Assembly (NCBI GenBank): GCA_963082975.1
Contig: OY720350.1
Location: 43,912,734-43,976,733 of the forward strand
From: Labia minor
Lineage: Eukaryota > Arthropoda > Insecta > Dermaptera > Spongiphoridae
Direction of reading: 5' to 3'
DNA: 64,000 nt
The position numbers and the translations under genes are program-made. Below, piece after piece: positions 1 through 64,000 of the stretch (the stretch's first letter is position 1; each line of letters opens with the position of its first letter). The notes under the pieces were generated by a model. That model had not been told where the DNA came from. It did not search any database and saw nothing but the letters and a program-made list of their open reading frames with translations.

Positions 1-2306
1 TATTATATTTATATTATATTTATATTATTGTAGTTCAATGTTAATAAATTACTCCATAAAATGGATCGTTGGCTACAAACTGGTTCAACACAGAAACGGA
101 AAGAATCAGATGATGAGGCATCAACAGCAAACTCTACCAAGAAACGCAAAACTAGAAAATATTCGGATGATTATTTATCATTTGGATTTACTTATATTTG
201 CAACAATGATGTGGAAAGACCAGTCTGCGTTCTATGTCAGGAAAGTTTATCCAATGAAAGTATGAAACCTGCTAATCTCAGACGTCATTTACAAACAAAG
301 CACAGCGAGCATGTTAGTAAGTCTATCGAATTTTTTAAAATGAAAAAAGAAGAACTTAATTCAAGTCAGAAATTGATGGTAAAGACGGGATCTGGTGGTA
401 TGAGTAAGAAAGCAGTAATGGCATCATATGAAGTAGCTCTACTTATTGCTAAAGCAGGAAAGCCGCATAATATAGCAGAGCAATTAATTCTTCCTGCTAC
501 AAAAGTAATTACAAATATAATGTTAGGAACTAAAGCAGCAAACGATATAAATTTGATTTCATTATCAAATGATACGGTTAAGAATAGGATTGAAGACATG
601 TCATGTAATATAAAAGAAGAATTAATATCGAGAGTGCGCAAAAGTCACTATTACTCATTACAATTGGATGAAAGTACTGATGTCACTAATAATGCCAATT
701 TGTTAGCTTTCATTAGATATGAGTTTGAAAATCAAATACAAGAAGATGTATTGTTTTGTGATTCACTACCTTCACGAACGACAGCTAATGACATATTTAA
801 CAGTTTGAATAATTTTATAACCGAAAATGAAATAGAGTGGCCAAAATGTGTTGGAATTTGCACTGATGGTGCTCGTGCAATGTCAGGTACAAGAACTGGA
901 TTGATTGCTCTTATTAAAAATGTTGCGCCTCAGGTTGTTTGGAATCATTGCTGCATTCACAGAGAATCATTAGCAGCCAAAAATATGTCACCAGATTTGA
1001 AAAGAACATTAGACGAAGTAGTTAAAATTGTCAATTTCATTAAGGCTCGTCCACTTAATTCCAGAGTTTTTAAAATTTTGTGTGAGGAAATGGGTAGTCA
1101 ACATACACATTTATTATTACATACAGATGTACGTTGGTTGTCCCGCGGGAAAGTACTCATTCGCCTTTTTGAGCTTCGAGATGAAATACGATTGTTTTTA
1201 ATAGATGCGCATTTTGAACTGACCGAATGTTTCAATGATTTTATCTGGTTAGCTAAGGTGGCTTACTTGACTGATATTTTTACAAAATTGAACGAACTTA
1301 ATTTGAGCCTGCAAGGTACTGTTGTAAATATATTTAAAGTTGAAGATAAAATAGAAGCAATGATTAAAAAAATCGACTTGTGGTCGAAACGCATCCAGAA
1401 CGGTGTATATGAGTCTTTTCCAACTCTCAATGATTTCATAGAAAGCTCCAGTGAAAAATTGCTTAATCAAACGCGTCAATTATTTGTTGAACATTTAATT
1501 ACTTTGAAAAGCAACTTCAGGAAGTATTTTTCTACTCCTGATCCTTGCAATAACTGGATCAGAGATCCATTTAATATGGAAATTACAAATGCTAAACATT
1601 TATCTGCACCTGAACAAGATATTCTCGTGGAATTATCATGTGATACAACTTATAAACTAATATTTAACAAAACTGAATTGAGCAACTTTTGGTTACTTCT
1701 CAGGTCAGATTATCCTGCGCTTGCAAATAAAGCACTTCAACACTTGATTCCATTCTGCACAACATATTTATGCGAACAAGCTTTTTCGGTACTATTTTAT
1801 ATTAAGTCTAAATATAGAAACAAATTAAATGTAGAGCCGGATCTTAGATTAAAAGTTTCCAATATTAAGCCAGATATTGAGATTCTTGTTTCAAGAAAAC
1901 AACTGCATACATCTCATTAAATATGTAAGTTATATTTAATGAGATAGATGCAGTTATTTTTTAAAATATTTCTTATTTAATATTTTCTGAAAAAAATTAT
2001 AAAATATTTATATGAATTTAATGTAAGTACCCATTATAATTTGTGAGATTTGTTGCTATGACAATGTTTGTATTTTCTTTCTTCAATATTATAATTTCTA
2101 ATAAAATGTGTTCTACAATATGCAAAAAAATCGTTATTCACCAATCACTGTTAGAAATATTCATCATATATCCTTGTCCTTATGAGATCGTAAGCCAGAA
2201 ATTAATTAATAAAATGACGTAAAGTACCTAAAGTTGTGATGGGGGTCCGTCAAAAAAAATTTTTTCAAGTGGGGGTCCGTGGAGTACATAAGTTTAAGAA
2301 CCTATG
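1..2306 (+). mobile_element. hAT transposon copy 1, 5' end outside the window
   Basis: Base-for-base by eye, this stretch repeats 17281-19586, the 3' two-thirds of the complete copy. Its right end reads TTTAAGAACCTATG, the inverted counterpart of the left terminus CAGTGGTTCTTAAAC seen at 16260. The next 8 bases (2307-2314, CCTTAAGA) are the presumed target duplication, whose partner lies off the window. The sub-terminal motif GGGGGTCCG occurs twice near the right end (about 2240 and 2272). It encodes the transposase at 61-1920. Confidence 0.93.
61..1920 (+). CDS. hAT-superfamily transposase (BED finger plus RNase H-like core), copy 1
   Basis: Intact 619-aa ORF starting at ATG and ending in TAA. 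Features seen: a basic stretch at residues 27-33 (probable nuclear signal); a BED-type zinc finger with C56, C59, H76 and H81; an RNase H-like core with LDES (D203) and CTDGA (D269), the usual first two acidic positions; the family block VRWLSRG; and a C-terminal hAT dimerisation region with CEQAFS (E572, candidate third catalytic residue) followed by IKSKYRNKLN. These are hallmarks of the SCAND3/ZBED5/GTF2IRD2-like hAT group that animals have repeatedly domesticated. The product would bind the element ends and catalyse cut-and-paste transposition in the nucleus. Identity to a second copy 17.3 kb away argues for a recent mobile element, not a domesticated gene. Confidence 0.93.
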   Translation: MDRWLQTGSTQKRKESDDEASTANSTKKRKTRKYSDDYLSFGFTYICNNDVERPVCVLCQESLSNESMKPANLRRHLQTKHSEHVSKSIEFFKMKKEELNSSQKLMVKTGSGGMSKKAVMASYEVALLIAKAGKPHNIAEQLILPATKVITNIMLGTKAANDINLISLSNDTVKNRIEDMSCNIKEELISRVRKSHYYSLQLDESTDVTNNANLLAFIRYEFENQIQEDVLFCDSLPSRTTANDIFNSLNNFITENEIEWPKCVGICTDGARAMSGTRTGLIALIKNVAPQVVWNHCCIHRESLAAKNMSPDLKRTLDEVVKIVNFIKARPLNSRVFKILCEEMGSQHTHLLLHTDVRWLSRGKVLIRLFELRDEIRLFLIDAHFELTECFNDFIWLAKVAYLTDIFTKLNELNLSLQGTVVNIFKVEDKIEAMIKKIDLWSKRIQNGVYESFPTLNDFIESSSEKLLNQTRQLFVEHLITLKSNFRKYFSTPDPCNNWIRDPFNMEITNAKHLSAPEQDILVELSCDTTYKLIFNKTELSNFWLLLRSDYPALANKALQHLIPFCTTYLCEQAFSVLFYIKSKYRNKLNVEPDLRLKVSNIKPDIEILVSRKQLHTSH

Positions 2307-2314
2307 CCTTAAGA

Positions 2315-2811
2315 AAATATCGGTCATTTTTCTTAATACATTATTTAGCAAAAAATACTATTAAAAAATTGTAAAATTATAAAAGATAAATATATTTATC
2401 CGGGTAAGAAAATTGGATAATTTTATGTTGCTAATTGCATTTGTTTTTAAGGTTTACGACCATATCCAAGTCAGAAGTCTGTATGACTTGCTTAGTTGTA
2501 GGTTGAGCAAGATAGTTTATAACTAAAAGTGTAAAAATAAAACCCAAGTGATCATTTTTGGTTATTATTTTTTTTTCATATTCTATAACAATATTTAATT
2601 CTTTTAATACTTTTAATAAAATAATAAAAAGATAAACACATTTATATTCATTTTTGTTAATTAATTATTAAACATTTCAAAAATGAAAATGATAATTTTG
2701 ACTTATATTTGATATTAATAGCAGCTCATAAGTAATGTCTTGTTTTTTTTCTAATTTTATTCTATTATACTTTAATTTTCATCATTCAATTCTCCCTTTT
2801 TACTATCTCGT
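2315..2811. other. AT-rich spacer, nothing recognised
   Basis: Simple AT-rich sequence between the hAT copy and the first family A fragment. No ORF, RNA gene or repeat end was seen. Confidence 0.5.
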
Positions 2812-3068
2812 GAGAGATAGTATTGCGATCACGAAAATTTTCGATGTCATGATTTTGATGTTTTTATACGTTTTGAAGGTCCCTGATTCATGTTCACTGA
2901 TGCTGAGAAAAGTGTCTGTCGGAGTGTGTGTATATAGACAAGATTACACAATAACGGTTTAAGCTAGAATAATGAAATTTGGTATTATTCAAAATTCGTA
3001 ATTTTCTATAAACTTTTTAGAGATGTAGTTCATTCGAAAGAGGGCCATTACCTATCACGTTTTCATTA
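2812..3068 (+). mobile_element. Family A Helentron-like repeat (A1), 5' fragment
   Basis: Begins with the family A 5' hairpin (ACTATCTC..GAGATAGT) and TATTGCGATCACGAAAATTT, then the internal segment ending near CATTACCTATCACG. The TG-rich microsatellite is shortened to a few units (about 2918-2938) and the 3' half is missing. Divergence suggests an old copy. Confidence 0.7.
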
Positions 3069-4412
3069 AAAGAAAAAATTAACTTTTACACTAAAAATAT
3101 ATAATATTTTATTATTTCCAATTCTTAAAAATTTTAGATTTCTTTATTTCAAAATAATAACATTTTTCTTTTTCCTATTTTTTATATGTAGGTTATAAAA
3201 CCATTTGATTCTCTAACTAAAATAATTTTATATATAATTATAAATAGTTTTTTATTATATAGAATAATTATTAATTACTAATATCTTTTAATGTGCCTAA
3301 TTCTTCAAGAGTTTTGTCAAAAATTCATAGACTATTGATACTGAAATAAAATATTGAAACAAAAATTGACCAATTTGGTATCATAAGAAAGGAAAACAAT
3401 TCCTCAACCATTTTTAGAATTCCGAGGTCAATACGCATTAAATAACTGAAATAATAATATAATTTAAGAGGATTGCGTATAATTTTTTCTTAGATACTTA
3501 AAAATGTATCATTTAAGATAAAAAAAAACACAGAACAGATATTTAACCTATAATTAAATTTCTCAAAATTAAATGATACTTAATTGATAGAAGAAGAACA
3601 AGAAGACGAAGGAAAAAAATAATTATTCCTATTACTTAATAGTTATAATTGTAATATATTAACTTTCGAGTCCAAGAACTAGTCTTGGAATGTACTATCA
3701 TAAATTTTCGGTATTGGATTCACAGACATGGTGAGAATAACCGACTTAGTGTTTAGTGTTTAGAAAGAAGAAAAACAATTAAAATAATAATAATTATAGT
3801 ATAAAATACTTCATATGTAATATAGTTTAAAGATAAAAGTAACGATCTAACCATTTTACCAAAAGTCATTACATTTTTAAAAGACAATATAAAATGTTTA
3901 TATTAATTTTGTCAATCTTCGTTATAACTTCTTCGCCTAAGAGTATTTAACTCATTTTTTTGTTAAAATAAATAAAGAAAAAAAAAATTTGAAAAGTAAA
4001 CAAATTCGTTTTGTTTATTATTATTAAAATGATATATCATAGATTAGAGATCAAGAATATTTAATTCTATTTATTTTATTAATTTGATATATCTACGTAG
4101 AAATTATTAGATACATACCGTTGATGAATTTAACAATGTTACCAAAATACTATAAATATCCGAAACCATTTCCAAGATGATATTCATAAGCATAATTACA
4201 ATTGGTAGCCCATAATGACTGCAGATATTTTGAGAAGAATTAATCAAAGTAGTATGGGCTATCCTTAAATGGCGTACCTTACAAACAATAAATAAATGAT
4301 GAAGAATTTGTACCCATTAATATTACAACTTCTTATTTATAAACTCAAAATGACTAATTAACTAAACTATCTAACAATTAATATTTAATTTTAACCATTT
4401 ACAATAATTTTT
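3069..4412. other. AT-rich non-coding stretch
   Basis: No coding region, RNA gene or recognisable transposon end found. Only short AT-rich runs are visible. Confidence 0.45.
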
Positions 4413-5014
4413 ACTATCTCGCCAAAGATAGTATTGCGATCACGAAAATTTTTGATGTTGAGATTTTGATGTTTTTTTACGTTTTGAAGGTTCCTGAATC
4501 ATTGTCACTAAGGTTGAGAAAAATGTCTGTGTGTATGTGTGTGTGTATGTATGTAACTAAGATTACGCAAAAACGGTTTGAGCTAGAATCATGAAATTTG
4601 GTACATGGGCATTATTCAAAATTCATAGTTTTCTATCAACTTTTGAGAAATGTAGCTCAACCGGAAGAGGATCATTACCTACGTTTTGATGTTTTTTTCT
4701 TCTAAAGTGACCGTAAAAATGAAGATATATGTTTGATAATTTTTCACATGATTAATAATTGTATAAAACTGCTATATATAGAATTTCAGCTTGATTGAAT
4801 CGCTGAAAGTACCAGAATTAATTTTTTAACACTGCAAATCTCACGTGCCAACACGTGACGCGGTGCCATCAACAAAGAGCCAAACATGCGCTGGTTTAAT
4901 AAATATTATTTATTAATTTTAATTTATAATTTAATTAATTTAATTTAATTTAAATTAATATATGTTATTTAATCCAATTCAAATTTGCGAGATAGTCGTG
5001 TGGAGACACTCCAG
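4413..5014 (+). mobile_element. Family A Helentron-like repeat (A2), full length
   Basis: Complete reference copy of about 600 bp. Order of parts: 5' hairpin with ACTATCTCGCC; a GT/GTAT microsatellite (about 4528-4556); the core ATGAAATTTGGTAC (about 4592) and ACCGGAAGAGG (about 4660); a segment with CACGTGACG; then the inverted sub-terminal motif GCGAGATAGT, and a terminal stem GTG-GAGA-CAC ending CTCCAG. There is no ORF. The short sub-terminal inverted repeat, internal microsatellite and 3' hairpin are the plan known for non-autonomous Helentrons (HINE/DINE). The class assignment rests on architecture, not on a matching Rep/helicase gene. Confidence 0.7.
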
Positions 5015-5394
5015 ATTTTTTAAATTTATCTTTATTATATATATTGGATCCTTAATCTTTTTCAAGAGAAAATAATACCTAAATAATTATTATAATTACA
5101 ATAATTGGATACAAGGGATATTTTAATTTCCCGGGCAGTATAAGTTGCAATTTTTTGTTGTTTCGTTGTTAAACATTTCTGAAAAGTATCTATAAGTAAA
5201 TTTTTAGCCCTATTGAATTTTGTTCAGACCCATGTCAGCTAGACAAAAAATGTTTATTATTCATATATTTGTAAATTTTCATTAAATTTTGATATAAGAA
5301 TCGGAAATAAAATAAAGCACCTTTTTTAAAAATATTGATTTTGGTGAGTCTACTTTGAATAAAAGGATGGTTCGGTTCCTAAATGGCATAAGCA

Positions 5395-5555
5395 TTTCTA
5401 AGAAAGCGGCAAATTCGGTCGAATGTGAGCGCTATGTTCCTCAATTTTTTATCTCACACGATCAAAAATTATCTACAAGCTCAACGATGTTTGCGTGAAG
5501 CAATTCGAAAACATTGCTTAAATTTGGAGTGGTCCAATAGTATTTTGCATCACTT
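5395..5555 (+). pseudogene. mariner transposase fragment
   Basis: Two short blocks in different frames resemble the middle of mariner transposases: RQIRSNVSAMFLNF (about 5406-5447), and CLREAIRKHCLNLEWSN followed by SILHH (about 5485-5550), the family's LREAIR..RPELW..NSW.LHHDN region. A frameshift lies between them, and the LHHDN block lacks the D-N that should follow. No TIR was found. It is a dead relic. Confidence 0.62.
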
Positions 5556-6042
5556 ATTTAATTATTGATCAATTTGTGTCTTATAATATCAGTTTCCATA
5601 TTCATCACACATGGCTCCTCTACAAAAGAATCATCATTTTTACAAGCATAGGTTTAAGAGCTAAAAGTTATCCCAAAGATAGAATTTCAAAATTGTTTTG
5701 GTAATTGGAATTATTGTATAATTTTGAACACTACGTTAAAAGAAGCAAATTATCAAAATACGAGCATTCTATATTTTAAATCTGCTTATTTTTAAGTAAT
5801 AAATCTTTGTTATGGTTAAACCAACCTACTACATTTGTTATTACAATAGATTTAATAAATTAGGTTTTTTATTCCATTAATGTTAAAGATTAAATTTATT
5901 TTATATAAGATATGTAATAAAATGCAATATAGTTATGTAATAAAATTGAAAAAAATATTACTTTTCAACACTTATTTGACCAACGAATCGCATCCTCATG
6001 ATTTTATAAAAGACATATAATTAATTAATATTCTTAGCTTAC

Positions 6043-6301
6043 CTGTTGAATAGTCAAACGACTAGGTAAATTCAAAACAACTTTCAGTTGACAATTTAAT
6101 TTTCTTAAACGAAAATTTATACTGAGTAAAAAATTTAAAAATTGTAAATATATCGATTGTACTATTAAATAAGGAAAATAAAGGAAATAATCATCTAAAT
6201 CATCCATGCCATAATATTTAAAATTGGTAAATTGAACTATTGCAAACAATTCAGTAAAGATTTTTACAGAAAAGATGATAATTATTTGACTTATGGATAT
6301 C
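6043..6301 (-). CDS. Gustatory receptor-like exon (third visible)
   Basis: Acceptor with a strong pyrimidine tract and ACTAAT branch-like motif ending TTTTTAG at 6302; donor CAG|GTAAGC at 6042. It encodes ISISQIIIIFSVKIF through LPSRLTIQQ, including FYF-rich TM segments and the RxRxLN loop characteristic of 7tm_7 receptors. It ends in phase 0. Confidence 0.58.
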
Positions 6302-9300
6302 CTAAAAATATAAAAAGAAAACAAATTAGTAATGTAAAGTCATTGAAAATTTGATTATTCTATATATGCTAATATATTTTAATTTGAATTTAATTAAATT
6401 TTTAATAAAGAATTGATGACATCGGTGAAATTGGCATCTCCAGCAGAATTTGTGCTGTTTTATTGAACTTATGATCAATTTTTTTCTACGATATAAATTA
6501 ATTACTATCACGCCAGAGATAGTATTGCGATCCCGAAAATTTTCGATCTCGAGATTTTGATGTTTTTATACGTTTTGAAGGTCCCTGAACCATTTTCATT
6601 AACGTTGAAAAAAATGTCTCTCTCTGTGTGTGCATGTGTGTATATGTGTATGTGTGTATGAAGACAAGATTACGCAAAAACGGTTTGAGCTAGAATGATG
6701 AAATTTGGTATACGGGCATTATTCAAAATTTGTAGTATTCTATTAACTTTTGGGAAATGTAGCTCAACCGGAAGTGGGTCATTACCTACAACGTTTTGAT
6801 TTTTTTTCCCCTGACCGTAAAAATAAAGATATATGTTTGATAATTTTTCATATGATTAAAGATTGTATAAAACTGCTATATCTAGAATTTCAGCTTGCTT
6901 GAATCGCAGAAATTACCAGAATTAATTTTTTGATTTTTTTTCCTCTAAAGTGACCCTAAAAATAAAAATATACCTTTGATAGTTTTTCACATGATTAATT
7001 GTATAAAACTGCTATATATAGAATTTCAGCTTGATTGAATTGCTAAAAGTACCGGAATTAATTTTTTAACATTGCAAATCACGCGCCTGCACGTGACGTG
7101 GTGCCATCAACAAAGAGCCAAACACGCGCTGATTTAATAAATATTATTTATTAATTTTAATTTCTAATTTAATTAATTAAATTTAATTTAAATATAATAT
7201 ATGTTATTTAATCCAATTCAAATAGCGAGATAGTCGAGTGGAGACATTCCAGCTTATTTTTTAGTTATATTTGGTATATATCTATAGAGACAGAAATAAT
7301 GATTTATTATTTTATAAAATTATTAAACCCCTCTTTGATTTCTAATCTAATTATATATACTACATAAATAAAAAAAAGAAATAAAATCACTTTTAAAAAT
7401 GAATTATTCAAAAAAACATTTATTTGAAATTATTATTTGTGAAACAATATCTTAATATTATTTTAAATAATATAATTATATTATTCTTGCCTTTTAAAAT
7501 ATCGATAATGTTTTTCCAAATCATCTATCAATTCCAAATCAAATTGTGTTATATCACTAACAATCTCCTCAAAATGATAACGCAAACGAAACAACCATAT
7601 GATTATAGAAGTCAAACTACATAAAATATTACGCATAAACTCAAAAAGAGACATAGCGATGATAAACAGATGATCTTTTCCTAAAAACAAATAGATAATC
7701 ATCATCATTATCATTAGTTTATGTGCAAAAAAAATATTTTTTAGAAACCTTCAAAATTTTTGGCATATAAAATATATTTTGATCCACATCTAATTATTTT
7801 CTTATAATATTCCCTTAATTCATATTTATAATTTTATGTGACAAAGATACTTAATGAATAAGTGAGTATAAAACATATCGAAAGCATTCACTAAATGTCT
7901 TCCACAAATTAATTTAAATTTATTTATCTATTTATCTCTCTATCTCGGTTATCCGACAGAACTCGAAAATTCTTGCCCGAATAAACCACATTACTCGACT
8001 ACTTCCATCCAACTCCTAACCTCTCCCAATTCCCTCACGTATCTCATTAGGTTGTCTGCCCCAATTGGTCTTCTTAAAAACAAGTTTCTCGCTACTCTTT
8101 TTACACTCATTCGAGCTACACATCCTGTAATCCTGTAATATGTTTGGAGACTGGTCATGCAATTCATTGTTCATCCATTTCTCAGAGATTTCATTCTTCC
8201 CCGGCTGGATCAGTGTCTGCCAAACTTTACCACATTAAGAAACGCGGTCATATGTTTCGCAGCACACTAAATAAAAAATTTCGTGAAATTAAATACAACT
8301 AACCAATATGAGAAAAAAATTTATTTATTTAATATAGTAATAATAAAATTCCTTATATTATTTTATTGAGATATAATGCATTTAAATAAAAAATATGCAG
8401 AGATAATATTATTAACAAAAAGAATGCAATTAATGCTGAGAAAATTTTTTGTTAATTGTGTTGCTGTTAAAGCCTCTCCCTGATTTAGATTTATTTATTT
8501 TAATATCAATTTATTTTTATATAATTTTTATAAGTTTTTTTCTTTTATATATATATATATTTTTGTATATTTATATTCACCGACGTGGTCGGTCTGTTCA
8601 GTCGCTATTTTGACTTACAAATGGGTCACATGACCCCTCACAGCCAATCATCTTGCTGCCTTTTGTTGATGTTGGTCTCGAGGCTTCTGTCTTGAGCGTT
8701 CTCTTCACTTGTATATTAGACTTCTTGTTGTGAACTTGCTTTTTGGACTTGGATATCGTTGACACGCCTTTTGCTTTTTAGCTGTGAATTCGCCATTTTT
8801 TGTTAACCACGTGCTTGGCAAACTGTGTTGAGTTATTATTTCTTTTTATTTTTATATTTAATTTCATTTTATTTTTACTTTATATTAATTTTCTTTTCAT
8901 TAAATATTATAACGTGGCAACGAGCCTTTTTCTTCTATTCGTAAAAAAGTGAACCTAATCTTCCCTTTTCAGGTCCATATGTTAGCATCGGATATTTTGA
9001 TTAATTTAATTTGTTATTATTTCTTTCCGATTTTGGTTCTCCAAGGCGAATCGCCTAAGCACTAATAGTCAAATGTACTGCACTCTTTGGTTAAGTTTAT
9101 TTCAGGGCTTCTTTCCCAAATAATTTTATTTTACTCCCCGTGTGAAAGAATTGAGAATTCTTTTTTTAACTCCTTCAATAGTGGCACAGGTGATCCGATA
9201 GGCTCGACAATATTTTATTTTGTCCTCGGCTTGTCCAGTTGCACTGGATGATATATTCAATAAAATAACATTAAGTGACTCCAACCAATTATAAGGAAAG

Positions 9301-9410
9301 AAATCTGGCTAAACCTTTTCAGTTTATTAAACTTATCCTAAATATTTGACGGCACACCTTGGATATTTTGGTATATATATATATATATATTTATATAAAA
9401 ACATAGATTA

Positions 9411-9450
<40 letters not shown>

Positions 9451-12030
9451 TTAGATTGAATCGTACTTTTGAATTAATCTAGAATTCATTTTCTAATACC
9501 TGAAACTTTATCAAAACTATCTATCTTAATCAAATATTCTCTATAATTCCTAGAATAATTGGATTAGCTTAATAGGACAGGAGTTATAAAACAACTTATC
9601 CCACACTAACATTTTGAAAACTTATATCATTTAAGATTATATAGTTTTGAACCTAAGACAAATTAGAAATTTACATTTATGATTTTATGATAATAAATTG
9701 AAAAAAATCCTCCTATAACTGATCTTGAATATTCAATGAACCAAACTATCAATAGTTTTCTTTAATTTCATTTCTTAAACTTAACTCTTTATTCACTTTC
9801 ATTCATTGGCATAAAATATTGTATATTAATAGTGAAAGCATGCATGCATACAACAACAGGTTGTATTGTATTATATGTGTACCAATATCTATAAGAAAAG
9901 TGAAGTTGTATAAGACCGGAACATTTTTCACTAAATCGCGCAATCGGATGATTATTCATTATTTTTTCTCGAAATGACTACGCCCCAATGTTCCGCTTTA
10001 GAAATTCATATATATATAAAATAATCAAGAATGAGAATAAATATGTCATAATAATTGTTAATATTAATATTAGTGTAATTGTCGATTTCAAATATATTAT
10101 AGATAGTTAATTTATTTATATTTTGTAAAGCAAAACCAACTTTCTTGTAAAATAAAATTTAATCATAAAGGGAAGGCGCAATAAGGTAAAAAAATAAATA
10201 TCTTAGATAAGGGATATTTATAATTGAATTTGATGGCTGTGCAGATGTTATTGCGTCTCTTCACCATCATATTAAATGAGAAATACAAAAATACCCTTGA
10301 AAATTGAGTTTTACAAATATACAGAAAGTATGCAAAAAGTAGACTAATGGAGGGTAAAAGTTAGCAGTTGCAGCGCCCGTTCTCGCATTTACGGCTATGG
10401 GCTAGTTGAGCAAGAAGCTTGTGTTTACTTTAGCTTTATTGATTTTATTCCAAAAATTAATTTTTATATTTTTGGAATAAATATATTGTATTAATATTAA
10501 TATATACATATATATAGTAAAGGGTGTTTCTTTTAGAGGTATAGATCTTTAAATTGCAATAAAACAACGATGGATTATTCGATTGTCATGAATTTTATTT
10601 ATACGAAAGATAATCTTGTGGTATTACATTTTATATATGATTTCTGGCATATGACCGCCACGGTTGGCTCGGATGTAGTCCAATTTGGACGTCCAATTTT
10701 CGATAACTTTTTCCAACATTTGTGGCCGTATATCGGCAATAACACGGCGAATGTTGTCTTCCAAATGGTCAAGCGTTTGTGGCTTATCCGCAATGAAACC
10801 AATGACTTTACATAGCCCCACAGAAAGTAGTCTATCGGTGTTAAATCACAAGATCTTGGAGGCCAATTCACAGGTCGAAAACGTGAAATTAGGCGGTCAC
10901 CAAACGTGTCTTTCAATAAATCGATTGTGGCACGAGCTGTGTGACATGTTGCGCCGTCTTGTTGGAATCACAGCTCCTGGACATCATGGTTGTTCAATTC
11001 AGGAATGAAAAAGTTAGTAATCATGGCTCTATACCGACTCATGGACTCAATCGGGTCTTCCTCAATGCTACGCGCTCTACAGTAGCAATAGCTTCTTCTG
11101 TACGCACCGTACGCCGTCTCTGGGGATGCGAGTTATCAATAAGAGTAAACGTGGTGCGAAAACGTTTCATGGTTAATCGAATTAACTGCTCTGATGGACG
11201 ATTTTGTCGACGATTAAATGGACGTAGTGCACGATATGTATTCCGCACAGAACCATTATTTTCGAAATAAAATTGCACTATTTGCAAGCGTTGTTCAGGC
11301 GTGAGTCTATTCAAGATGAATTGCCAAACCAAACTGAGAATAAATCACTTGACAGCTGTTAAATCGGTCGTCAACTTAAAGTTCTATACCTCAAAAAAAA
11401 AAACAACCTTTATATATGTGTACAAGATATAGACATGATTTTATTTATTATTGGCTCTATGGATTTTTTAAATCATAATACTCAGTTAATACATTTATTT
11501 ATTTTGCTTCCAAAATAATAAATATTATATTTAAAGTTTTATGAACTTTATAAAGGTTCGAACTTTCATCCTCAAGATCAGTAATTCAACTTTTTTATAA
11601 TAATATTAATTATAGATATAGTTTTTATAAATTTAAATATAAAAATATTAATTAATTTGTTATTAATTAGTTATTAATTTAAAAAATATTTAAAATAATA
11701 GATTTTTGTCATTTACTATCAATAATAAATGTATATTATATATACGTGTATATACCTTTTAAGTGTATATATTCCATATCATTAAAATCTGCTAAAATAA
11801 AATATAAAGGAATAACAGTTAAATGATAAATTAAACATATCCACGTAAAGATGGCTCGTTGAGGTGAAGTGTAGATTCTTTCGTTTAACTTGTCATAACC
11901 AATCGGAGATAAACCAGTACATCTGGAAATCAGATTAAAGCAATAACAAGCATCCCATACAGCCTTCGTCACTCTTTTCGGTTTATTATCAATATCTGAA
12001 TGATGATTGGACCATGCAATCGTTCGTAGC
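6043..12030 (-). CDS. Gustatory receptor-like gene (7tm_7 family), partial, at least three exons
   Basis: Three minus-strand exons, 12030-11756, 7680-7491 and 6301-6043, have compatible phases (1 nt + 2 nt, then 2 nt + 1 nt) and join into about 241 residues. The joined protein resembles the N-terminal and middle part of an insect gustatory receptor: an N-terminal block (DACYCFNLISRCTGLSP), hydrophobic segments, an amphipathic stretch FEEIVSDITQFDLELIDDLE between candidate TM2 and TM3, and a third exon with a TM followed by FLNFLLSINFRLRKLN, typical of the intracellular loop after TM4. In insects such proteins form ligand-gated cation channels in chemosensory neurons. The introns carry a mariner relic (10520-11410) and family A element A3. 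I found no first exon with an ATG above 12030 and no C-terminal exon with the usual TYhhhhhQF motif below 6043, so it may be partial or a pseudogene. Confidence 0.55.
6504..7254 (+). mobile_element. Family A Helentron-like repeat (A3) with internal duplication, inside receptor intron
   Basis: Starts with ACTATCACGCCAGAGATAGT (one base off the family start) and ends with GCGAGATAGTCGAGTGGAG..CCAGCT. Both the microsatellite (6621-6660) and the core are present. The segment from the poly-T/GACCG block to the ATTTCAG..CCAGAATTAATTTTT block is present twice in tandem (about 6800-6930 and 6931-7065), so the copy is about 150 bp longer than A2. It lies in the presumed intron between the 7491 and 6301 exons. 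Confidence 0.7.
7491..7680 (-). CDS. Gustatory receptor-like exon (middle), probable GC donor
   Basis: Acceptor TTTGTTTTTAG at 7691-7681. The exon encodes KDHLFIIAMSLFEF through HYRYFK. No GT donor is near; the best is GC at 7490-7489 in context AAAAG|GCAAGA, which joins in frame to the 6301 exon by forming an AGG codon. Without splicing the frame would stop three codons later. Confidence 0.5.
7683..10519. other. Large presumed intron: mixed non-coding DNA
   Basis: Contains a more complex, less AT-rich stretch at about 7940-8270, and another at 8575-9300 that includes TGGCAACGAG after an AT-rich run (about 8934), like the start of an LTR-element internal region. It also has AT microsatellites at 9373-9390 and 9412-9443. 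No ORF could be tied to a family; an LTR remnant at 8575-8935 is only a suspicion. Confidence 0.35.
10520..11410 (-). mobile_element. Tc1/mariner-superfamily element, internally deleted and dead
   Basis: Imperfect terminal inverted repeats: GGGTGTTTCTTTTAGAGGTA at the left, with GAGGTATAGA repeated inverted at about 11384-11393, next to TA-rich flanks. Minus-strand relics: an N-terminal helix-turn-helix block (LTPEQRLQIVQFYFENNGSV, 11332-11039) and a C-terminal DDE block with FQQDGATCHTA and NWPPRSCDLTPIDYFLWGYV (about 10970-10600). The segment with the first catalytic Asp is deleted, a TGA replaces the Trp normally before FQQDGA, and a frameshift follows GYVKS. It sits in the largest presumed intron of the receptor gene. 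Confidence 0.85.
11411..11755. other. AT-rich intronic stretch
   Basis: Between the mariner relic and the N-terminal receptor exon; no features seen. Confidence 0.4.
11756..12030 (-). CDS. Gustatory receptor-like exon (N-terminal part)
   Basis: Bounded by an acceptor after a T-rich tract (TTTCATAG at 12031-12038) and a donor GTATAT at 11755-11750. It encodes LRTIAWSNHHSD through FNDMEYIHLK plus one extra nucleotide, with two hydrophobic stretches. The open frame continues upstream only through the T-rich acceptor tract without an ATG, which supports a splice site over a start here. Confidence 0.55.
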
Positions 12031-12039
12031 CTATGAAAC

Positions 12040-12932
12040 AAAAAAAAACAAAACAAAATGTATCTTTAGTTAATTATTTACTAAATTAATAAATCTTAAA
12101 ATATTTCATTTTATTTAAATTTTACTATTTTTAATTAATTAATATTTGATATTATCAATTTTTTATATAATTGGAAAAATTGGATTATATATCGATATAA
12201 GAGTTTAAAAATTTATAATTTTTAATTAATCAATGAAAAGATAATAGGCAAATATGTTTCGTTTTCTTATGTAAATAAGATCATCCGTGAGATTAAGAAA
12301 CATTAATTTAGTTTGCAAAAAATTAGGAAGCTAATTTCTCAATTAGGAAAATAAACAGATGAATGAAAGAAACATTAAATGCCTGGTTTAAAACAAAAGC
12401 TTGAACGTGAAAGTTAAGAAAAAAACACTTCATCCCATTTGATCCAATGCCGATTGCAATTATGCAATCCTATATAAAGATAAACCATTGAAATGTTCCA
12501 AACTTTTTTCCTCGCTTGCCCCTCTTCCCCTTTCACTCAATGAAAGAACACTTTAAAATCATTCCCAATTTTTTTTTTAAACGTTTGTCTTGAAATTTCC
12601 TAGATCCATGATTTTTTTTCTGAACCATGATATTGAATTCATGCTTCATTATCTACCCTAGAAATTAAATTTTATTAATTTAATTTAATTTGTTTTTTTT
12701 TTTTTTTAATTTTTACTTTCACATTTTATTTGTAAAAAGATATTTGACATTTCAAAAATAAAATTTAATAAAAAGTTAATTTTGAATCAACTCATGTATA
12801 AGCATCACACAACTTTCACTTAAATTTTTTTGTAATTTTCTTCTGATATTATTTATTAATATCCAGAATATTCTATATTTATCCTATGTTTATTTACTAT
12901 TACAATGAGAAAACGTTTATCTAAAATCAAAA
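12040..12932. other. Upstream of the receptor exons, nothing firm
   Basis: AT-rich sequence where a first exon and promoter of the receptor gene could lie on the minus strand. I looked for an ATG exon ending in phase 2 and found none I could support. Confidence 0.35.
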
Positions 12933-13240
12933 AATTTAGGAGCTATAGGAAGGCGCCACGGGGTAGGAGACAACGTAGCTGGCTCAGATTCTCGTGGTCC
13001 CGGGTTCAAGTCCCGGGCCTGGCAAGGGATTTTCTCTAGTGGGGGTCTATGGGACGGAGTCAACCCAGCCTCCGGCAACATTGGGAAATAGCTACTTGAT
13101 AAAAAGTAGCGCCTCCGATCAAGAAAATCAAGGTAAAGGTTGATAGGACTCGTTCTACTGATCATAGGACACCTAATTGACTTGATAGGCGTTGTCTTTG
13201 CGTAGGACGTACAAAAGTCAGTTGTCAATTTAGGAGCTAT
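12933..13240 (+). repeat. tRNA-derived SINE with perfect target site duplication
   Basis: A 280-bp insertion (12947-13226) is flanked by identical 14-bp repeats AATTTAGGAGCTAT at 12933-12946 and 13227-13240. Its head looks like the internal RNA polymerase III promoter of a tRNA: a degenerate A box (TAGCTGGCTCAGA, about 12975) and a near-perfect B box GGTTCAAGTCC (about 13003) inside a CCCGG..CCGGG stem. The body has no ORF and the 3' end lacks a clear A tail. Composition is far more GC-rich than its surroundings. It depends on a partner LINE for movement; the partner is not identifiable here. Confidence 0.75.
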
Positions 13241-14399
13241 TTTTAAAATTAGTCATTGAAGCTCTCTCCCCTAATTTTTCTGATATTACAGGTAATCATT
13301 TATGGGTGGAAATTTCTTTTTAAATTTTTATACAAGTTCATATTTTATATTCCTTTAACTTTTAAAACTATTAACAATCTGAGAGCTTAAAATAAAAAAT
13401 ACACGATTTTTGAAGAATTAATTTTTAAAATTCATAATTTAATAACGCTCAAGAATATTTCAATGATGATAAAATCTTGTTGATATTAAAGATAATTTTA
13501 TTTGACAGTAAAAATTAGATTATATATTTAGATATTATTTTACTTTCACTTCCCTAAGCATAAAATCTATATATCTAGTAAGAGGAAAAATTTCAGAATT
13601 CGAATTCGAGTTTTCCAAATAAATACTCGTTAAAAGGTCACTTACGTCCGAAAAACATTGTTCCTACAAAATGATCTGTGTGTATTTGATTTAATTTTGT
13701 TTCTTAAAAACAAAAAAGTGTTTTGAACTTAAATTTCATATTTAAGAAATGTACAAGTATATATCAATTGTGTTAAATTAAATATTTCGCTAAAATCGAA
13801 ATTGTTATTTCACATCATTGATATTACAATTTTCTCAAAAACTGCTCCTAAAATTTTAGTTATGTTCCATTTTTGTGATATTTTAAATTGTTTTACATTT
13901 ATAAAAAAAAATGTATAATAAGAAGAATCTAAAACTTTTTAGAAATATGAAAAATTAGGTATATTATATTTTACATTGCTATTCTGGTTTTGGCTTTGTC
14001 ATTGACATAAACTTTAAATAAAGAAGCAAGAGATACAATTCAGTTCTTATTTTTAAATTTACAATAGCCTACAAAGAAAATTTGATTTTTGTTGGAATAT
14101 TTACCTGCAGAAATTCTTTCTTTTCTCTCTATTTTGGAATATGATAATTATGATATTATAGGTGTGAGTTTTTCTTTTTTTAGTTCTTCGCCAACAGATA
14201 GAAAACGTGTCTACTATTTTTATGATAATCTGATTTCACGGGGATTAAACTAATATTTGTAAATTCATTATTTCTTGTATATAAAACAACAACAACAAAA
14301 AATTTGAGAAAACTTTCTTTTTATTAAAAAAAATATAAACAATTTTTTTCACCAATAGATAATTTAAATAATTATGCATGTGAAATATTTCAAATACAT
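13241..14399. other. AT-rich stretch, nothing recognised
   Basis: No ORF, structural RNA or repeat boundary supported. Confidence 0.4.
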
Positions 14400-15090
14400 T
14401 TAAAAATAATATAAATATAAAAGAATTTTATAAAATAACGTTTTTCCAATGGACTTAAAAAGAATAAAATAATTTTTCTATAAGCCTGACAAAGAATTAC
14501 TTCATATTCAATGAAAAACGTTGGGCGCATTTAGTTGTATTTATTTATATGAAAAATTAAGTCAAATTTTTGTAATAATAAAAATTTTATTAAACACATA
14601 AACTGACAAATTTTTTTATCATACAATAAAATTGATAGGTTAAGAGCTAAGAAATTAATCTTTTATTATTTTTCACTGTAATATACTTATATAAAAGTAT
14701 GCATCAAAATTTAAATTGCATAAAAATCAAATGAAAACTAAAATCACCCAACGTTTTTAGTTGAATATGAAGCAATTCATCCATAAACTTTGTCAGACTT
14801 ATAGAAGAATTATTTTATTCTTTTTAGTGCAATTTACCTATTTATATATGTGTAAAGAGTCAATTTATTAAGCAATTTTTTTCAAGTAAAAATAAATATT
14901 TATAAAAGTAAAAAAAATGAGCAGTGAATAGAAAAAAAAATTTTCTTTTCATTATATCCGAAGAATTAAAACGAAGAAATTGTATAATCTAAAAAATAAA
15001 TTATTAAGAAAGAAAAATTATTTTATTCTTTTGAGTCCATGAGTAAAACGTTATTTTATAAAAAAATTTTATATTTATATTATTTTATTC
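14400..15090. repeat. Interspersed repeat F, two copies in opposite orientation
   Basis: Block AAATAACGTTTTTC.. through CATATTCAA..AAACGTTGGGCG occurs on the plus strand at about 14436-14530, on the minus strand at about 14735-15060 (interrupted by about 200 bp of other sequence), and again on the plus strand at 22585-22705. There is no coding capacity. The ends are not defined well enough to assign a transposon class. Confidence 0.55.
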
Positions 15091-15558
15091 GTTTTAGTGC
15101 AATTTTAATTTGATAAATTTATTTAATATAACAAGAGAAATAGAAAAGATGAAGTTATAGAAGAATTTGCAAATTGAATAAAACAAAAAATATATTAATC
15201 TTCTAAAATTGATTTTATGTATTTATGTTAAGTAAATATTATTATTGAATAATAATTATTATATTATATTTCTGACGAGATAATAATAAATATAATATTT
15301 CTTACTTACTTATGGTTATTAAATTCATTATAATACATTTTTGCACTATTTTCTACACTAATCAAAATTTTATTCTTACTAATTCTTAATCATTTATTAA
15401 CTTATACAATTTCTTCGTTTTAGATCTTCGGATATAATGAAAAGAAAATTTTTCTTTCTATTCACTGCGCATTTTTTTTTACTTTTATAAATATTTATTT
15501 TAACGTGAAAAAAATTGCTTAATAAATTGACTCTTTGCACATATATAAATAGGTAAAT
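14829..15558. repeat. Long imperfect inverted repeat (fold-back)
   Basis: The left arm, about 14829-14990 (CCTATTTATATATGTGTAAA.. to ..GAAATTGTATAATC), is the reverse complement of the right arm, about 15402-15558 (..CAATTTCTTCGTTTTAGA.. to ..ATAAATAGGTAAAT), with a spacer near 400 bp. Identity is high by eye. It overlaps the insert that interrupts the minus copy of repeat F. Confidence 0.65.
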
Positions 15559-16251
15559 TAATAGATGAAATCTTATTTGTTGTACATTAAGAAATTGGAA
15601 AAATTTTCTTATTTACTTCCATATACCTATATGTATATACTATATTATTTATTTTTATTTTATTTTATGTTATTCTAAGCAAATAGAATAGCTTATTATA
15701 ACAAGACTTTTATACAATTGTTATAAAAAAAAAACGAAAGGGCAGATTCGGGATCTATTTTAAATTTCTATTTCCATTTAAATCCGAAGATCTGGGATTT
15801 CCGGAGCTCAATCATAATTCATATTTTCCTTTTTTTCAATTCGAAAATTGGATCAGATTGTTTCTTAAGATTTAAATTCAAAAGAGACACGATCCTGCCC
15901 ATTCTTGTATAAAAACTATATTATTTCTTAAGAAAAAAAGATTGAATACCAAAAACAAAACTATATTTAAAAATTATAAACATATATTAATTGATATTAA
16001 ATATTATTTTAAAAGGAAAAAAAAATTTGTTGATATTCTTATAGGAATCAATTTTAATTATCTAAAATTCTTGAAACTAGCTGAAATATTTTTTTAGAGA
16101 AAATTCATTTTAGATATTCAATGTTTGAATCCAGATTCTGTCCTCATCTTAACTAAAAATTAATATTATTTCAATCAGGTCTAGGTCTGTTTTTAAAGTT
16201 AAGAGTTTGGGTTAAATTTTTTTATTAAGTATATAAAAATATTCTCCAATC
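15559..16251. other. AT-rich stretch before hAT copy 2
   Basis: No supported features. Confidence 0.4.
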
Positions 16252-16724
16252 TCTTAGTGCAGTGGTTCTTAAACTGTGGTCCGCGGACCCCTGGGGGTCC
16301 GCGAAGCCTTTACTGGGGGTCCGCGGTCCTCGGAAAAAAATCATCGTAAAAATATATACATATATAAATATTTAAAGTTCATTGTGTAACTATATCCTCC
16401 TAGAGAATTACGGCTATAATTTAATACTATTAATAATACTATTTTATTTTATTAAATTGATAATTATGTCAATTAATTTTTTGTGAATAAATAAACATAT
16501 ATAAAAAACTATATATAAAATTTGAATTTTCATCCATTCATTCATTTAAAATCATTTTTCGATTGTTCCTTTAAAATAACCCCTCTTAGGGGCTCGGAAG
16601 GGGAGGCATATAAGGGAATTTTCTTTCACTTTGTTATTGGGGAAAACCAGGGGAGGGGACAGTCTTACCCGGAAAAACCCAAATTGTCAGCGTCCACTCT
16701 GGGGTTTTAAACAGTTTTAAAGCA

Positions 16725-16834
16725 AATGTTAATTATAAGTTCATTTCTCAACGAGTTGTATCTTTAAATTATTTTTATTAATGTTAATTATAAGTTCATT
16801 TCTCAACGAGTTGTATCTTTAAATTATTTTTATT
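16725..16834. repeat. Tandem repeat, 2 x 55 bp, in hAT leader
   Basis: Two identical 55-bp units beginning AATGTTAATTATAAGTTC at 16725 and 16780. Confidence 0.9.
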
Positions 16835-17020
16835 AATTTAATTAATTATAATTAAATTATAGCTAATAATAGTTTATTATAGCTAATAATTTTTTTTAAT
16901 TTTTAGTGTAATTTGCATGATCATTATTTTATAAAAACACTAAACACATTTTGCAATTTCCCAGAAAGGCTGTTTTTGAGAGTAAGTATAAGTTAGTTTT
17001 ATGAATAAAAAATATTTATT

Positions 17021-17110
17021 TTAATAATATTTTAGAATCAAATTACGAAATTAATAATATTTTAGAATCAAATTACGAAATTAATAATATTTTAGAATCA
17101 AATTACGAAA
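17021..17110. repeat. Tandem repeat, 3 x 30 bp, in hAT leader
   Basis: Three perfect 30-bp units containing TTAATAATATTTTAGAATCA at 17021, 17051 and 17081. They are followed to about 17260 by a looser array of ATTTAAAATGAT-type units and then by TATATTATATT repeats. They may be transposase binding sites or replication slippage products. Confidence 0.9.
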
Positions 17111-17340
17111 TATATTTATTATATAAATTAATATTCATTTAAAATGATATTAAATCATTTATTTAAAATGATTTAAAACATTTATTAAAATGATTTAAAA
17201 CATTCATTTAAAATGATATTAAAACATTCATTTAAAATCATATTAAAACATAGCTAGTAAATAATAATTCGTTATATTTATATTATATTTATATTATATT
17301 TATATTATTGTAGTTCAATGTTAATAAATTACTCCATAAA

Positions 17341-19200
17341 ATGGATCGTTGGCTACAAACTGGTTCAACACAGAAACGGAAAGAATCAGATGATGAGGCA
17401 TCAACAGCAAACTCTACCAAGAAACGCAAAACTAGAAAATATTCGGATGATTATTTATCATTTGGATTTACTTATATTTGCAACAATGATGTGGAAAGAC
17501 CAGTCTGCGTTCTATGTCAGGAAAGTTTATCCAATGAAAGTATGAAACCTGCTAATCTCAGACGTCATTTACAAACAAAGCACAGCGAGCATGTTAGTAA
17601 GTCTATCGAATTTTTTAAAATGAAAAAAGAAGAACTTAATTCAAGTCAGAAATTGATGGTAAAGACGGGATCTGGTGGTATGAGTAAGAAAGCAGTAATG
17701 GCATCATATGAAGTAGCTCTACTTATTGCTAAAGCAGGAAAGCCGCATAATATAGCAGAGCAATTAATTCTTCCTGCTACAAAAGTAATTACAAATATAA
17801 TGTTAGGAACTAAAGCAGCAAACGATATAAATTTGATTTCATTATCAAATGATACGGTTAAGAATAGGATTGAAGACATGTCATGTAATATAAAAGAAGA
17901 ATTAATATCGAGAGTGCGCAAAAGTCACTATTACTCATTACAATTGGATGAAAGTACTGATGTCACTAATAATGCCAATTTGTTAGCTTTCATTAGATAT
18001 GAGTTTGAAAATCAAATACAAGAAGATGTATTGTTTTGTGATTCACTACCTTCACGAACGACAGCTAATGACATATTTAACAGTTTGAATAATTTTATAA
18101 CCGAAAATGAAATAGAGTGGCCAAAATGTGTTGGAATTTGCACTGATGGTGCTCGTGCAATGTCAGGTACAAGAACTGGATTGATTGCTCTTATTAAAAA
18201 TGTTGCGCCTCAGGTTGTTTGGAATCATTGCTGCATTCACAGAGAATCATTAGCAGCCAAAAATATGTCACCAGATTTGAAAAGAACATTAGACGAAGTA
18301 GTTAAAATTGTCAATTTCATTAAGGCTCGTCCACTTAATTCCAGAGTTTTTAAAATTTTGTGTGAGGAAATGGGTAGTCAACATACACATTTATTATTAC
18401 ATACAGATGTACGTTGGTTGTCCCGCGGGAAAGTACTCATTCGCCTTTTTGAGCTTCGAGATGAAATACGATTGTTTTTAATAGATGCGCATTTTGAACT
18501 GACCGAATGTTTCAATGATTTTATCTGGTTAGCTAAGGTGGCTTACTTGACTGATATTTTTACAAAATTGAACGAACTTAATTTGAGCCTGCAAGGTACT
18601 GTTGTAAATATATTTAAAGTTGAAGATAAAATAGAAGCAATGATTAAAAAAATCGACTTGTGGTCGAAACGCATCCAGAACGGTGTATATGAGTCTTTTC
18701 CAACTCTCAATGATTTCATAGAAAGCTCCAGTGAAAAATTGCTTAATCAAACGCGTCAATTATTTGTTGAACATTTAATTACTTTGAAAAGCAACTTCAG
18801 GAAGTATTTTTCTACTCCTGATCCTTGCAATAACTGGATCAGAGATCCATTTAATATGGAAATTACAAATGCTAAACATTTATCTGCACCTGAACAAGAT
18901 ATTCTCGTGGAATTATCATGTGATACAACTTATAAACTAATATTTAACAAAACTGAATTGAGCAACTTTTGGTTACTTCTCAGGTCAGATTATCCTGCGC
19001 TTGCAAATAAAGCACTTCAACACTTGATTCCATTCTGCACAACATATTTATGCGAACAAGCTTTTTCGGTACTATTTTATATTAAGTCTAAATATAGAAA
19101 CAAATTAAATGTAGAGCCGGATCTTAGATTAAAAGTTTCCAATATTAAGCCAGATATTGAGATTCTTGTTTCAAGAAAACAACTGCATACATCTCATTAA
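17341..19200 (+). CDS. hAT-superfamily transposase, copy 2
   Basis: 619-aa ORF identical to the one at 61-1920, with the same ATG, BED finger (C56, C59, H76, H81), acidic positions D203, D269 and E572, and C-terminal dimerisation region. It lies inside a fully bounded element, so this copy shows that gene and termini belong together. The promoter is presumably in the roughly 1-kb leader (16260-17340); no TATA box could be singled out in this AT-rich sequence. Confidence 0.94.
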   Translation: MDRWLQTGSTQKRKESDDEASTANSTKKRKTRKYSDDYLSFGFTYICNNDVERPVCVLCQESLSNESMKPANLRRHLQTKHSEHVSKSIEFFKMKKEELNSSQKLMVKTGSGGMSKKAVMASYEVALLIAKAGKPHNIAEQLILPATKVITNIMLGTKAANDINLISLSNDTVKNRIEDMSCNIKEELISRVRKSHYYSLQLDESTDVTNNANLLAFIRYEFENQIQEDVLFCDSLPSRTTANDIFNSLNNFITENEIEWPKCVGICTDGARAMSGTRTGLIALIKNVAPQVVWNHCCIHRESLAAKNMSPDLKRTLDEVVKIVNFIKARPLNSRVFKILCEEMGSQHTHLLLHTDVRWLSRGKVLIRLFELRDEIRLFLIDAHFELTECFNDFIWLAKVAYLTDIFTKLNELNLSLQGTVVNIFKVEDKIEAMIKKIDLWSKRIQNGVYESFPTLNDFIESSSEKLLNQTRQLFVEHLITLKSNFRKYFSTPDPCNNWIRDPFNMEITNAKHLSAPEQDILVELSCDTTYKLIFNKTELSNFWLLLRSDYPALANKALQHLIPFCTTYLCEQAFSVLFYIKSKYRNKLNVEPDLRLKVSNIKPDIEILVSRKQLHTSH

Positions 19201-19692
19201 ATATGTAAGTTATATTTAATGAGATAGATGCAGTTATTTTTTAAAATATTTCTTATTTAATATTTTCTGAAAAAAATTATAAAATATTTATATGAATTTA
19301 ATGTAAGTACCCATTATAATTTGTGAGATTTGTTGCTATGACAATGTTTGTATTTTCTTTCTTCAATATTATAATTTCTAATAAAATGTGTTCTACAATA
19401 TGCAAAAAAATCGTTATTCACCAATCACTGTTAGAAATATTCATCATATATCCTTGTCCTTATGAGATCGTAAGCCAGAAATTAATTAATAAAATGACGT
19501 AAAGTACCTAAAGTTGTGATGGGGGTCCGTCAAAAAAAATTTTTTCAAGTGGGGGTCCGTGGAGTACATAAGTTTAAGAACCTATGTCTTAGTGAAATAT
19601 AAAAAAAAAAATAAATGTTATTATTCATTAACAAGTATATATATATATATATAAATTCATACTCACCACTCTTAAAATATTGATTATTAAAT

Positions 19693-19953
19693 TGTAGGAT
19701 CTAGAGGTTTTGTTAATAAAAGATATATTGTATTTTAAATATAAGAATATTTATTATATATGATAATATATACAGATGAACGTAGAGGTGAGTGAGTATT
19801 CTGCTTGCGGTGTTAATCGCTCAGCATTGAGATATAAAAGTGTGTGTCGTTTGACCTTGATCAGCTGTTCAAAGCTAGTAGAGTGCTTTGAAGTAATGAC
19901 ACCAGGGGGGTTTCTTCATATTAATATATGAGACTAATTTTAAAAATACAACA
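19693..19953 (-). repeat. Copia LTR (3' LTR in element orientation)
   Basis: 261 bp, begins TG and ends CA, same as the partner at 22165-22425 by eye. Preceded by the purine tract on the minus strand. Confidence 0.9.
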
Positions 19954-20472
19954 CGCCCCCTTAAAATTAGTCGATATTGAATTTAATACAAATCGTTCAG
20001 ACAAAGTCCTTTCGAACAAAATTCATTCTTCGTTGAAGGAAGTCCTTTCGTTAATACATCAGCGAACATTTCTTCTGTAGGCTTATACTTTACTTCAATA
20101 TCGCCGTCATTATTCTTTTATTTTAAATAAATCTGAGAGTTTATATTTTTTTTAAAATTTTCAATAATTTTCATATTATTTTATGCTAATATCAGATCGT
20201 CCATGTACAAGGCTAAAATTGTAACGGTTTTTTTTTATTTTTTAAATATAAACATTTATTTTTATTTTAAGAAAAAACTTTCATTCAGGATTAATTTTCT
20301 CCTTAGAAATTTTATTATTAAATATTTATTAATATTTTTCAGGAATTTCTATATATATTTCTTCCTTTATTTCTCAATTTAGATAAGCATTTATAAAAAT
20401 CTATTTTCAATCGATGACGTTTTTTTTTTTTTAACCTTTGGTCGATCAATCAACTCCCATGTGTGATTTTGT

Positions 20473-22059
20473 TCATTTCATTAATTTCTGTTTTAATTTG
20501 CCTTTTTTCCATTTATACTTGTTGGGGCCTTCTAATGCATCTTGAAGTATTAAATTTGATATATCTGGACTGTCTAGGCTTTCCTCGTCTTGAGTATTTT
20601 TATTCTTGGGATTTTTTGTTTTTATATAATTATGTACCTTTTTTGGTCTCCCTTTCATATTTGTTTTAATAAATTTCGGCCTTCCTGGACCTTTTTTCAT
20701 AATTATTTCATCATCTGAATTTTCTTCATTTTCATTTTCACCTTTTTCAAGTTTTTCTTCATCTTCAAGATTTTCATTTTCGTTTTCATCTTGAATTTCA
20801 TTTTTATTTTCATTGAACAGGTTATAGAGATTTACAGAATTTTCTTCAAGTATTTCTTCATTTTTAGCAGTGGATTCAGATATAGGATTTATCATGTATA
20901 AACCATCTTTCTTGAATGTAGTAATAATGGTTTCTCCTTTTTCATTCTTTATAACTGCTTTTGAATGAATAAAAAATATTTTCTTTCTTTTAGATGTGGC
21001 TTTTGAAATGGATATAAGATTTCTTTTTAAATTCGGTACATATAAAACATTTTCTAACTCTATTTCAGTTATTTTATTATTATTTTTTAATTTAAAATAA
21101 ACGTTTCCGATTCCTTTTACTTCTGTGCAATCATTATTTGCTAATCTTACCTTTTGATCAGATTTCTTGAAATTTTTAAATTTTTTTCTATCATTACACA
21201 TATGCGATGTCGCTCCACTGTCGAGGCACCATGAATCATTCGAATCGTTGTTGTTCTCAATGTAGTTTGCAGCAAACATTGACTTTTTGCTTTTTATATT
21301 ATCTCGTTGAATTTTTTGTTCATTATTTTTCTTTTTAAAACATTGAGATGCTTTATTCCCGACTCGATGACAATAATTACATTTAAATCTGAAAAAATAT
21401 TTATTTTCATTATTTTTATATTTAAAATCTGGTTTGCCTTTTATTGAATTGTTAACTGTGTAATTTTTCATATTAAATGCATCCTGAACTTCAGGCGTAT
21501 TATTTCGTTTCTTGGAATTTGCTTCTTCCAATAATTTTATTTTTAGGTTCTCTGGGTCAGGTAATACATCACGTGTTTCTATTGCACATCTAAAATTTTC
21601 GTAACTTGTTGGAATGCTATAAAGTAAAATAATCGTTAATAAATCATTTTGTATTTCAAGATCCATTTCTTTGAGTTTATCTATAATATTAAAAAATTCA
21701 TTTAAATGCTCAGACATGCAATCATCTTCGTTCATCTTTTTAAAAATTAATTGTTTTAACAAGGTTGCCTTTTTAGCTGGACCTTTAGACAAATAAATAT
21801 CTTGTAATTTTTTCCATACCTGATTTGCAGTCTTGCATCGTTTAACATGAATCAGCTCTGGTGGGCTTATAGCTAATATCAGCTCAGCTTTCGCTTTTTG
21901 ATCGTTAATTAAAATTTCCTCACTTGCACCTTCAGTCTTTACAGTTCCTGATACATATTTCCAGAGATTATTCTTCACGAGAATTGCTTCCATGTGAATT
22001 CTCCATGTATCATAATTATCCTTCGATAATTTTTCAATGTAAACTTGACTTACTGCCAT
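20473..22059 (-). CDS. Copia-type Gag-protease remnant polyprotein
   Basis: 528-aa ORF from ATG at 22059. Residues 1-200 match the Copia Gag (UBN2-like) fold, with the start LSKDNYDTWRIHMEAIL. A zinc knuckle lies near residue 226 as CNYCHRVGNKASQC, where the expected His is Asn. The aspartic protease signature WCLDSGATSHMC is near residue 280. After the pre-integrase region (GLYMINPISES) the frame jumps to an acidic linker and GPGRPK/GRPKK motifs normally found between integrase and reverse transcriptase. It ends at the start of the RT domain (ALEGPNKYKWKK). Integrase and RT have been deleted in ways that leave the frame open. Confidence 0.88.
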   Translation of the reverse strand: MAVSQVYIEKLSKDNYDTWRIHMEAILVKNNLWKYVSGTVKTEGASEEILINDQKAKAELILAISPPELIHVKRCKTANQVWKKLQDIYLSKGPAKKATLLKQLIFKKMNEDDCMSEHLNEFFNIIDKLKEMDLEIQNDLLTIILLYSIPTSYENFRCAIETRDVLPDPENLKIKLLEEANSKKRNNTPEVQDAFNMKNYTVNNSIKGKPDFKYKNNENKYFFRFKCNYCHRVGNKASQCFKKKNNEQKIQRDNIKSKKSMFAANYIENNNDSNDSWCLDSGATSHMCNDRKKFKNFKKSDQKVRLANNDCTEVKGIGNVYFKLKNNNKITEIELENVLYVPNLKRNLISISKATSKRKKIFFIHSKAVIKNEKGETIITTFKKDGLYMINPISESTAKNEEILEENSVNLYNLFNENKNEIQDENENENLEDEEKLEKGENENEENSDDEIIMKKGPGRPKFIKTNMKGRPKKVHNYIKTKNPKNKNTQDEESLDSPDISNLILQDALEGPNKYKWKKGKLKQKLMK

Positions 22060-22131
22060 CTTGAGAATTTTATCTCTTCTTCAAATATTTAACTCTTTTT
22101 ATATTAACAATTTCAATAAATCACTTAATAA

Positions 22132-22161
22132 GCGCAGCGGAAGCGTGCTGGGCCCATAACC
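22132..22161 (-). other. Primer-binding site matching initiator tRNA-Met
   Basis: The plus strand here reads like the 5' half of animal initiator tRNA-Met, from the D arm (GCGCAGCGGAAGC) through the anticodon arm (GCTGGGCCCATAACC). Copia-type elements are known to prime from an internally cleaved initiator tRNA-Met; the anticodon-arm portion fits that. The match here runs about twice as long as the usual site. Confidence 0.8.
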
Positions 22162-22164
22162 TTT

Positions 22165-22425
22165 TGTAGGATCTAGAGGTTTTGTTAATAAAAGATATAT
22201 TGTATTTTAAATATAAGAATATTTATTATATATGATAATATATACAGATGAACGTAGAGGTGAGTGAGTATTCTGCTTGCGGTGTTAATCGCTCAGCATT
22301 GAGATATAAAAGTGTGTGTCGTTTGACCTTGATCAGCTGTTCAAAGCTAGTAGAGTGCTTTGAAGTAATGACACCAGGGGGGTTTCTTCATATTAATATA
22401 TGAGACTAATTTTAAAAATACAACA
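22165..22425 (-). repeat. Copia LTR (5' LTR in element orientation)
   Basis: Second 261-bp LTR, next to the primer-binding site at 22132-22161. Confidence 0.9.
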
Positions 22426-22584
22426 TAAATTTTACATCAATCATTTTAAATTTGTATACAATTAATATATTAATAATTAAAATAAATTATTATTTAATAT
22501 GATTATTTTCTTTATCAACGGATATTGGAAATGAGAGTAGATTGAGATGTCTCAGTTATTTTAAAAATAATATAAATATAAAAA

Positions 22585-22705
22585 AATTTTTTAAAATAAC
22601 GTTTTTCTCATGGACTCAAAAGAATAAAATAATTTTTCTATAAGCCTGACATAGTTTATGGATGAATTGCTTCATATTCAACTAAAAACGTTGGGCGCTT
22701 TTAGT
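22585..22705 (+). repeat. Interspersed repeat F, third copy
   Basis: Same block as at 14436-14530, with TCATGGACTCAAAAGAATAA and ATGGATGAATTGCTTCATAT. Confidence 0.55.
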
Positions 22706-22918
22706 TTTCATTTGCTTTTTAATTTATTTCTTTGCAATTAAATTCCTTTATAGAGCTATAATTTATATATATACATTCCCACCACACTAAAACATTTCAT
22801 TAACAGGTAACACTATTTCTTCTAATCAATTGTTTTGGATAATATGTAAATTTAATAAAATAATCATTCTTTTAAAATTTGTTAAACATACTTTGGTATA
22901 AGTATATTTTACGGTGAA

Positions 22919-23060
22919 AAACAGGAATATCGTGTCTTGATTAAACATTGTTTTTTAATAAGAAAAACTTGTGAACAATCATTGCAGTGGTTGCAGAAAT
23001 GTTATCCCACATCTGGTCCTTCGAGAACAATGTTTCATCAAGACGCGATATTCCTGTTTT
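22919..23060. repeat. Inverted repeat of about 35 bp arms
   Basis: AACAGGAATATCG..GTCTTGA..AAACATTGTT (22919-22954) is repeated inverted as AACAATGTTTCATCAAGACG..ATTCCTG (about 23027-23058), with a roughly 70-bp loop. The right arm ends just before a family B 5' end. Confidence 0.65.
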
Positions 23061-23069
23061 TCCATTTTT

Positions 23070-23098
23070 ACCGACCGACGATAGTAAGGGAGGTATTA
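23070..23098 (+). mobile_element. Family B 5'-end fragment
   Basis: Only the first 29 bp of family B (ACCGACCGACGATAGTAAGG and onward) are present, following TTTT as in other copies. Confidence 0.6.
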
Positions 23099-23870
23099 TT
23101 CTTATGAAGGCGAAAAAAGCGTCACTCAAACGACTGTAGCTGGTAAACGAATCGACGAAATGTCATGATACTTCATACATAAACTTGTGACAGTTGGTCT
23201 GTGATATACAACTAAAAATGTGGGCGTATTTAAATTCTAGTGATCCATTGAAATATCTATAAGAATTTAAGTCTAGCTAAGTTTAAAGTTGATGAAAAAT
23301 CGATTGCAATTTGTCATAAGAGTGAACAGTCAGACAGACAGACAGACATGAAGCGAAAATGATAAAAACGTTATAAAAATTATCAAAATATACTTAATAT
23401 TTTTTTGAATGCAAGCTGCCTTCTTTCTTTCTCTTCAACGTCCCCTCCCTACATTCCCGGCCAGTCACTCACTCACCCGCTCACACGCACACACACACAC
23501 ACACACACCAACGGCCAGACTAGGCCAATTGGCTCGTTCTCTTATTGGACTTTTGTTTCATTCATTAAATCTTACCCATTCTAAAACTCAATCATAAATA
23601 AATAAATCAATTGAAAATGAATGAATGAATTGATTATTATCCATTCAACTAGTGAAAATATTCTAGATTAAATATATATTATTTTATATTTACAATTTTA
23701 AACATAATTAATTATTATTCAGTTTTTTTTTTATTAAAATTCAATATTTTAATATATATAAACAAAGGGAATATTATTTATATTATTTTATATATTTTAT
23801 TTATATATTTATATATACTTATTTTATATTAAGTTTAATGTATTTAAAAACAATGTCATTTTTAAAAAAA
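23099..23870. other. Non-coding stretch with microsatellites
   Basis: Holds a GACA run at 23330-23348 and a CA/AC microsatellite at about 23485-23509. No gene seen. Confidence 0.45.
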
Positions 23871-24487
23871 ATAAGTTGACCTGTGGTCAGGTCCGAACCG
23901 ACCGACGGTTTGAAAAATTAATTTCCAGCTACAGAAACAATTTCAAATAATTTTAATATATCTATTAATGTAATAAAAAACATATATGAATATAACATAA
24001 ATATTTTTAATTTTATTTTATTTATAATATATATGTAAGACCAGGCTGTGACGTCATGAATGGCTGGATGACATCATATAATTTTAAATCAAGAAAAAAC
24101 TAATAAATATGATTTTTCCGGAGGATAAAACCAATACAAAGTGCATGATTCGTGGTGATATATAAAAAAATCTCCTCATGTGAAATTTGGTGTGAAAATA
24201 ACCCTTCCCTTCCTATCGTCGATCGCTAATACTACCACTTCCGGTTTCCGGATTTGCACCAAAAGTTGATCAATTCATTCCACTGATGCATTAAGTAAAT
24301 ATACCAATTTTCATCAAAATCGGTTGAGCCGTTCAGGCTGTACACATCTATACGGACGGACGGACAGACATCATGCTAAAAATACTTTTTTCTGTTAAGA
24401 AAATGCATGATTCGTGGAGATATGTAAAAATCTCCACATGTGAAATTTGGTGTGAAAACAATACCTCCCTTACTATCGACGGTCGGT
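23871..24487 (-). mobile_element. Family B Helentron-like repeat (B1), full length
   Basis: In minus orientation it starts with ACCGACCGTCG and ends at ..CCGTCGGTCGGTTCGGACCTG..AGGTCAACTTAT. Parts in order: 5' motif, a short GTCC microsatellite (about 24355-24368), the core GATGAAAATTGGTAT and ACCGGAAGTGG, paired TGACGTCA-type sites (one mutated to TGACATCA), the inverted sub-terminal motif, and the terminal hairpin GACCTG..CAGGTC (one base changed here). No ORF. Confidence 0.72.
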
Positions 24488-25925
24488 GATAAAAACATAA
24501 TTTAAATTAATTTTCAAAATTGTTAATTGTTATTTAATGTATTTTGGTATGGTTGAGTATACAAAATATATTATACATTTGCTGTGGTTTTTAATTTTTT
24601 GTTAAATTTATTTTTTTATTATTTTATTTAATAATATTAATTGTAATTGTAATTGTATTTGACCTATCTAATTATTCATCTCTATTTATCTTTTTACACA
24701 AATAATTTCATTTAGACATTTTTTTTTTTTTGATTAATAAAATAACGCTTTTTTACTATCTCTTCATGGAGTATTGATATCACGAAAATTTTCGATGTCG
24801 TTATTTTGAAGTTTTTATACTAATTCATTTTAATTAGGCTCTTTATTCAACGTATTTAGACCATTGTTGTTGAAGTTGAAAATTATTTTCTAGTTTTTAG
24901 TGCATTTATAAATAAAACACTGTAACCTAATTTTTTTTAATTATTTATTTTTTAAATTGAGTATTTTTTTTTTAAATTTGTTTTAAATCAAAATTAGAGT
25001 ATTCTATTATAATTGTTTATTAATAGGTTATTTTGTATTTTTAATTTTTAATAAATTCTCTTTTTTTGATATTAATAAAAATTAATATTAAATTGTATAT
25101 AAATTTAAAAATTAAAATATTTGAATTTGTTTAAATTTTAACACATGTAATCAATCATATGCATAAAGAATAGATAATTTTGAAAATCAACTTGTATTAA
25201 ATTCAGAAAAAAATACTGATATTAATAATTTATAGACTATTCGAATATAATTAGAAACTCTTTCTCTCCCTCTATTTTAAATTTAAAAAATCGGAGTGTT
25301 AAGAAACTAAGATGCCTTATGCAACATGGGTGGGTAAATGAATTGGGCTGGAAGAGGAGGAAATTTATAATTTTCTTCTAATTCAGATTTAGGCCAAATC
25401 GGACATTATATCAAACTCGCTAAGAACATTCAATATTTCAGGACACAAATTATTCAGTCTTGGCAAAGCGTATGAAATTGAAATTTATATAAATTAACAA
25501 AGTGAAAATTTTTATTTGTTTAAATTTTATTATAATGAATCACAAAATAAAATTAAATATATAGATCACGTGAGTGAGAAAGAGCAGCAAGAAATTTGGG
25601 AGAAAATAAATGTTGGATGGAGGTCGGACAGAATAGAAACTGTAAGCGAAATCTTCCTGCTGCGACCAATAATTTTCAAATTTCCTAGCACCACAGAATT
25701 AGATAAATTTCTTTAAAGGGAGGAAATTAACTATGATCTAAAAAATTTGATAAATGAACTTAATAATAAAAAAAAAACAAATAAATCATTTAAATTAAAT
25801 TAATACTATTAATGAATGTATATATTGTTAGTTTATCTATAGTTTTAAAACGTTAATTATGTTAATTTTATTTTTATAAATTGTCTCAAGTCTCTAACTT
25901 TGCATTTTCTCAAATTTCATTATAA
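24488..25925. other. AT-rich stretch with a small unassigned ORF
   Basis: Mostly AT-rich. An open frame at 25516-25716 (66 codons, no ATG; begins TTG) reads NESQNKIKYIDHVSEKEQQE.. and is more protein-like than chance AT-rich frames, but I recognise no family. It could be a decayed exon. Fragment A4 lies at 24755-24820. Confidence 0.35.
24755..24820 (+). mobile_element. Family A 5' fragment (A4)
   Basis: Diverged start of family A: ACTATCTCTTCATGGAGTAT then CACGAAAATTTTCGATGTCG and GTTTTTATAC; the rest is absent. Confidence 0.55.
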
Positions 25926-25929
25926 TTAA

Positions 25930-26600
25930 AAATATTCAATAAAAATCAAACAATGAAAATAAAATATCAAAATGAAATGAAATGAATGATCAAGAAATAT
26001 TATCAAGATCGTATATTTTGAGCATTTCTTTCGACCAATCGACACGAGCCTTTTTTTGAGCGATTGACAAATTATGTGGGATCCAACGCGAACAAATTTT
26101 TTGAAAGTCAAATGTTTATGCAAAATTGAATCACTAATGCCTAAGGTTGTCTCACAATAGGTCACATGACGATCCTGCAATATCAGTTCGCGCACAGCAT
26201 CAATGGTTTCCGGAACAACAACTGAAGTTGGACGACCTTCACGAAATTCGTCTTGGAGTCAACTACGACCTCGAGTGAATTCATCATACGATAGATAAAC
26301 ACTGGTCCTTGATGGAGCTACATCGCCAAAATTTGAATTCAATTCATCCATGCACTGTTGCTGAGTTAATCCAGGTCGAAAGTTGTATAAAAAATAATCG
26401 CACGAAAATGTTCACGATTTAATTCCATTATTTGGCCGAGATTAATCTTTTAAGTTACTGTAAACAACAAATGGCGCTCGTATGTCAAAACATTCTGAGT
26501 GCGTATAACCTCAAAAATATCAAACTACGATAGAGCTTTCAATTGCCAGATTGCAACACTAGGGTTCTCCAATCCCGAAAAATAAAAGGCAACCTACGTA
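25930..26600 (-). mobile_element. mariner element relic, 5' half of transposase
   Basis: The minus strand from ATG at 26428 reads MELNREHFRAIIFY, then after a frameshift FRPGLTQQQCMDELN and YDEFTRGRS (stop), then REGRPTSVVVPETIDAVREL and GISDSILHKHL..: the two helix-turn-helix regions of mariner transposases in order. Reading frame is broken at least twice, and the catalytic D,D34D part is absent below 25990. A 5' untranslated part reaches a candidate end near GGTTGCC at 26594. Non-functional. Confidence 0.75.
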
Positions 26601-28200
26601 TATATATGTAATTATTATTTATATTAGGAAGTAAATAAATCATTAGAACAAAAAAAAATTTCTTTAAGTTATCTAATCAATACTTACTGATATATAACTT
26701 TTTTTTTTAAATTTACTTGTCTGACTTCACTTAAGTTCACGAACCAATTTGGGATTTATAATTAAATCTAGATGATTAGGCATTTCTATTTCCATTTGCA
26801 TATTTTTTTGTTAATCATTTAAGAAAATCCAACATGGTAATGATGATTATAATGTTGTTGATGATGTTGTTGAAAAGGTGTGTGTTAAAATTAAAAATAA
26901 AAAATAAAATTGAAAATAAAAAAAAAAAAAAAAATTGAGAAGCATGAATAATACTAATACACGATCAGTTAGCTAATTCTTAAATTGCCTTGGCATTTTT
27001 ATATTTATTTATTTATTACTATTAGTTTAGTTGTACAATAAGAAACGAGAAAGTATGATCTTGATCTAGACCTGGATTAATTTTTTCAAAGTTAAACTGA
27101 CCATCCTTTAAATTATCATAAAAATGAATCTTCGAAACATTTAATTGAACTGGAACGGAAAAATAATATTAATAATTTAAATATTTACATTTGTGATTGG
27201 TGTACATATACAATACATAAATATAATAAATGTTTATAAAAAAATAATATTACATATTTAATAAATTAATACACATCATGAATATCTGCAAAATATAACC
27301 TTAAAATAATTAAGAAAAATTGTTAAAAAAAAATCCTTGATAAGGGAGAATTACTAATGATTTTTTTATTAATAGAAAAATTACAAAATCTTAATTTCTA
27401 TCTATTGTTCTTTCAAATATAGTGGAAATAATTTTTTATCACCTGTATATTCATTATAATATAATTATAATCAACTTAAATAAATAATAAATAAATAATT
27501 TAAATAACATTTTGAAATACGTTGAAACGAATTAATAAATATTTTTGACTTTGGAAAAGAACTATCATTTCAAAAAAATTTCATGACATTTTTGATGTTA
27601 TAATAATCGAACCGTCACTGGTTGTTTAAAAATTTTATTCTTAAGAATATTGTTTAAGTACGATATTGCGATTTTGTCGGATAATATAAATAAATGGGCT
27701 GGACCGATTATTATGAATATTCTCCATTCCACTTTTCTTATCTTAGAATTAATCCTTTTTTGTACAATAAATCATTAGTCACTTTCTTTTTTTTTATTCA
27801 GATATTATATTTTTGTATAAAACCCTAAATAAGAGTAAAATTGAGGTCCACATTGGTTCGAAGATACTGATCATTTACTCGTATGTTCGTCAATGAATAC
27901 AAAATTAATATTGATTCTAGGCAATTGAATATTATTTTTATTATTATTATTTAAAATACTTATGTTAAGTACTATCCTCATTCTCCTTATTTATATTTTT
28001 ATTATTATATATAAACATTTATTATTGTATATAAAAAAATGTTTGGTAGCGTAAACACATAAGTTGGCCACATGACACTAGATGGCGTCTTTCAAAAAAA
28101 TCAAAACAAAATTATTATATAAATGGTAATTTGATTTTTATGTGTATTAAAAAAATGTTAATTGAATACTAGATTTCTTATTGTATATATATATATATAT
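26601..28200. other. AT-rich stretch, nothing recognised
   Basis: No supported gene. A sequence CTAGATGGCG at about 28079 is common in arthropod retroelement flanks but proves nothing alone. Confidence 0.4.
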
Positions 28201-28202
28201 AT

Positions 28203-28470
28203 TACTATCAGGTTTATCAGGGATATAATCACGTATTTTTGTGAGATTGTTTTCTCGACGTTTCGGTACCCATTTTGGCGCCATTTTCAAGAGATTATTT
28301 AGATGGGAATATTGTTGGGATTCTGGGTCTTAGTCTGTGTGACCAAGGGTTAATATCGGGATTTTGGGTTAGGTTGGATGGTTTTGTACTCACTGCGTTG
28401 CTGTGGAGCTCCGAAGAATCCTGGGCAATCCTGAGACTGGCACACGTCCGTACTGGACAATAGACCGAGG
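28203..28470 (-). mobile_element. Penelope-like element terminal fragment with hammerhead-like motif
   Basis: The minus strand carries CTTGAAAATGGCGCC..GGTACCGAAACGTCGAG (about 28294-28252). That is the arrangement of the hammerhead ribozymes found in terminal repeats of Penelope-like retroelements: stem I, catalytic core, stem II, GAAAC and the GUC cleavage triplet. The surrounding 28260-28470 is more GC-rich than its flanks and has no ORF, consistent with a solo terminal repeat or 5' fragment. Confidence 0.5.
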
Positions 28471-30184
28471 CTAACTGTATACACTGTAAATATATATGAT
28501 CATATATATGATCATTAGGTATACGAAAAATATTATTTTCAAAGAACTATTTAATTAATTGCTGCAAACAACGATAAATTAATTTTAAACTGAAATTGCA
28601 AACACCGTTTGCAACGGGTTCAACTATTAATGTAATAATTTCCTTAAATCAAAATATTGAATATTTTATTTATTTTTCCTTAAAGAATTTATTATAAAAT
28701 AGATCATTGGTGTAATCATTCAAAGAAGCTTCTCTCGGAATCAGAAAGTATTTCTTCATTTTCATCAAGGTCTCTTTACTTCATCGATTCAATTAAATTA
28801 GAATCAAATCAATGTTTTGAAATTATTTTTTATTTTATAATTAATTACAATTTTTAATGAAAAACAATAATAAATAATGTATAAATTAGAATAAAAAGAA
28901 GTATTTTTTAAATAGGTTTATTACTATATTTCTCCATTTAAATGATATTCTAATATAGGAACATAGATTTATTAAATATATTAAATAGTTATATTTAAGA
29001 TGATTAATTTTATATTATTATGGTATATTTGCCTTCTCTCTCTCTCTCTATTTTTTCTCAAAATCTAAAAATGTTATTTCGGAATTAAGGTATAATTAAT
29101 AATTAAACCACATTATTTCTTAATATTATTTAATTTGGTTCTTGTATAACTCTAAAAATCTACAAATGTATATGTATAGCAAATTGAATTTTGGAAATAC
29201 ATAGTTTTTCTAATATATTTTTTATATTAATTTAATTTAATTTTTTTCTTAATAAATTTGCACTCTTCTCTAAGGTCATGACACGACTTGATGGAAACTT
29301 TCGTAATTTTGCCTGCAGTTCAATAAGCAAGAAAGATGATTTGATTTCTAGGTAACTAGAAATAAGTACAAAGCAAGAAAGATCATCATGCAACCACATC
29401 GGTCTCAATTAGTCAACATCTAAATACTTGAAGAGTCTGCTCACGATTTAGCACTCTCGTTGCCACATTTTATAACATAAATTTCACTAAATTAAAAAAA
29501 AAAAAAAATGAATTTAAGTTGTTTGTAAATTGGATTTTATTCTTTTTTATGTAATTCAAATAAATAAACCTCTTATATTTAAAAGTATTTTATTATATTA
29601 CTTAAATATTTCATAGACATTTTAAAATACAAATGATATATAATTTATATACCTATAGATAAATTAATTTGAATTTTAATATGAACTTCGAATAATTATT
29701 TTATTTGTCTTCACTTAAAATAGATTAATAGATTTTTGTATAAATTAGATTTTCGAAAATCAAAATATTATATTAAAATCTCCGCCATCCCAACTCAAAA
29801 TTCAATAAATTTAACAATTTTCGAGACAAGTCTTTATTTAAGTTTGATATTTTAGAAAAGATATTTATTCTATTAATATTATGAAAGTTGTAATCATTTG
29901 TTGGTGCGTAAATCCAAATTTTTAACAGCTCCTTACATAAATTCTTTATTTATTAATCAATTTATAAAAAAATATTTCAAAGTATTTTTAAAAGTAAGTT
30001 TTTTAGTAAGTATTTTTTATCAATTTCGGAATGTGCATCCATATCATCTTCATCTATCGAAGAATAAATTTTTTTATTCCAAGAATAAGTTTATATTTAT
30101 TATTTTGTATTTATTTAATTATTAATTTATAAATTGTTTCAAATATATGGAATTAAATTTATTTGTTTTAATTTAATAGTAATA
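28471..30184. other. AT-rich stretch, one complex island
   Basis: 29275-29470 is less AT-rich and, on the minus strand, contains TGTGGCAACGAG, similar to the motif at about 8932. Otherwise nothing is recognisable. Confidence 0.35.
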
Positions 30185-30962
30185 GTAAGGGTGGTATTGT
30201 TTTCCCATGAGGAGATTTTTTACATATTTCGACAAATCGTGCTTTTTCTTAACAGAAAAAAGTATTTTTAGCATGATGTCTGTCCGTCCGTATAGATGTG
30301 TATAGCCTGTACGGCTAAACGGAATTTGATGAAATTTGGTATATTTACTTAATGCATCAGTGGGATGAATTGATCAACTTTTGGTGCATATCGGGAAACT
30401 GGAAGTGGTAGTATTAGCAATCGACGATAGGATGGGAAGGGTTATTTTCACACCAAATTTCACACGAGGAGTTTATTTTAGATATCTCCACAAATCATGC
30501 ACTTTGTATTGGTTTTATCCTCGGGAAAATCGTCTTCATTAGTTTTTTCTTAATTTAAAATTATATGACGTCATCCAGCCATTCATGACGTCACAGCCTG
30601 GTCTTACATATATATTCTAAATAAAATCAAATTAAAAATATTTATGTTATATCCATATCTGTTTTTTATTACATTAATAGATATAATGAAATTATTTGAA
30701 ATTGTTTCTGTAGCTGGAAATTAATTTACTTCAAAGGACTGGCCACAGGTCAACTTATTAAATTATGCTTTTAAAATTTCGATATTTTCACACAATTAAT
30801 TAATTCATTAAAATAATTTGTTCATTATTAATAAATAAATTCAACGGTTTTCATTTTTCAATCTCATCAAATTAATTTCGAGACAATAAATTTGTTACTC
30901 TTCTTTAAGATTACATATATTCATCATCATCGGTTCGGACCTGGCCACAGGTCAACTTATTT
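30182..30962 (+). mobile_element. Family B element (B2) with altered 3' end and extra tail
   Basis: The body (30182-30759) lacks the first bases of family B and also the inverted sub-terminal motif, going from TTACTTCAAA straight to GGACTGGCCACAGGTCAACT. It is followed by 161 bp (30760-30920) that also follow copy B7. A normal family B terminus (CGGTTCGGACCTGGCCACAG.., 30931-30962) then appears. Paired TGACGTCA sites are at about 30567-30593. Confidence 0.7.
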
Positions 30963-30964
30963 TT

Positions 30965-31608
30965 ACCGACCGACGATAGTAAGGGAGGTATTGTTTTCAC
31001 ACCAAATTTCACATGTGGAGATTTTTACATATCTCCACGAATCATGCATTTTCTTAACAGAAAAAAGTATTTTAGCATGATGTCTGTCCGTCCGTCTGTC
31101 CGTCCGTCCGTATAGATGTGTACAGCCTGAACGGCTGAACGGATTTTGATGAAATTTGGTATATTTACTTAATGCATCAGTGGGATGAATTGATCAACTT
31201 TTGGTGCAAATCCGGAAACCGGAAGTGGTAGTATTAGCGATCGACGATAAGAAGGGAAGGGTTATTTTCGCACCAAATTTCACATAAGGAGATTTTTTTA
31301 CATATCACCACGAATGTATTGGTTTTATCCTCGGGAAAAATCATCTTAATTATGTTTTTCTTAATTTAAAATTATATGACGTCACCCAGCCCTTCATGAC
31401 GTCACAGCCTCGGGTAACGCCGGCAACGCCGGCTACTACAGCTATATATTATAAATAAAATAAAATTAAAAATATTTATGTTATATCCCTATCTGTTTTT
31501 TATTACATTAATAGATATATTAAAATTATTTGAAATTGTTTCTGTAGCTAGAAATTAATTTATTTCAAACCGTCGGTCGGTTCGGACCTGGCCACAGGTC
31601 AACTTATT
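30965..31608 (+). mobile_element. Family B Helentron-like repeat (B4), full length
   Basis: Starts ACCGACCGACGATAG immediately after the previous terminus and TT. It has a GTCC/GTCT microsatellite (31084-31110), ATGAAATTTGGTAT, AACCGGAAGTGG, paired TGACGTCA, a private 30-bp GC-rich stretch (GTAACGCCGGCAACGCCGGC, about 31415), then AACCGTCGGTCGG and the hairpin GACCTGGCCACAGGTC, ending AACTTATT. Confidence 0.75.
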
Positions 31609-31617
31609 ACTATATAC

Positions 31618-31956
31618 CTATATAGCAGTGCTCCGCAACCGGTGTGCCGCGGCACACTGGTGTGCCTTAAAGGTGATACAGGTGTGCCGCCGCGATCAAA
31701 TGAAACTTTTAGAAATCCGCATAATTTTATATGTAAGTTTATTGTCATTTCTATTAGTGTCATTTTTCTGAGATTATAAATACAAGCGCTTGTCACCTTT
31801 ATAACACACTCGCGTAAACAAACGTATTAAATTAATTTCTACATACAAACCTACATATATATATATATATATTTCAGTTTTTGATGTGCCGCAAAATTCT
31901 AGAAACAATTATTGTGTGCCGTAGGTAAGAAAAGGTTGTGGAGCACTGCTATATAG
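31618..31956. mobile_element. Small non-autonomous hAT element with 8-bp target duplication
   Basis: 323 bp (31626-31948). Left end CAGTGCTCCGCAACC; right end, inverted, CAGTGCTCCACAACC. Both ends continue with GTGTGCCG-type sub-terminal repeats. The 8-bp duplications CTATATAG are exact at 31618-31625 and 31949-31956. No ORF. The ends resemble other hAT families whose termini begin CAGTG, but differ from both other hAT elements in this window. Confidence 0.88.
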
Positions 31957-32212
31957 TATTGCGTACACGAAAATTTTCGATTTCGAGATTTTGATGTTTT
32001 TATACGTTTTGAAGGTCCCGGAGTCATTTTCACTAAGGTAATGTCTGTGTGTGTATGTATGTGTATGTAGACAAGATTACGCAAAAATGGTTTAAGCAAG
32101 AATCATGAAATTTCGTACATGGACATTATTCAAAATTCATAGTTTTCTATCAACTTTTGAGAAATGTAGCTCATTCGGAAGAGGGTCATTACCTACAACG
32201 TTTTGATTTTTT

Positions 32213-32842
32213 ACTATCTCGCCAGAGATAGTATTGCGATCACGAAAATTTTCGATGTTGAGATTTTGATGTTTTTATACGTTTTGAAGGTTCCTGAATC
32301 ATTTTCACTAAGGTTGAGAAAAATGTCTGTGTGTGTGTGTGTGTGTGTATGTGTGTGTGTATATGTGTGTGTATGTATGTAGGCAAGATTACGCAAAAAC
32401 GGTTTGAGCTAGAATGATGAAATTTGGTACATGCGCATTATTCAAAATTCATAGTTTTCTATCAACTTTTGAGAAATGTAGCTCAACCGGAAGAGGGTCA
32501 TTACCTACAACGTTTTGATTTTTTTTCCTCTAAAGTGACCGTAAAAATAAAGATATATGTTTGATAATTTTTCACATGATTAATAATTGTATAAAACTGC
32601 TATATATAGAATTTCAGCTTGATTGATTCGCTGAAATTACCAGAATTAATTTTTTAACACTGCAAATCTCACGCGCCAACACGTGACGTGGTACCATCAA
32701 CAACAAGCCAAACATGCGCTGGTTTAATATTTATTATTTATTATTTATAATTTATAATTAATTAAATTTAATTTAAATATAATATATTATGTTATTTAAT
32801 CCAATTCAAATTGCGAGATAGTCGAGTGGAGACACTCCAGCT
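32213..32842 (+). mobile_element. Family A Helentron-like repeat (A6), full length, nested
   Basis: Begins with the palindrome ACTATCTC-GCCA-GAGATAGT, has a 50-bp GT/GTAT microsatellite (32327-32380), ATGAAATTTGGTAC, CAACCGGAAGAGG and CACGTGACGTGG, then GCGAGATAGTCGAGTGGAGA and ends CACTCCAGCT. Inserted in T-rich sequence of A5. Confidence 0.78.
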
Positions 32843-33150
32843 AATTTTCCTCTAAAGTGAACGTAAAAATAAAGATAATTGTTTGATAGTTTTTCACATG
32901 ATTAAAAATTGTATAAAACTGCTATATATAGAATTTCAGCTTGAAAGTACCAGAATTAATTTTTAACACTGCAAATCTCACGCGCCAACACGTGACGTGG
33001 TGCCATCAACAAAGAGCGCTGGTTTAATAAATATTATTTATTAATTTTAAAATTAATAATTTATAATTAATTAAATTTAATTTAAATATAATATATTTGT
33101 TAATTAATCCAATTCAAATTGCGAGACAGTCGAATGGAGACACTCCAGCT

Positions 33151-33951
33151 TATTTGTTTATCATTTTATCATTTTAGCATTTTCATTGTTTAGTTTAGTA
33201 ACACTAGCTAGTAAAACTATCTTCAAACGGGTACACGTGTCCATTATTTTGAATGCTACTATACTATGAACTACTCATTCGTTTCATTTAATAAATTAAA
33301 AATTACTAGAATTATTTTATTTTGATTTATGGCGGAAATCGCACTTCCATTTAAAAACACTTTGAAAAAATATTGGATTTCTTTTGGATTTTCATTTTTT
33401 CGTGATTTCTAATAAATTTGTATTTGATTGAATAAGGTTTATCAGATTGTGTTTTTTTCATGAATTACGATGATATTATAACCAATTTAGATTAAAGGGC
33501 TCAGAGGGAATTTTATTAATTGAATGATTAAAAAAAATTGATCAAAAACTATTTTGAATTTTTGGGGTAAAAATAAAACTTTTGTGTGAGTAAAAAGTAT
33601 ATATTTTTGATTTGCTATTTTTTAAACAATGTGGTAATATCAACAAAAATATTTTGGGATAATGATTAAAAAAATTACCCGACCGCTGCTATAGTTGGTC
33701 GGTTAAATGTAATTTGTTGACAACAGCGCCATCTAAAAATGCTAGGAGTAAAACACAAGGTTTCCGGAAGTCCTATGTGCGTGTCACACACCTGGTTGCT
33801 AACTTCAAGACAAATATTTGGATGTTATTTTAATTGTAAATCAAATTCAAAATTAAAAACGTTTATATCATCTGGGTCTTTAGACCATCTGGTTTATATT
33901 ACTTATTATCTAGTATATATTTTATTATTAATAATACATTAATCAATAAAA
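33151..33951. other. Upstream region of the zinc-finger gene
   Basis: No repeats recognised apart from ACAGCGCCATCTA at about 33722. The 5' untranslated region and promoter of the zinc-finger gene should lie here; no TATA box or initiator could be assigned with confidence. Confidence 0.4.
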
Positions 33952-33997
33952 ATGGATCTTTCTTCAAAAGAAGACACAAAATATCCAATATATATAG
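33952..33997 (+). CDS. Exon 1 of the zinc-finger gene
   Basis: Short first coding exon inferred from its ATG, the following donor G|GTAATT and in-phase joining to the exon at 34625. The joined codon is GGT. Confidence 0.65.
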
Positions 33998-36243
33998 GTA
34001 ATTATATTTCAATGTTTTTTTCACCTAAACTATTTAATTGTCACTAAAATGGTAATTATACAAAAATATACCTCCAATATGGATTTGGATAATACTTTAC
34101 CAGAGCAATTCTTTTTTTCTTTATAATAAACTTTTCTTATAAAATTTTTGCCGGATGCTCTAGTTTACGGGATAAAAACTATTAAAATTGTCATATACAT
34201 CTGTGGTGTCGCTTAAATTTAAATTATGTTCTAAAAAAATTAAATATTTGTTTAATAAAAATTAAATTAAATTATTCTATGATAAAAAATATTATTCAAT
34301 AAATATAAAAAATAAAAAATATTCTATAAATATAAAAAATATTATTTTAAACAGAATTAAATATTATTTTAAATGGGATTAAATATTATTTGAATAAAAA
34401 TAAAATAATTTTTATAGCTAAAATTAAATATTTATTTATTTCGTTAACATTTACCGGTAATTTTTATTTCTATGTTATTTTTCATCGAAATTAATGTTAA
34501 TTGTCATTAAAATTATTTTTTTAAATATTATTTGTAGTGATATTATTCCTTAAATTGAATTTTAAATTACTTAGATATATAAAAATATAATGAATTAAAA
34601 TAACGAAAATAATTCTTTTTTTAGGTCCTCTATATTCTTGTGTATATTGTCATACCAATTTTATAAGTGAGGAATTTTTATGTAAACATCTAAAAAAATG
34701 TTTTCATAAAAAAATATTTTCAATTTTTAAAAGTGAGGTAAAACTCAAAAAAGATACAGAGAAATATTTAGTCGAAAAATTGGAACAAGAAACGGATTCA
34801 AACCAAACAGAAGACAGGCGATTTCAATGTAATTATTGTAAAGAGAAATTTAATTTGAAATCACATTTGAAATCACATTTATTAATTCATACTGGAGAAA
34901 AATCTTATGAATGTAATTATTGTGAAAAGAAGTTTCATCTGAAATTCATTTTAAATAGACATTTATTAATTCATACAGGAGAAAAACCTTTTGAATGTAA
35001 TTATTGTGAAAAGAAATTTAAATTGAAATCAACTTTAAAAAAACATTTATTAATTCATTCAGGAGAAAAACCTTTTGAATGTAATTATTGTGAAAAGAAA
35101 TTTAATCACAAATCAAATTTAAAAACACATTTACTAATTCATACAGGAGAAAAACCTTTTGAATGTAATTATTGTAAAAAGAAATTTAATCACAAATCAA
35201 CTTTAAAAAAACATTTATTAATTCATTCAGGAGAAAAACCTTTTGAATGTAATTATTGCAAAAAGAAATTTAATCGAAAATCACATTTAAAATTACATTT
35301 ATTAATTCATACAGGAGAAAAATCTTTTGAATGTAATTATTGTAAAAAGAAATTTAATCACAAATCTAATTTAAAAACACATTTATTAATTCATTCAGGA
35401 GAAAAACCTTTTGAATGTAATTATTGTGAAAAGAAATTTAATCACAAATCAATTTTAGATAAACATTTATTAATTCATTCAGGAGAAAAACCTTTTGAAT
35501 GTAATTATTGTGAAAAGAAATTTAATATGAAATCAGCTTTAAAAACACATTTATTAATGCATACAGGAGAAAAACCTTTCGAATGTAATTATTGTGAAAA
35601 AAAATTTAATCACAAATCAAATTTAAAAACACATTTACTAATTCATACAGGAGAAAAACCTTTTGAATGTAATTATTGTGAAAAGAAATTTAATCAGAAA
35701 TCAATTTTAGATAAACATTTATTAATTCATACAGGAGAAAAAGCTTTCGAATGTAATTATTGTAATAAGAAATTTAATCGAAAATCACATTTAAAATTAC
35801 ATTTATTAATTCATACAGGAGAAAAACCTTTTGAATGTAATTATTGTAAAAAGAAATTTAATACCAAATCTAATTTAAAAACACATTTATTAATTCATTC
35901 AGGAGAAAAACCTTTTGAATGTAATTATTGTGAAAAGAAATTTAAATTGAAATCAACTTTAAAAAAACATTTATTAATTCATTCAGGAGAAAAACCTTTT
36001 GAATGTAATTATTGTGAAAAGAAATTTAATATGAAATCAGCTTTAAAAACACATTTATTAATGCATACAGGAGAAAAACCTTTCGAATGTAATTATTGTG
36101 AAAAGAAATTTAATCACAAATCAAATTTAAAAACACATTTACTAATTCATACAGGAGAAAAACCTTTTGAATGTAATTATTGTGAAAAGAAATTTAATCA
36201 GAAATCACATTTAAAAACACATTTATTAATACATAATGTTTGA
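33952..36243 (+). CDS. C2H2 poly-zinc-finger protein, two exons, 554 aa
   Basis: Exon 1 is 33952-33997 (MDLSSKEDTKYPIYI plus one nt; AAAAATGG start context), the intron is 33998-34624 (GTAATT..TTTTTAG), and exon 2 is 34625-36243. Phases match and total length is 1665 nt with stop. Exon 2 opens with a divergent finger (C21, C24, H37, H43), then a linker, then 17 tandem 28-residue C2H2 fingers from C84, each CNYCxxKF.xKSxLxxHLLIH joined by TGEKPFE or SGEKPFE linkers. Such arrays bind DNA in the nucleus. Units differ mainly at helix positions -1, 3 and 6, the base-contacting ones. No KRAB, ZAD or BTB domain is visible. A poly(A) signal AATAAA lies at 36323. No close homologue can be named. Confidence 0.88.
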
Positions 36244-36644
36244 AAAACAGGCTTAATAATGAAAACTAGATTTTCTTGAAATATAGCTTATATATATTAT
36301 AGCACAAATTATAATTTAAATCAATAAAAATCTGATTTATTTAACTTTTTATTTATATTTACTATTTTATTTGGTCCATTAATAAATACATTATTCCTAA
36401 TTATCGATTACATTGAAGAATCCTATCATTTTATTATCCATGTTAATTTATTTATTATTTCTTAATACAATTCTAAAATATGTCTTTGATTCCTTCTTTT
36501 TACTAGTCTATAATTGTAAATAAACAAGAAACTTTATAAAAATCCTTAATTTAATTCTTAAGAAATTTTATAAAAATTCTTAATTTTCCCTTTACACTCC
36601 AAACATTTTTTACAATCACCTAGCAGCAACTCCGAGTCATTTTT
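36244..36644. other. 3' flank of the zinc-finger gene
   Basis: Poly(A) signal AATAAA at 36323-36328, then AT-rich sequence up to family B copy B5. Confidence 0.5.
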
Positions 36645-37271
36645 ACCGACCGACGATAGTAAGGGAGGTATTGTTTTCACACCAAATTTCACATGTGGAG
36701 ATTTTTACATATCTCCACGAATCATGCATTTTCTAAACAGAAAAAAGTATTTTTAGCATGATGTCTGTCCGTCTGTCCGTCCGTCCGTATAGATGTGTAC
36801 AGCCTGAACGGCTGAACGGATTTTGATGAAATTTGGTATATTTACTTAATGCATCAGTGGGATGAATTGATCAACTTTTGGTGCAAATCCGGAAACCGGA
36901 AGTGGTAGTATTAGCGATCGACGATAGGAAGGGACGGGTTATTTTCATACCAAATTTCACATGAGGAGATTTTTTACATATCATCACGAATCATTCACTT
37001 TGCATTGGTTTTATACTCGAGAAAAATCATATTTATTAGTTTTTTCTTGATTTAAAATTAAATGACGTCATCTAGCCATTCATGACGTCAAAGCCTGGTA
37101 TTACATATATATTATAAATAAAATAAAATTAAAAATATTTATGTTATATCCATATCTGTTTTTTATTACATTAATAAATATATTAAAATTATTTGAAATT
37201 GTTTCTGTAACTGGAAATTAATTTACTTCAAACCGTCGGTCGGTTCGAACCTGGCCACAGGTCAACTTATT
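36645..37271 (+). mobile_element. Family B Helentron-like repeat (B5), full length
   Basis: ACCGACCGACGATAG start after TTTT; GTCC/GTCT microsatellite (36767-36787); core ATGAAATTTGGTAT and ACCGGAAGTGG; paired TGACGTCA at about 37063-37090; end AACCGTCGGTCGGTTCG, hairpin GACCTG..CAGGTC with one mismatch, AACTTATT. Good reference copy. Confidence 0.76.
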
Positions 37272-40200
37272 TAGATATGATTAATTATAAGGAAATCGTG
37301 CTGTGTGTGAAGAAATTATTTTGATAAATAAAAGCTGTTTTTAAAAAGTTTTTTATATTTTTTTAATTTTAATTGTTATTAATATTCTTAAAGGATGAAT
37401 TATTTGTTTTTATCTATTTTGTAAATATTCTGTTTATGAAAAATCAAAAAAAAAAAAAAATTTTAATTTAAAATAAAAAATATTTTTTCTGAAATTAAAA
37501 TTAATTATATAAAATTTATATATATAAATCAGATTGATTTTTTTGTTATCATAGGTCAGTGTGATGTTATAATATCCAATTTATTAATGGTTAATGGATA
37601 AAGATGAAGTCTTTAAATATTTGGAACAAAATAGTTTTTAAAAATAAGCAAAAAAAAAAAAATATAATATGTGTAAAACGTACCTTAAAATTCAATTAAA
37701 AGATTAAAATCAAATTTAATAAATAATTATAATTATTTCATGAATTTGCAAATAATTCTGTTTTTGAATGCGCGCGCACCCTTCCTCCACTCCGAGCCCC
37801 CTTCGCTTAGCACCTCCTTCGTCCGGGTTCAGTAGGCAAGTGAGCACTCACACACACTCACAGCGCAGTGCATTCATACGCAGAGCTGATTTCGGCTAAA
37901 ATCAACCCTTAATCACTCGATAATAAAAGAATATATTGAAAATTAATTTCTTTTTATTAACTACCTATTAATTGAACTCAGAAATTATTATTGATCGTTA
38001 GAAAAAAAAAATTAAATCATACTTAAATGATATTAAATATAATATTGATAATAATTCGATAATAATTTTAATAACTTATAATTAAATGTTTATTGATACA
38101 AGATACAATCAATTTAATTGTTTCAAAATTTCACATTATATAAATTCAATAAAATTAAAAAAAAATCCAAAAATTATTATTAAATAAATTATATATTTAA
38201 TTTAATTTCCCTTCAATATATAATCAATTTTTAATTAATTTCCTATTATACAAAAACTAACTATATTAAAAATTCTCACAGTGCATTTTTATAATTTTTT
38301 ATTCATATACCCAAATAATTTATAAATTTTTCATTCAAATCTTTGAAAAGAATTAATCTTAAATATTCTATCAGATCTCATTAATTAAATTTTATTAAAA
38401 GTTAAATTAAAATTATTTAAAAATTAAAAAATCATATACCAAATTTTATTTTTCTTTAAATATATTTATTGAAATTTTTTTTAAATTTCAATATATATAT
38501 ATTAATCCTATTAAAACTTATTTATTTAAAAAATAGGAAGATGTGCTGATTATTTTCAAAATTCATATAATATAATTATAAATCAAAAAAATATAAATTT
38601 CTTATATTCATATAATAATAAATATAATATTTAAATATTCTATATATTCTTTCTAATCTCATTATCGCTCACACCGTTCCTTTCAAATCTCATTTGAATA
38701 TTGTTTTGTCAATTTCATATTATTATAACACTTTTGAAAAATGAATATTATTTCTATTACCGATATATCAATGAAACAGAATAAAATCTTCGTGAAATTA
38801 ATAAGATAATCATAATTAGTTTTCTGATTTTTCTAATATATTTTTATTATATGTCTATTAAATGCGTATTATAACTTATTATAATCATGGTTCTATATAG
38901 GATGTAAAATAATTTTTGTATTTTAATATTACAGAAAATATTTTAAAAATCTATACTTTTTTAATCCTATTAATATTATTTATTTATTTATATCTTATTT
39001 TTTTATTCCCTGTATATAATATAAATATCTAATCTTAATTATTTTTTTCTTTATCGAGGCGAGAGTGATGGACATCCATTCAAGTCTACGAGCTGTTCTT
39101 CGAGTTTAATCTGCGAGAAATATCAACCCTTTATTAACTCCGAGGTCAGTATTTATTATTAATTCTATTTTTAATTCAATTTAAATTTATTTATTGATTA
39201 TAAACTAATAAGTTATTTTTCTTCTTCTATTTCATGTTTCAATCTTCGTTCCTGCTACTGAATGTTGATTTGAATTCTTGATTATCCTCTCCATCCTAAA
39301 TGACGATGAAATGATTTAAATACAGCTCTACAAATGTAAGTAATAATCGTTATTTATTTAGCATGGCGCACTTTAAAATAGAAAATGTAAATATAATATT
39401 TAAAGTAAAGTTTAATATAATATATAGAAAGTATAATTAAATTACAATGATTTTTTGCTTTTGATAATATTCATTAGGGGATTATAGAGAAATATATTTA
39501 ATTTTATGACAGAATTTAGTGAGATTAGGAAATTTCAGAGTACATCTTTCAAGAAGTAGCATTGATAAAGGAGGCAGAAGAGACAAAGGTATTTTTAGAA
39601 TTAGTAGGTTTCGATGCGTTATAGGGAGGGTGGCTATTTTTTGATATATAATATATATATATATATATAGTTGTTAGGAATTTTCAGGTGGTTTCCTCCT
39701 ACATCCATGCATGTTCTCATCATACTAATTCATAGATTAGATTAGAATTAATAAATATATAAAATGTGGGTGGATAAAACAAATGCCATGCTATTATTTA
39801 AGGGATGGTTTGCATGAATTGCATGAATTGCCCGCCAGGTCTGAATTGTGCCATTTTGTATTACTGAGAGTGTATTTGAGGTGGATTGGATGAACGGGAA
39901 TTCGGGAAGGTAATTCAGCACAGTTCCGAAATGGGATTAGCCTGAACAGGAACAAATTGTTGGTTACCTTTTGAGCGCAGGGCTTTTTCGATTAGCATGG
40001 GCCTTCCATGCCTATGATGGAGGCTATGCACTCCCTTACTAGGTAGGTTTTATTTCAGGTTGCCCCGAATGTCGCGATTTCATTTCCAAATCCAAAAAAT
40101 CAAAGGCACTCTCAGCTGATTCAAAGAGGCTACAGACTAAACGCCTAATTTTTTTTTAATCTTTTTTTTTAAGGCAAACTTTCTTTATTATTACTTTTTC

Positions 40201-40998
40201 TAAATTTCGGAAGGCGAGGCTTGGAATGGCTAATTTATGGGGAAAAGAGGAGGCCCTATTAAATATTCAATTGTTTTTTTTAATTTAATTAATAATAAAA
40301 AAAATAATTGAATATCGCGATTATTTTCTTTAACTTTTTATTTTCATTTTGAAATATTCAATTTCATAATTTAAACTCTCTTTGATATATTTTAAATATT
40401 TTACTATATAGGTAGAATTAATTATTATTATAATTTCTCAATTTAAAATTAAAATGCAAACATCACAAAAAAAAATCATATATATTGTAAAAATATAACT
40501 GTTTTTCATTATTATTTCTTTTTAACTTACCAAATATAAAAATATTTTATTTTTTTTTATTATGGAAATTATTTCATATGAATATAAATATATTGTAATC
40601 GAATATATCTATACTCAATAATAATTTAATATTAATAAATTATCAAATTTTTTTCTTATCATTGTACTGATAAATCATATTTGGAAAGAAATAAAATATA
40701 GTTAAGCTTATTTAAAAAATTAACTTAATGTATAATTTTTGTTAATTATATACATGTGATACAACTTATTTTAAATAAATAAATAAAATTAGATCTCCTA
40801 AAAATTTTTTTAATTTTGATAGATCAAATATTCTTATTCTTTAGCTGACTTACAATTCCCATACCATCATTTTGCTTATTCTTATGTGTATTCTCTCTGT
40901 CCCAGTTTCCCCGCAAAAATTCTCCGGGAGATAAAAATGTCTCGGTTTACATAAATAATAATATCATCAGTGAATAAACCAAATATTATTCAATGTTT
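37272..40998. other. Mostly AT-rich, with CpG-containing islands and possible non-coding exons
   Basis: Three less AT-rich islands stand out. 37765-37925 has GCGCGCGC and an arthropod initiator-like TCAGT at 37829. 39058-39150 ends CTCCGAG|GTCAGTATT, a plausible splice donor, and a possible tiny exon near 39325-39338 precedes GTAAGTAAT. 39690-40260 shows no coding frame. Together they could be the promoter and leader exons of a plus-strand gene, but no coding exon is visible. Confidence 0.25.
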
Positions 40999-41359
40999 AC
41001 CGACCGACGATAGTAAGGGATGTATTGTTTTCAGACCAAATTTCACATGTGGAGATTTTTACATATCACCACGAATCATCCACTTTGTATTGGTTTTATC
41101 CCCGAGAAAAATCATCTTTATTAGTTTTTTCTTAATTTAAAATTATATGACGTCATCCAGCCATTCATGACGTCAGAGCCTGGTCTTACATATATATTAT
41201 AAATAAAATAAAATTAAAAATATTTATGTTATATGCCTATCTGTTTTTATTGCATTAATAGATATATTAAAATTATTTGAAATTGTTTCTGTAGCTGGAA
41301 ATTAATTACTTCAAACCGTCGCGTCGGTCGGTTCGGACCTGGCCACAGGTCAACTTATT
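40999..41359 (+). mobile_element. Family B element (B6), internal deletion
   Basis: Both ends are intact (ACCGACCGACG start; CGTCGCGTCGGTCGG with an extra CGTCG at the 3' motif, hairpin, AACTTATT). The microsatellite and core between the two ATCTCCACGAATCAT-like blocks are deleted, leaving 361 bp. Paired TGACGTCA sites are retained. Confidence 0.72.
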
Positions 41360-41560
41360 TTTCTTCCAATAAAGTCCGTCTGCTCTCGACGGTAGCCCAT
41401 GATCGTTCATGTCCTTATCTCTTTTTCACAACTAGTCTCTTCTGGGGAAACATCTTACAATAATAATCCTTTCCAAAAATAATTTTTTTTTTTAAATAAA
41501 TAAATTTTATTTTTTTTTACGGATTAATGATATTTTGAAAATATCATTACAATATATATA
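41360..41560 (-). repeat. Interspersed repeat G, minus orientation
   Basis: Matches 55472-55680 in reverse: TTTCCCCAGAAGAG, TCGAGAGCAGACGGAC, TTTATTGGA and the near-palindrome AATGATATTTT.AAAATATCATT. Possible LTR fragment (starts TGTAATG) but unproven. Its end abuts the family B6 terminus. Confidence 0.55.
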
Positions 41561-41715
41561 CTCGTATATCTATAATATACAATATTATATACAGGTTAAC
41601 CTAAAATCTAATGTTACGGGGCCTACTAGGCCTACTCGGCATTATGACTAAACCGACAATGATTATTCTAAAATTTTAATAAAATCAATTGAAAATAAAA
41701 TAATAAAATAATATA

Positions 41716-41754
<39 letters not shown>

Positions 41755-41834
41755 GAATATATTATTTTGTTTTATCTAAATATTGTGATTAATAAATATA
41801 ATATGATTTTAACAAGATTTCACTTAACATTTTT
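41561..41834. other. AT-rich spacer with AT microsatellite
   Basis: Long TA run at about 41712-41750; no gene. Confidence 0.5.
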
Positions 41835-42619
41835 ACCGGCCGACGATAGTAAGGGAGGTATTGTTTTCACACCAAATTTCACATGTGGAGATTTTTACAT
41901 ATCTCCACGAATCATGCATTTTCTTAACAGAAAAAAGTATTTTTAGCATGATGTCTGTCCGTCCGTCTGTCCGTCCGTATAGATGTGTACAGCCTGAACG
42001 GCTGAACGGATTTTGATGAAATTTGGTATATTTACTTAATGCATCAGTGGGATGAATTGATCAACTTTTGGTGCAAATCGGGAAACTGGAAGTGGTAGTA
42101 TTAGTAATCGACGTTAGGATGGGAAGGGTTATTTTCACACCAAATTTCACACGAGGAGTTTTTTTTATATATCTCCACAAATCATGCACTTTGTATTGGT
42201 TTTATCCTCGGGAAAATCGTCTTCATTAGTTTTTTCTTAATTTAAAATTATATGACGTCATCCAGCCATTGATGACGTCACACCCTGGTCTTGCATATAT
42301 ATATTATAAATAAAATAAAATTAAAAATGTTTATATTTATTATTTATGTATCCATATCTGTTTTTTATTACATTAATAGATATATTAAAATTATTTGAAA
42401 TTGTTTCTGTAGCTGGAAATTAATTTACTTCAAAGGACTGGCCACAGGTCAACTTATTAAATTATGCTTTTAAAATTTCGATATTTTCACACAATTAATT
42501 AATTCATTAAAATAATTTGTTCATTATTAATAAATAAATTCAACGGTTTTCATTTTTCAATCTCATCAAATTAATTTCGAGACAATAAATTTGTTACTCT
42601 TCTTTAAGATTACATATAT
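41835..42619 (+). mobile_element. Family B element (B7) with shared 161-bp tail
   Basis: Starts ACCGGCCGACGATAG; has a GTCC/GTCT microsatellite (41957-41980), core and paired TGACGTCA. Like B2 it has lost the inverted sub-terminal motif (TTACTTCAAAGGACTGGCCA) and is followed by the same 161 bp (42459-42619 equals 30760-30920 by eye). Unlike B2, no normal terminus follows. Confidence 0.72.
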
Positions 42620-43198
42620 ACAAATTATTACATAACAGATTTCAATTTTCAAATGTTTCTAAGGTAAAATAGAAATAAAATAATTGGAATACAATTCAAA
42701 AATAAGATATTCTTTAAATGTTTTTGAAATTGTTTTCAAGAACTTAACTTGAATTAATTTTCCAGCTTTTTCTTATTTCATGCAATTATTGATAATAATA
42801 GAGATTATTATAAGCAAATTTGAATTACCATGAATTATCTTTATGTATACATTTAATTTTTCTAAATAGTTTAATAATTTTTTCGAAAACGTATCACTGC
42901 TAATAAAACCGTTACTCTTTTTTCAATAAATGTAAATAATTAAAAAAATTTATTTTATTCTGATGCAGTGGCGTACCTAAGGGGGGGGGGGGGCGGTGAG
43001 TGCGGTCCGCACCGGGCGGCACTTATCTTGGGGCGGCATTTTTTATATTTAGTTATAGTTGTAAAAAGCAACTTATTCATTTCATATTTATTTTTTTTCT
43101 TTCTTGAATAATAAATGATTATTATGATTATTATAAGTTTACTATTTGATTTATTTAAATTATAATTAACTATATGATTTCGAATATTATTCCTCGTT

Positions 43199-43584
43199 AT
43201 TAAGAGAATTTTTATTAAAAGACCACATTATTTGTATAAAATTATTTATTAAATTAAAATAATTGTACAACGTTTCAACTGCTTATTCTGCAGTCGTTTT
43301 CAAGTAACCGTACGCTTGCTCCGATTCAAGCGGACTGATGCATGTCGGGACACGTCACCTCTTATATAGGCAGTGATATTGGCGCCAATTTTTGGCTCCA
43401 ATTTTTACCGCCAATTCTTAATCTCAACATGAAGTCAGCAGCAATTGTCAAAGCAAGCGTTTACAATCAAGAAGTATGATAGTGCATTATGTCTCTAAAA
43501 TGAAGATACTAAATTATTTCCATAATCAAGATATATACATAAATACACATTAGATTAATTATATTTAATTTAATCTGACAAATT
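43199..43584 (-). repeat. Penelope pseudo-LTR, copy 1
   Basis: 386 bp, starts ATTAAGAGAATTTTTATT on the plus strand. Same sequence at 45928-46313 (direct) and, inverted, at about 48335-48719. Contains a hammerhead-like motif. Confidence 0.88.
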
Positions 43585-45957
43585 TTACTCATCCAACACT
43601 ATGTTCCACATCTTATTAAGTCTATATCCATCCTCTTTGTTAATATTATTGGGATGATTATCAATTTCTATAGATTCTTTTATTTTTCTTTTCCACCAAT
43701 TATTTTCAATATGAAGTGTTTCTACATTATCTAAATTTATTTTATGTCCTGTTGTTAAGGCATGTTCTGCAATTGCTGATTGATTTGGATGTTTCAATCT
43801 AATGGCTCTCTCATGTTCAGACAGTCTTGTAGAAATCTTTCTACTTGTTTCACCAATGTATACTTTTTTGCATTCACAAGTTACCTTATAAACTCCATTA
43901 TTTTCGTTTTTAATTTTGTCTTTTATATTTGAGGTGAGAGAAGACATTTGTTTATGAGGTTTATATGTTACTCTGATGTTGTGTTTCCTCAATTTTGACG
44001 CTATTTTTTCTGTTGTTCCTTTTATATAAGGTAATGTTATTTGTGATCTGTATATTGGTTTTTCATTTTCATTTTTGATTTCTGTCTTTTTTGTTTTACT
44101 GAATTTCCTAATTTCATATTCCGAGAAGCCATTGTTTATGAAAGCTTCCTTCAATCGTTGTTTTTCTTTTTTAATGTTTTCATTTGAGCATATCTCTTCG
44201 GCTCTTTTGTGCAGTGTTTTTATCACTCCATATTTTTGTGATGGATGGTGGTGGGAATCTGCGTGGATATATCTGTTGGTGTGAGTTGTTTTCCTGAAAA
44301 TATCAAACCTTAATCTATTCTGTTTCTTTTTAATTAATACATCAAGAAACGGTAACTCTTCATTTATTTCCCATTCAACGCTTAGTTTTATATTTTTATG
44401 TAAATTATTTGCTGCTTCTACAAATTTAACTAAAGAATCCTTACCATGAGGCCAAATCATCAAAATATCATCCACATATCTAAGAAACAGTTTTGGTTTC
44501 TTTATTGCATTATTGACCAATTTTGATTCAAATTCTTCCATGAATATGTTAGCGAATACTGGGCTTAGTGGACTACCCATAGCACATCCTTCTTTTTGCT
44601 TATAAATCTTTTTATCATAAATAAAGTATGTAGATTTTTGGCAAAATTCTATTAATTCGAGAGTATTTTTATCTAATGTAATGTTTGATTTTATAATCTC
44701 AATGGTCTCGTCAATAGGAACATTTGTGTACAAGGAGTCCACATCCAGACTCACCAATATATCATTTTTTGTAATTTCTACTTTTGATAACATTTCTACT
44801 AAGTGGGTGGAATTTTTAACGTATGAAAAATTAGTACCTGTAAATGGTTTTAACAAATGTGCTAGATATTTTGATGAGTTGTAAGTCACTGAATTGATTT
44901 GACTAACTATTGGTCTTAAAGGTTTGTTGGTTTTATGGATTTTGGGATTACCGTATATTTTTGGTATTTGTGGATCTTTCGGTTTTAATTTATCTTTATC
45001 TTTTTCCTCAATAGGTAGATTCTTTATTATTGATTTTAGTTTTCTACAGAATTTATCCGTTGGATCTTTTTTCTGTATTTCGTAGGTAGAAGAATTCAAA
45101 ATATTTTCCATTTTTTGTTTATAATCCACTGTATTCATTACAACAGTGGCGTTACCTTTGTCGGCAGGGATAATCTTTAGAGAGTCATCGTTTCTAATTT
45201 CCTTCAGAGCACGCATCTCAGATTTTGTCAAATTTGGTTTGGGTGGTTTAGCATTTTTCAGTATGTTAATCGTATCAAATCTAATTTCCTCTGCAATGTT
45301 GTTTGGTAAGTTATATAAGGATGATTCAATTGAACTAACTATCTCAATTTTTGGAATTTTATTCGGTGCTATGGAGAACTTTGGTCCTTTTGCTAACACT
45401 GAGATGGTATTTTTGTCAAGACTTTTATTTGATAGATTGACTACTAATTTGTTATTATCAAAATTCTGAATAGATGTTTTAGTCTTATTGAATGAAAGTT
45501 TATCAAATTTTGATTTTTGAATATCGGTTTGTTTTTTATGTGTAAATTTAAAGTGTGTCTGGGATACGTGCTGCAAATAAGAAATTTCTTCCTGGGTTAA
45601 AACAGATTTTAGATTATTATATATATTGAATAAATCAGTGTCTAATGTAAATAAAACTTGCCTGATATTTGTGATGCGTTCTCGTAACAGAGCCAAACTA
45701 GCATTATTATATATGCTAGTCGCTCTTTTTGTGTATACAACTCGCTTAATATAAAAGCCTTTTGGTATAATATCTTGATCACGACATCTTTTTAAGAAAT
45801 TCAAAGAACTTAATAATTTTGCTTTTTTAACAATTAATCCATCATAACTCCTTACCTGCTTTTGAATTTTTAGGTTATATTTCTCATAAATGTATTTATT
45901 AAAGCTTTTGTGGTTATTTTGATAATTATTAAGAGAATTTTTATTAAAAGACCACAT
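43585..45957 (-). CDS. Penelope-like reverse transcriptase with GIY-YIG endonuclease
   Basis: About 790 aa from ATG at 45957 (an in-frame TTG at 45999 extends the open frame but is not a likely start). The first codons lie inside the terminal repeat. The central reverse transcriptase has GNPKIHK, SLDVDSLYTNVP, a GCAMGSPLSP block and the catalytic YVDD near residue 492. The C-terminal GIY-YIG domain (about residues 685-735) shows GVYKVTC and VYIGETSRKISTRLSEHE. This RT plus GIY-YIG pair defines endonuclease-bearing Penelope-like elements. The frame is intact, so the protein may be functional: the endonuclease nicks the target and the RT copies element RNA there. Confidence 0.93.
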   Translation of the reverse strand: MWSFNKNSLNNYQNNHKSFNKYIYEKYNLKIQKQVRSYDGLIVKKAKLLSSLNFLKRCRDQDIIPKGFYIKRVVYTKRATSIYNNASLALLRERITNIRQVLFTLDTDLFNIYNNLKSVLTQEEISYLQHVSQTHFKFTHKKQTDIQKSKFDKLSFNKTKTSIQNFDNNKLVVNLSNKSLDKNTISVLAKGPKFSIAPNKIPKIEIVSSIESSLYNLPNNIAEEIRFDTINILKNAKPPKPNLTKSEMRALKEIRNDDSLKIIPADKGNATVVMNTVDYKQKMENILNSSTYEIQKKDPTDKFCRKLKSIIKNLPIEEKDKDKLKPKDPQIPKIYGNPKIHKTNKPLRPIVSQINSVTYNSSKYLAHLLKPFTGTNFSYVKNSTHLVEMLSKVEITKNDILVSLDVDSLYTNVPIDETIEIIKSNITLDKNTLELIEFCQKSTYFIYDKKIYKQKEGCAMGSPLSPVFANIFMEEFESKLVNNAIKKPKLFLRYVDDILMIWPHGKDSLVKFVEAANNLHKNIKLSVEWEINEELPFLDVLIKKKQNRLRFDIFRKTTHTNRYIHADSHHHPSQKYGVIKTLHKRAEEICSNENIKKEKQRLKEAFINNGFSEYEIRKFSKTKKTEIKNENEKPIYRSQITLPYIKGTTEKIASKLRKHNIRVTYKPHKQMSSLTSNIKDKIKNENNGVYKVTCECKKVYIGETSRKISTRLSEHERAIRLKHPNQSAIAEHALTTGHKINLDNVETLHIENNWWKRKIKESIEIDNHPNNINKEDGYRLNKMWNIVLDE

Positions 45958-46313
45958 TATTTGTATAAAATTATTTATTAAATTAAAATAATTGTACAAC
46001 GTTTCAACTGCTTATTCTGCAGTCGTTTTCAAGTAACCGTACGCTTGCTCCGATTCAAGCGGACTGATGCATGTCGGGACACGTCACCTCTTATATAGGC
46101 AGTGATATTGGCGCCAATTTTTGGCTCCAATTTTTACCGCCAATTCTTAATCTCAACATGAAGTCAGCAGCAATTGTCAAAGCAAGCGTTTACAATCAAG
46201 AAGTATGATAGTGCATTATGTCTCTAAAATGAAGATACTAAATTATTTCCATAATCAAGATATATACATAAATACACATTAGATTAATTATATTTAATTT
46301 AATCTGACAAATT
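45928..46313 (-). repeat. Penelope pseudo-LTR, copy 2 (internal)
   Basis: Direct repeat of 43199-43584. It supplies the region upstream of the intact ORF, including its first codons and presumably its promoter. Confidence 0.88.
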
Positions 46314-46616
46314 TTACTCATCCAACACTATGTTCCACATCTTATTAAGTCTATATCCATCCTCTTTGTTAATATTATTGGGATGATTATCAATTTCTAT
46401 AGATTCTTTTATTTTTCTTTTCCACCAATTATTTTCAATATGAAGTGTTTCTACATTATCTAAATTTATTTTATGTCCTGTTGTTAAGGCATGTTCTGCA
46501 ATTGCTGATTGATTTGGATGTTTCAATCTAATGGCTCTCTCATGTTCAGACAGTCTTGTAGAAATCTTTCTACTTGTTTCACCAATGTATACTTTTTTGC
46601 ATTCACAAGTTACCAA
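46314..46616 (-). pseudogene. Penelope-like ORF, C-terminal fragment (GIY-YIG part)
   Basis: Last 100 codons of the element's ORF, same as 43585-43885 by eye, starting at VTCECKKVYIGET. Truncated by the inversion junction at 46614/46615. Confidence 0.9.
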
Positions 46617-46617
46617 A

Positions 46618-48334
46618 CAACATTGCAGAGGAAATTAGATTTGATACGATTAACATACTGAAAAATGCTAAACCACCCAAACCAAATTTGACAAAATCTG
46701 AGATGCGTGCTCTGAAGGAAATTAGAAACGATGACTCTCTAAAGATTATCCCTGCCGACAAAGGTAACGCCACTGTTGTAATGAATACAGTGGATTATAA
46801 ACAAAAAATGGAAAATATTTTGAATTCTTCTACCTACGAAATACAGAAAAAAGATCCAACGGATAAATTCTGTAGAAAACTAAAATCAATAATAAAGAAT
46901 CTACCTATTGAGGAAAAAGATAAAGATAAATTAAAACCGAAAGATCCACAAATACCAAAAATATACGGTAATCCCAAAATCCATAAAACCAACAAACCTT
47001 TAAGACCAATAGTTAGTCAAATCAATTCAGTGACTTACAACTCATCAAAATATCTAGCACATTTGTTAAAACCATTTACAGGTACTAATTTTTCATACGT
47101 TAAAAATTCCACCCACTTAGTAGAAATGTTATCAAAAGTAGAAATTACAAAAAATGATATATTGGTGAGTCTGGATGTGGACTCCTTGTACACAAATGTT
47201 CCTATTGACGAGACCATTGAGATTATAAAATCAAACATTACATTAGATAAAAATACTCTCGAATTAATAGAATTTTGCCAAAAATCTACATACTTTATTT
47301 ATGATAAAAAGATTTATAAGCAAAAAGAAGGATGTGCTATGGGTAGTCCACTAAGCCCAGTATTCGCTAACATATTCATGGAAGAATTTGAATCAAAATT
47401 GGTCAATAATGCAATAAAGAAACCAAAACTGTTTCTTAGATATGTGGATGATATTTTGATGATTTGGCCTCATGGTAAGGATTCTTTAGTTAAATTTGTA
47501 GAAGCAGCAAATAATTTACATAAAAATATAAAACTAAGCGTTGAATGGGAAATAAATGAAGAGTTACCGTTTCTTGATGTATTAATTAAAAAGAAACAGA
47601 ATAGATTAAGGTTTGATATTTTCAGGAAAACAACTCACACCAACAGATATATCCACGCAGATTCCCACCACCATCCATCACAAAAATATGGAGTGATAAA
47701 AACACTGCACAAAAGAGCCGAAGAGATATGCTCAAATGAAAACATTAAAAAAGAAAAACAACGATTGAAGGAAGCTTTCATAAACAATGGCTTCTCGGAA
47801 TATGAAATTAGGAAATTCAGTAAAACAAAAAAGACAGAAATCAAAAATGAAAATGAAAAACCAATATACAGATCACAAATAACATTACCTTATATAAAAG
47901 GAACAACAGAAAAAATAGCGTCAAAATTGAGGAAACACAACATCAGAGTAACATATAAACCTCATAAACAAATGTCTTCTCTCACCTCAAATATAAAAGA
48001 CAAAATTAAAAACGAAAATAATGGAGTTTATAAGGTAACTTGTGAATGCAAAAAAGTATACATTGGTGAAACAAGTAGAAAGATTTCTACAAGACTGTCT
48101 GAACATGAGAGAGCCATTAGATTGAAACATCCAAATCAATCAGCAATTGCAGAACATGCCTTAACAACAGGACATAAAATAAATTTAGATAATGTAGAAA
48201 CACTTCATATTGAAAATAATTGGTGGAAAAGAAAAATAAAAGAATCTATAGAAATTGATAATCATCCCAATAATATTAACAAAGAGGATGGATATAGACT
48301 TAATAAGATGTGGAACATAGTGTTGGATGAGTAA
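46618..48334 (+). pseudogene. Penelope-like ORF lacking its N-terminus, inverted copy
   Basis: Open from the inversion junction to the normal stop. It matches the minus copy from NNIAEEIRFDTINIL onward, keeping the complete RT palm (YVDD) and GIY-YIG domains but lacking about 220 N-terminal residues. A fused frame through the junction is open to about 46574 without a proper ATG, so translation is doubtful. Confidence 0.88.
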
Positions 48335-48719
48335 AATTTGTCAGATTAAATTAAATATAATTAATCTAATGTGTATTTATGTATATATCTTGATTATGGA
48401 AATAATTTAGTATCTTCATTTTAGAGACATAATGCACTATCATACTTCTTGATTGTAAACGCTTGCTTTGACAATTGCTGCTGACTTCATGTTGAGATTA
48501 AGAATTGGCGGTAAAAATTGGAGCCAAAAATTGGCGCCAATATCACTGCCTATATAAGAGGTGACGTGTCCCGACATGCATCAGTCCGCTTGAATCGGAG
48601 CAAGCGTACGGTTACTTGAAAACGACTGCAGAATAAGCAGTTGAAACGTTGTACAATTATTTTAATTTAATAAATAATTTTATACAAATAATGTGGTCTT
48701 TTAATAAAAATTCTCTTAA
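48335..48719 (+). repeat. Penelope pseudo-LTR, copy 3 (inverted)
   Basis: Reverse complement of the other two, followed by 37 bp of the ORF's 5' coding sequence and then the target duplication. Confidence 0.88.
48605..48655 (+). ncRNA. Hammerhead-like ribozyme motif in pseudo-LTR (also 43263-43312 and 45992-46041, minus)
   Basis: Sense strand: GTTAC, TTGAAAA, C, stem II GACTGC..GCAGTT, GAAAC, GTT, GTAC. This follows the order of a minimal hammerhead (stem I, CUGANGA, stem II, GAAA, palindromic ACGU stem III, GUH cleavage triplet, stem I) as known from Penelope elements. The catalytic core differs at two places that pair with each other (C3 to U, G8 to A). Activity is not shown. Confidence 0.5.
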
Positions 48720-48891
48720 TAATTATCAAAATAACCACAAAAGCTTTAATAAATACATTATTCCTCGTTGTATATAAATGCATTTTAGTGTAAATTCTGA
48801 ATTCTAATTTCAAGAACAGGATAATAATTTTATTTTATTGTATTCATTAAAATTCGTTGAATTCGAAAACGCATCTTTAAGATTTTGTTCG

Positions 48892-49041
48892 GCGAAATTA
48901 TCTTCGTTCTACAATGAGTCAATTAAGACTACAAAATCTTGCAATATTGTCATTAGAACAAGAGATTACAAATAATATAAATTTTGAGAGCATTATACAC
49001 GATTTTTCTAGTATGAAAGCTAGAAGAGTAAATATTATATA
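48892..49041 (+). pseudogene. hAT (ZMYM1-like) transposase C-terminal relic
   Basis: Reads RRNYLRSTMSQLRLQNLAIL then SLEQEI and INFESIIHDFSSMKARR followed by a stop. This matches the closing part of ZMYM1-like hAT transposases (..LR.TM.Q.RL..LA.LSIE......F..LI..FA..KARK). The upstream frame is broken; no catalytic part remains. Confidence 0.72.
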
Positions 49042-49236
49042 AATATGTTTGAGTGCATACAAATATGTGTAAAAAATTTACTCTGTGTATTAATTAATAT
49101 TGATTAAATAACTTAATAATTTATTTATGTGTATTAATTTATAAAAACCATTATTTGATTGACTTATAATAGAAAGGGCGGCAAACTCGAGATCGCCCCG
49201 GGCGGCAAAAGTTCTAGGTACGCCACTGTTCTGATG

Positions 49237-49550
49237 AGTAAAAAAAAATATTGTTACAGCTAATTATCTATATTAATTGTAACGATATTTGTTAATAATT
49301 AAAAAAAAAAATAATGAAAAAATACTTTTTTATCATTTTAATTCATTCTTTTAAGAGGAGGATAGGTGCTGCTTTCCAATGGTCTTAACTTTTACTTCAA
49401 AATATTTAAAAATATTGATAATAAAAAAAATAATCATTTTGAAAAAAAAAAAAATTTAGTTAGTTTTGATGTAACACACTTCGGAAACATAATTTTTTCT
49501 TTCTCATGACAGAAGGGTGGTGGTAATAATTTTTGCAATATTTTTTGAAC
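49237..49550. other. AT-rich spacer
   Basis: No features recognised. Confidence 0.45.
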
Positions 49551-49554
49551 TGAA

Positions 49555-49850
49555 TGTGTTTGGAAGCACGTGTTCCAGGAGCCGTGTCCCTGACCCAGCA
49601 AATATTTCCCCTTTCTCTGTTCGCCCCCACTTTCTGCGAGGGGATCGTGTTATGTCCCCCCTGTGGCATTCCCAGTTTCGGTTCGGTCCGCGTGGCGTTA
49701 ACATCGGCACCGCCGAGGTGGCCACCAACTCTCTCCAACCGTGAGTCACCTCTCTCTATTTTGTACTCGAAATAAGTGTACTTTCCCTCTCGTTCTGTCC
49801 CACCCGCAAGCGATTCTACTGCTTTTTCTCACAGCCCACGCCGGTTAAAT
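49555..49850. other. GC-rich island, possible promoter or first exon
   Basis: A sharp GC-rich, CpG-containing block in very AT-rich DNA. It has CACGTG at about 49567 and a good donor-like CAACC|GTGAGTC at 49740. Several overlapping open frames run through it on both strands, as expected from GC-rich sequence, and none resembles a known protein. It could be a 5' exon and promoter of a plus-strand gene lying beyond, or an unrecognised repeat. Confidence 0.3.
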
Positions 49851-49859
49851 GACAACCGG

Positions 49860-52800
49860 CAATTTTTTTTTTCTTATTTTTTTTTTATTTCTTATCATCT
49901 TCCAAATTATCTATCTTTTTACTAAAATATAAATAAATAAATAAATAGTAATACTTAACATCCTATTTATATGCATATATCATATATATATATCTATATA
50001 TATGTATATTTTTTTATTTTAATAAACAAGAGAATGAACATGAAAAATCAATTTATTAATATAAAAATTTATTAATTAAAAAAATTATTCAAACAGGTTA
50101 TAATAAAATAATGAATGTAATTTTTTTTTAAATAAGGAATTTTGAAAAAAAAAATATTTATATAAAAGTTAAAAAAAAAGTTGAACGATATTTAGAATAA
50201 ATTATTTCATTGAAAAAATTACTTTTTTTTGCTTTATAAATGTATATTTTATTTATATGTATATACTATATATATATATATATTTAAATTTTTGAAAATA
50301 TAAAATTTAAAATATAATTATATTGTATAAACATAATTAATATTTTTTATAAAGAGTGTGGTAGAATGAGATACCAAGAGCCTCTATGAAATTTAAAAAA
50401 ATGTTATTTTTTAAAATTTAATTTTATATATATATATATGTTGCGAGCGGCAAATTTTATACATAATTACTTTTCATTAATCGAATTTTCCAAATTCGAA
50501 AAGAAAATATTCTTTTTTATTAAAAATTAAAAACATAAATCGTTAAATTTATTTAAATATCTATTCTTTTTAAAAATATAATATTTATCAATGTATTTTT
50601 TGGCAATAACTTTTAATTATTTTTAAATATTTCATTGAATTTTTTACTAATATTTACCAATAATATTTTAGACAAATATGCTCAGACGGATGTATAAAAA
50701 TAATTAATAAACATTTTATAACTTTAGTCAAAGTGTACAAATGTTTATGAATCAATATTTAATTAAAACCACCAAGGCCCGACAATCAAACTTCACTGAC
50801 CATTAAAACAACATATTTGCAATCTATCGAATTTTAAAATAAATAAATAAATAAAATTCTTAATTACTTCAGCTTGAAAATAATTAATATTTAAATCAGA
50901 CCGGTTTATTTTATTCAAATTTTAATTTACTCTTATTAATTATGATATCTCAGAGAGAAAGGATATAAATAACTTCATCAAAACCAAAATTTATTGAAGC
51001 ACATAATTATTAATAATCAAATTTATTTAATAATTTCATTTTCTATAATGATTTGATTAATTTAATATAAAAAACAGAAATACATTTTTATAATATAAGT
51101 ATTTTGATTATATACCTCAAAAATAGATTAAAAATTTTAATTAGGAAAGCTTAGTGTAAAGAGAAATCAATTTAATTTTTGATTGATTGATAAAATTGAT
51201 CAATGGACCATCCTAACCTTTAGTTTCTACATTTTTCCTATTTCTAAAATGGAAAAAGTTGGTTAAATAGCTAATTTATTATTTGTTGATTCACCTTTAA
51301 TTAAAAAAACAATCTATTTAAATTCTGTCACCAATAATTGTAAAAATTTTGAAAAGCTATTAAATTAATTTTAATTTTTATTTTGTACTTGAAAATTTAT
51401 AATTTTTTCCATTTAATAATTTAAATATAATAATATATTATTATTAGATAATTGAGATTTTTTCGTAAATGTTTTATCTGACAGATAATAAAAAGTAAAT
51501 GAGATACACGAAAATTGGTTCAACTTTCATAAAACAAAATATCTAAAATTACATATTTATTAAGGTCAAGTGCATATTTTATAAATAAAAATATCCACAA
51601 ATTCATGATAGGATTTACTGAAGGATTAAGAATTACTAGTAATAAAGGAGGGAATATTTCTTAAATGCAAAGTCCTTGTTTAATTGTTTATTATTATTAT
51701 TATTATTACTTAGTTGCACTCAACACCTGTTGTGTATTTTTTTTTCAAGAAAAACCTATAACAATAAACAGGTCACAGTTGATGAACTCTGATTACTTTT
51801 TTACTATTTTCTCAAGGCTTTACAAATTACAAATGATGGTTTATTACAAAATCAAAATTGATATGAAAAAAAATTGCAATTATTTTAATATAAATTTAAG
51901 GTTAAAGTGGAATTATAATAAAAATAATATTATCCAAATAATTAATGAAGAATAGAAGGCCACTAGAGCGTAAAAGGAATTGAAAAATATCATCGATTAA
52001 CTAATCATTGGAATGTTGAATGTATGAAGCCCATTAGAATAAAATTGAAATTATAAATAGAATTATTATTCTCTCACTTAAATATCTTACAGGTAAAAAT
52101 AGCTAAAACACTTTGGAGACTTTAATGCGCGTGTCATTATATAAATAAAAATAGTGTAAGTGAAGGCAAATTTGTTTATATATTCTTCTAATCTACACCA
52201 CCTCCAAAATGTCATTTAGATCAACTAAATTAACTATATTCAAAGAAATCATAACATCTTAATGATATGATTACAAATATTTTATTTTTTTTATTTTTTT
52301 GTTACAATATATTCATTTAAAAATTAATATTAAATAAATTAATGCAGATGAAAAAAAATAGTATTATATAGACAAAATATGGTTCAGTCCTTGAATTATA
52401 ATAAATAAAGAAAATTAAAAAATAATTAAATCACAATCATAATGAACGTGTAAATTTTAAAGGATGGAAATAATGTCGGTTAGTGGATTATTATATTAAG
52501 ATTATTTTTTATGAAAATTTATTTACCAAGGTTATTATAAAAATCATAACTGTTTTATCTGATTATTATAAAAATAGAATTTGTTATTTAATTATCTTTT
52601 GATTTCATATAAAAATATATTTTTTTTTAATTAATTAATATAGAATTTCGAATTACATACATATATCGTATACAAATATTTTTTACATTTTTCATTCATA
52701 TATATTCATTTTTTATATTCATATATATATATTATTTATTATTTTTATAAAATAATTTTTATGTTATATACCATACATAATATTATTCTTATTTGGCAAT

Positions 52801-53620
52801 TGAAGGGCAAATTTTTATAGTAGATATATAAGAAAATTTTCTCTTTTAAATTCTACTTTCACATTCATATATGTATAGAAAAATATACATAATAAGTAGA
52901 AGAATTAAGATGGTCCAATCATTATGAGATTTTCTGAATTTTGTTATGTATGCGATAATAAAAAGATTTACAACAATTCTGAAAAAAATATTTTATTTCT
53001 CAAAGAAACTAAATAATATAACTTCAAGCGACTTTTAAAATTTAAAAACATCAAAAATGGCAAACAAAAATTATTTATTGAATCATAATCAACAATGTTT
53101 GGTATAATGGGGTTAACTTCTTAAGACACAATATAACAATAAAAAATAGAGTACATTTACCCTGCAATTATACAGCAATAGTATAAATATAATGAATTAT
53201 AAAAAATATATTATATTTCAAGAAGAACTATATGTTTTTACGTCAATATTTGTAAATATTAATAAATTAACAGAAACTTAGCCATGTTCTTGACCCTTTT
53301 CGAACATATTAAAAGAAAACATTTGAAAAATAAATTAAGAAGGTAATTTTATTACAAATAAACATATGAATTTCCAAGAAAAAAGCTAAAAATATTGAAT
53401 TGCAAATTAAAGGATTGCGTTCAAGAAGAGAGACAACAAATAAAACCGCATTGAAAAGAACCCCTTCTAATTTTATTGGAATTGGTCTTAAAAAATGAAA
53501 AATATTATTCTTTTTGATTATGTAGAAAGTGTATTTGCTAAAATTCAATTTTATATATAAAAAAGCAAATAATTCAAACGAATGGTAACTGATAAATAAT
53601 AAAACACATTGAATTTTCAT
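49860..53620. other. Long AT-rich stretch without recognisable genes
   Basis: Numerous A/T runs and TA microsatellites (for example 49982-50000 and 50268-50282). Small AT-rich open frames occur (51665-51955 and 53309-53620) but look like chance. No repeat ends matched to families A-C. Confidence 0.45.
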
Positions 53621-53623
53621 AAG

Positions 53624-53978
53624 CTTTTTATTAACTTCACTTTTCTGTCTGTCTGTAATATTGTCTGTAAATTTGTAATTGGATTTTAACCCACTTCTAG
53701 TTGAGCAATTTCGCTCAAATTTAAAACGTATATTGAATTCAATTTTTTTTTTTATATTTTATATTTTCTATACAAATATAATTAAATTCACAAATTTTAA
53801 AAATCCATAATTTTGAAAAATTAAAAATATTTCTTTTTGATTATTGCACTGTCATCGACTTTCAATATACGTTCAAATTTGAGCAAAATCGCTCATCTAG
53901 AAGTATGTTAAAGTCCAATTTCAAATTTACAGACAACATTACAGATAGACAGAAAAGTGAAGTTAATAAAACTAAAAT
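53624..53978. repeat. Fold-back / MITE-like inverted repeat, about 115-bp arms
   Basis: The left arm starts TTTTATTAACTTCACTTTTC at about 53624 and runs to GTATATTGAATTC at about 53740. The right arm (about 53860-53978) is its inverted, diverged copy, with a spacer near 115 bp. Both arms include GTCTGTCTGTAAT-like and CTTCTAG.TGAGC segments. No ORF. Non-autonomous DNA transposon likely; family unknown. Confidence 0.7.
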
Positions 53979-54007
53979 ATTAAAAACAAAAAAATAAATC
54001 AATAAAA

Positions 54008-54133
54008 CAACTTTTTAATAAACACGCTTTATAATTAAAAATAGAAAAAATATTCAAAGTTTTATTAATATTTTATTTTCTATTTTTTAAGGCATTTTTG
54101 ATTAAAAAGCGCGTATATTAAAAAGTTTTTTTT
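54008..54133. repeat. Short fold-back repeat
   Basis: AACTTTTTAATAAACACGC..AAAAATAGAAAA (54010-54050) recurs inverted as TTTTCTATTTTT..GCGCGTATATTAAAAAGTT (54077-54130). Immediately follows the larger fold-back. Confidence 0.6.
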
Positions 54134-55440
54134 TAATTTAGTATAATATAAAAATTATTACAAATGTATTTTACTAAAATAATTATAGAATAGATATTAT
54201 ATTATAATATTATACATTTAATATACTTATAAGATCAATATTATCATTATTGAGTTAAATGAAGGTGATTTCAAAAGAAAAGATTAGGATGTGTGAAAAA
54301 AAGAGGGGTAAAAAAATTTCCTAATCATTGAAATAAATTTTATTTATTATTTTTCAATCTAGATTATTAAATATTTTATTATTTGAAAATTTCCTCTTAT
54401 CACGATTACTATCCTTTTTAGATTTAAATTTGAAAATGCGATTCCATTTAGGATTTTCAAATCTGCGAAATTCCGTATGTATTCATTTATCCTGCCCAGC
54501 CCATCTTCTAATCAAATCTACTAACCCTTAATTTATATACTAGAATTGAAAATTGAAACTACAATAATATTGTATTCATATTTTAATAAATGAATAAAAA
54601 TATATATTATCCAACATCTAGGATTAATAGTTAATATATAATTGAAAATATATATTTGTATACGATAATTATATTTGCTATTTGGTTTGTTTTCAGCAAA
54701 TCTTGTTGTAATCACATATAGATGTATAGAAAGTTTTAGTTTATTCTATATTATCATTCAAATTTATATACTATGGATTATCTAAATATCTACTTATACT
54801 CGAAAGGTATAAGTTATTTTTAAATAAGTATAAAAAAAAACAATATCGTAATAACCTTCATTTTGTTAAAATTTGCAATTAACCAATCAATAATCCAACC
54901 AATGACATTTCAGTTGAGTGTACAACAACAATGACAACAACAACGACAAAAAAAAAAAAAATAACGACCACTTAAATTTCTTAATCCATCTGCATTAAAT
55001 TGCAATATTGCATTAAAATGATATGATAGTAGATTTTTTATTGTCTGTCCGTTGACCTCCTACCGATAATCTTGATTGTGAATGAACATTTAACAACAAG
55101 AATTAGAGAAAGAGAAAGAGAGACAATAGATATATAATTTTGTTTATATATTTAAACAGAAAGAGAGAGAGAAACAGATAAATTTATCTCAGCAGTATGT
55201 ATTACGTTAGCCGTTAGCCTTGGCCGAACTGTTCTGAATGCAAAGCGGGTACCATTGGTTTATGTGTGCATTGCTCTTTTGTGTTTGTGTTTGGATGTCC
55301 AATAAGGCACTGACACAAATTGGCCTCCCAAAGTCCATGAAAATCCTCTCGCTTTGGTAACCAATTCGTTAAACGTGAAGACCATGAACTCTATACTGAT
55401 AGATTTGAAAGAATAACTAACGATTATCTAAATCTATCTC

Positions 55441-55460
<20 letters not shown>
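54134..55460. other. AT-rich stretch with a more complex part at 55190-55430
   Basis: 55190-55430 has mixed composition (for example CCGTTAGCCTTGGCCGAACT) but no recognisable coding frame or repeat. A TA microsatellite follows at 55443-55472. Confidence 0.4.
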
Positions 55461-55471
<11 letters not shown>

Positions 55472-55475
<4 letters not shown>

Positions 55476-55680
55476 AATGATATTTTAAAAATATCATTAA
55501 TCCCTAAAAAAAAAAAATAAAAAAATTAAAATTTATTTATTTATTTAAAAATAAATTTATTTTTGGAAAAGATTATTGTAATACGTTTCCCCAGAAGAGT
55601 TGTTGAAGAGACAAAGACAGAGGGGTTAGCGTCGAGAGCAGACGGACTTTATTGGAGGAAAAAGGGACCACCATTACACT
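55472..55680 (+). repeat. Interspersed repeat G, plus orientation
   Basis: Counterpart of 41360-41560, with a private insertion/deletion difference between the CCCCAGAAGAG and GTCGAGAGCAGACGG blocks. Confidence 0.55.
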
Positions 55681-55970
55681 CGGTCGTCTACGGACTATCC
55701 CTTACAAAAGGACCGGCTACATTATTAACAAGAAATATTGTTTTTCAAGTTTTTTTTTTAATTTTTTACTTTCCCGCATACTTCGTATAAGGGAAGTATT
55801 GGAATCGTCAAAAATTTCGACTTCGAGATTTCGATAGATCTTGACGTTTTAGACCTCCCTGAGTCGGAAAAAACCACTTTTGGAATTATGTCTGTGTGTG
55901 TGTATGTATGTATGTATGTATGTATGTATGTATGTATGTATGTATGTATGTATGTATGTATGTATGTATG

Positions 55971-56001
<31 letters not shown>

Positions 56002-56407
56002 TGTCTGTAAGCAAATTTACTCAAAAACTAATCAAGCTAGGACTTCGAAATTTTGTACACCGATATTATTCACAATTTGTAGATTTCTATCAAAATTTCG
56101 TCAAAATCGGTTAACCGGAAGTGGTACTTTACCTACAATGGTTGCGTTTACCTTTCAAGTAAAGTACCAGTTTGCTTCGAGATATTTGCTTCATATTTTG
56201 TATATAGATTTAGAAATATGAAAAAAATTGAGATACCAAATTTCATCATGATCTGACTACCAGAAGTGACATTTTACCTATACAAGTAGCGTTTCCTTTT
56301 TACCGACCGACGATAGTAAGGGAGGTATTGTTTTCACACCAAATTTCGCCTGTGGATATTTTTAGGTACATATCTCCACGAATCATGCATTTTCTTAACA
56401 GAAAAAT

Positions 56408-56550
56408 AAGCGGGAGTGTCCTCCCCTAGACTTTCCCGCATATAAATAGGTATAAAGAGTTGTGAATGAATATTTAGAAAGTGTAAACTTGGTATTGATA
56501 AAGAGCCAGTTCGTGTTAGTTTATTGGTGTCAAATTTGATATTTGGTAAC

Positions 56551-56593
<43 letters not shown>

Positions 56594-57227
56594 AAAGTGC
56601 TACTTTGATAGAATAAAGTGCTAAATTTGATATGAAAATAACCCTTCACTTCCTCTCTTCGATCGGCAATACTAGCACTTCCGGTTTCCGGATTTGCACC
56701 AAAAGTTGATCAATTCATCCTACTGATGTATTAAGTAAATATACCAAATTTCATCAAAATCCGTTGAGCCGTTCAGGCTGTACACATCTATACGGACGGA
56801 CGGACAGACGGACGGACAGACATCATTCTGTTAAGAAAATGCATGATTCGTGGAGATATGTACCTAAAAATATCCATAGGTGAAATTTGGTGTGAAAACA
56901 ATACCTCCCTTACTATCGTCGGTCGGTAAAAAGGAAACGCTACTTGTATAGGTAAAATGTCACTTCCGGTAGTCAGATCATGATGAAATTTGGTATCTCA
57001 ATTTTTTTCATATTTTTAAATCTATATACAAAATATGAACCAAATATCTCGAAGCAAACTGGTACTTTACTTGAAAGGTAAACGCAACCAGTGTAGGTAA
57101 AGTACCACTTCCGGTTAACCGATTTTGACGAAATTTTGATAGAAATCTACAAACTGTGAATAATATCGGTGTACCAAATTTCGAAGTCCTAGCTTGATTA
57201 GTTTTTGAGTAAATTTGCTTACAGACA

Positions 57228-57258
<31 letters not shown>

Positions 57259-57417
57259 CATACATACATACATACATACATACACACACACAGACATAAT
57301 TCGAAAAATGGTATTTTCCGACTCAGGGAGGTCTAAAACGTCAAGATCTATCGAAATCTCGAAGTCGAAATTTTTGACGATTCCAATACTTCCCTTATAC
57401 GAAGTATGCGGGAAAGT
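56408..57417 (-). mobile_element. Second C/B composite element, nested, minus
   Basis: Minus orientation: 5' ACTTTCCCGCATACTTCG at 57417, TATG microsatellite (about 57288-57226), the same junction GCGTTTCCTTTTT|ACCGACCGACG at 56927, a B part (56927-56625) with the same private variants as the outer element (GTGCTAGTATTGCCGATCG), a TA microsatellite (about 56555-56588), and the family C 3' end ending AGCGGGAG..GCTT at 56408. The junction is shared, so both descend from one chimeric ancestor. Confidence 0.7.
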
Positions 57418-57422
57418 AAATT

Positions 57423-58037
57423 AGCTGGAGTGTCTCAACTCGACTATCTCGCAATTTGAATTGGATTAAATAACATAATATATTATATTTAAATTAAATT
57501 TAATTAATTATAAATTATAAATAATAAATATTAAACCAGCGCATGTTTGGCTTTTTGTTGATGGCACCATGGCACGAGTTGGCGCGTGAGATTTGCAGTG
57601 TTAAAAAATTAATTCTGGTACTTTCAGCGATTCAATCAAGCTGAAATTCTATATATAGCAGTTTTATACAATTATTAATCATGTGAAAAATTATCAAACA
57701 TATATCTTTATTTTTACGGTCACTTTAGAGGAAAAAAAATCAAAACGTTGTAGGTAATGACCCTCTTCCGGTTGAGCTACATTTCTCAAAAGTTGATAGA
57801 AAACTATGAATTTTGAATAATGTCCATGTACCAAATTTCATCATTCTAGCTCAAACCGTTTTTGCGTAATCTTGCCTACATACACACACACACACACAGA
57901 GACACACACACACACACACACAGACATTTTTCTCAACCTTAGTGAAAATGATTCAGGAACCTTCAAAACGTATAAAAACATCAAAATCTCAACATCGAAA
58001 ATTTTCGTGATCGCAATACTATCTCTGGCGAGATAGT
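57423..58037 (-). mobile_element. Family A Helentron-like repeat (A7), full length
   Basis: Minus orientation, 5' hairpin ACTATCTC-GCCA-GAGATAGT at 58037, GT microsatellite (about 57880-57924), core, GCGAGATAGTCGAGTTGAGA and CACTCCAGCT at 57423. Lies beside the nested C/B element within the outer element's B part. Confidence 0.76.
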
Positions 58038-58567
58038 AAAAAGTATTTTAGGCATGATGTCTGTCCGTCCGTCCGCTGTGTGTCCGTAGAGATGTGTACA
58101 GCCTGAACGGCTCAACGGATTTTGATGAAATTTGGTATATTTACTTAATGCATCAGTATGATGAATGGATCAACTTTTGGTGCAAATCCGGAAACCGGAA
58201 GTGCTAGTATTGCCGATCGAAGAGAGGAAGTGAAGGGTTATTTTCATATCAAATTTCACGTGAAGGCATATCTCCACGTGTTATGCACTTTGTATTGGTT
58301 TTATCCTCGAGAAAAATCATCTTCATTAGTTTTTTCTTAATTTAAAATTATATGACGTCACCCAGCACTTCATGACGTCACAGCCAGCCCTTATATATTA
58401 TAAATAAAATAAAATTAAAAATATTTATATTATATCCATATCTGTTTTTTTTTATATTTAAAATATCAGTTAACCGGAAGTAGCACTTTATTACATTCTA
58501 AATATTCATTCACAACTCTTTATACCTATTTATATGCGGGAAAGTCTAGGGGAGGACACTCCCGCTT

Positions 58568-59357
58568 ATTTAATCTAAGAATTAAAAATATTTGTTTCAC
58601 AAAAAATATTAGTTTCTCTTTAATTTTTATAAAACGTCTTTTTTATTTTTTTTATAAAAAAAAATTTCTGTATATAAAATTATAATTTAAAGATTTACAT
58701 TTCAATCTAAAGGTTTTAAAAATTTATATTTAAACATTAAATATAATAAATCTGATTATAAATTTGTATTCTTAATGATAAATTTAATTTTTTTTTTCTT
58801 TTTTTTTGTAGTCCAGATCTCTGGGGGAGTTCACGCTGATTCAAAGTCCACCCTTTTCCAATACACATTTGTGACCAACCCTTCTTTTTCTTAAAATTTT
58901 CCCCTGTTGATATCCACTCTTAAAAAAAATCATTACAATATATATATATAATTAACGCTTCGATTACATAAAATTTATTATCTCATTTTCCATATAACAT
59001 TTCTATAATAAATCTTATATTACAATGTATATAAAATTAATGCTGAATGTAATTAAATGATTTATTATATTTTTATAAAAAAAAAAGTTAGTGAATATGA
59101 TCTTGAAATTTATATCTCATTTAATTATTTATTTATTGATAAGTTATCTTGAATTTCATTTTTTTCTATTTACAATTTATTTATTCAATTTAATAATATA
59201 ATGAAATTATTAGAATGAACTATAACTACGAGTATATTAACTTAATTATCACTCCACTGATAAACAAATTTTTAATTATTTTTAATAAGTAGTATATTGA
59301 TAAGATCACTTGTGAAAATATTTATTTTATAGATGATTCAAATTTATAACAAAAAAT
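58568..59357. other. AT-rich spacer with a complex block at 58812-58920
   Basis: The block (GTCCAGATCTCTGGGGGAGT onward) is not recognised; the remainder is AT-rich. Confidence 0.4.
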
Positions 59358-59954
59358 CTGGAGTGTCTCCACTCGACTATTTCGCAAATTTGAATTGTAT
59401 TAAATAACATAATATATTATATTTTAATTAATTATTAATTAATTATAAATTATAAATTAAAATTAATAAATAATATTTATTAAACCAGCGCATGTTTGGC
59501 TCTTAGTTGATGACACCACGTCACGTGTTGGCGCGTGAGATTTGCAGAGTTAAAAAATTAATTCTGGTACTTTCAGCGATTCAATCAAATTGAAATTCTA
59601 TATATAGCAGTTTTATACAATTATTAATCATGTAAAAAATTATCAAACATATATCTTTATTTTTACGGTGACTTTAGAAGAAAAAAAAAATCAAAACGTT
59701 GTAGGTAATGACCCTCTTCCGATTGAGCTACATTTCTCAAAAGTTGATAGAAAACTATGAATTTTGAATAATGTCCATGTACCAATCATTCTAGCTCAAA
59801 CCGTTTTTGCGTAATCTTGGTTACCTACACAAACACATACACACACAGACATTTTTCTCAACCTTAGTGAAAATGATTCAGGAACCTTCAAAATGTATAA
59901 ACACATCAAAATCTCAACATCGAAAATTTTCGTGATCGCAATGAGCGAGATAGT
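59358..59954 (-). mobile_element. Family A Helentron-like repeat (A8)
   Basis: Minus copy with a normal 3' end (GCGAAATAGTCGAGTGGAG and onward at 59358). The 5' hairpin is collapsed: one arm and loop are lost, leaving ACTATCTCGCT next to CATTGCGATC. Confidence 0.74.
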
Positions 59955-60069
59955 AAAAATAACATCACAAAAAGATAAATTCAAAGGTCTTCTAAAAATT
60001 CTAATTTAATTAATTTAATAATTTTTATTTTTCATTATTCATCACTAGTGTTTAATAAAACTTCTTTAA

Positions 60070-60371
60070 CGATAGAAAGGGAAGGTATTATTTTCACACC
60101 AAATTTCACATTTTGAGATTTTTATAAATGTCCACGAATCATGCATTTTCTGAGACAGAAAAAAGTATTTTTAGCATGATGTCCGCCCATCTGTCCCTCT
60201 GTCCATTAAGTGTGCAACTTGAATGGCTCAACGGATTTTGATAAAATTTGGTATATTAAATATATTACTATTAAATTACTACTATATTATTACTTATTAT
60301 ATTACTTAATGCATCACTAAAATAAATTCATCAACTTTTTGGTGTATATCCGGAAACTGGAAATGGTAGTT
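60070..60371 (+). mobile_element. Family B fragment (B11), diverged
   Basis: From ACGATAGAAAGGGAAGGTAT to GGAAACTGGAAATGGTAG; both ends are missing, with a private AT-rich insertion after TTTGGTATATTAAA. Older than the other copies. Confidence 0.6.
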
Positions 60372-61423
60372 TACAAAGTATTAATTTTATATTCATTGCC
60401 GACAATTTTTCACTTAAAATATAGTATTCATTAATAATTGAGTAATTAAACTAAAAATAAAAACCAAGATTATATAATTTAGTCATTTTAATTCAAGTTT
60501 TAAAAATATTTTTTTTTTATACTTTATATTCTATATAATAATGTATATTATAAATATATAACAGTCCATTTATGGAAATAAATATGGAATTTTATAAATT
60601 TATAAAAAATCATTTGGATTTTCATGTAAAGTACAGAGTTTTGATTTTCAATATTTTCTTAATTTAAATTTAACTATTTACTTATATATTATTAAATTAT
60701 CATTTAATTAATTTATTTAATAATTAAAATATTCATCCGTTTCAAGTTCATATATATATATTATATATCTTATTTTATCTTATTTTGTTCCTCATTCTTT
60801 TAACAAAATTGCGGTTGCTTGTCTTACTTTTACTCTCTTCCAATACATCTTATAAATTTCTTGTTGATTTTTTTCGGAACCTTTTGGCATTTCGCTACGA
60901 TGTGCTAAGCGTTAGGCGTTTATAGAAATCGGGCTTCCGCCGGCATCACCAGTAGAAAGCGAAGAATCATGGAACATGAGAATACAATGATATATATATA
61001 TATATAAATATTTTCAAAATATTTGATTTTGAAGTATATTTGACTTTATATTATTTAATAAGATATAATATATATTTTTTCTATTGATACTAAAAACAAC
61101 GTCAGAAATTGAAATTCTTAGATAAATAATAACATAACATAGATTCTAAATTAAAACCTAATCGGTTAAACGGTATAGACATTATTCATACAACTACTCT
61201 ACACACTCATACACAAAGTTATATTATCTTTAAATTATAAAAGATTGATACATGACCTTAAATAATAAAAATATATATAAATCCCAAAATCTGATAAAAG
61301 GTTTTCTATCATAATCTCAACTTTCTTTTAGACAACGTTTGCTGGAAAGTAAAAATTAATTTTTTATACATAATTTGTTTTTTATTTCAATTTTATTTCT
61401 TATTTTCACATGTAAAAATAATT
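60372..61423. other. AT-rich stretch with a complex block at 60805-60990
   Basis: The block includes GCTTCCGCCGGCATCACC; not recognised. No coding frame. Confidence 0.35.
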
Positions 61424-61998
61424 AGCTGGAGTGTCTCCACTCGACTATCTCGCAAATTTGAATTGGATTAAATAACATAATATATTATATTTAAATTAAA
61501 TTTAATTAATTATAAATTATAAATATTAAATATTAAACCAGCGCATGTTTGGCACTTTGTTGATGGCACCACGTCACGTGTTGGCGCGTGAGATTTGCAG
61601 TGTTAAAAAATTAATTCTGGTACTTTCAGCGAATCAATCAAGCTGAAATTCTATATATAGCAGTTTTATACAATTTTTAATCATGTGAAAAATTATCAAA
61701 AATATATCTTTATTTTTACGGTCACTTTAGAGAAAAAAATCAAAACGTGGAAGGTAATAACCCACTTCCAGTTGAGCTACATTTCTCAAAAGTAGAAGTA
61801 GTAGAAAATTACGGACTTTGAATAATGCCCGTATACCAAATTTCATGATTCCAGTTCAAACCGTTTTTGCGTAATTTTGGTTACACATTTTTCTAAACCT
61901 TAGTGAAAATGATTCAGGAACCTTCAAAACGTATAAAAACATCAAAATCTCAACATCGAAAATTTTCGTGATCGCAATACTATCTCTGCCGAGATAGT
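61424..61998 (-). mobile_element. Family A Helentron-like repeat (A9), microsatellite lost
   Basis: Both ends present (ACTATCTCGGCAGAGATAGT at 61998; CACTCCAGCT at 61424). The GT microsatellite is absent, with GTTACACATTTTTCTAAACC joining the flanking parts directly. A short duplication (AGTAGAAGTAGTAGAA, about 61791) is private. Confidence 0.75.
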
Positions 61999-63279
61999 AA
62001 AAATAACGTGACTAATATTTTTCACTATTTCAATTTAATTATTTTGAACTACATATACAATTCTTTTTATTAATTTTATTTTTACATTATTTAGTTAATC
62101 ATAACTATAAGAATAATTCTTATTATACTTTTGTTTAGTTATACTTATAATTATATTACTTGGAATTTTAATCAAAAGATTAAAATTATGTTTAAACGAA
62201 TCATCTTTTTTCCAGTCAATAATAACTGTATAGTTCCCTCTTTCCTCATTTATGTAAACTTTAGTCCATTAAAGGAAGATGCAAAATTTCTAATCACATT
62301 AAGTAACACAAACCAATATTGATAATATTAAATATACATATACATATTGTCGAGAGACTTGAATGTAAGTGAAGAAATGTCAAAATTCCATCATTTCACC
62401 TTTCAATCTTCTCACAATCTTGCTTTAATACGTTTTTATTTTAAATCAAATTTCTGTTGTGGCTCGTTTATAAATTACCCACCGGCACCCATTCTTATAA
62501 ACTTATAAATTATTCCCATACTCTTTTGTAATCCATTTATATAATGTATTACTAATCTGCATTTAGATCTCTGAACAGACTCGAATACCATTATATCTCT
62601 CGCCCCCCCCCCCTCTCATTTTTCTTTCACTTGACGACCAAACAAGCGATAGAAATAGATCTTAAATAGATAGATAGAAGATGTAATGAAAAATAAAAGA
62701 ACCACTGCATTTGTATCTGATATTGAAAGATATATATCAACTAAAATGAAAATTAATGATATTACAAATAATTTATAATTGATAGTTATCTAATCGTTCT
62801 CTATATAATATTTTAATAGGATCTATAAATATAGATTATCATTTATTTTAATTTAATTCACATTATTTGAAAAATAAATTAAAAATAATTTTACAAAGAT
62901 TTTCATTCAAATAATGATAAGTTATTTAAACAAATTTTAATTAATTAATTTTATTGTTTTTATCCATTGACATATAATCAATATATTTGAATAGAATTTT
63001 AATCATGAATTCTTTATTATATTAACTAATTAAAAATAACTATTAATATATTTTCTTTCTAAATAATATATACATAATGTAACATATCGAAAGGTCATAT
63101 AATTTTTCAATAATAATTGCTTAACTTTTTTAAATACTAAAAAGTATGGTAGGAAATAATTGGTGTAGTAATAATAATTAATAATTAAGTATTGTCTAAT
63201 TCTAAATGTTAGAAGAACTTTATGGCTTTATTCATATACTTAATTTTTTTAGGATTTAAATATTCTTTTTTATATTTTT
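61999..63279. other. AT-rich stretch, nothing recognised
   Basis: A small open frame at 62131-62322 has no protein-like character. A poly-C run lies at about 62603. Confidence 0.4.
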
Positions 63280-64000
63280 ACTACCTCGCCACGAAAATTT
63301 TCGATGTTGAGATTTTGATGTTTTTATACGTTTTGTAGGTTCCTGAATCATTTTCACTAAGGTTGAGAAAAATGTCTGTCTGTCTGTGTGTGTGGTGTGT
63401 GTGTGTGTGTGTATGTATGTAACCAAGATTACACAAAAACGGTTTGAGCTAGAATGATGAAATTTGGTACATAGGCTTTATTCAAAATTCGTAATTTTCT
63501 ATCAACTTTTGATAAATGTAGCTCAACCGGAAGAGGGTCATTACCTACAACGTTTTGATTTTTTTTCCTCTAAAGTGACCGTAAAAATAAAGATATATGT
63601 TTGATAATTTTTCACATGATTAAGAATTGTATAAAACTGCTATATATAGAATTGCAGTTTGATTGATTCGCTGAAATTACAATAATTAATTTTTTAACAC
63701 TGCAAATCTGTATGTGTGTATGTGTGTGTGTATGTATGTAGACAAAATTACGCAAAAACGGTTTGTGGTGGAATCATGAAATTTGGTATACGGGCATTAT
63801 TCAAAGTCCGTAATTTTCTACTTCTACTTTTGAGAAATGTAGCTCAACAGGAAGTGGGTCATTACCTACAACGTTTTGATTTTTTTTTCTTCTAAAGTGA
63901 TAGTAAAAATAAAGATATATGTTTGATAATTTTTCACATGATTAATAATTGTATAAAACTGCTATATATAGAATTTCAGCTTGATTGAATCGCTGAAAGT
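63280..64000 (+). mobile_element. Family A elements fused at the microsatellite, continuing past the window
   Basis: The first copy starts ACTACCTCGCCACGAAAATT (half of the 5' hairpin lost), has a GT microsatellite (63372-63420), and runs to CACTGCAAATC at 63708. The sequence then jumps back to a GT/GTAT microsatellite and repeats the body from ACGCAAAAACGGTTTG to the window edge. The 3' end is outside. Confidence 0.68.

Follow-up and report, generated by a model that had tools for sequence, protein, structure and literature searches.

Related families of probable non-autonomous Helentrons, and coding elements that carry their ends, in Labia minor

Three repeat families, designated A, B, and C, that recur within a 64,000-nucleotide stretch of the Labia minor genome (the window) are very probably non-autonomous Helentrons—that is, gene-less, rolling-circle elements of the HINE/DINE-1-like kind. 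This class is assigned because sub-terminal inverted repeats (subTIRs), a microsatellite, a 3′ hairpin, insertion at T-runs, and the absence of a constant target duplication occur together. A preliminary description of the window had already read the repeats as diversified families of such elements, a reading now upheld by the presence, in the source genome, of Rep-encoding elements with A, B, or C ends. The kind of element is known from flies, and the families described here are further members of it; the Helentron-type coding elements with A, B, or C ends are new here.

In all three families, subTIRs of 10 (A), 11 (B), and 13 (C) bases are found at both ends, with a stem-loop shortly 3′ of the 3′ subTIR and an internal microsatellite of the GT, GTCC, or TATG type. 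On both strands of the window, exact subTIRs occur 9 times for A (0.021 expected), 10 times for B (0.0007), and 4 times for C (0.0009), and exact hairpins 3, 3, and 2 times, respectively (at most 1.5e-5 expected). All motifs of the preliminary description are present, far above chance, while its "unrelated ends", its terminus of CT or CTT, and its view of C as a simple third element did not hold. The sequence after the hairpin continues as CTTATT, CTAATT, or ATTTTT (ATATTT in one A copy), which is more than CT or CTT. Shuffled sequences folded as well as the 3′ hairpin in 22 of 200 cases for A, 6 of 200 for B, and 0 of 200 for C, so that folding energy gives the A hairpin no strong support, and its case rests on conservation. 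A further inverted repeat, absent from the earlier account, adjoins the 5′ subTIR or lies inside it. None of 200 shuffles folded as well as this repeat in A, where it is strong, as against 9 of 200 in C, where it is weaker, and 92 of 200 in B, where it does no better than chance. A search of Rfam at gathering scores returned no matches.

Copies were found by BLAST and then by profiles built from six A, four B, and two C copies, which match their own building copies by construction; at E ≤ 1e-20, and with cross-family matches left out, these profiles marked 12 A, 10 B, and 4 C stretches. Joined together, the stretches form nine A copies, seven free B copies, and two composite C copies, or about 18 separate copies, with B parts inside composites not counted a second time and three weak matches (B at 23069 and 30930, A at 24755) left out of this number. 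The earlier figure of at least 20 copies or fragments is right for the 26 stretches. Full A copies comprise A1 (4412–5014, forward strand; A profile 1–605 and alignment), A2 (32212–32840, forward; profile, alignment, and empty-site comparison), A3 (57418–58042, reverse; profile and empty-site comparison), A4 (59351–59960, reverse), and A5 (61420–62004, reverse), the last two from BLAST and profile. Copy A6 (6503–7252, forward) has an internal duplication, matching A profile positions 1–419 and then 277–605. An older A copy (31953–33148, forward; profile and empty-site comparison) is split into 31953–32211 and 32845–33148 by A2, which is nested in its T-run; a 5′ part only remains at 2801–3066 (forward; A profile 1–282, E 9.9e-67), and tandem A fragments at 63287–64000 (forward; profile) reach the window edge.

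Family B is represented by the full copies B1 (36644–37271, forward), B2 (30964–31608, forward), and B4 (23870–24487, reverse), each seen by profile and alignment, and by B3 (41834–42459, forward; profile and alignment), which has kept its hairpin and lost its 3′ subTIR. The copy at 30182–30760 (forward; BLAST, profile, and alignment) lacks its subTIRs and has a 3′ flank in common with B3, so that the two probably belong to one duplicated segment and are not independent. There is also a short form that joins the B 5′ end to the 3′ half (40997–41360, forward; BLAST and profile), a 5′ fragment (60069–60370, forward; B profile 10–266, E 1.5e-56), and, beside B2, a weak and uncounted solo 3′ end (30930–30956, forward; profile, E 5e-4).

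Family C is not a plain third family: both of its copies in the window consist of a C 5′ part, a B 5′ segment, and a C 3′ part. In the forward copy (55767–58576, forward strand), the C 5′ part spans 55767–56300, the B part 56301–56406 and 58033–58460, and the C 3′ part extends to 58576, the whole being interrupted by the reverse composite (56406–57417) and by reverse-strand A3 (57418–58042). The reverse copy (56406–57417, reverse strand) has the same order; its B part, at 56928–56619, covers B 1–318, and that of the forward copy runs to about B position 534. The C/B junction occurs 501 times in the genome, and an exact C 3′ end follows 514–716 bp on at 14 of 21 checked junctions (random, 0.05), a pairing that shows the composite to have spread as a unit. 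A B-lineage 5′ segment may have come into a C element, with the whole then copied via the C ends.

The insertion test proposed in the preliminary description—insertion at a T-run without duplication—was borne out at two nested sites. Empty-site comparison, among copies caught by the search pattern, gave a T-run of 8 T for 6 of the 11 intact A copies, with lengths from 7 to 10 overall, and one of 6 T for all 8 intact B copies. The host copy of A2 has 6 T before the insert and 4 T after it, and the B T-run of the forward composite holds both A3 and the reverse composite. No target duplication of constant length was found in the full copies of this test (10 A and 6 B). Target duplications, and DDE transposase genes within the ends, had been named beforehand as signs of a different kind of element; the 16 full copies bear no constant-length duplication, and within the window copies the one open reading frame of at least 110 aa is a translated microsatellite at 55853–56221.

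Across the 604-Mb genome, exact 3′ ends number 15,900 for A, 15,259 for B, and 2,681 for C, and reversed control patterns 0. None of the three exact 3′-end patterns matched in viral contigs. Of two core patterns, one matched two viral contigs and the other none; neither contig matched any of the three families at E ≤ 0.01, and these core-pattern matches were thus taken as chance.

The genome search for Rep/helicase partners suggested at the outset recovered coding elements with the Rep motif RGSPH and with A, B, or C ends. The A coding element (C1:47861600-47876599, minus strand) carries both A ends, the link to the 5′ end being partly indirect. Its 5′ end is 95.6% identical to HINE A2 over 528 positions and its 3′ end 100% identical to A2 over 45 bases, and its open frame of 2181 codons contains DUF6570, Helitron_like_N, and PIF1. 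About 3.6 kb, including a nested B-type piece, separates the 5′ end from the frame; the two are linked because the subTIRs match and one other copy has A-flank sequence adjoining the frame. The C coding element (C1:44692000-44707999, minus strand) has a C 5′ end, broken Rep/helicase ORFs, and a C 3′ end, with the helicase recognized as DNA similarity only, and its coding region also holds a 5′-truncated A-type element. For B, a 5′ end at C1:55785336 is followed by an RGSPHEH coding region (98.3% identical over 2,372 positions to that at C2:66.56 Mb). Neither B coding copy showed a B 3′ end, in the sequence up to 55792400 at C1:55.79 Mb or in 13 kb at C2:66.56 Mb; these 13 kb contain no B 5′ end either.

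RGSPH is present in the A, B, and C types and a PIF1 helicase in the A and B proteins; canonical Helitrons with RGLPH also occur in the same genome. The A protein has 21-aa repeats near its N-terminus and a weak Ulp1-like C-terminus, with endonuclease and Ulp1 matches in the protein itself below Pfam cut-offs. Locus L052, 31% identical to the A C-terminus, passes PF03372 (E 5.8e-7); an AP-type, endonuclease-like C-terminus is thus assigned to the A protein through homology to L052, and also to pieces of the C-type protein, and was not seen in the B protein. Comparison of the A endonuclease region with solved structures gave one match, of no use at E 0.91.

Sequence comparison shows that the families are related, so the claim of unrelated ends falls. 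Between A and C, the subTIRs disagree at 2 of 10 bases. With the A profile, five copies of B are recovered at E values from 1e-7 to 2e-4, and the two C copies at 2e-25 and 4e-26; the C 3′-end profile matches two A 3′ ends (E 6e-4 and 7e-4). The proteins, too, are related but distinct, with best-stretch identities of 58% over 437 aa (A–C), 50% over 1,409 aa (A–B), and 49% over 486 aa (B–C), as against 24–44% in pairs with other Helentron lineages. In a protein tree of 13 rows—six of which fill under half of the columns, and from which the two broken B pieces of C1:55.79 Mb were excluded—the Helentron/Helitron split received 100/100 and the A/B/C group 89/94, with the branching order of A, B, and C not resolved. 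The three lineages may share a common ancestor, proteins and ends having diverged together.

HINEs are short elements without genes, moved in trans by Helentrons, which encode a Rep nuclease, PIF1 helicase, and endonuclease. In families A and B, they have the appearance of coding elements shortened by internal deletion, with about 530–540 bp kept from the 5′ end and a short stretch from the 3′ end. The Rep/helicase would nick DNA at a T-run, displace a single strand starting at the 5′ end, and stop after the 3′ hairpin. In the least certain step, the Rep/helicase of each lineage would recognize its own subTIR and hairpin. It is tentatively proposed, at somewhat below even confidence, that three sister lineages coexist, each with its own co-diverged Rep/helicase and ends, and that outer ends alone decide the cargo, as suggested by a composite copied hundreds of times. 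That a single Helentron lineage moves A, B, and C, the differing ends conferring no specificity, is unlikely: the homology of the three cores and the similarity of the A and C ends would fit such a lineage, but a separate Rep lineage was found with each set of ends, and the composite, although it contains a B 5′ end, was propagated through its C ends. Moreover, within 360,240 bases (partly overlapping loci, and small numbers), no A hairpin accompanied a B subTIR or the reverse. In this set, the hairpin stood beside its own subTIR in 14 of 15 cases for A, 6 of 10 for B (one of the ten being an L052 match that resembles unrelated sequence), and 3 of 4 for C, the remainder having none; two of the C ends also match the A subTIR with at most two mismatches.

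Another reading takes the families as MITEs that derive from a cut-and-paste (DDE) transposon and bear their inverted repeats sub-terminally, the former class of DINE-1-like elements. The presence of such repeats at the two ends and the lack of coding capacity would suit it, but this origin is highly improbable, for the 3′ repeat lies inward of the hairpin and tail and does not form the terminus, the 16 full copies lack a constant-length duplication, and Helentron coding elements bear the same ends. An unlike insert at 31626–31948 does show, by eye, an 8-base duplication (CTATATAG); the combination of terminal inverted repeats and constant-length target duplication that marks a MITE was not found in the full A and B copies. 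The 3′ terminus of canonical Helitrons is CTRR, and, for all that RGLPH Helitron genes exist in the same genome, an origin of the families as non-autonomous canonical Helitrons can be dismissed almost entirely, given T-run insertion, inverted sub-terminal repeats, Rep genes with RGSPH alongside A, B, or C ends, and the absence from A, B, and C of a CTRR terminus combined with insertion between A and T.

As non-autonomous Helentrons, the families resemble DINE-1/INE-1 of Drosophila, as described in PMC2374699, in their subTIRs, lack of an ORF, hairpin just 3′ of the 3′ subTIR, TT insertion, GTCY-rich microsatellite in the 5′ block, and several types in one genome (three in D. willistoni); the partial inverted repeat that DINE-1 has at its 5′ subTIR has a strong counterpart in A, a weaker one in C, and none better than chance in B. 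They differ from that description in subTIR and hairpin sequences, in microsatellites (GT, GTCC, and TATG), in the roughly 15,000 exact ends each of A and B, and in the two-family composite. Shared with the Helentrons and HINEs of PMC4067079 are a Rep with RGSPH (the Helentron signature there), a PIF1 helicase, a C-terminal endonuclease, an unmodified T-run target, and HINEs as deletion derivatives with common ends; unlike them, the A protein adds its weak Ulp1-like C-terminus and 21-aa repeats, and HINE-C carries a B-lineage 5′ segment. Family naming there requires at least 11 identical subTIR bases, a length reached by B (11) and C (13), with A (10) one short. BmHel-2/MITE01 of Lepidoptera is alike by description, being non-autonomous with a 3′ hairpin and a 5′ sub-terminal inverted repeat (PMC4344730). 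The coexistence of families with distinct subTIRs in a single genome has precedents: three types are listed in D. willistoni, two differing by one base (PMC2374699), and seven families in a mite (PMC4067079).

Apart from its value for end recognition, this is an ordinary, though very abundant, transposon family. Biochemical studies are still needed to explain the transposition of Helentrons and HINEs, according to PMC4067079. Three related sets of ends, three related proteins (49–58% identical), and a natural composite would make end recognition testable by swaps, with natural ends numbering tens of thousands and the composite itself serving as a natural test of end choice.

The three inverted end-motif pairs and three hairpins reported for HINE families A, B, and C (short, gene-less, non-autonomous Helentrons) are present in the window, far above first-order model expectation. 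After copies in the window had been located by BLAST, profiles were made from six A, four B, and two C copies; at E ≤ 1e-20, and with cross-hits excluded, these matched 12 A, 10 B, and 4 C stretches in the window, which were joined into nine A copies, seven free B copies, and two composite C copies. The families share one plan—that is, a T-run leading into a sub-terminal inverted repeat (subTIR; TACTATCTCGC in A, TACCGACCGACG in B, and TACTTTCCCGCATA in C), then a stretch containing GTATTG, a microsatellite, a core, a 3′ half, the inverted subTIR, and a hairpin followed by CTTATT, CTAATT, or ATTTTT. Counted as exact matches, with variant ends excluded, 3′ ends number 7,882 + 8,018 (A), 7,613 + 7,646 (B), and 1,350 + 1,331 (C) in the 604-Mb source genome, and the reversed control patterns number 0.

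The ends were taken in the preliminary description to be unrelated among families, a view that had to be given up: hits to the A profile include five B copies (E between 1e-7 and 2e-4) and the two C copies (E 2e-25 and 4e-26), the subTIR of A is mismatched to that of C at 2 of 10 positions, and two of the four C ends examined can be aligned to the A subTIR with two mismatches or fewer. The DNA core of A is closest to that of C, and B is the most divergent of the three. By eye, the 5′ region of B contains GGGAGGTATTG, corresponding to GGGAAGTATTG in C and GAGATAGTATTG in A, which can be read as a remnant of an older subTIR; the first 89 bases of B recur at B position 269 (84%).

Insertions were observed within T-runs. 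The full A copy at 32212..32840 (+) interrupts an older A (31953..33148) at its T-run, with six T before and four after the insert. The T-run of intact copies caught by pattern is 8 T in 6 of 11 A copies (range 7–10) and 6 T in all eight B copies. In the forward composite C (55767..58576, +), a second full A copy (57418..58042, −) and the reverse composite C (56406..57417, −) are inserted adjacent to each other in the B T run (minus strand), with five T on each side. Sixteen full copies (10 A and 6 B) showed no target duplication of constant length; their best short direct repeats span 3–7 bases, chiefly A and T. A different insert at 31626–31948, lying in the apparent 5′ end of the older A, has by eye hAT-like inverted ends and an 8-base duplication, CTATATAG (31618–31625 and 31949–31956), indicating that a target duplication at the HINEs would have shown.

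Both C copies in the window are built as C 5′ end, B 5′ segment, and C 3′ end, the B part extending to ~534 in the forward and ~318 in the reverse composite. Identity between the two is 90.7% across 854 positions that include the C|B junction, and 98.7% in the final 77. As an exact 33-base string, this junction is present 501 times in the genome (232 + 269; control, 0). Among 21 junctions in the part of contig C1 spanned by 100 listed C 3′ ends, 14 have an exact, same-orientation C 3′ end 514–716 bases further on, and the other seven have none within 1,500 bases among the exact ends listed; random placement gave a mean of 0.05 pairings and a maximum of 2 (2000 trials). Since junctions pair with C 3′ ends far above random, composite C has been amplified as one unit.

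The genome search for coding partners proposed from the window recovered Helentron-type elements bearing A, B, or C ends, linking these ends, with gaps, to Rep lineages. PF14214 has 104 matches genome-wide, and among the Rep loci examined some carry RGLPH and others RGSPH, a position at which L and S distinguish Helitrons from Helentrons (PMC4067079). In the A coding element (C1:47861600-47876599, minus), the A 5′ end is followed by a nested piece of B-type 5′ sequence, then by a 2181-codon open frame with DUF6570, Helitron_like_N, and PIF1, and last by an A 3′ end. In the C element (C1:44692000-44707999, minus), C 5′ and 3′ ends enclose broken Rep/helicase ORFs together with a nested, 5′-truncated A-type element that is 98.6% identical to the A coding element over 6,384 positions. 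In the B element (C1:55782000-55792400, plus), a B 5′ end leads to a 790-codon frame and, in a different frame, an RGSPHEH Rep. Here, B 1–533 continues into sequence common with the nested piece of the A element (89.8%), the common block starting at the B 5′ end; HINE-B therefore looks like the coding element's initial 533 bases joined to a short 3′ end. B sequence likewise breaks off near 524 in the A coding element, and the forward composite has it to near 534. A copy at C2:66.56 Mb shares 98.3% identity with the B coding region across 2,372 positions; neither B end lies within the 13 kb examined there.

The best protein stretches are 58% identical over 437 aa (A–C), 50% over 1,409 (A–B), and 49% over 486 (B–C), compared with 24–44% against other Helentron lineages. 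In a 13-row tree, six rows of which occupy less than half the columns, Helentrons stand apart from Helitrons (100/100), and A, B, and C cluster at 89/94, under the starred level, with internal order not resolved. By eye, the A C-terminus has endonuclease-type motifs; it also matches PF14529, below cut-off (E 2.9e-4), and the homologous C-terminus of another locus, L052, is 31% identical and passes PF03372. The A-type frame finishes in a Ulp1/SENP-like region (L047:2295-3680, minus), which resembles PF02902 at a score below cut-off (E 0.0045) and sentrin-specific protease 8 (E 0.015). Helentrons bearing other deubiquitinase domains have been described (PMC9741609), the main text of that paper containing no occurrence of "Ulp1". 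A- and B-type proteins carry, towards the N-terminus, a run of 21-aa repeats that is possibly a DNA-binding part (~aa 60–240 in the L047 frame; also L048, L051, L054, and L058); the Pfam STPR repeat family weakly matches a different group (L042, L044, and L045).

Several other elements were observed. A separate Helentron lineage (L041–L044, RGSPHIH) was probably active recently, because its coding parts are 98–99.8% identical. Twelve equal-scoring DUF6570 places with ORFs of ~350–410 aa (e.g., C1:6952500, C5:16455123, and C6:30925768) may represent a shortened coding form derived from a further Helentron lineage, and five broken, equal-scoring Helitron_like_N stretches at C5:46740114-46771612, spaced 5.7 or 9.8 kb, resemble a tandem array. 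The window also holds two 2,320-base copies with 99.8% identity (1–2320 and 17281–19600), both containing a 628-aa ORF that resembles a hAT-type transposase by eye, the one run against Pfam giving no match; a 535-aa Copia-type gag/pol fragment (20473–22080); a 549-aa ORF of ~16 highly regular C2H2 zinc-finger repeats of 84 bases each (34594–36243); and inverted, near-identical copies of a reverse-transcriptase element (RVT_1; 43197–48759), Penelope-like and with a GIY-YIG-like C-terminus by eye.

The HINE/Helentron kind is already known in detail, as is the presence of more than one family per genome, in D. willistoni (PMC2374699) and a mite (PMC4067079). This analysis yielded the A, B, and C sequences, the coding elements that carry their ends, and the composite with its 501 junctions, none of which is claimed as uncatalogued. 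On the basis of PMC4067079 and general rolling-circle models, transposition of these elements would involve nicking within the T-run, displacement of one strand, and termination at the 3′ hairpin, with recognition that may be specific to each lineage.
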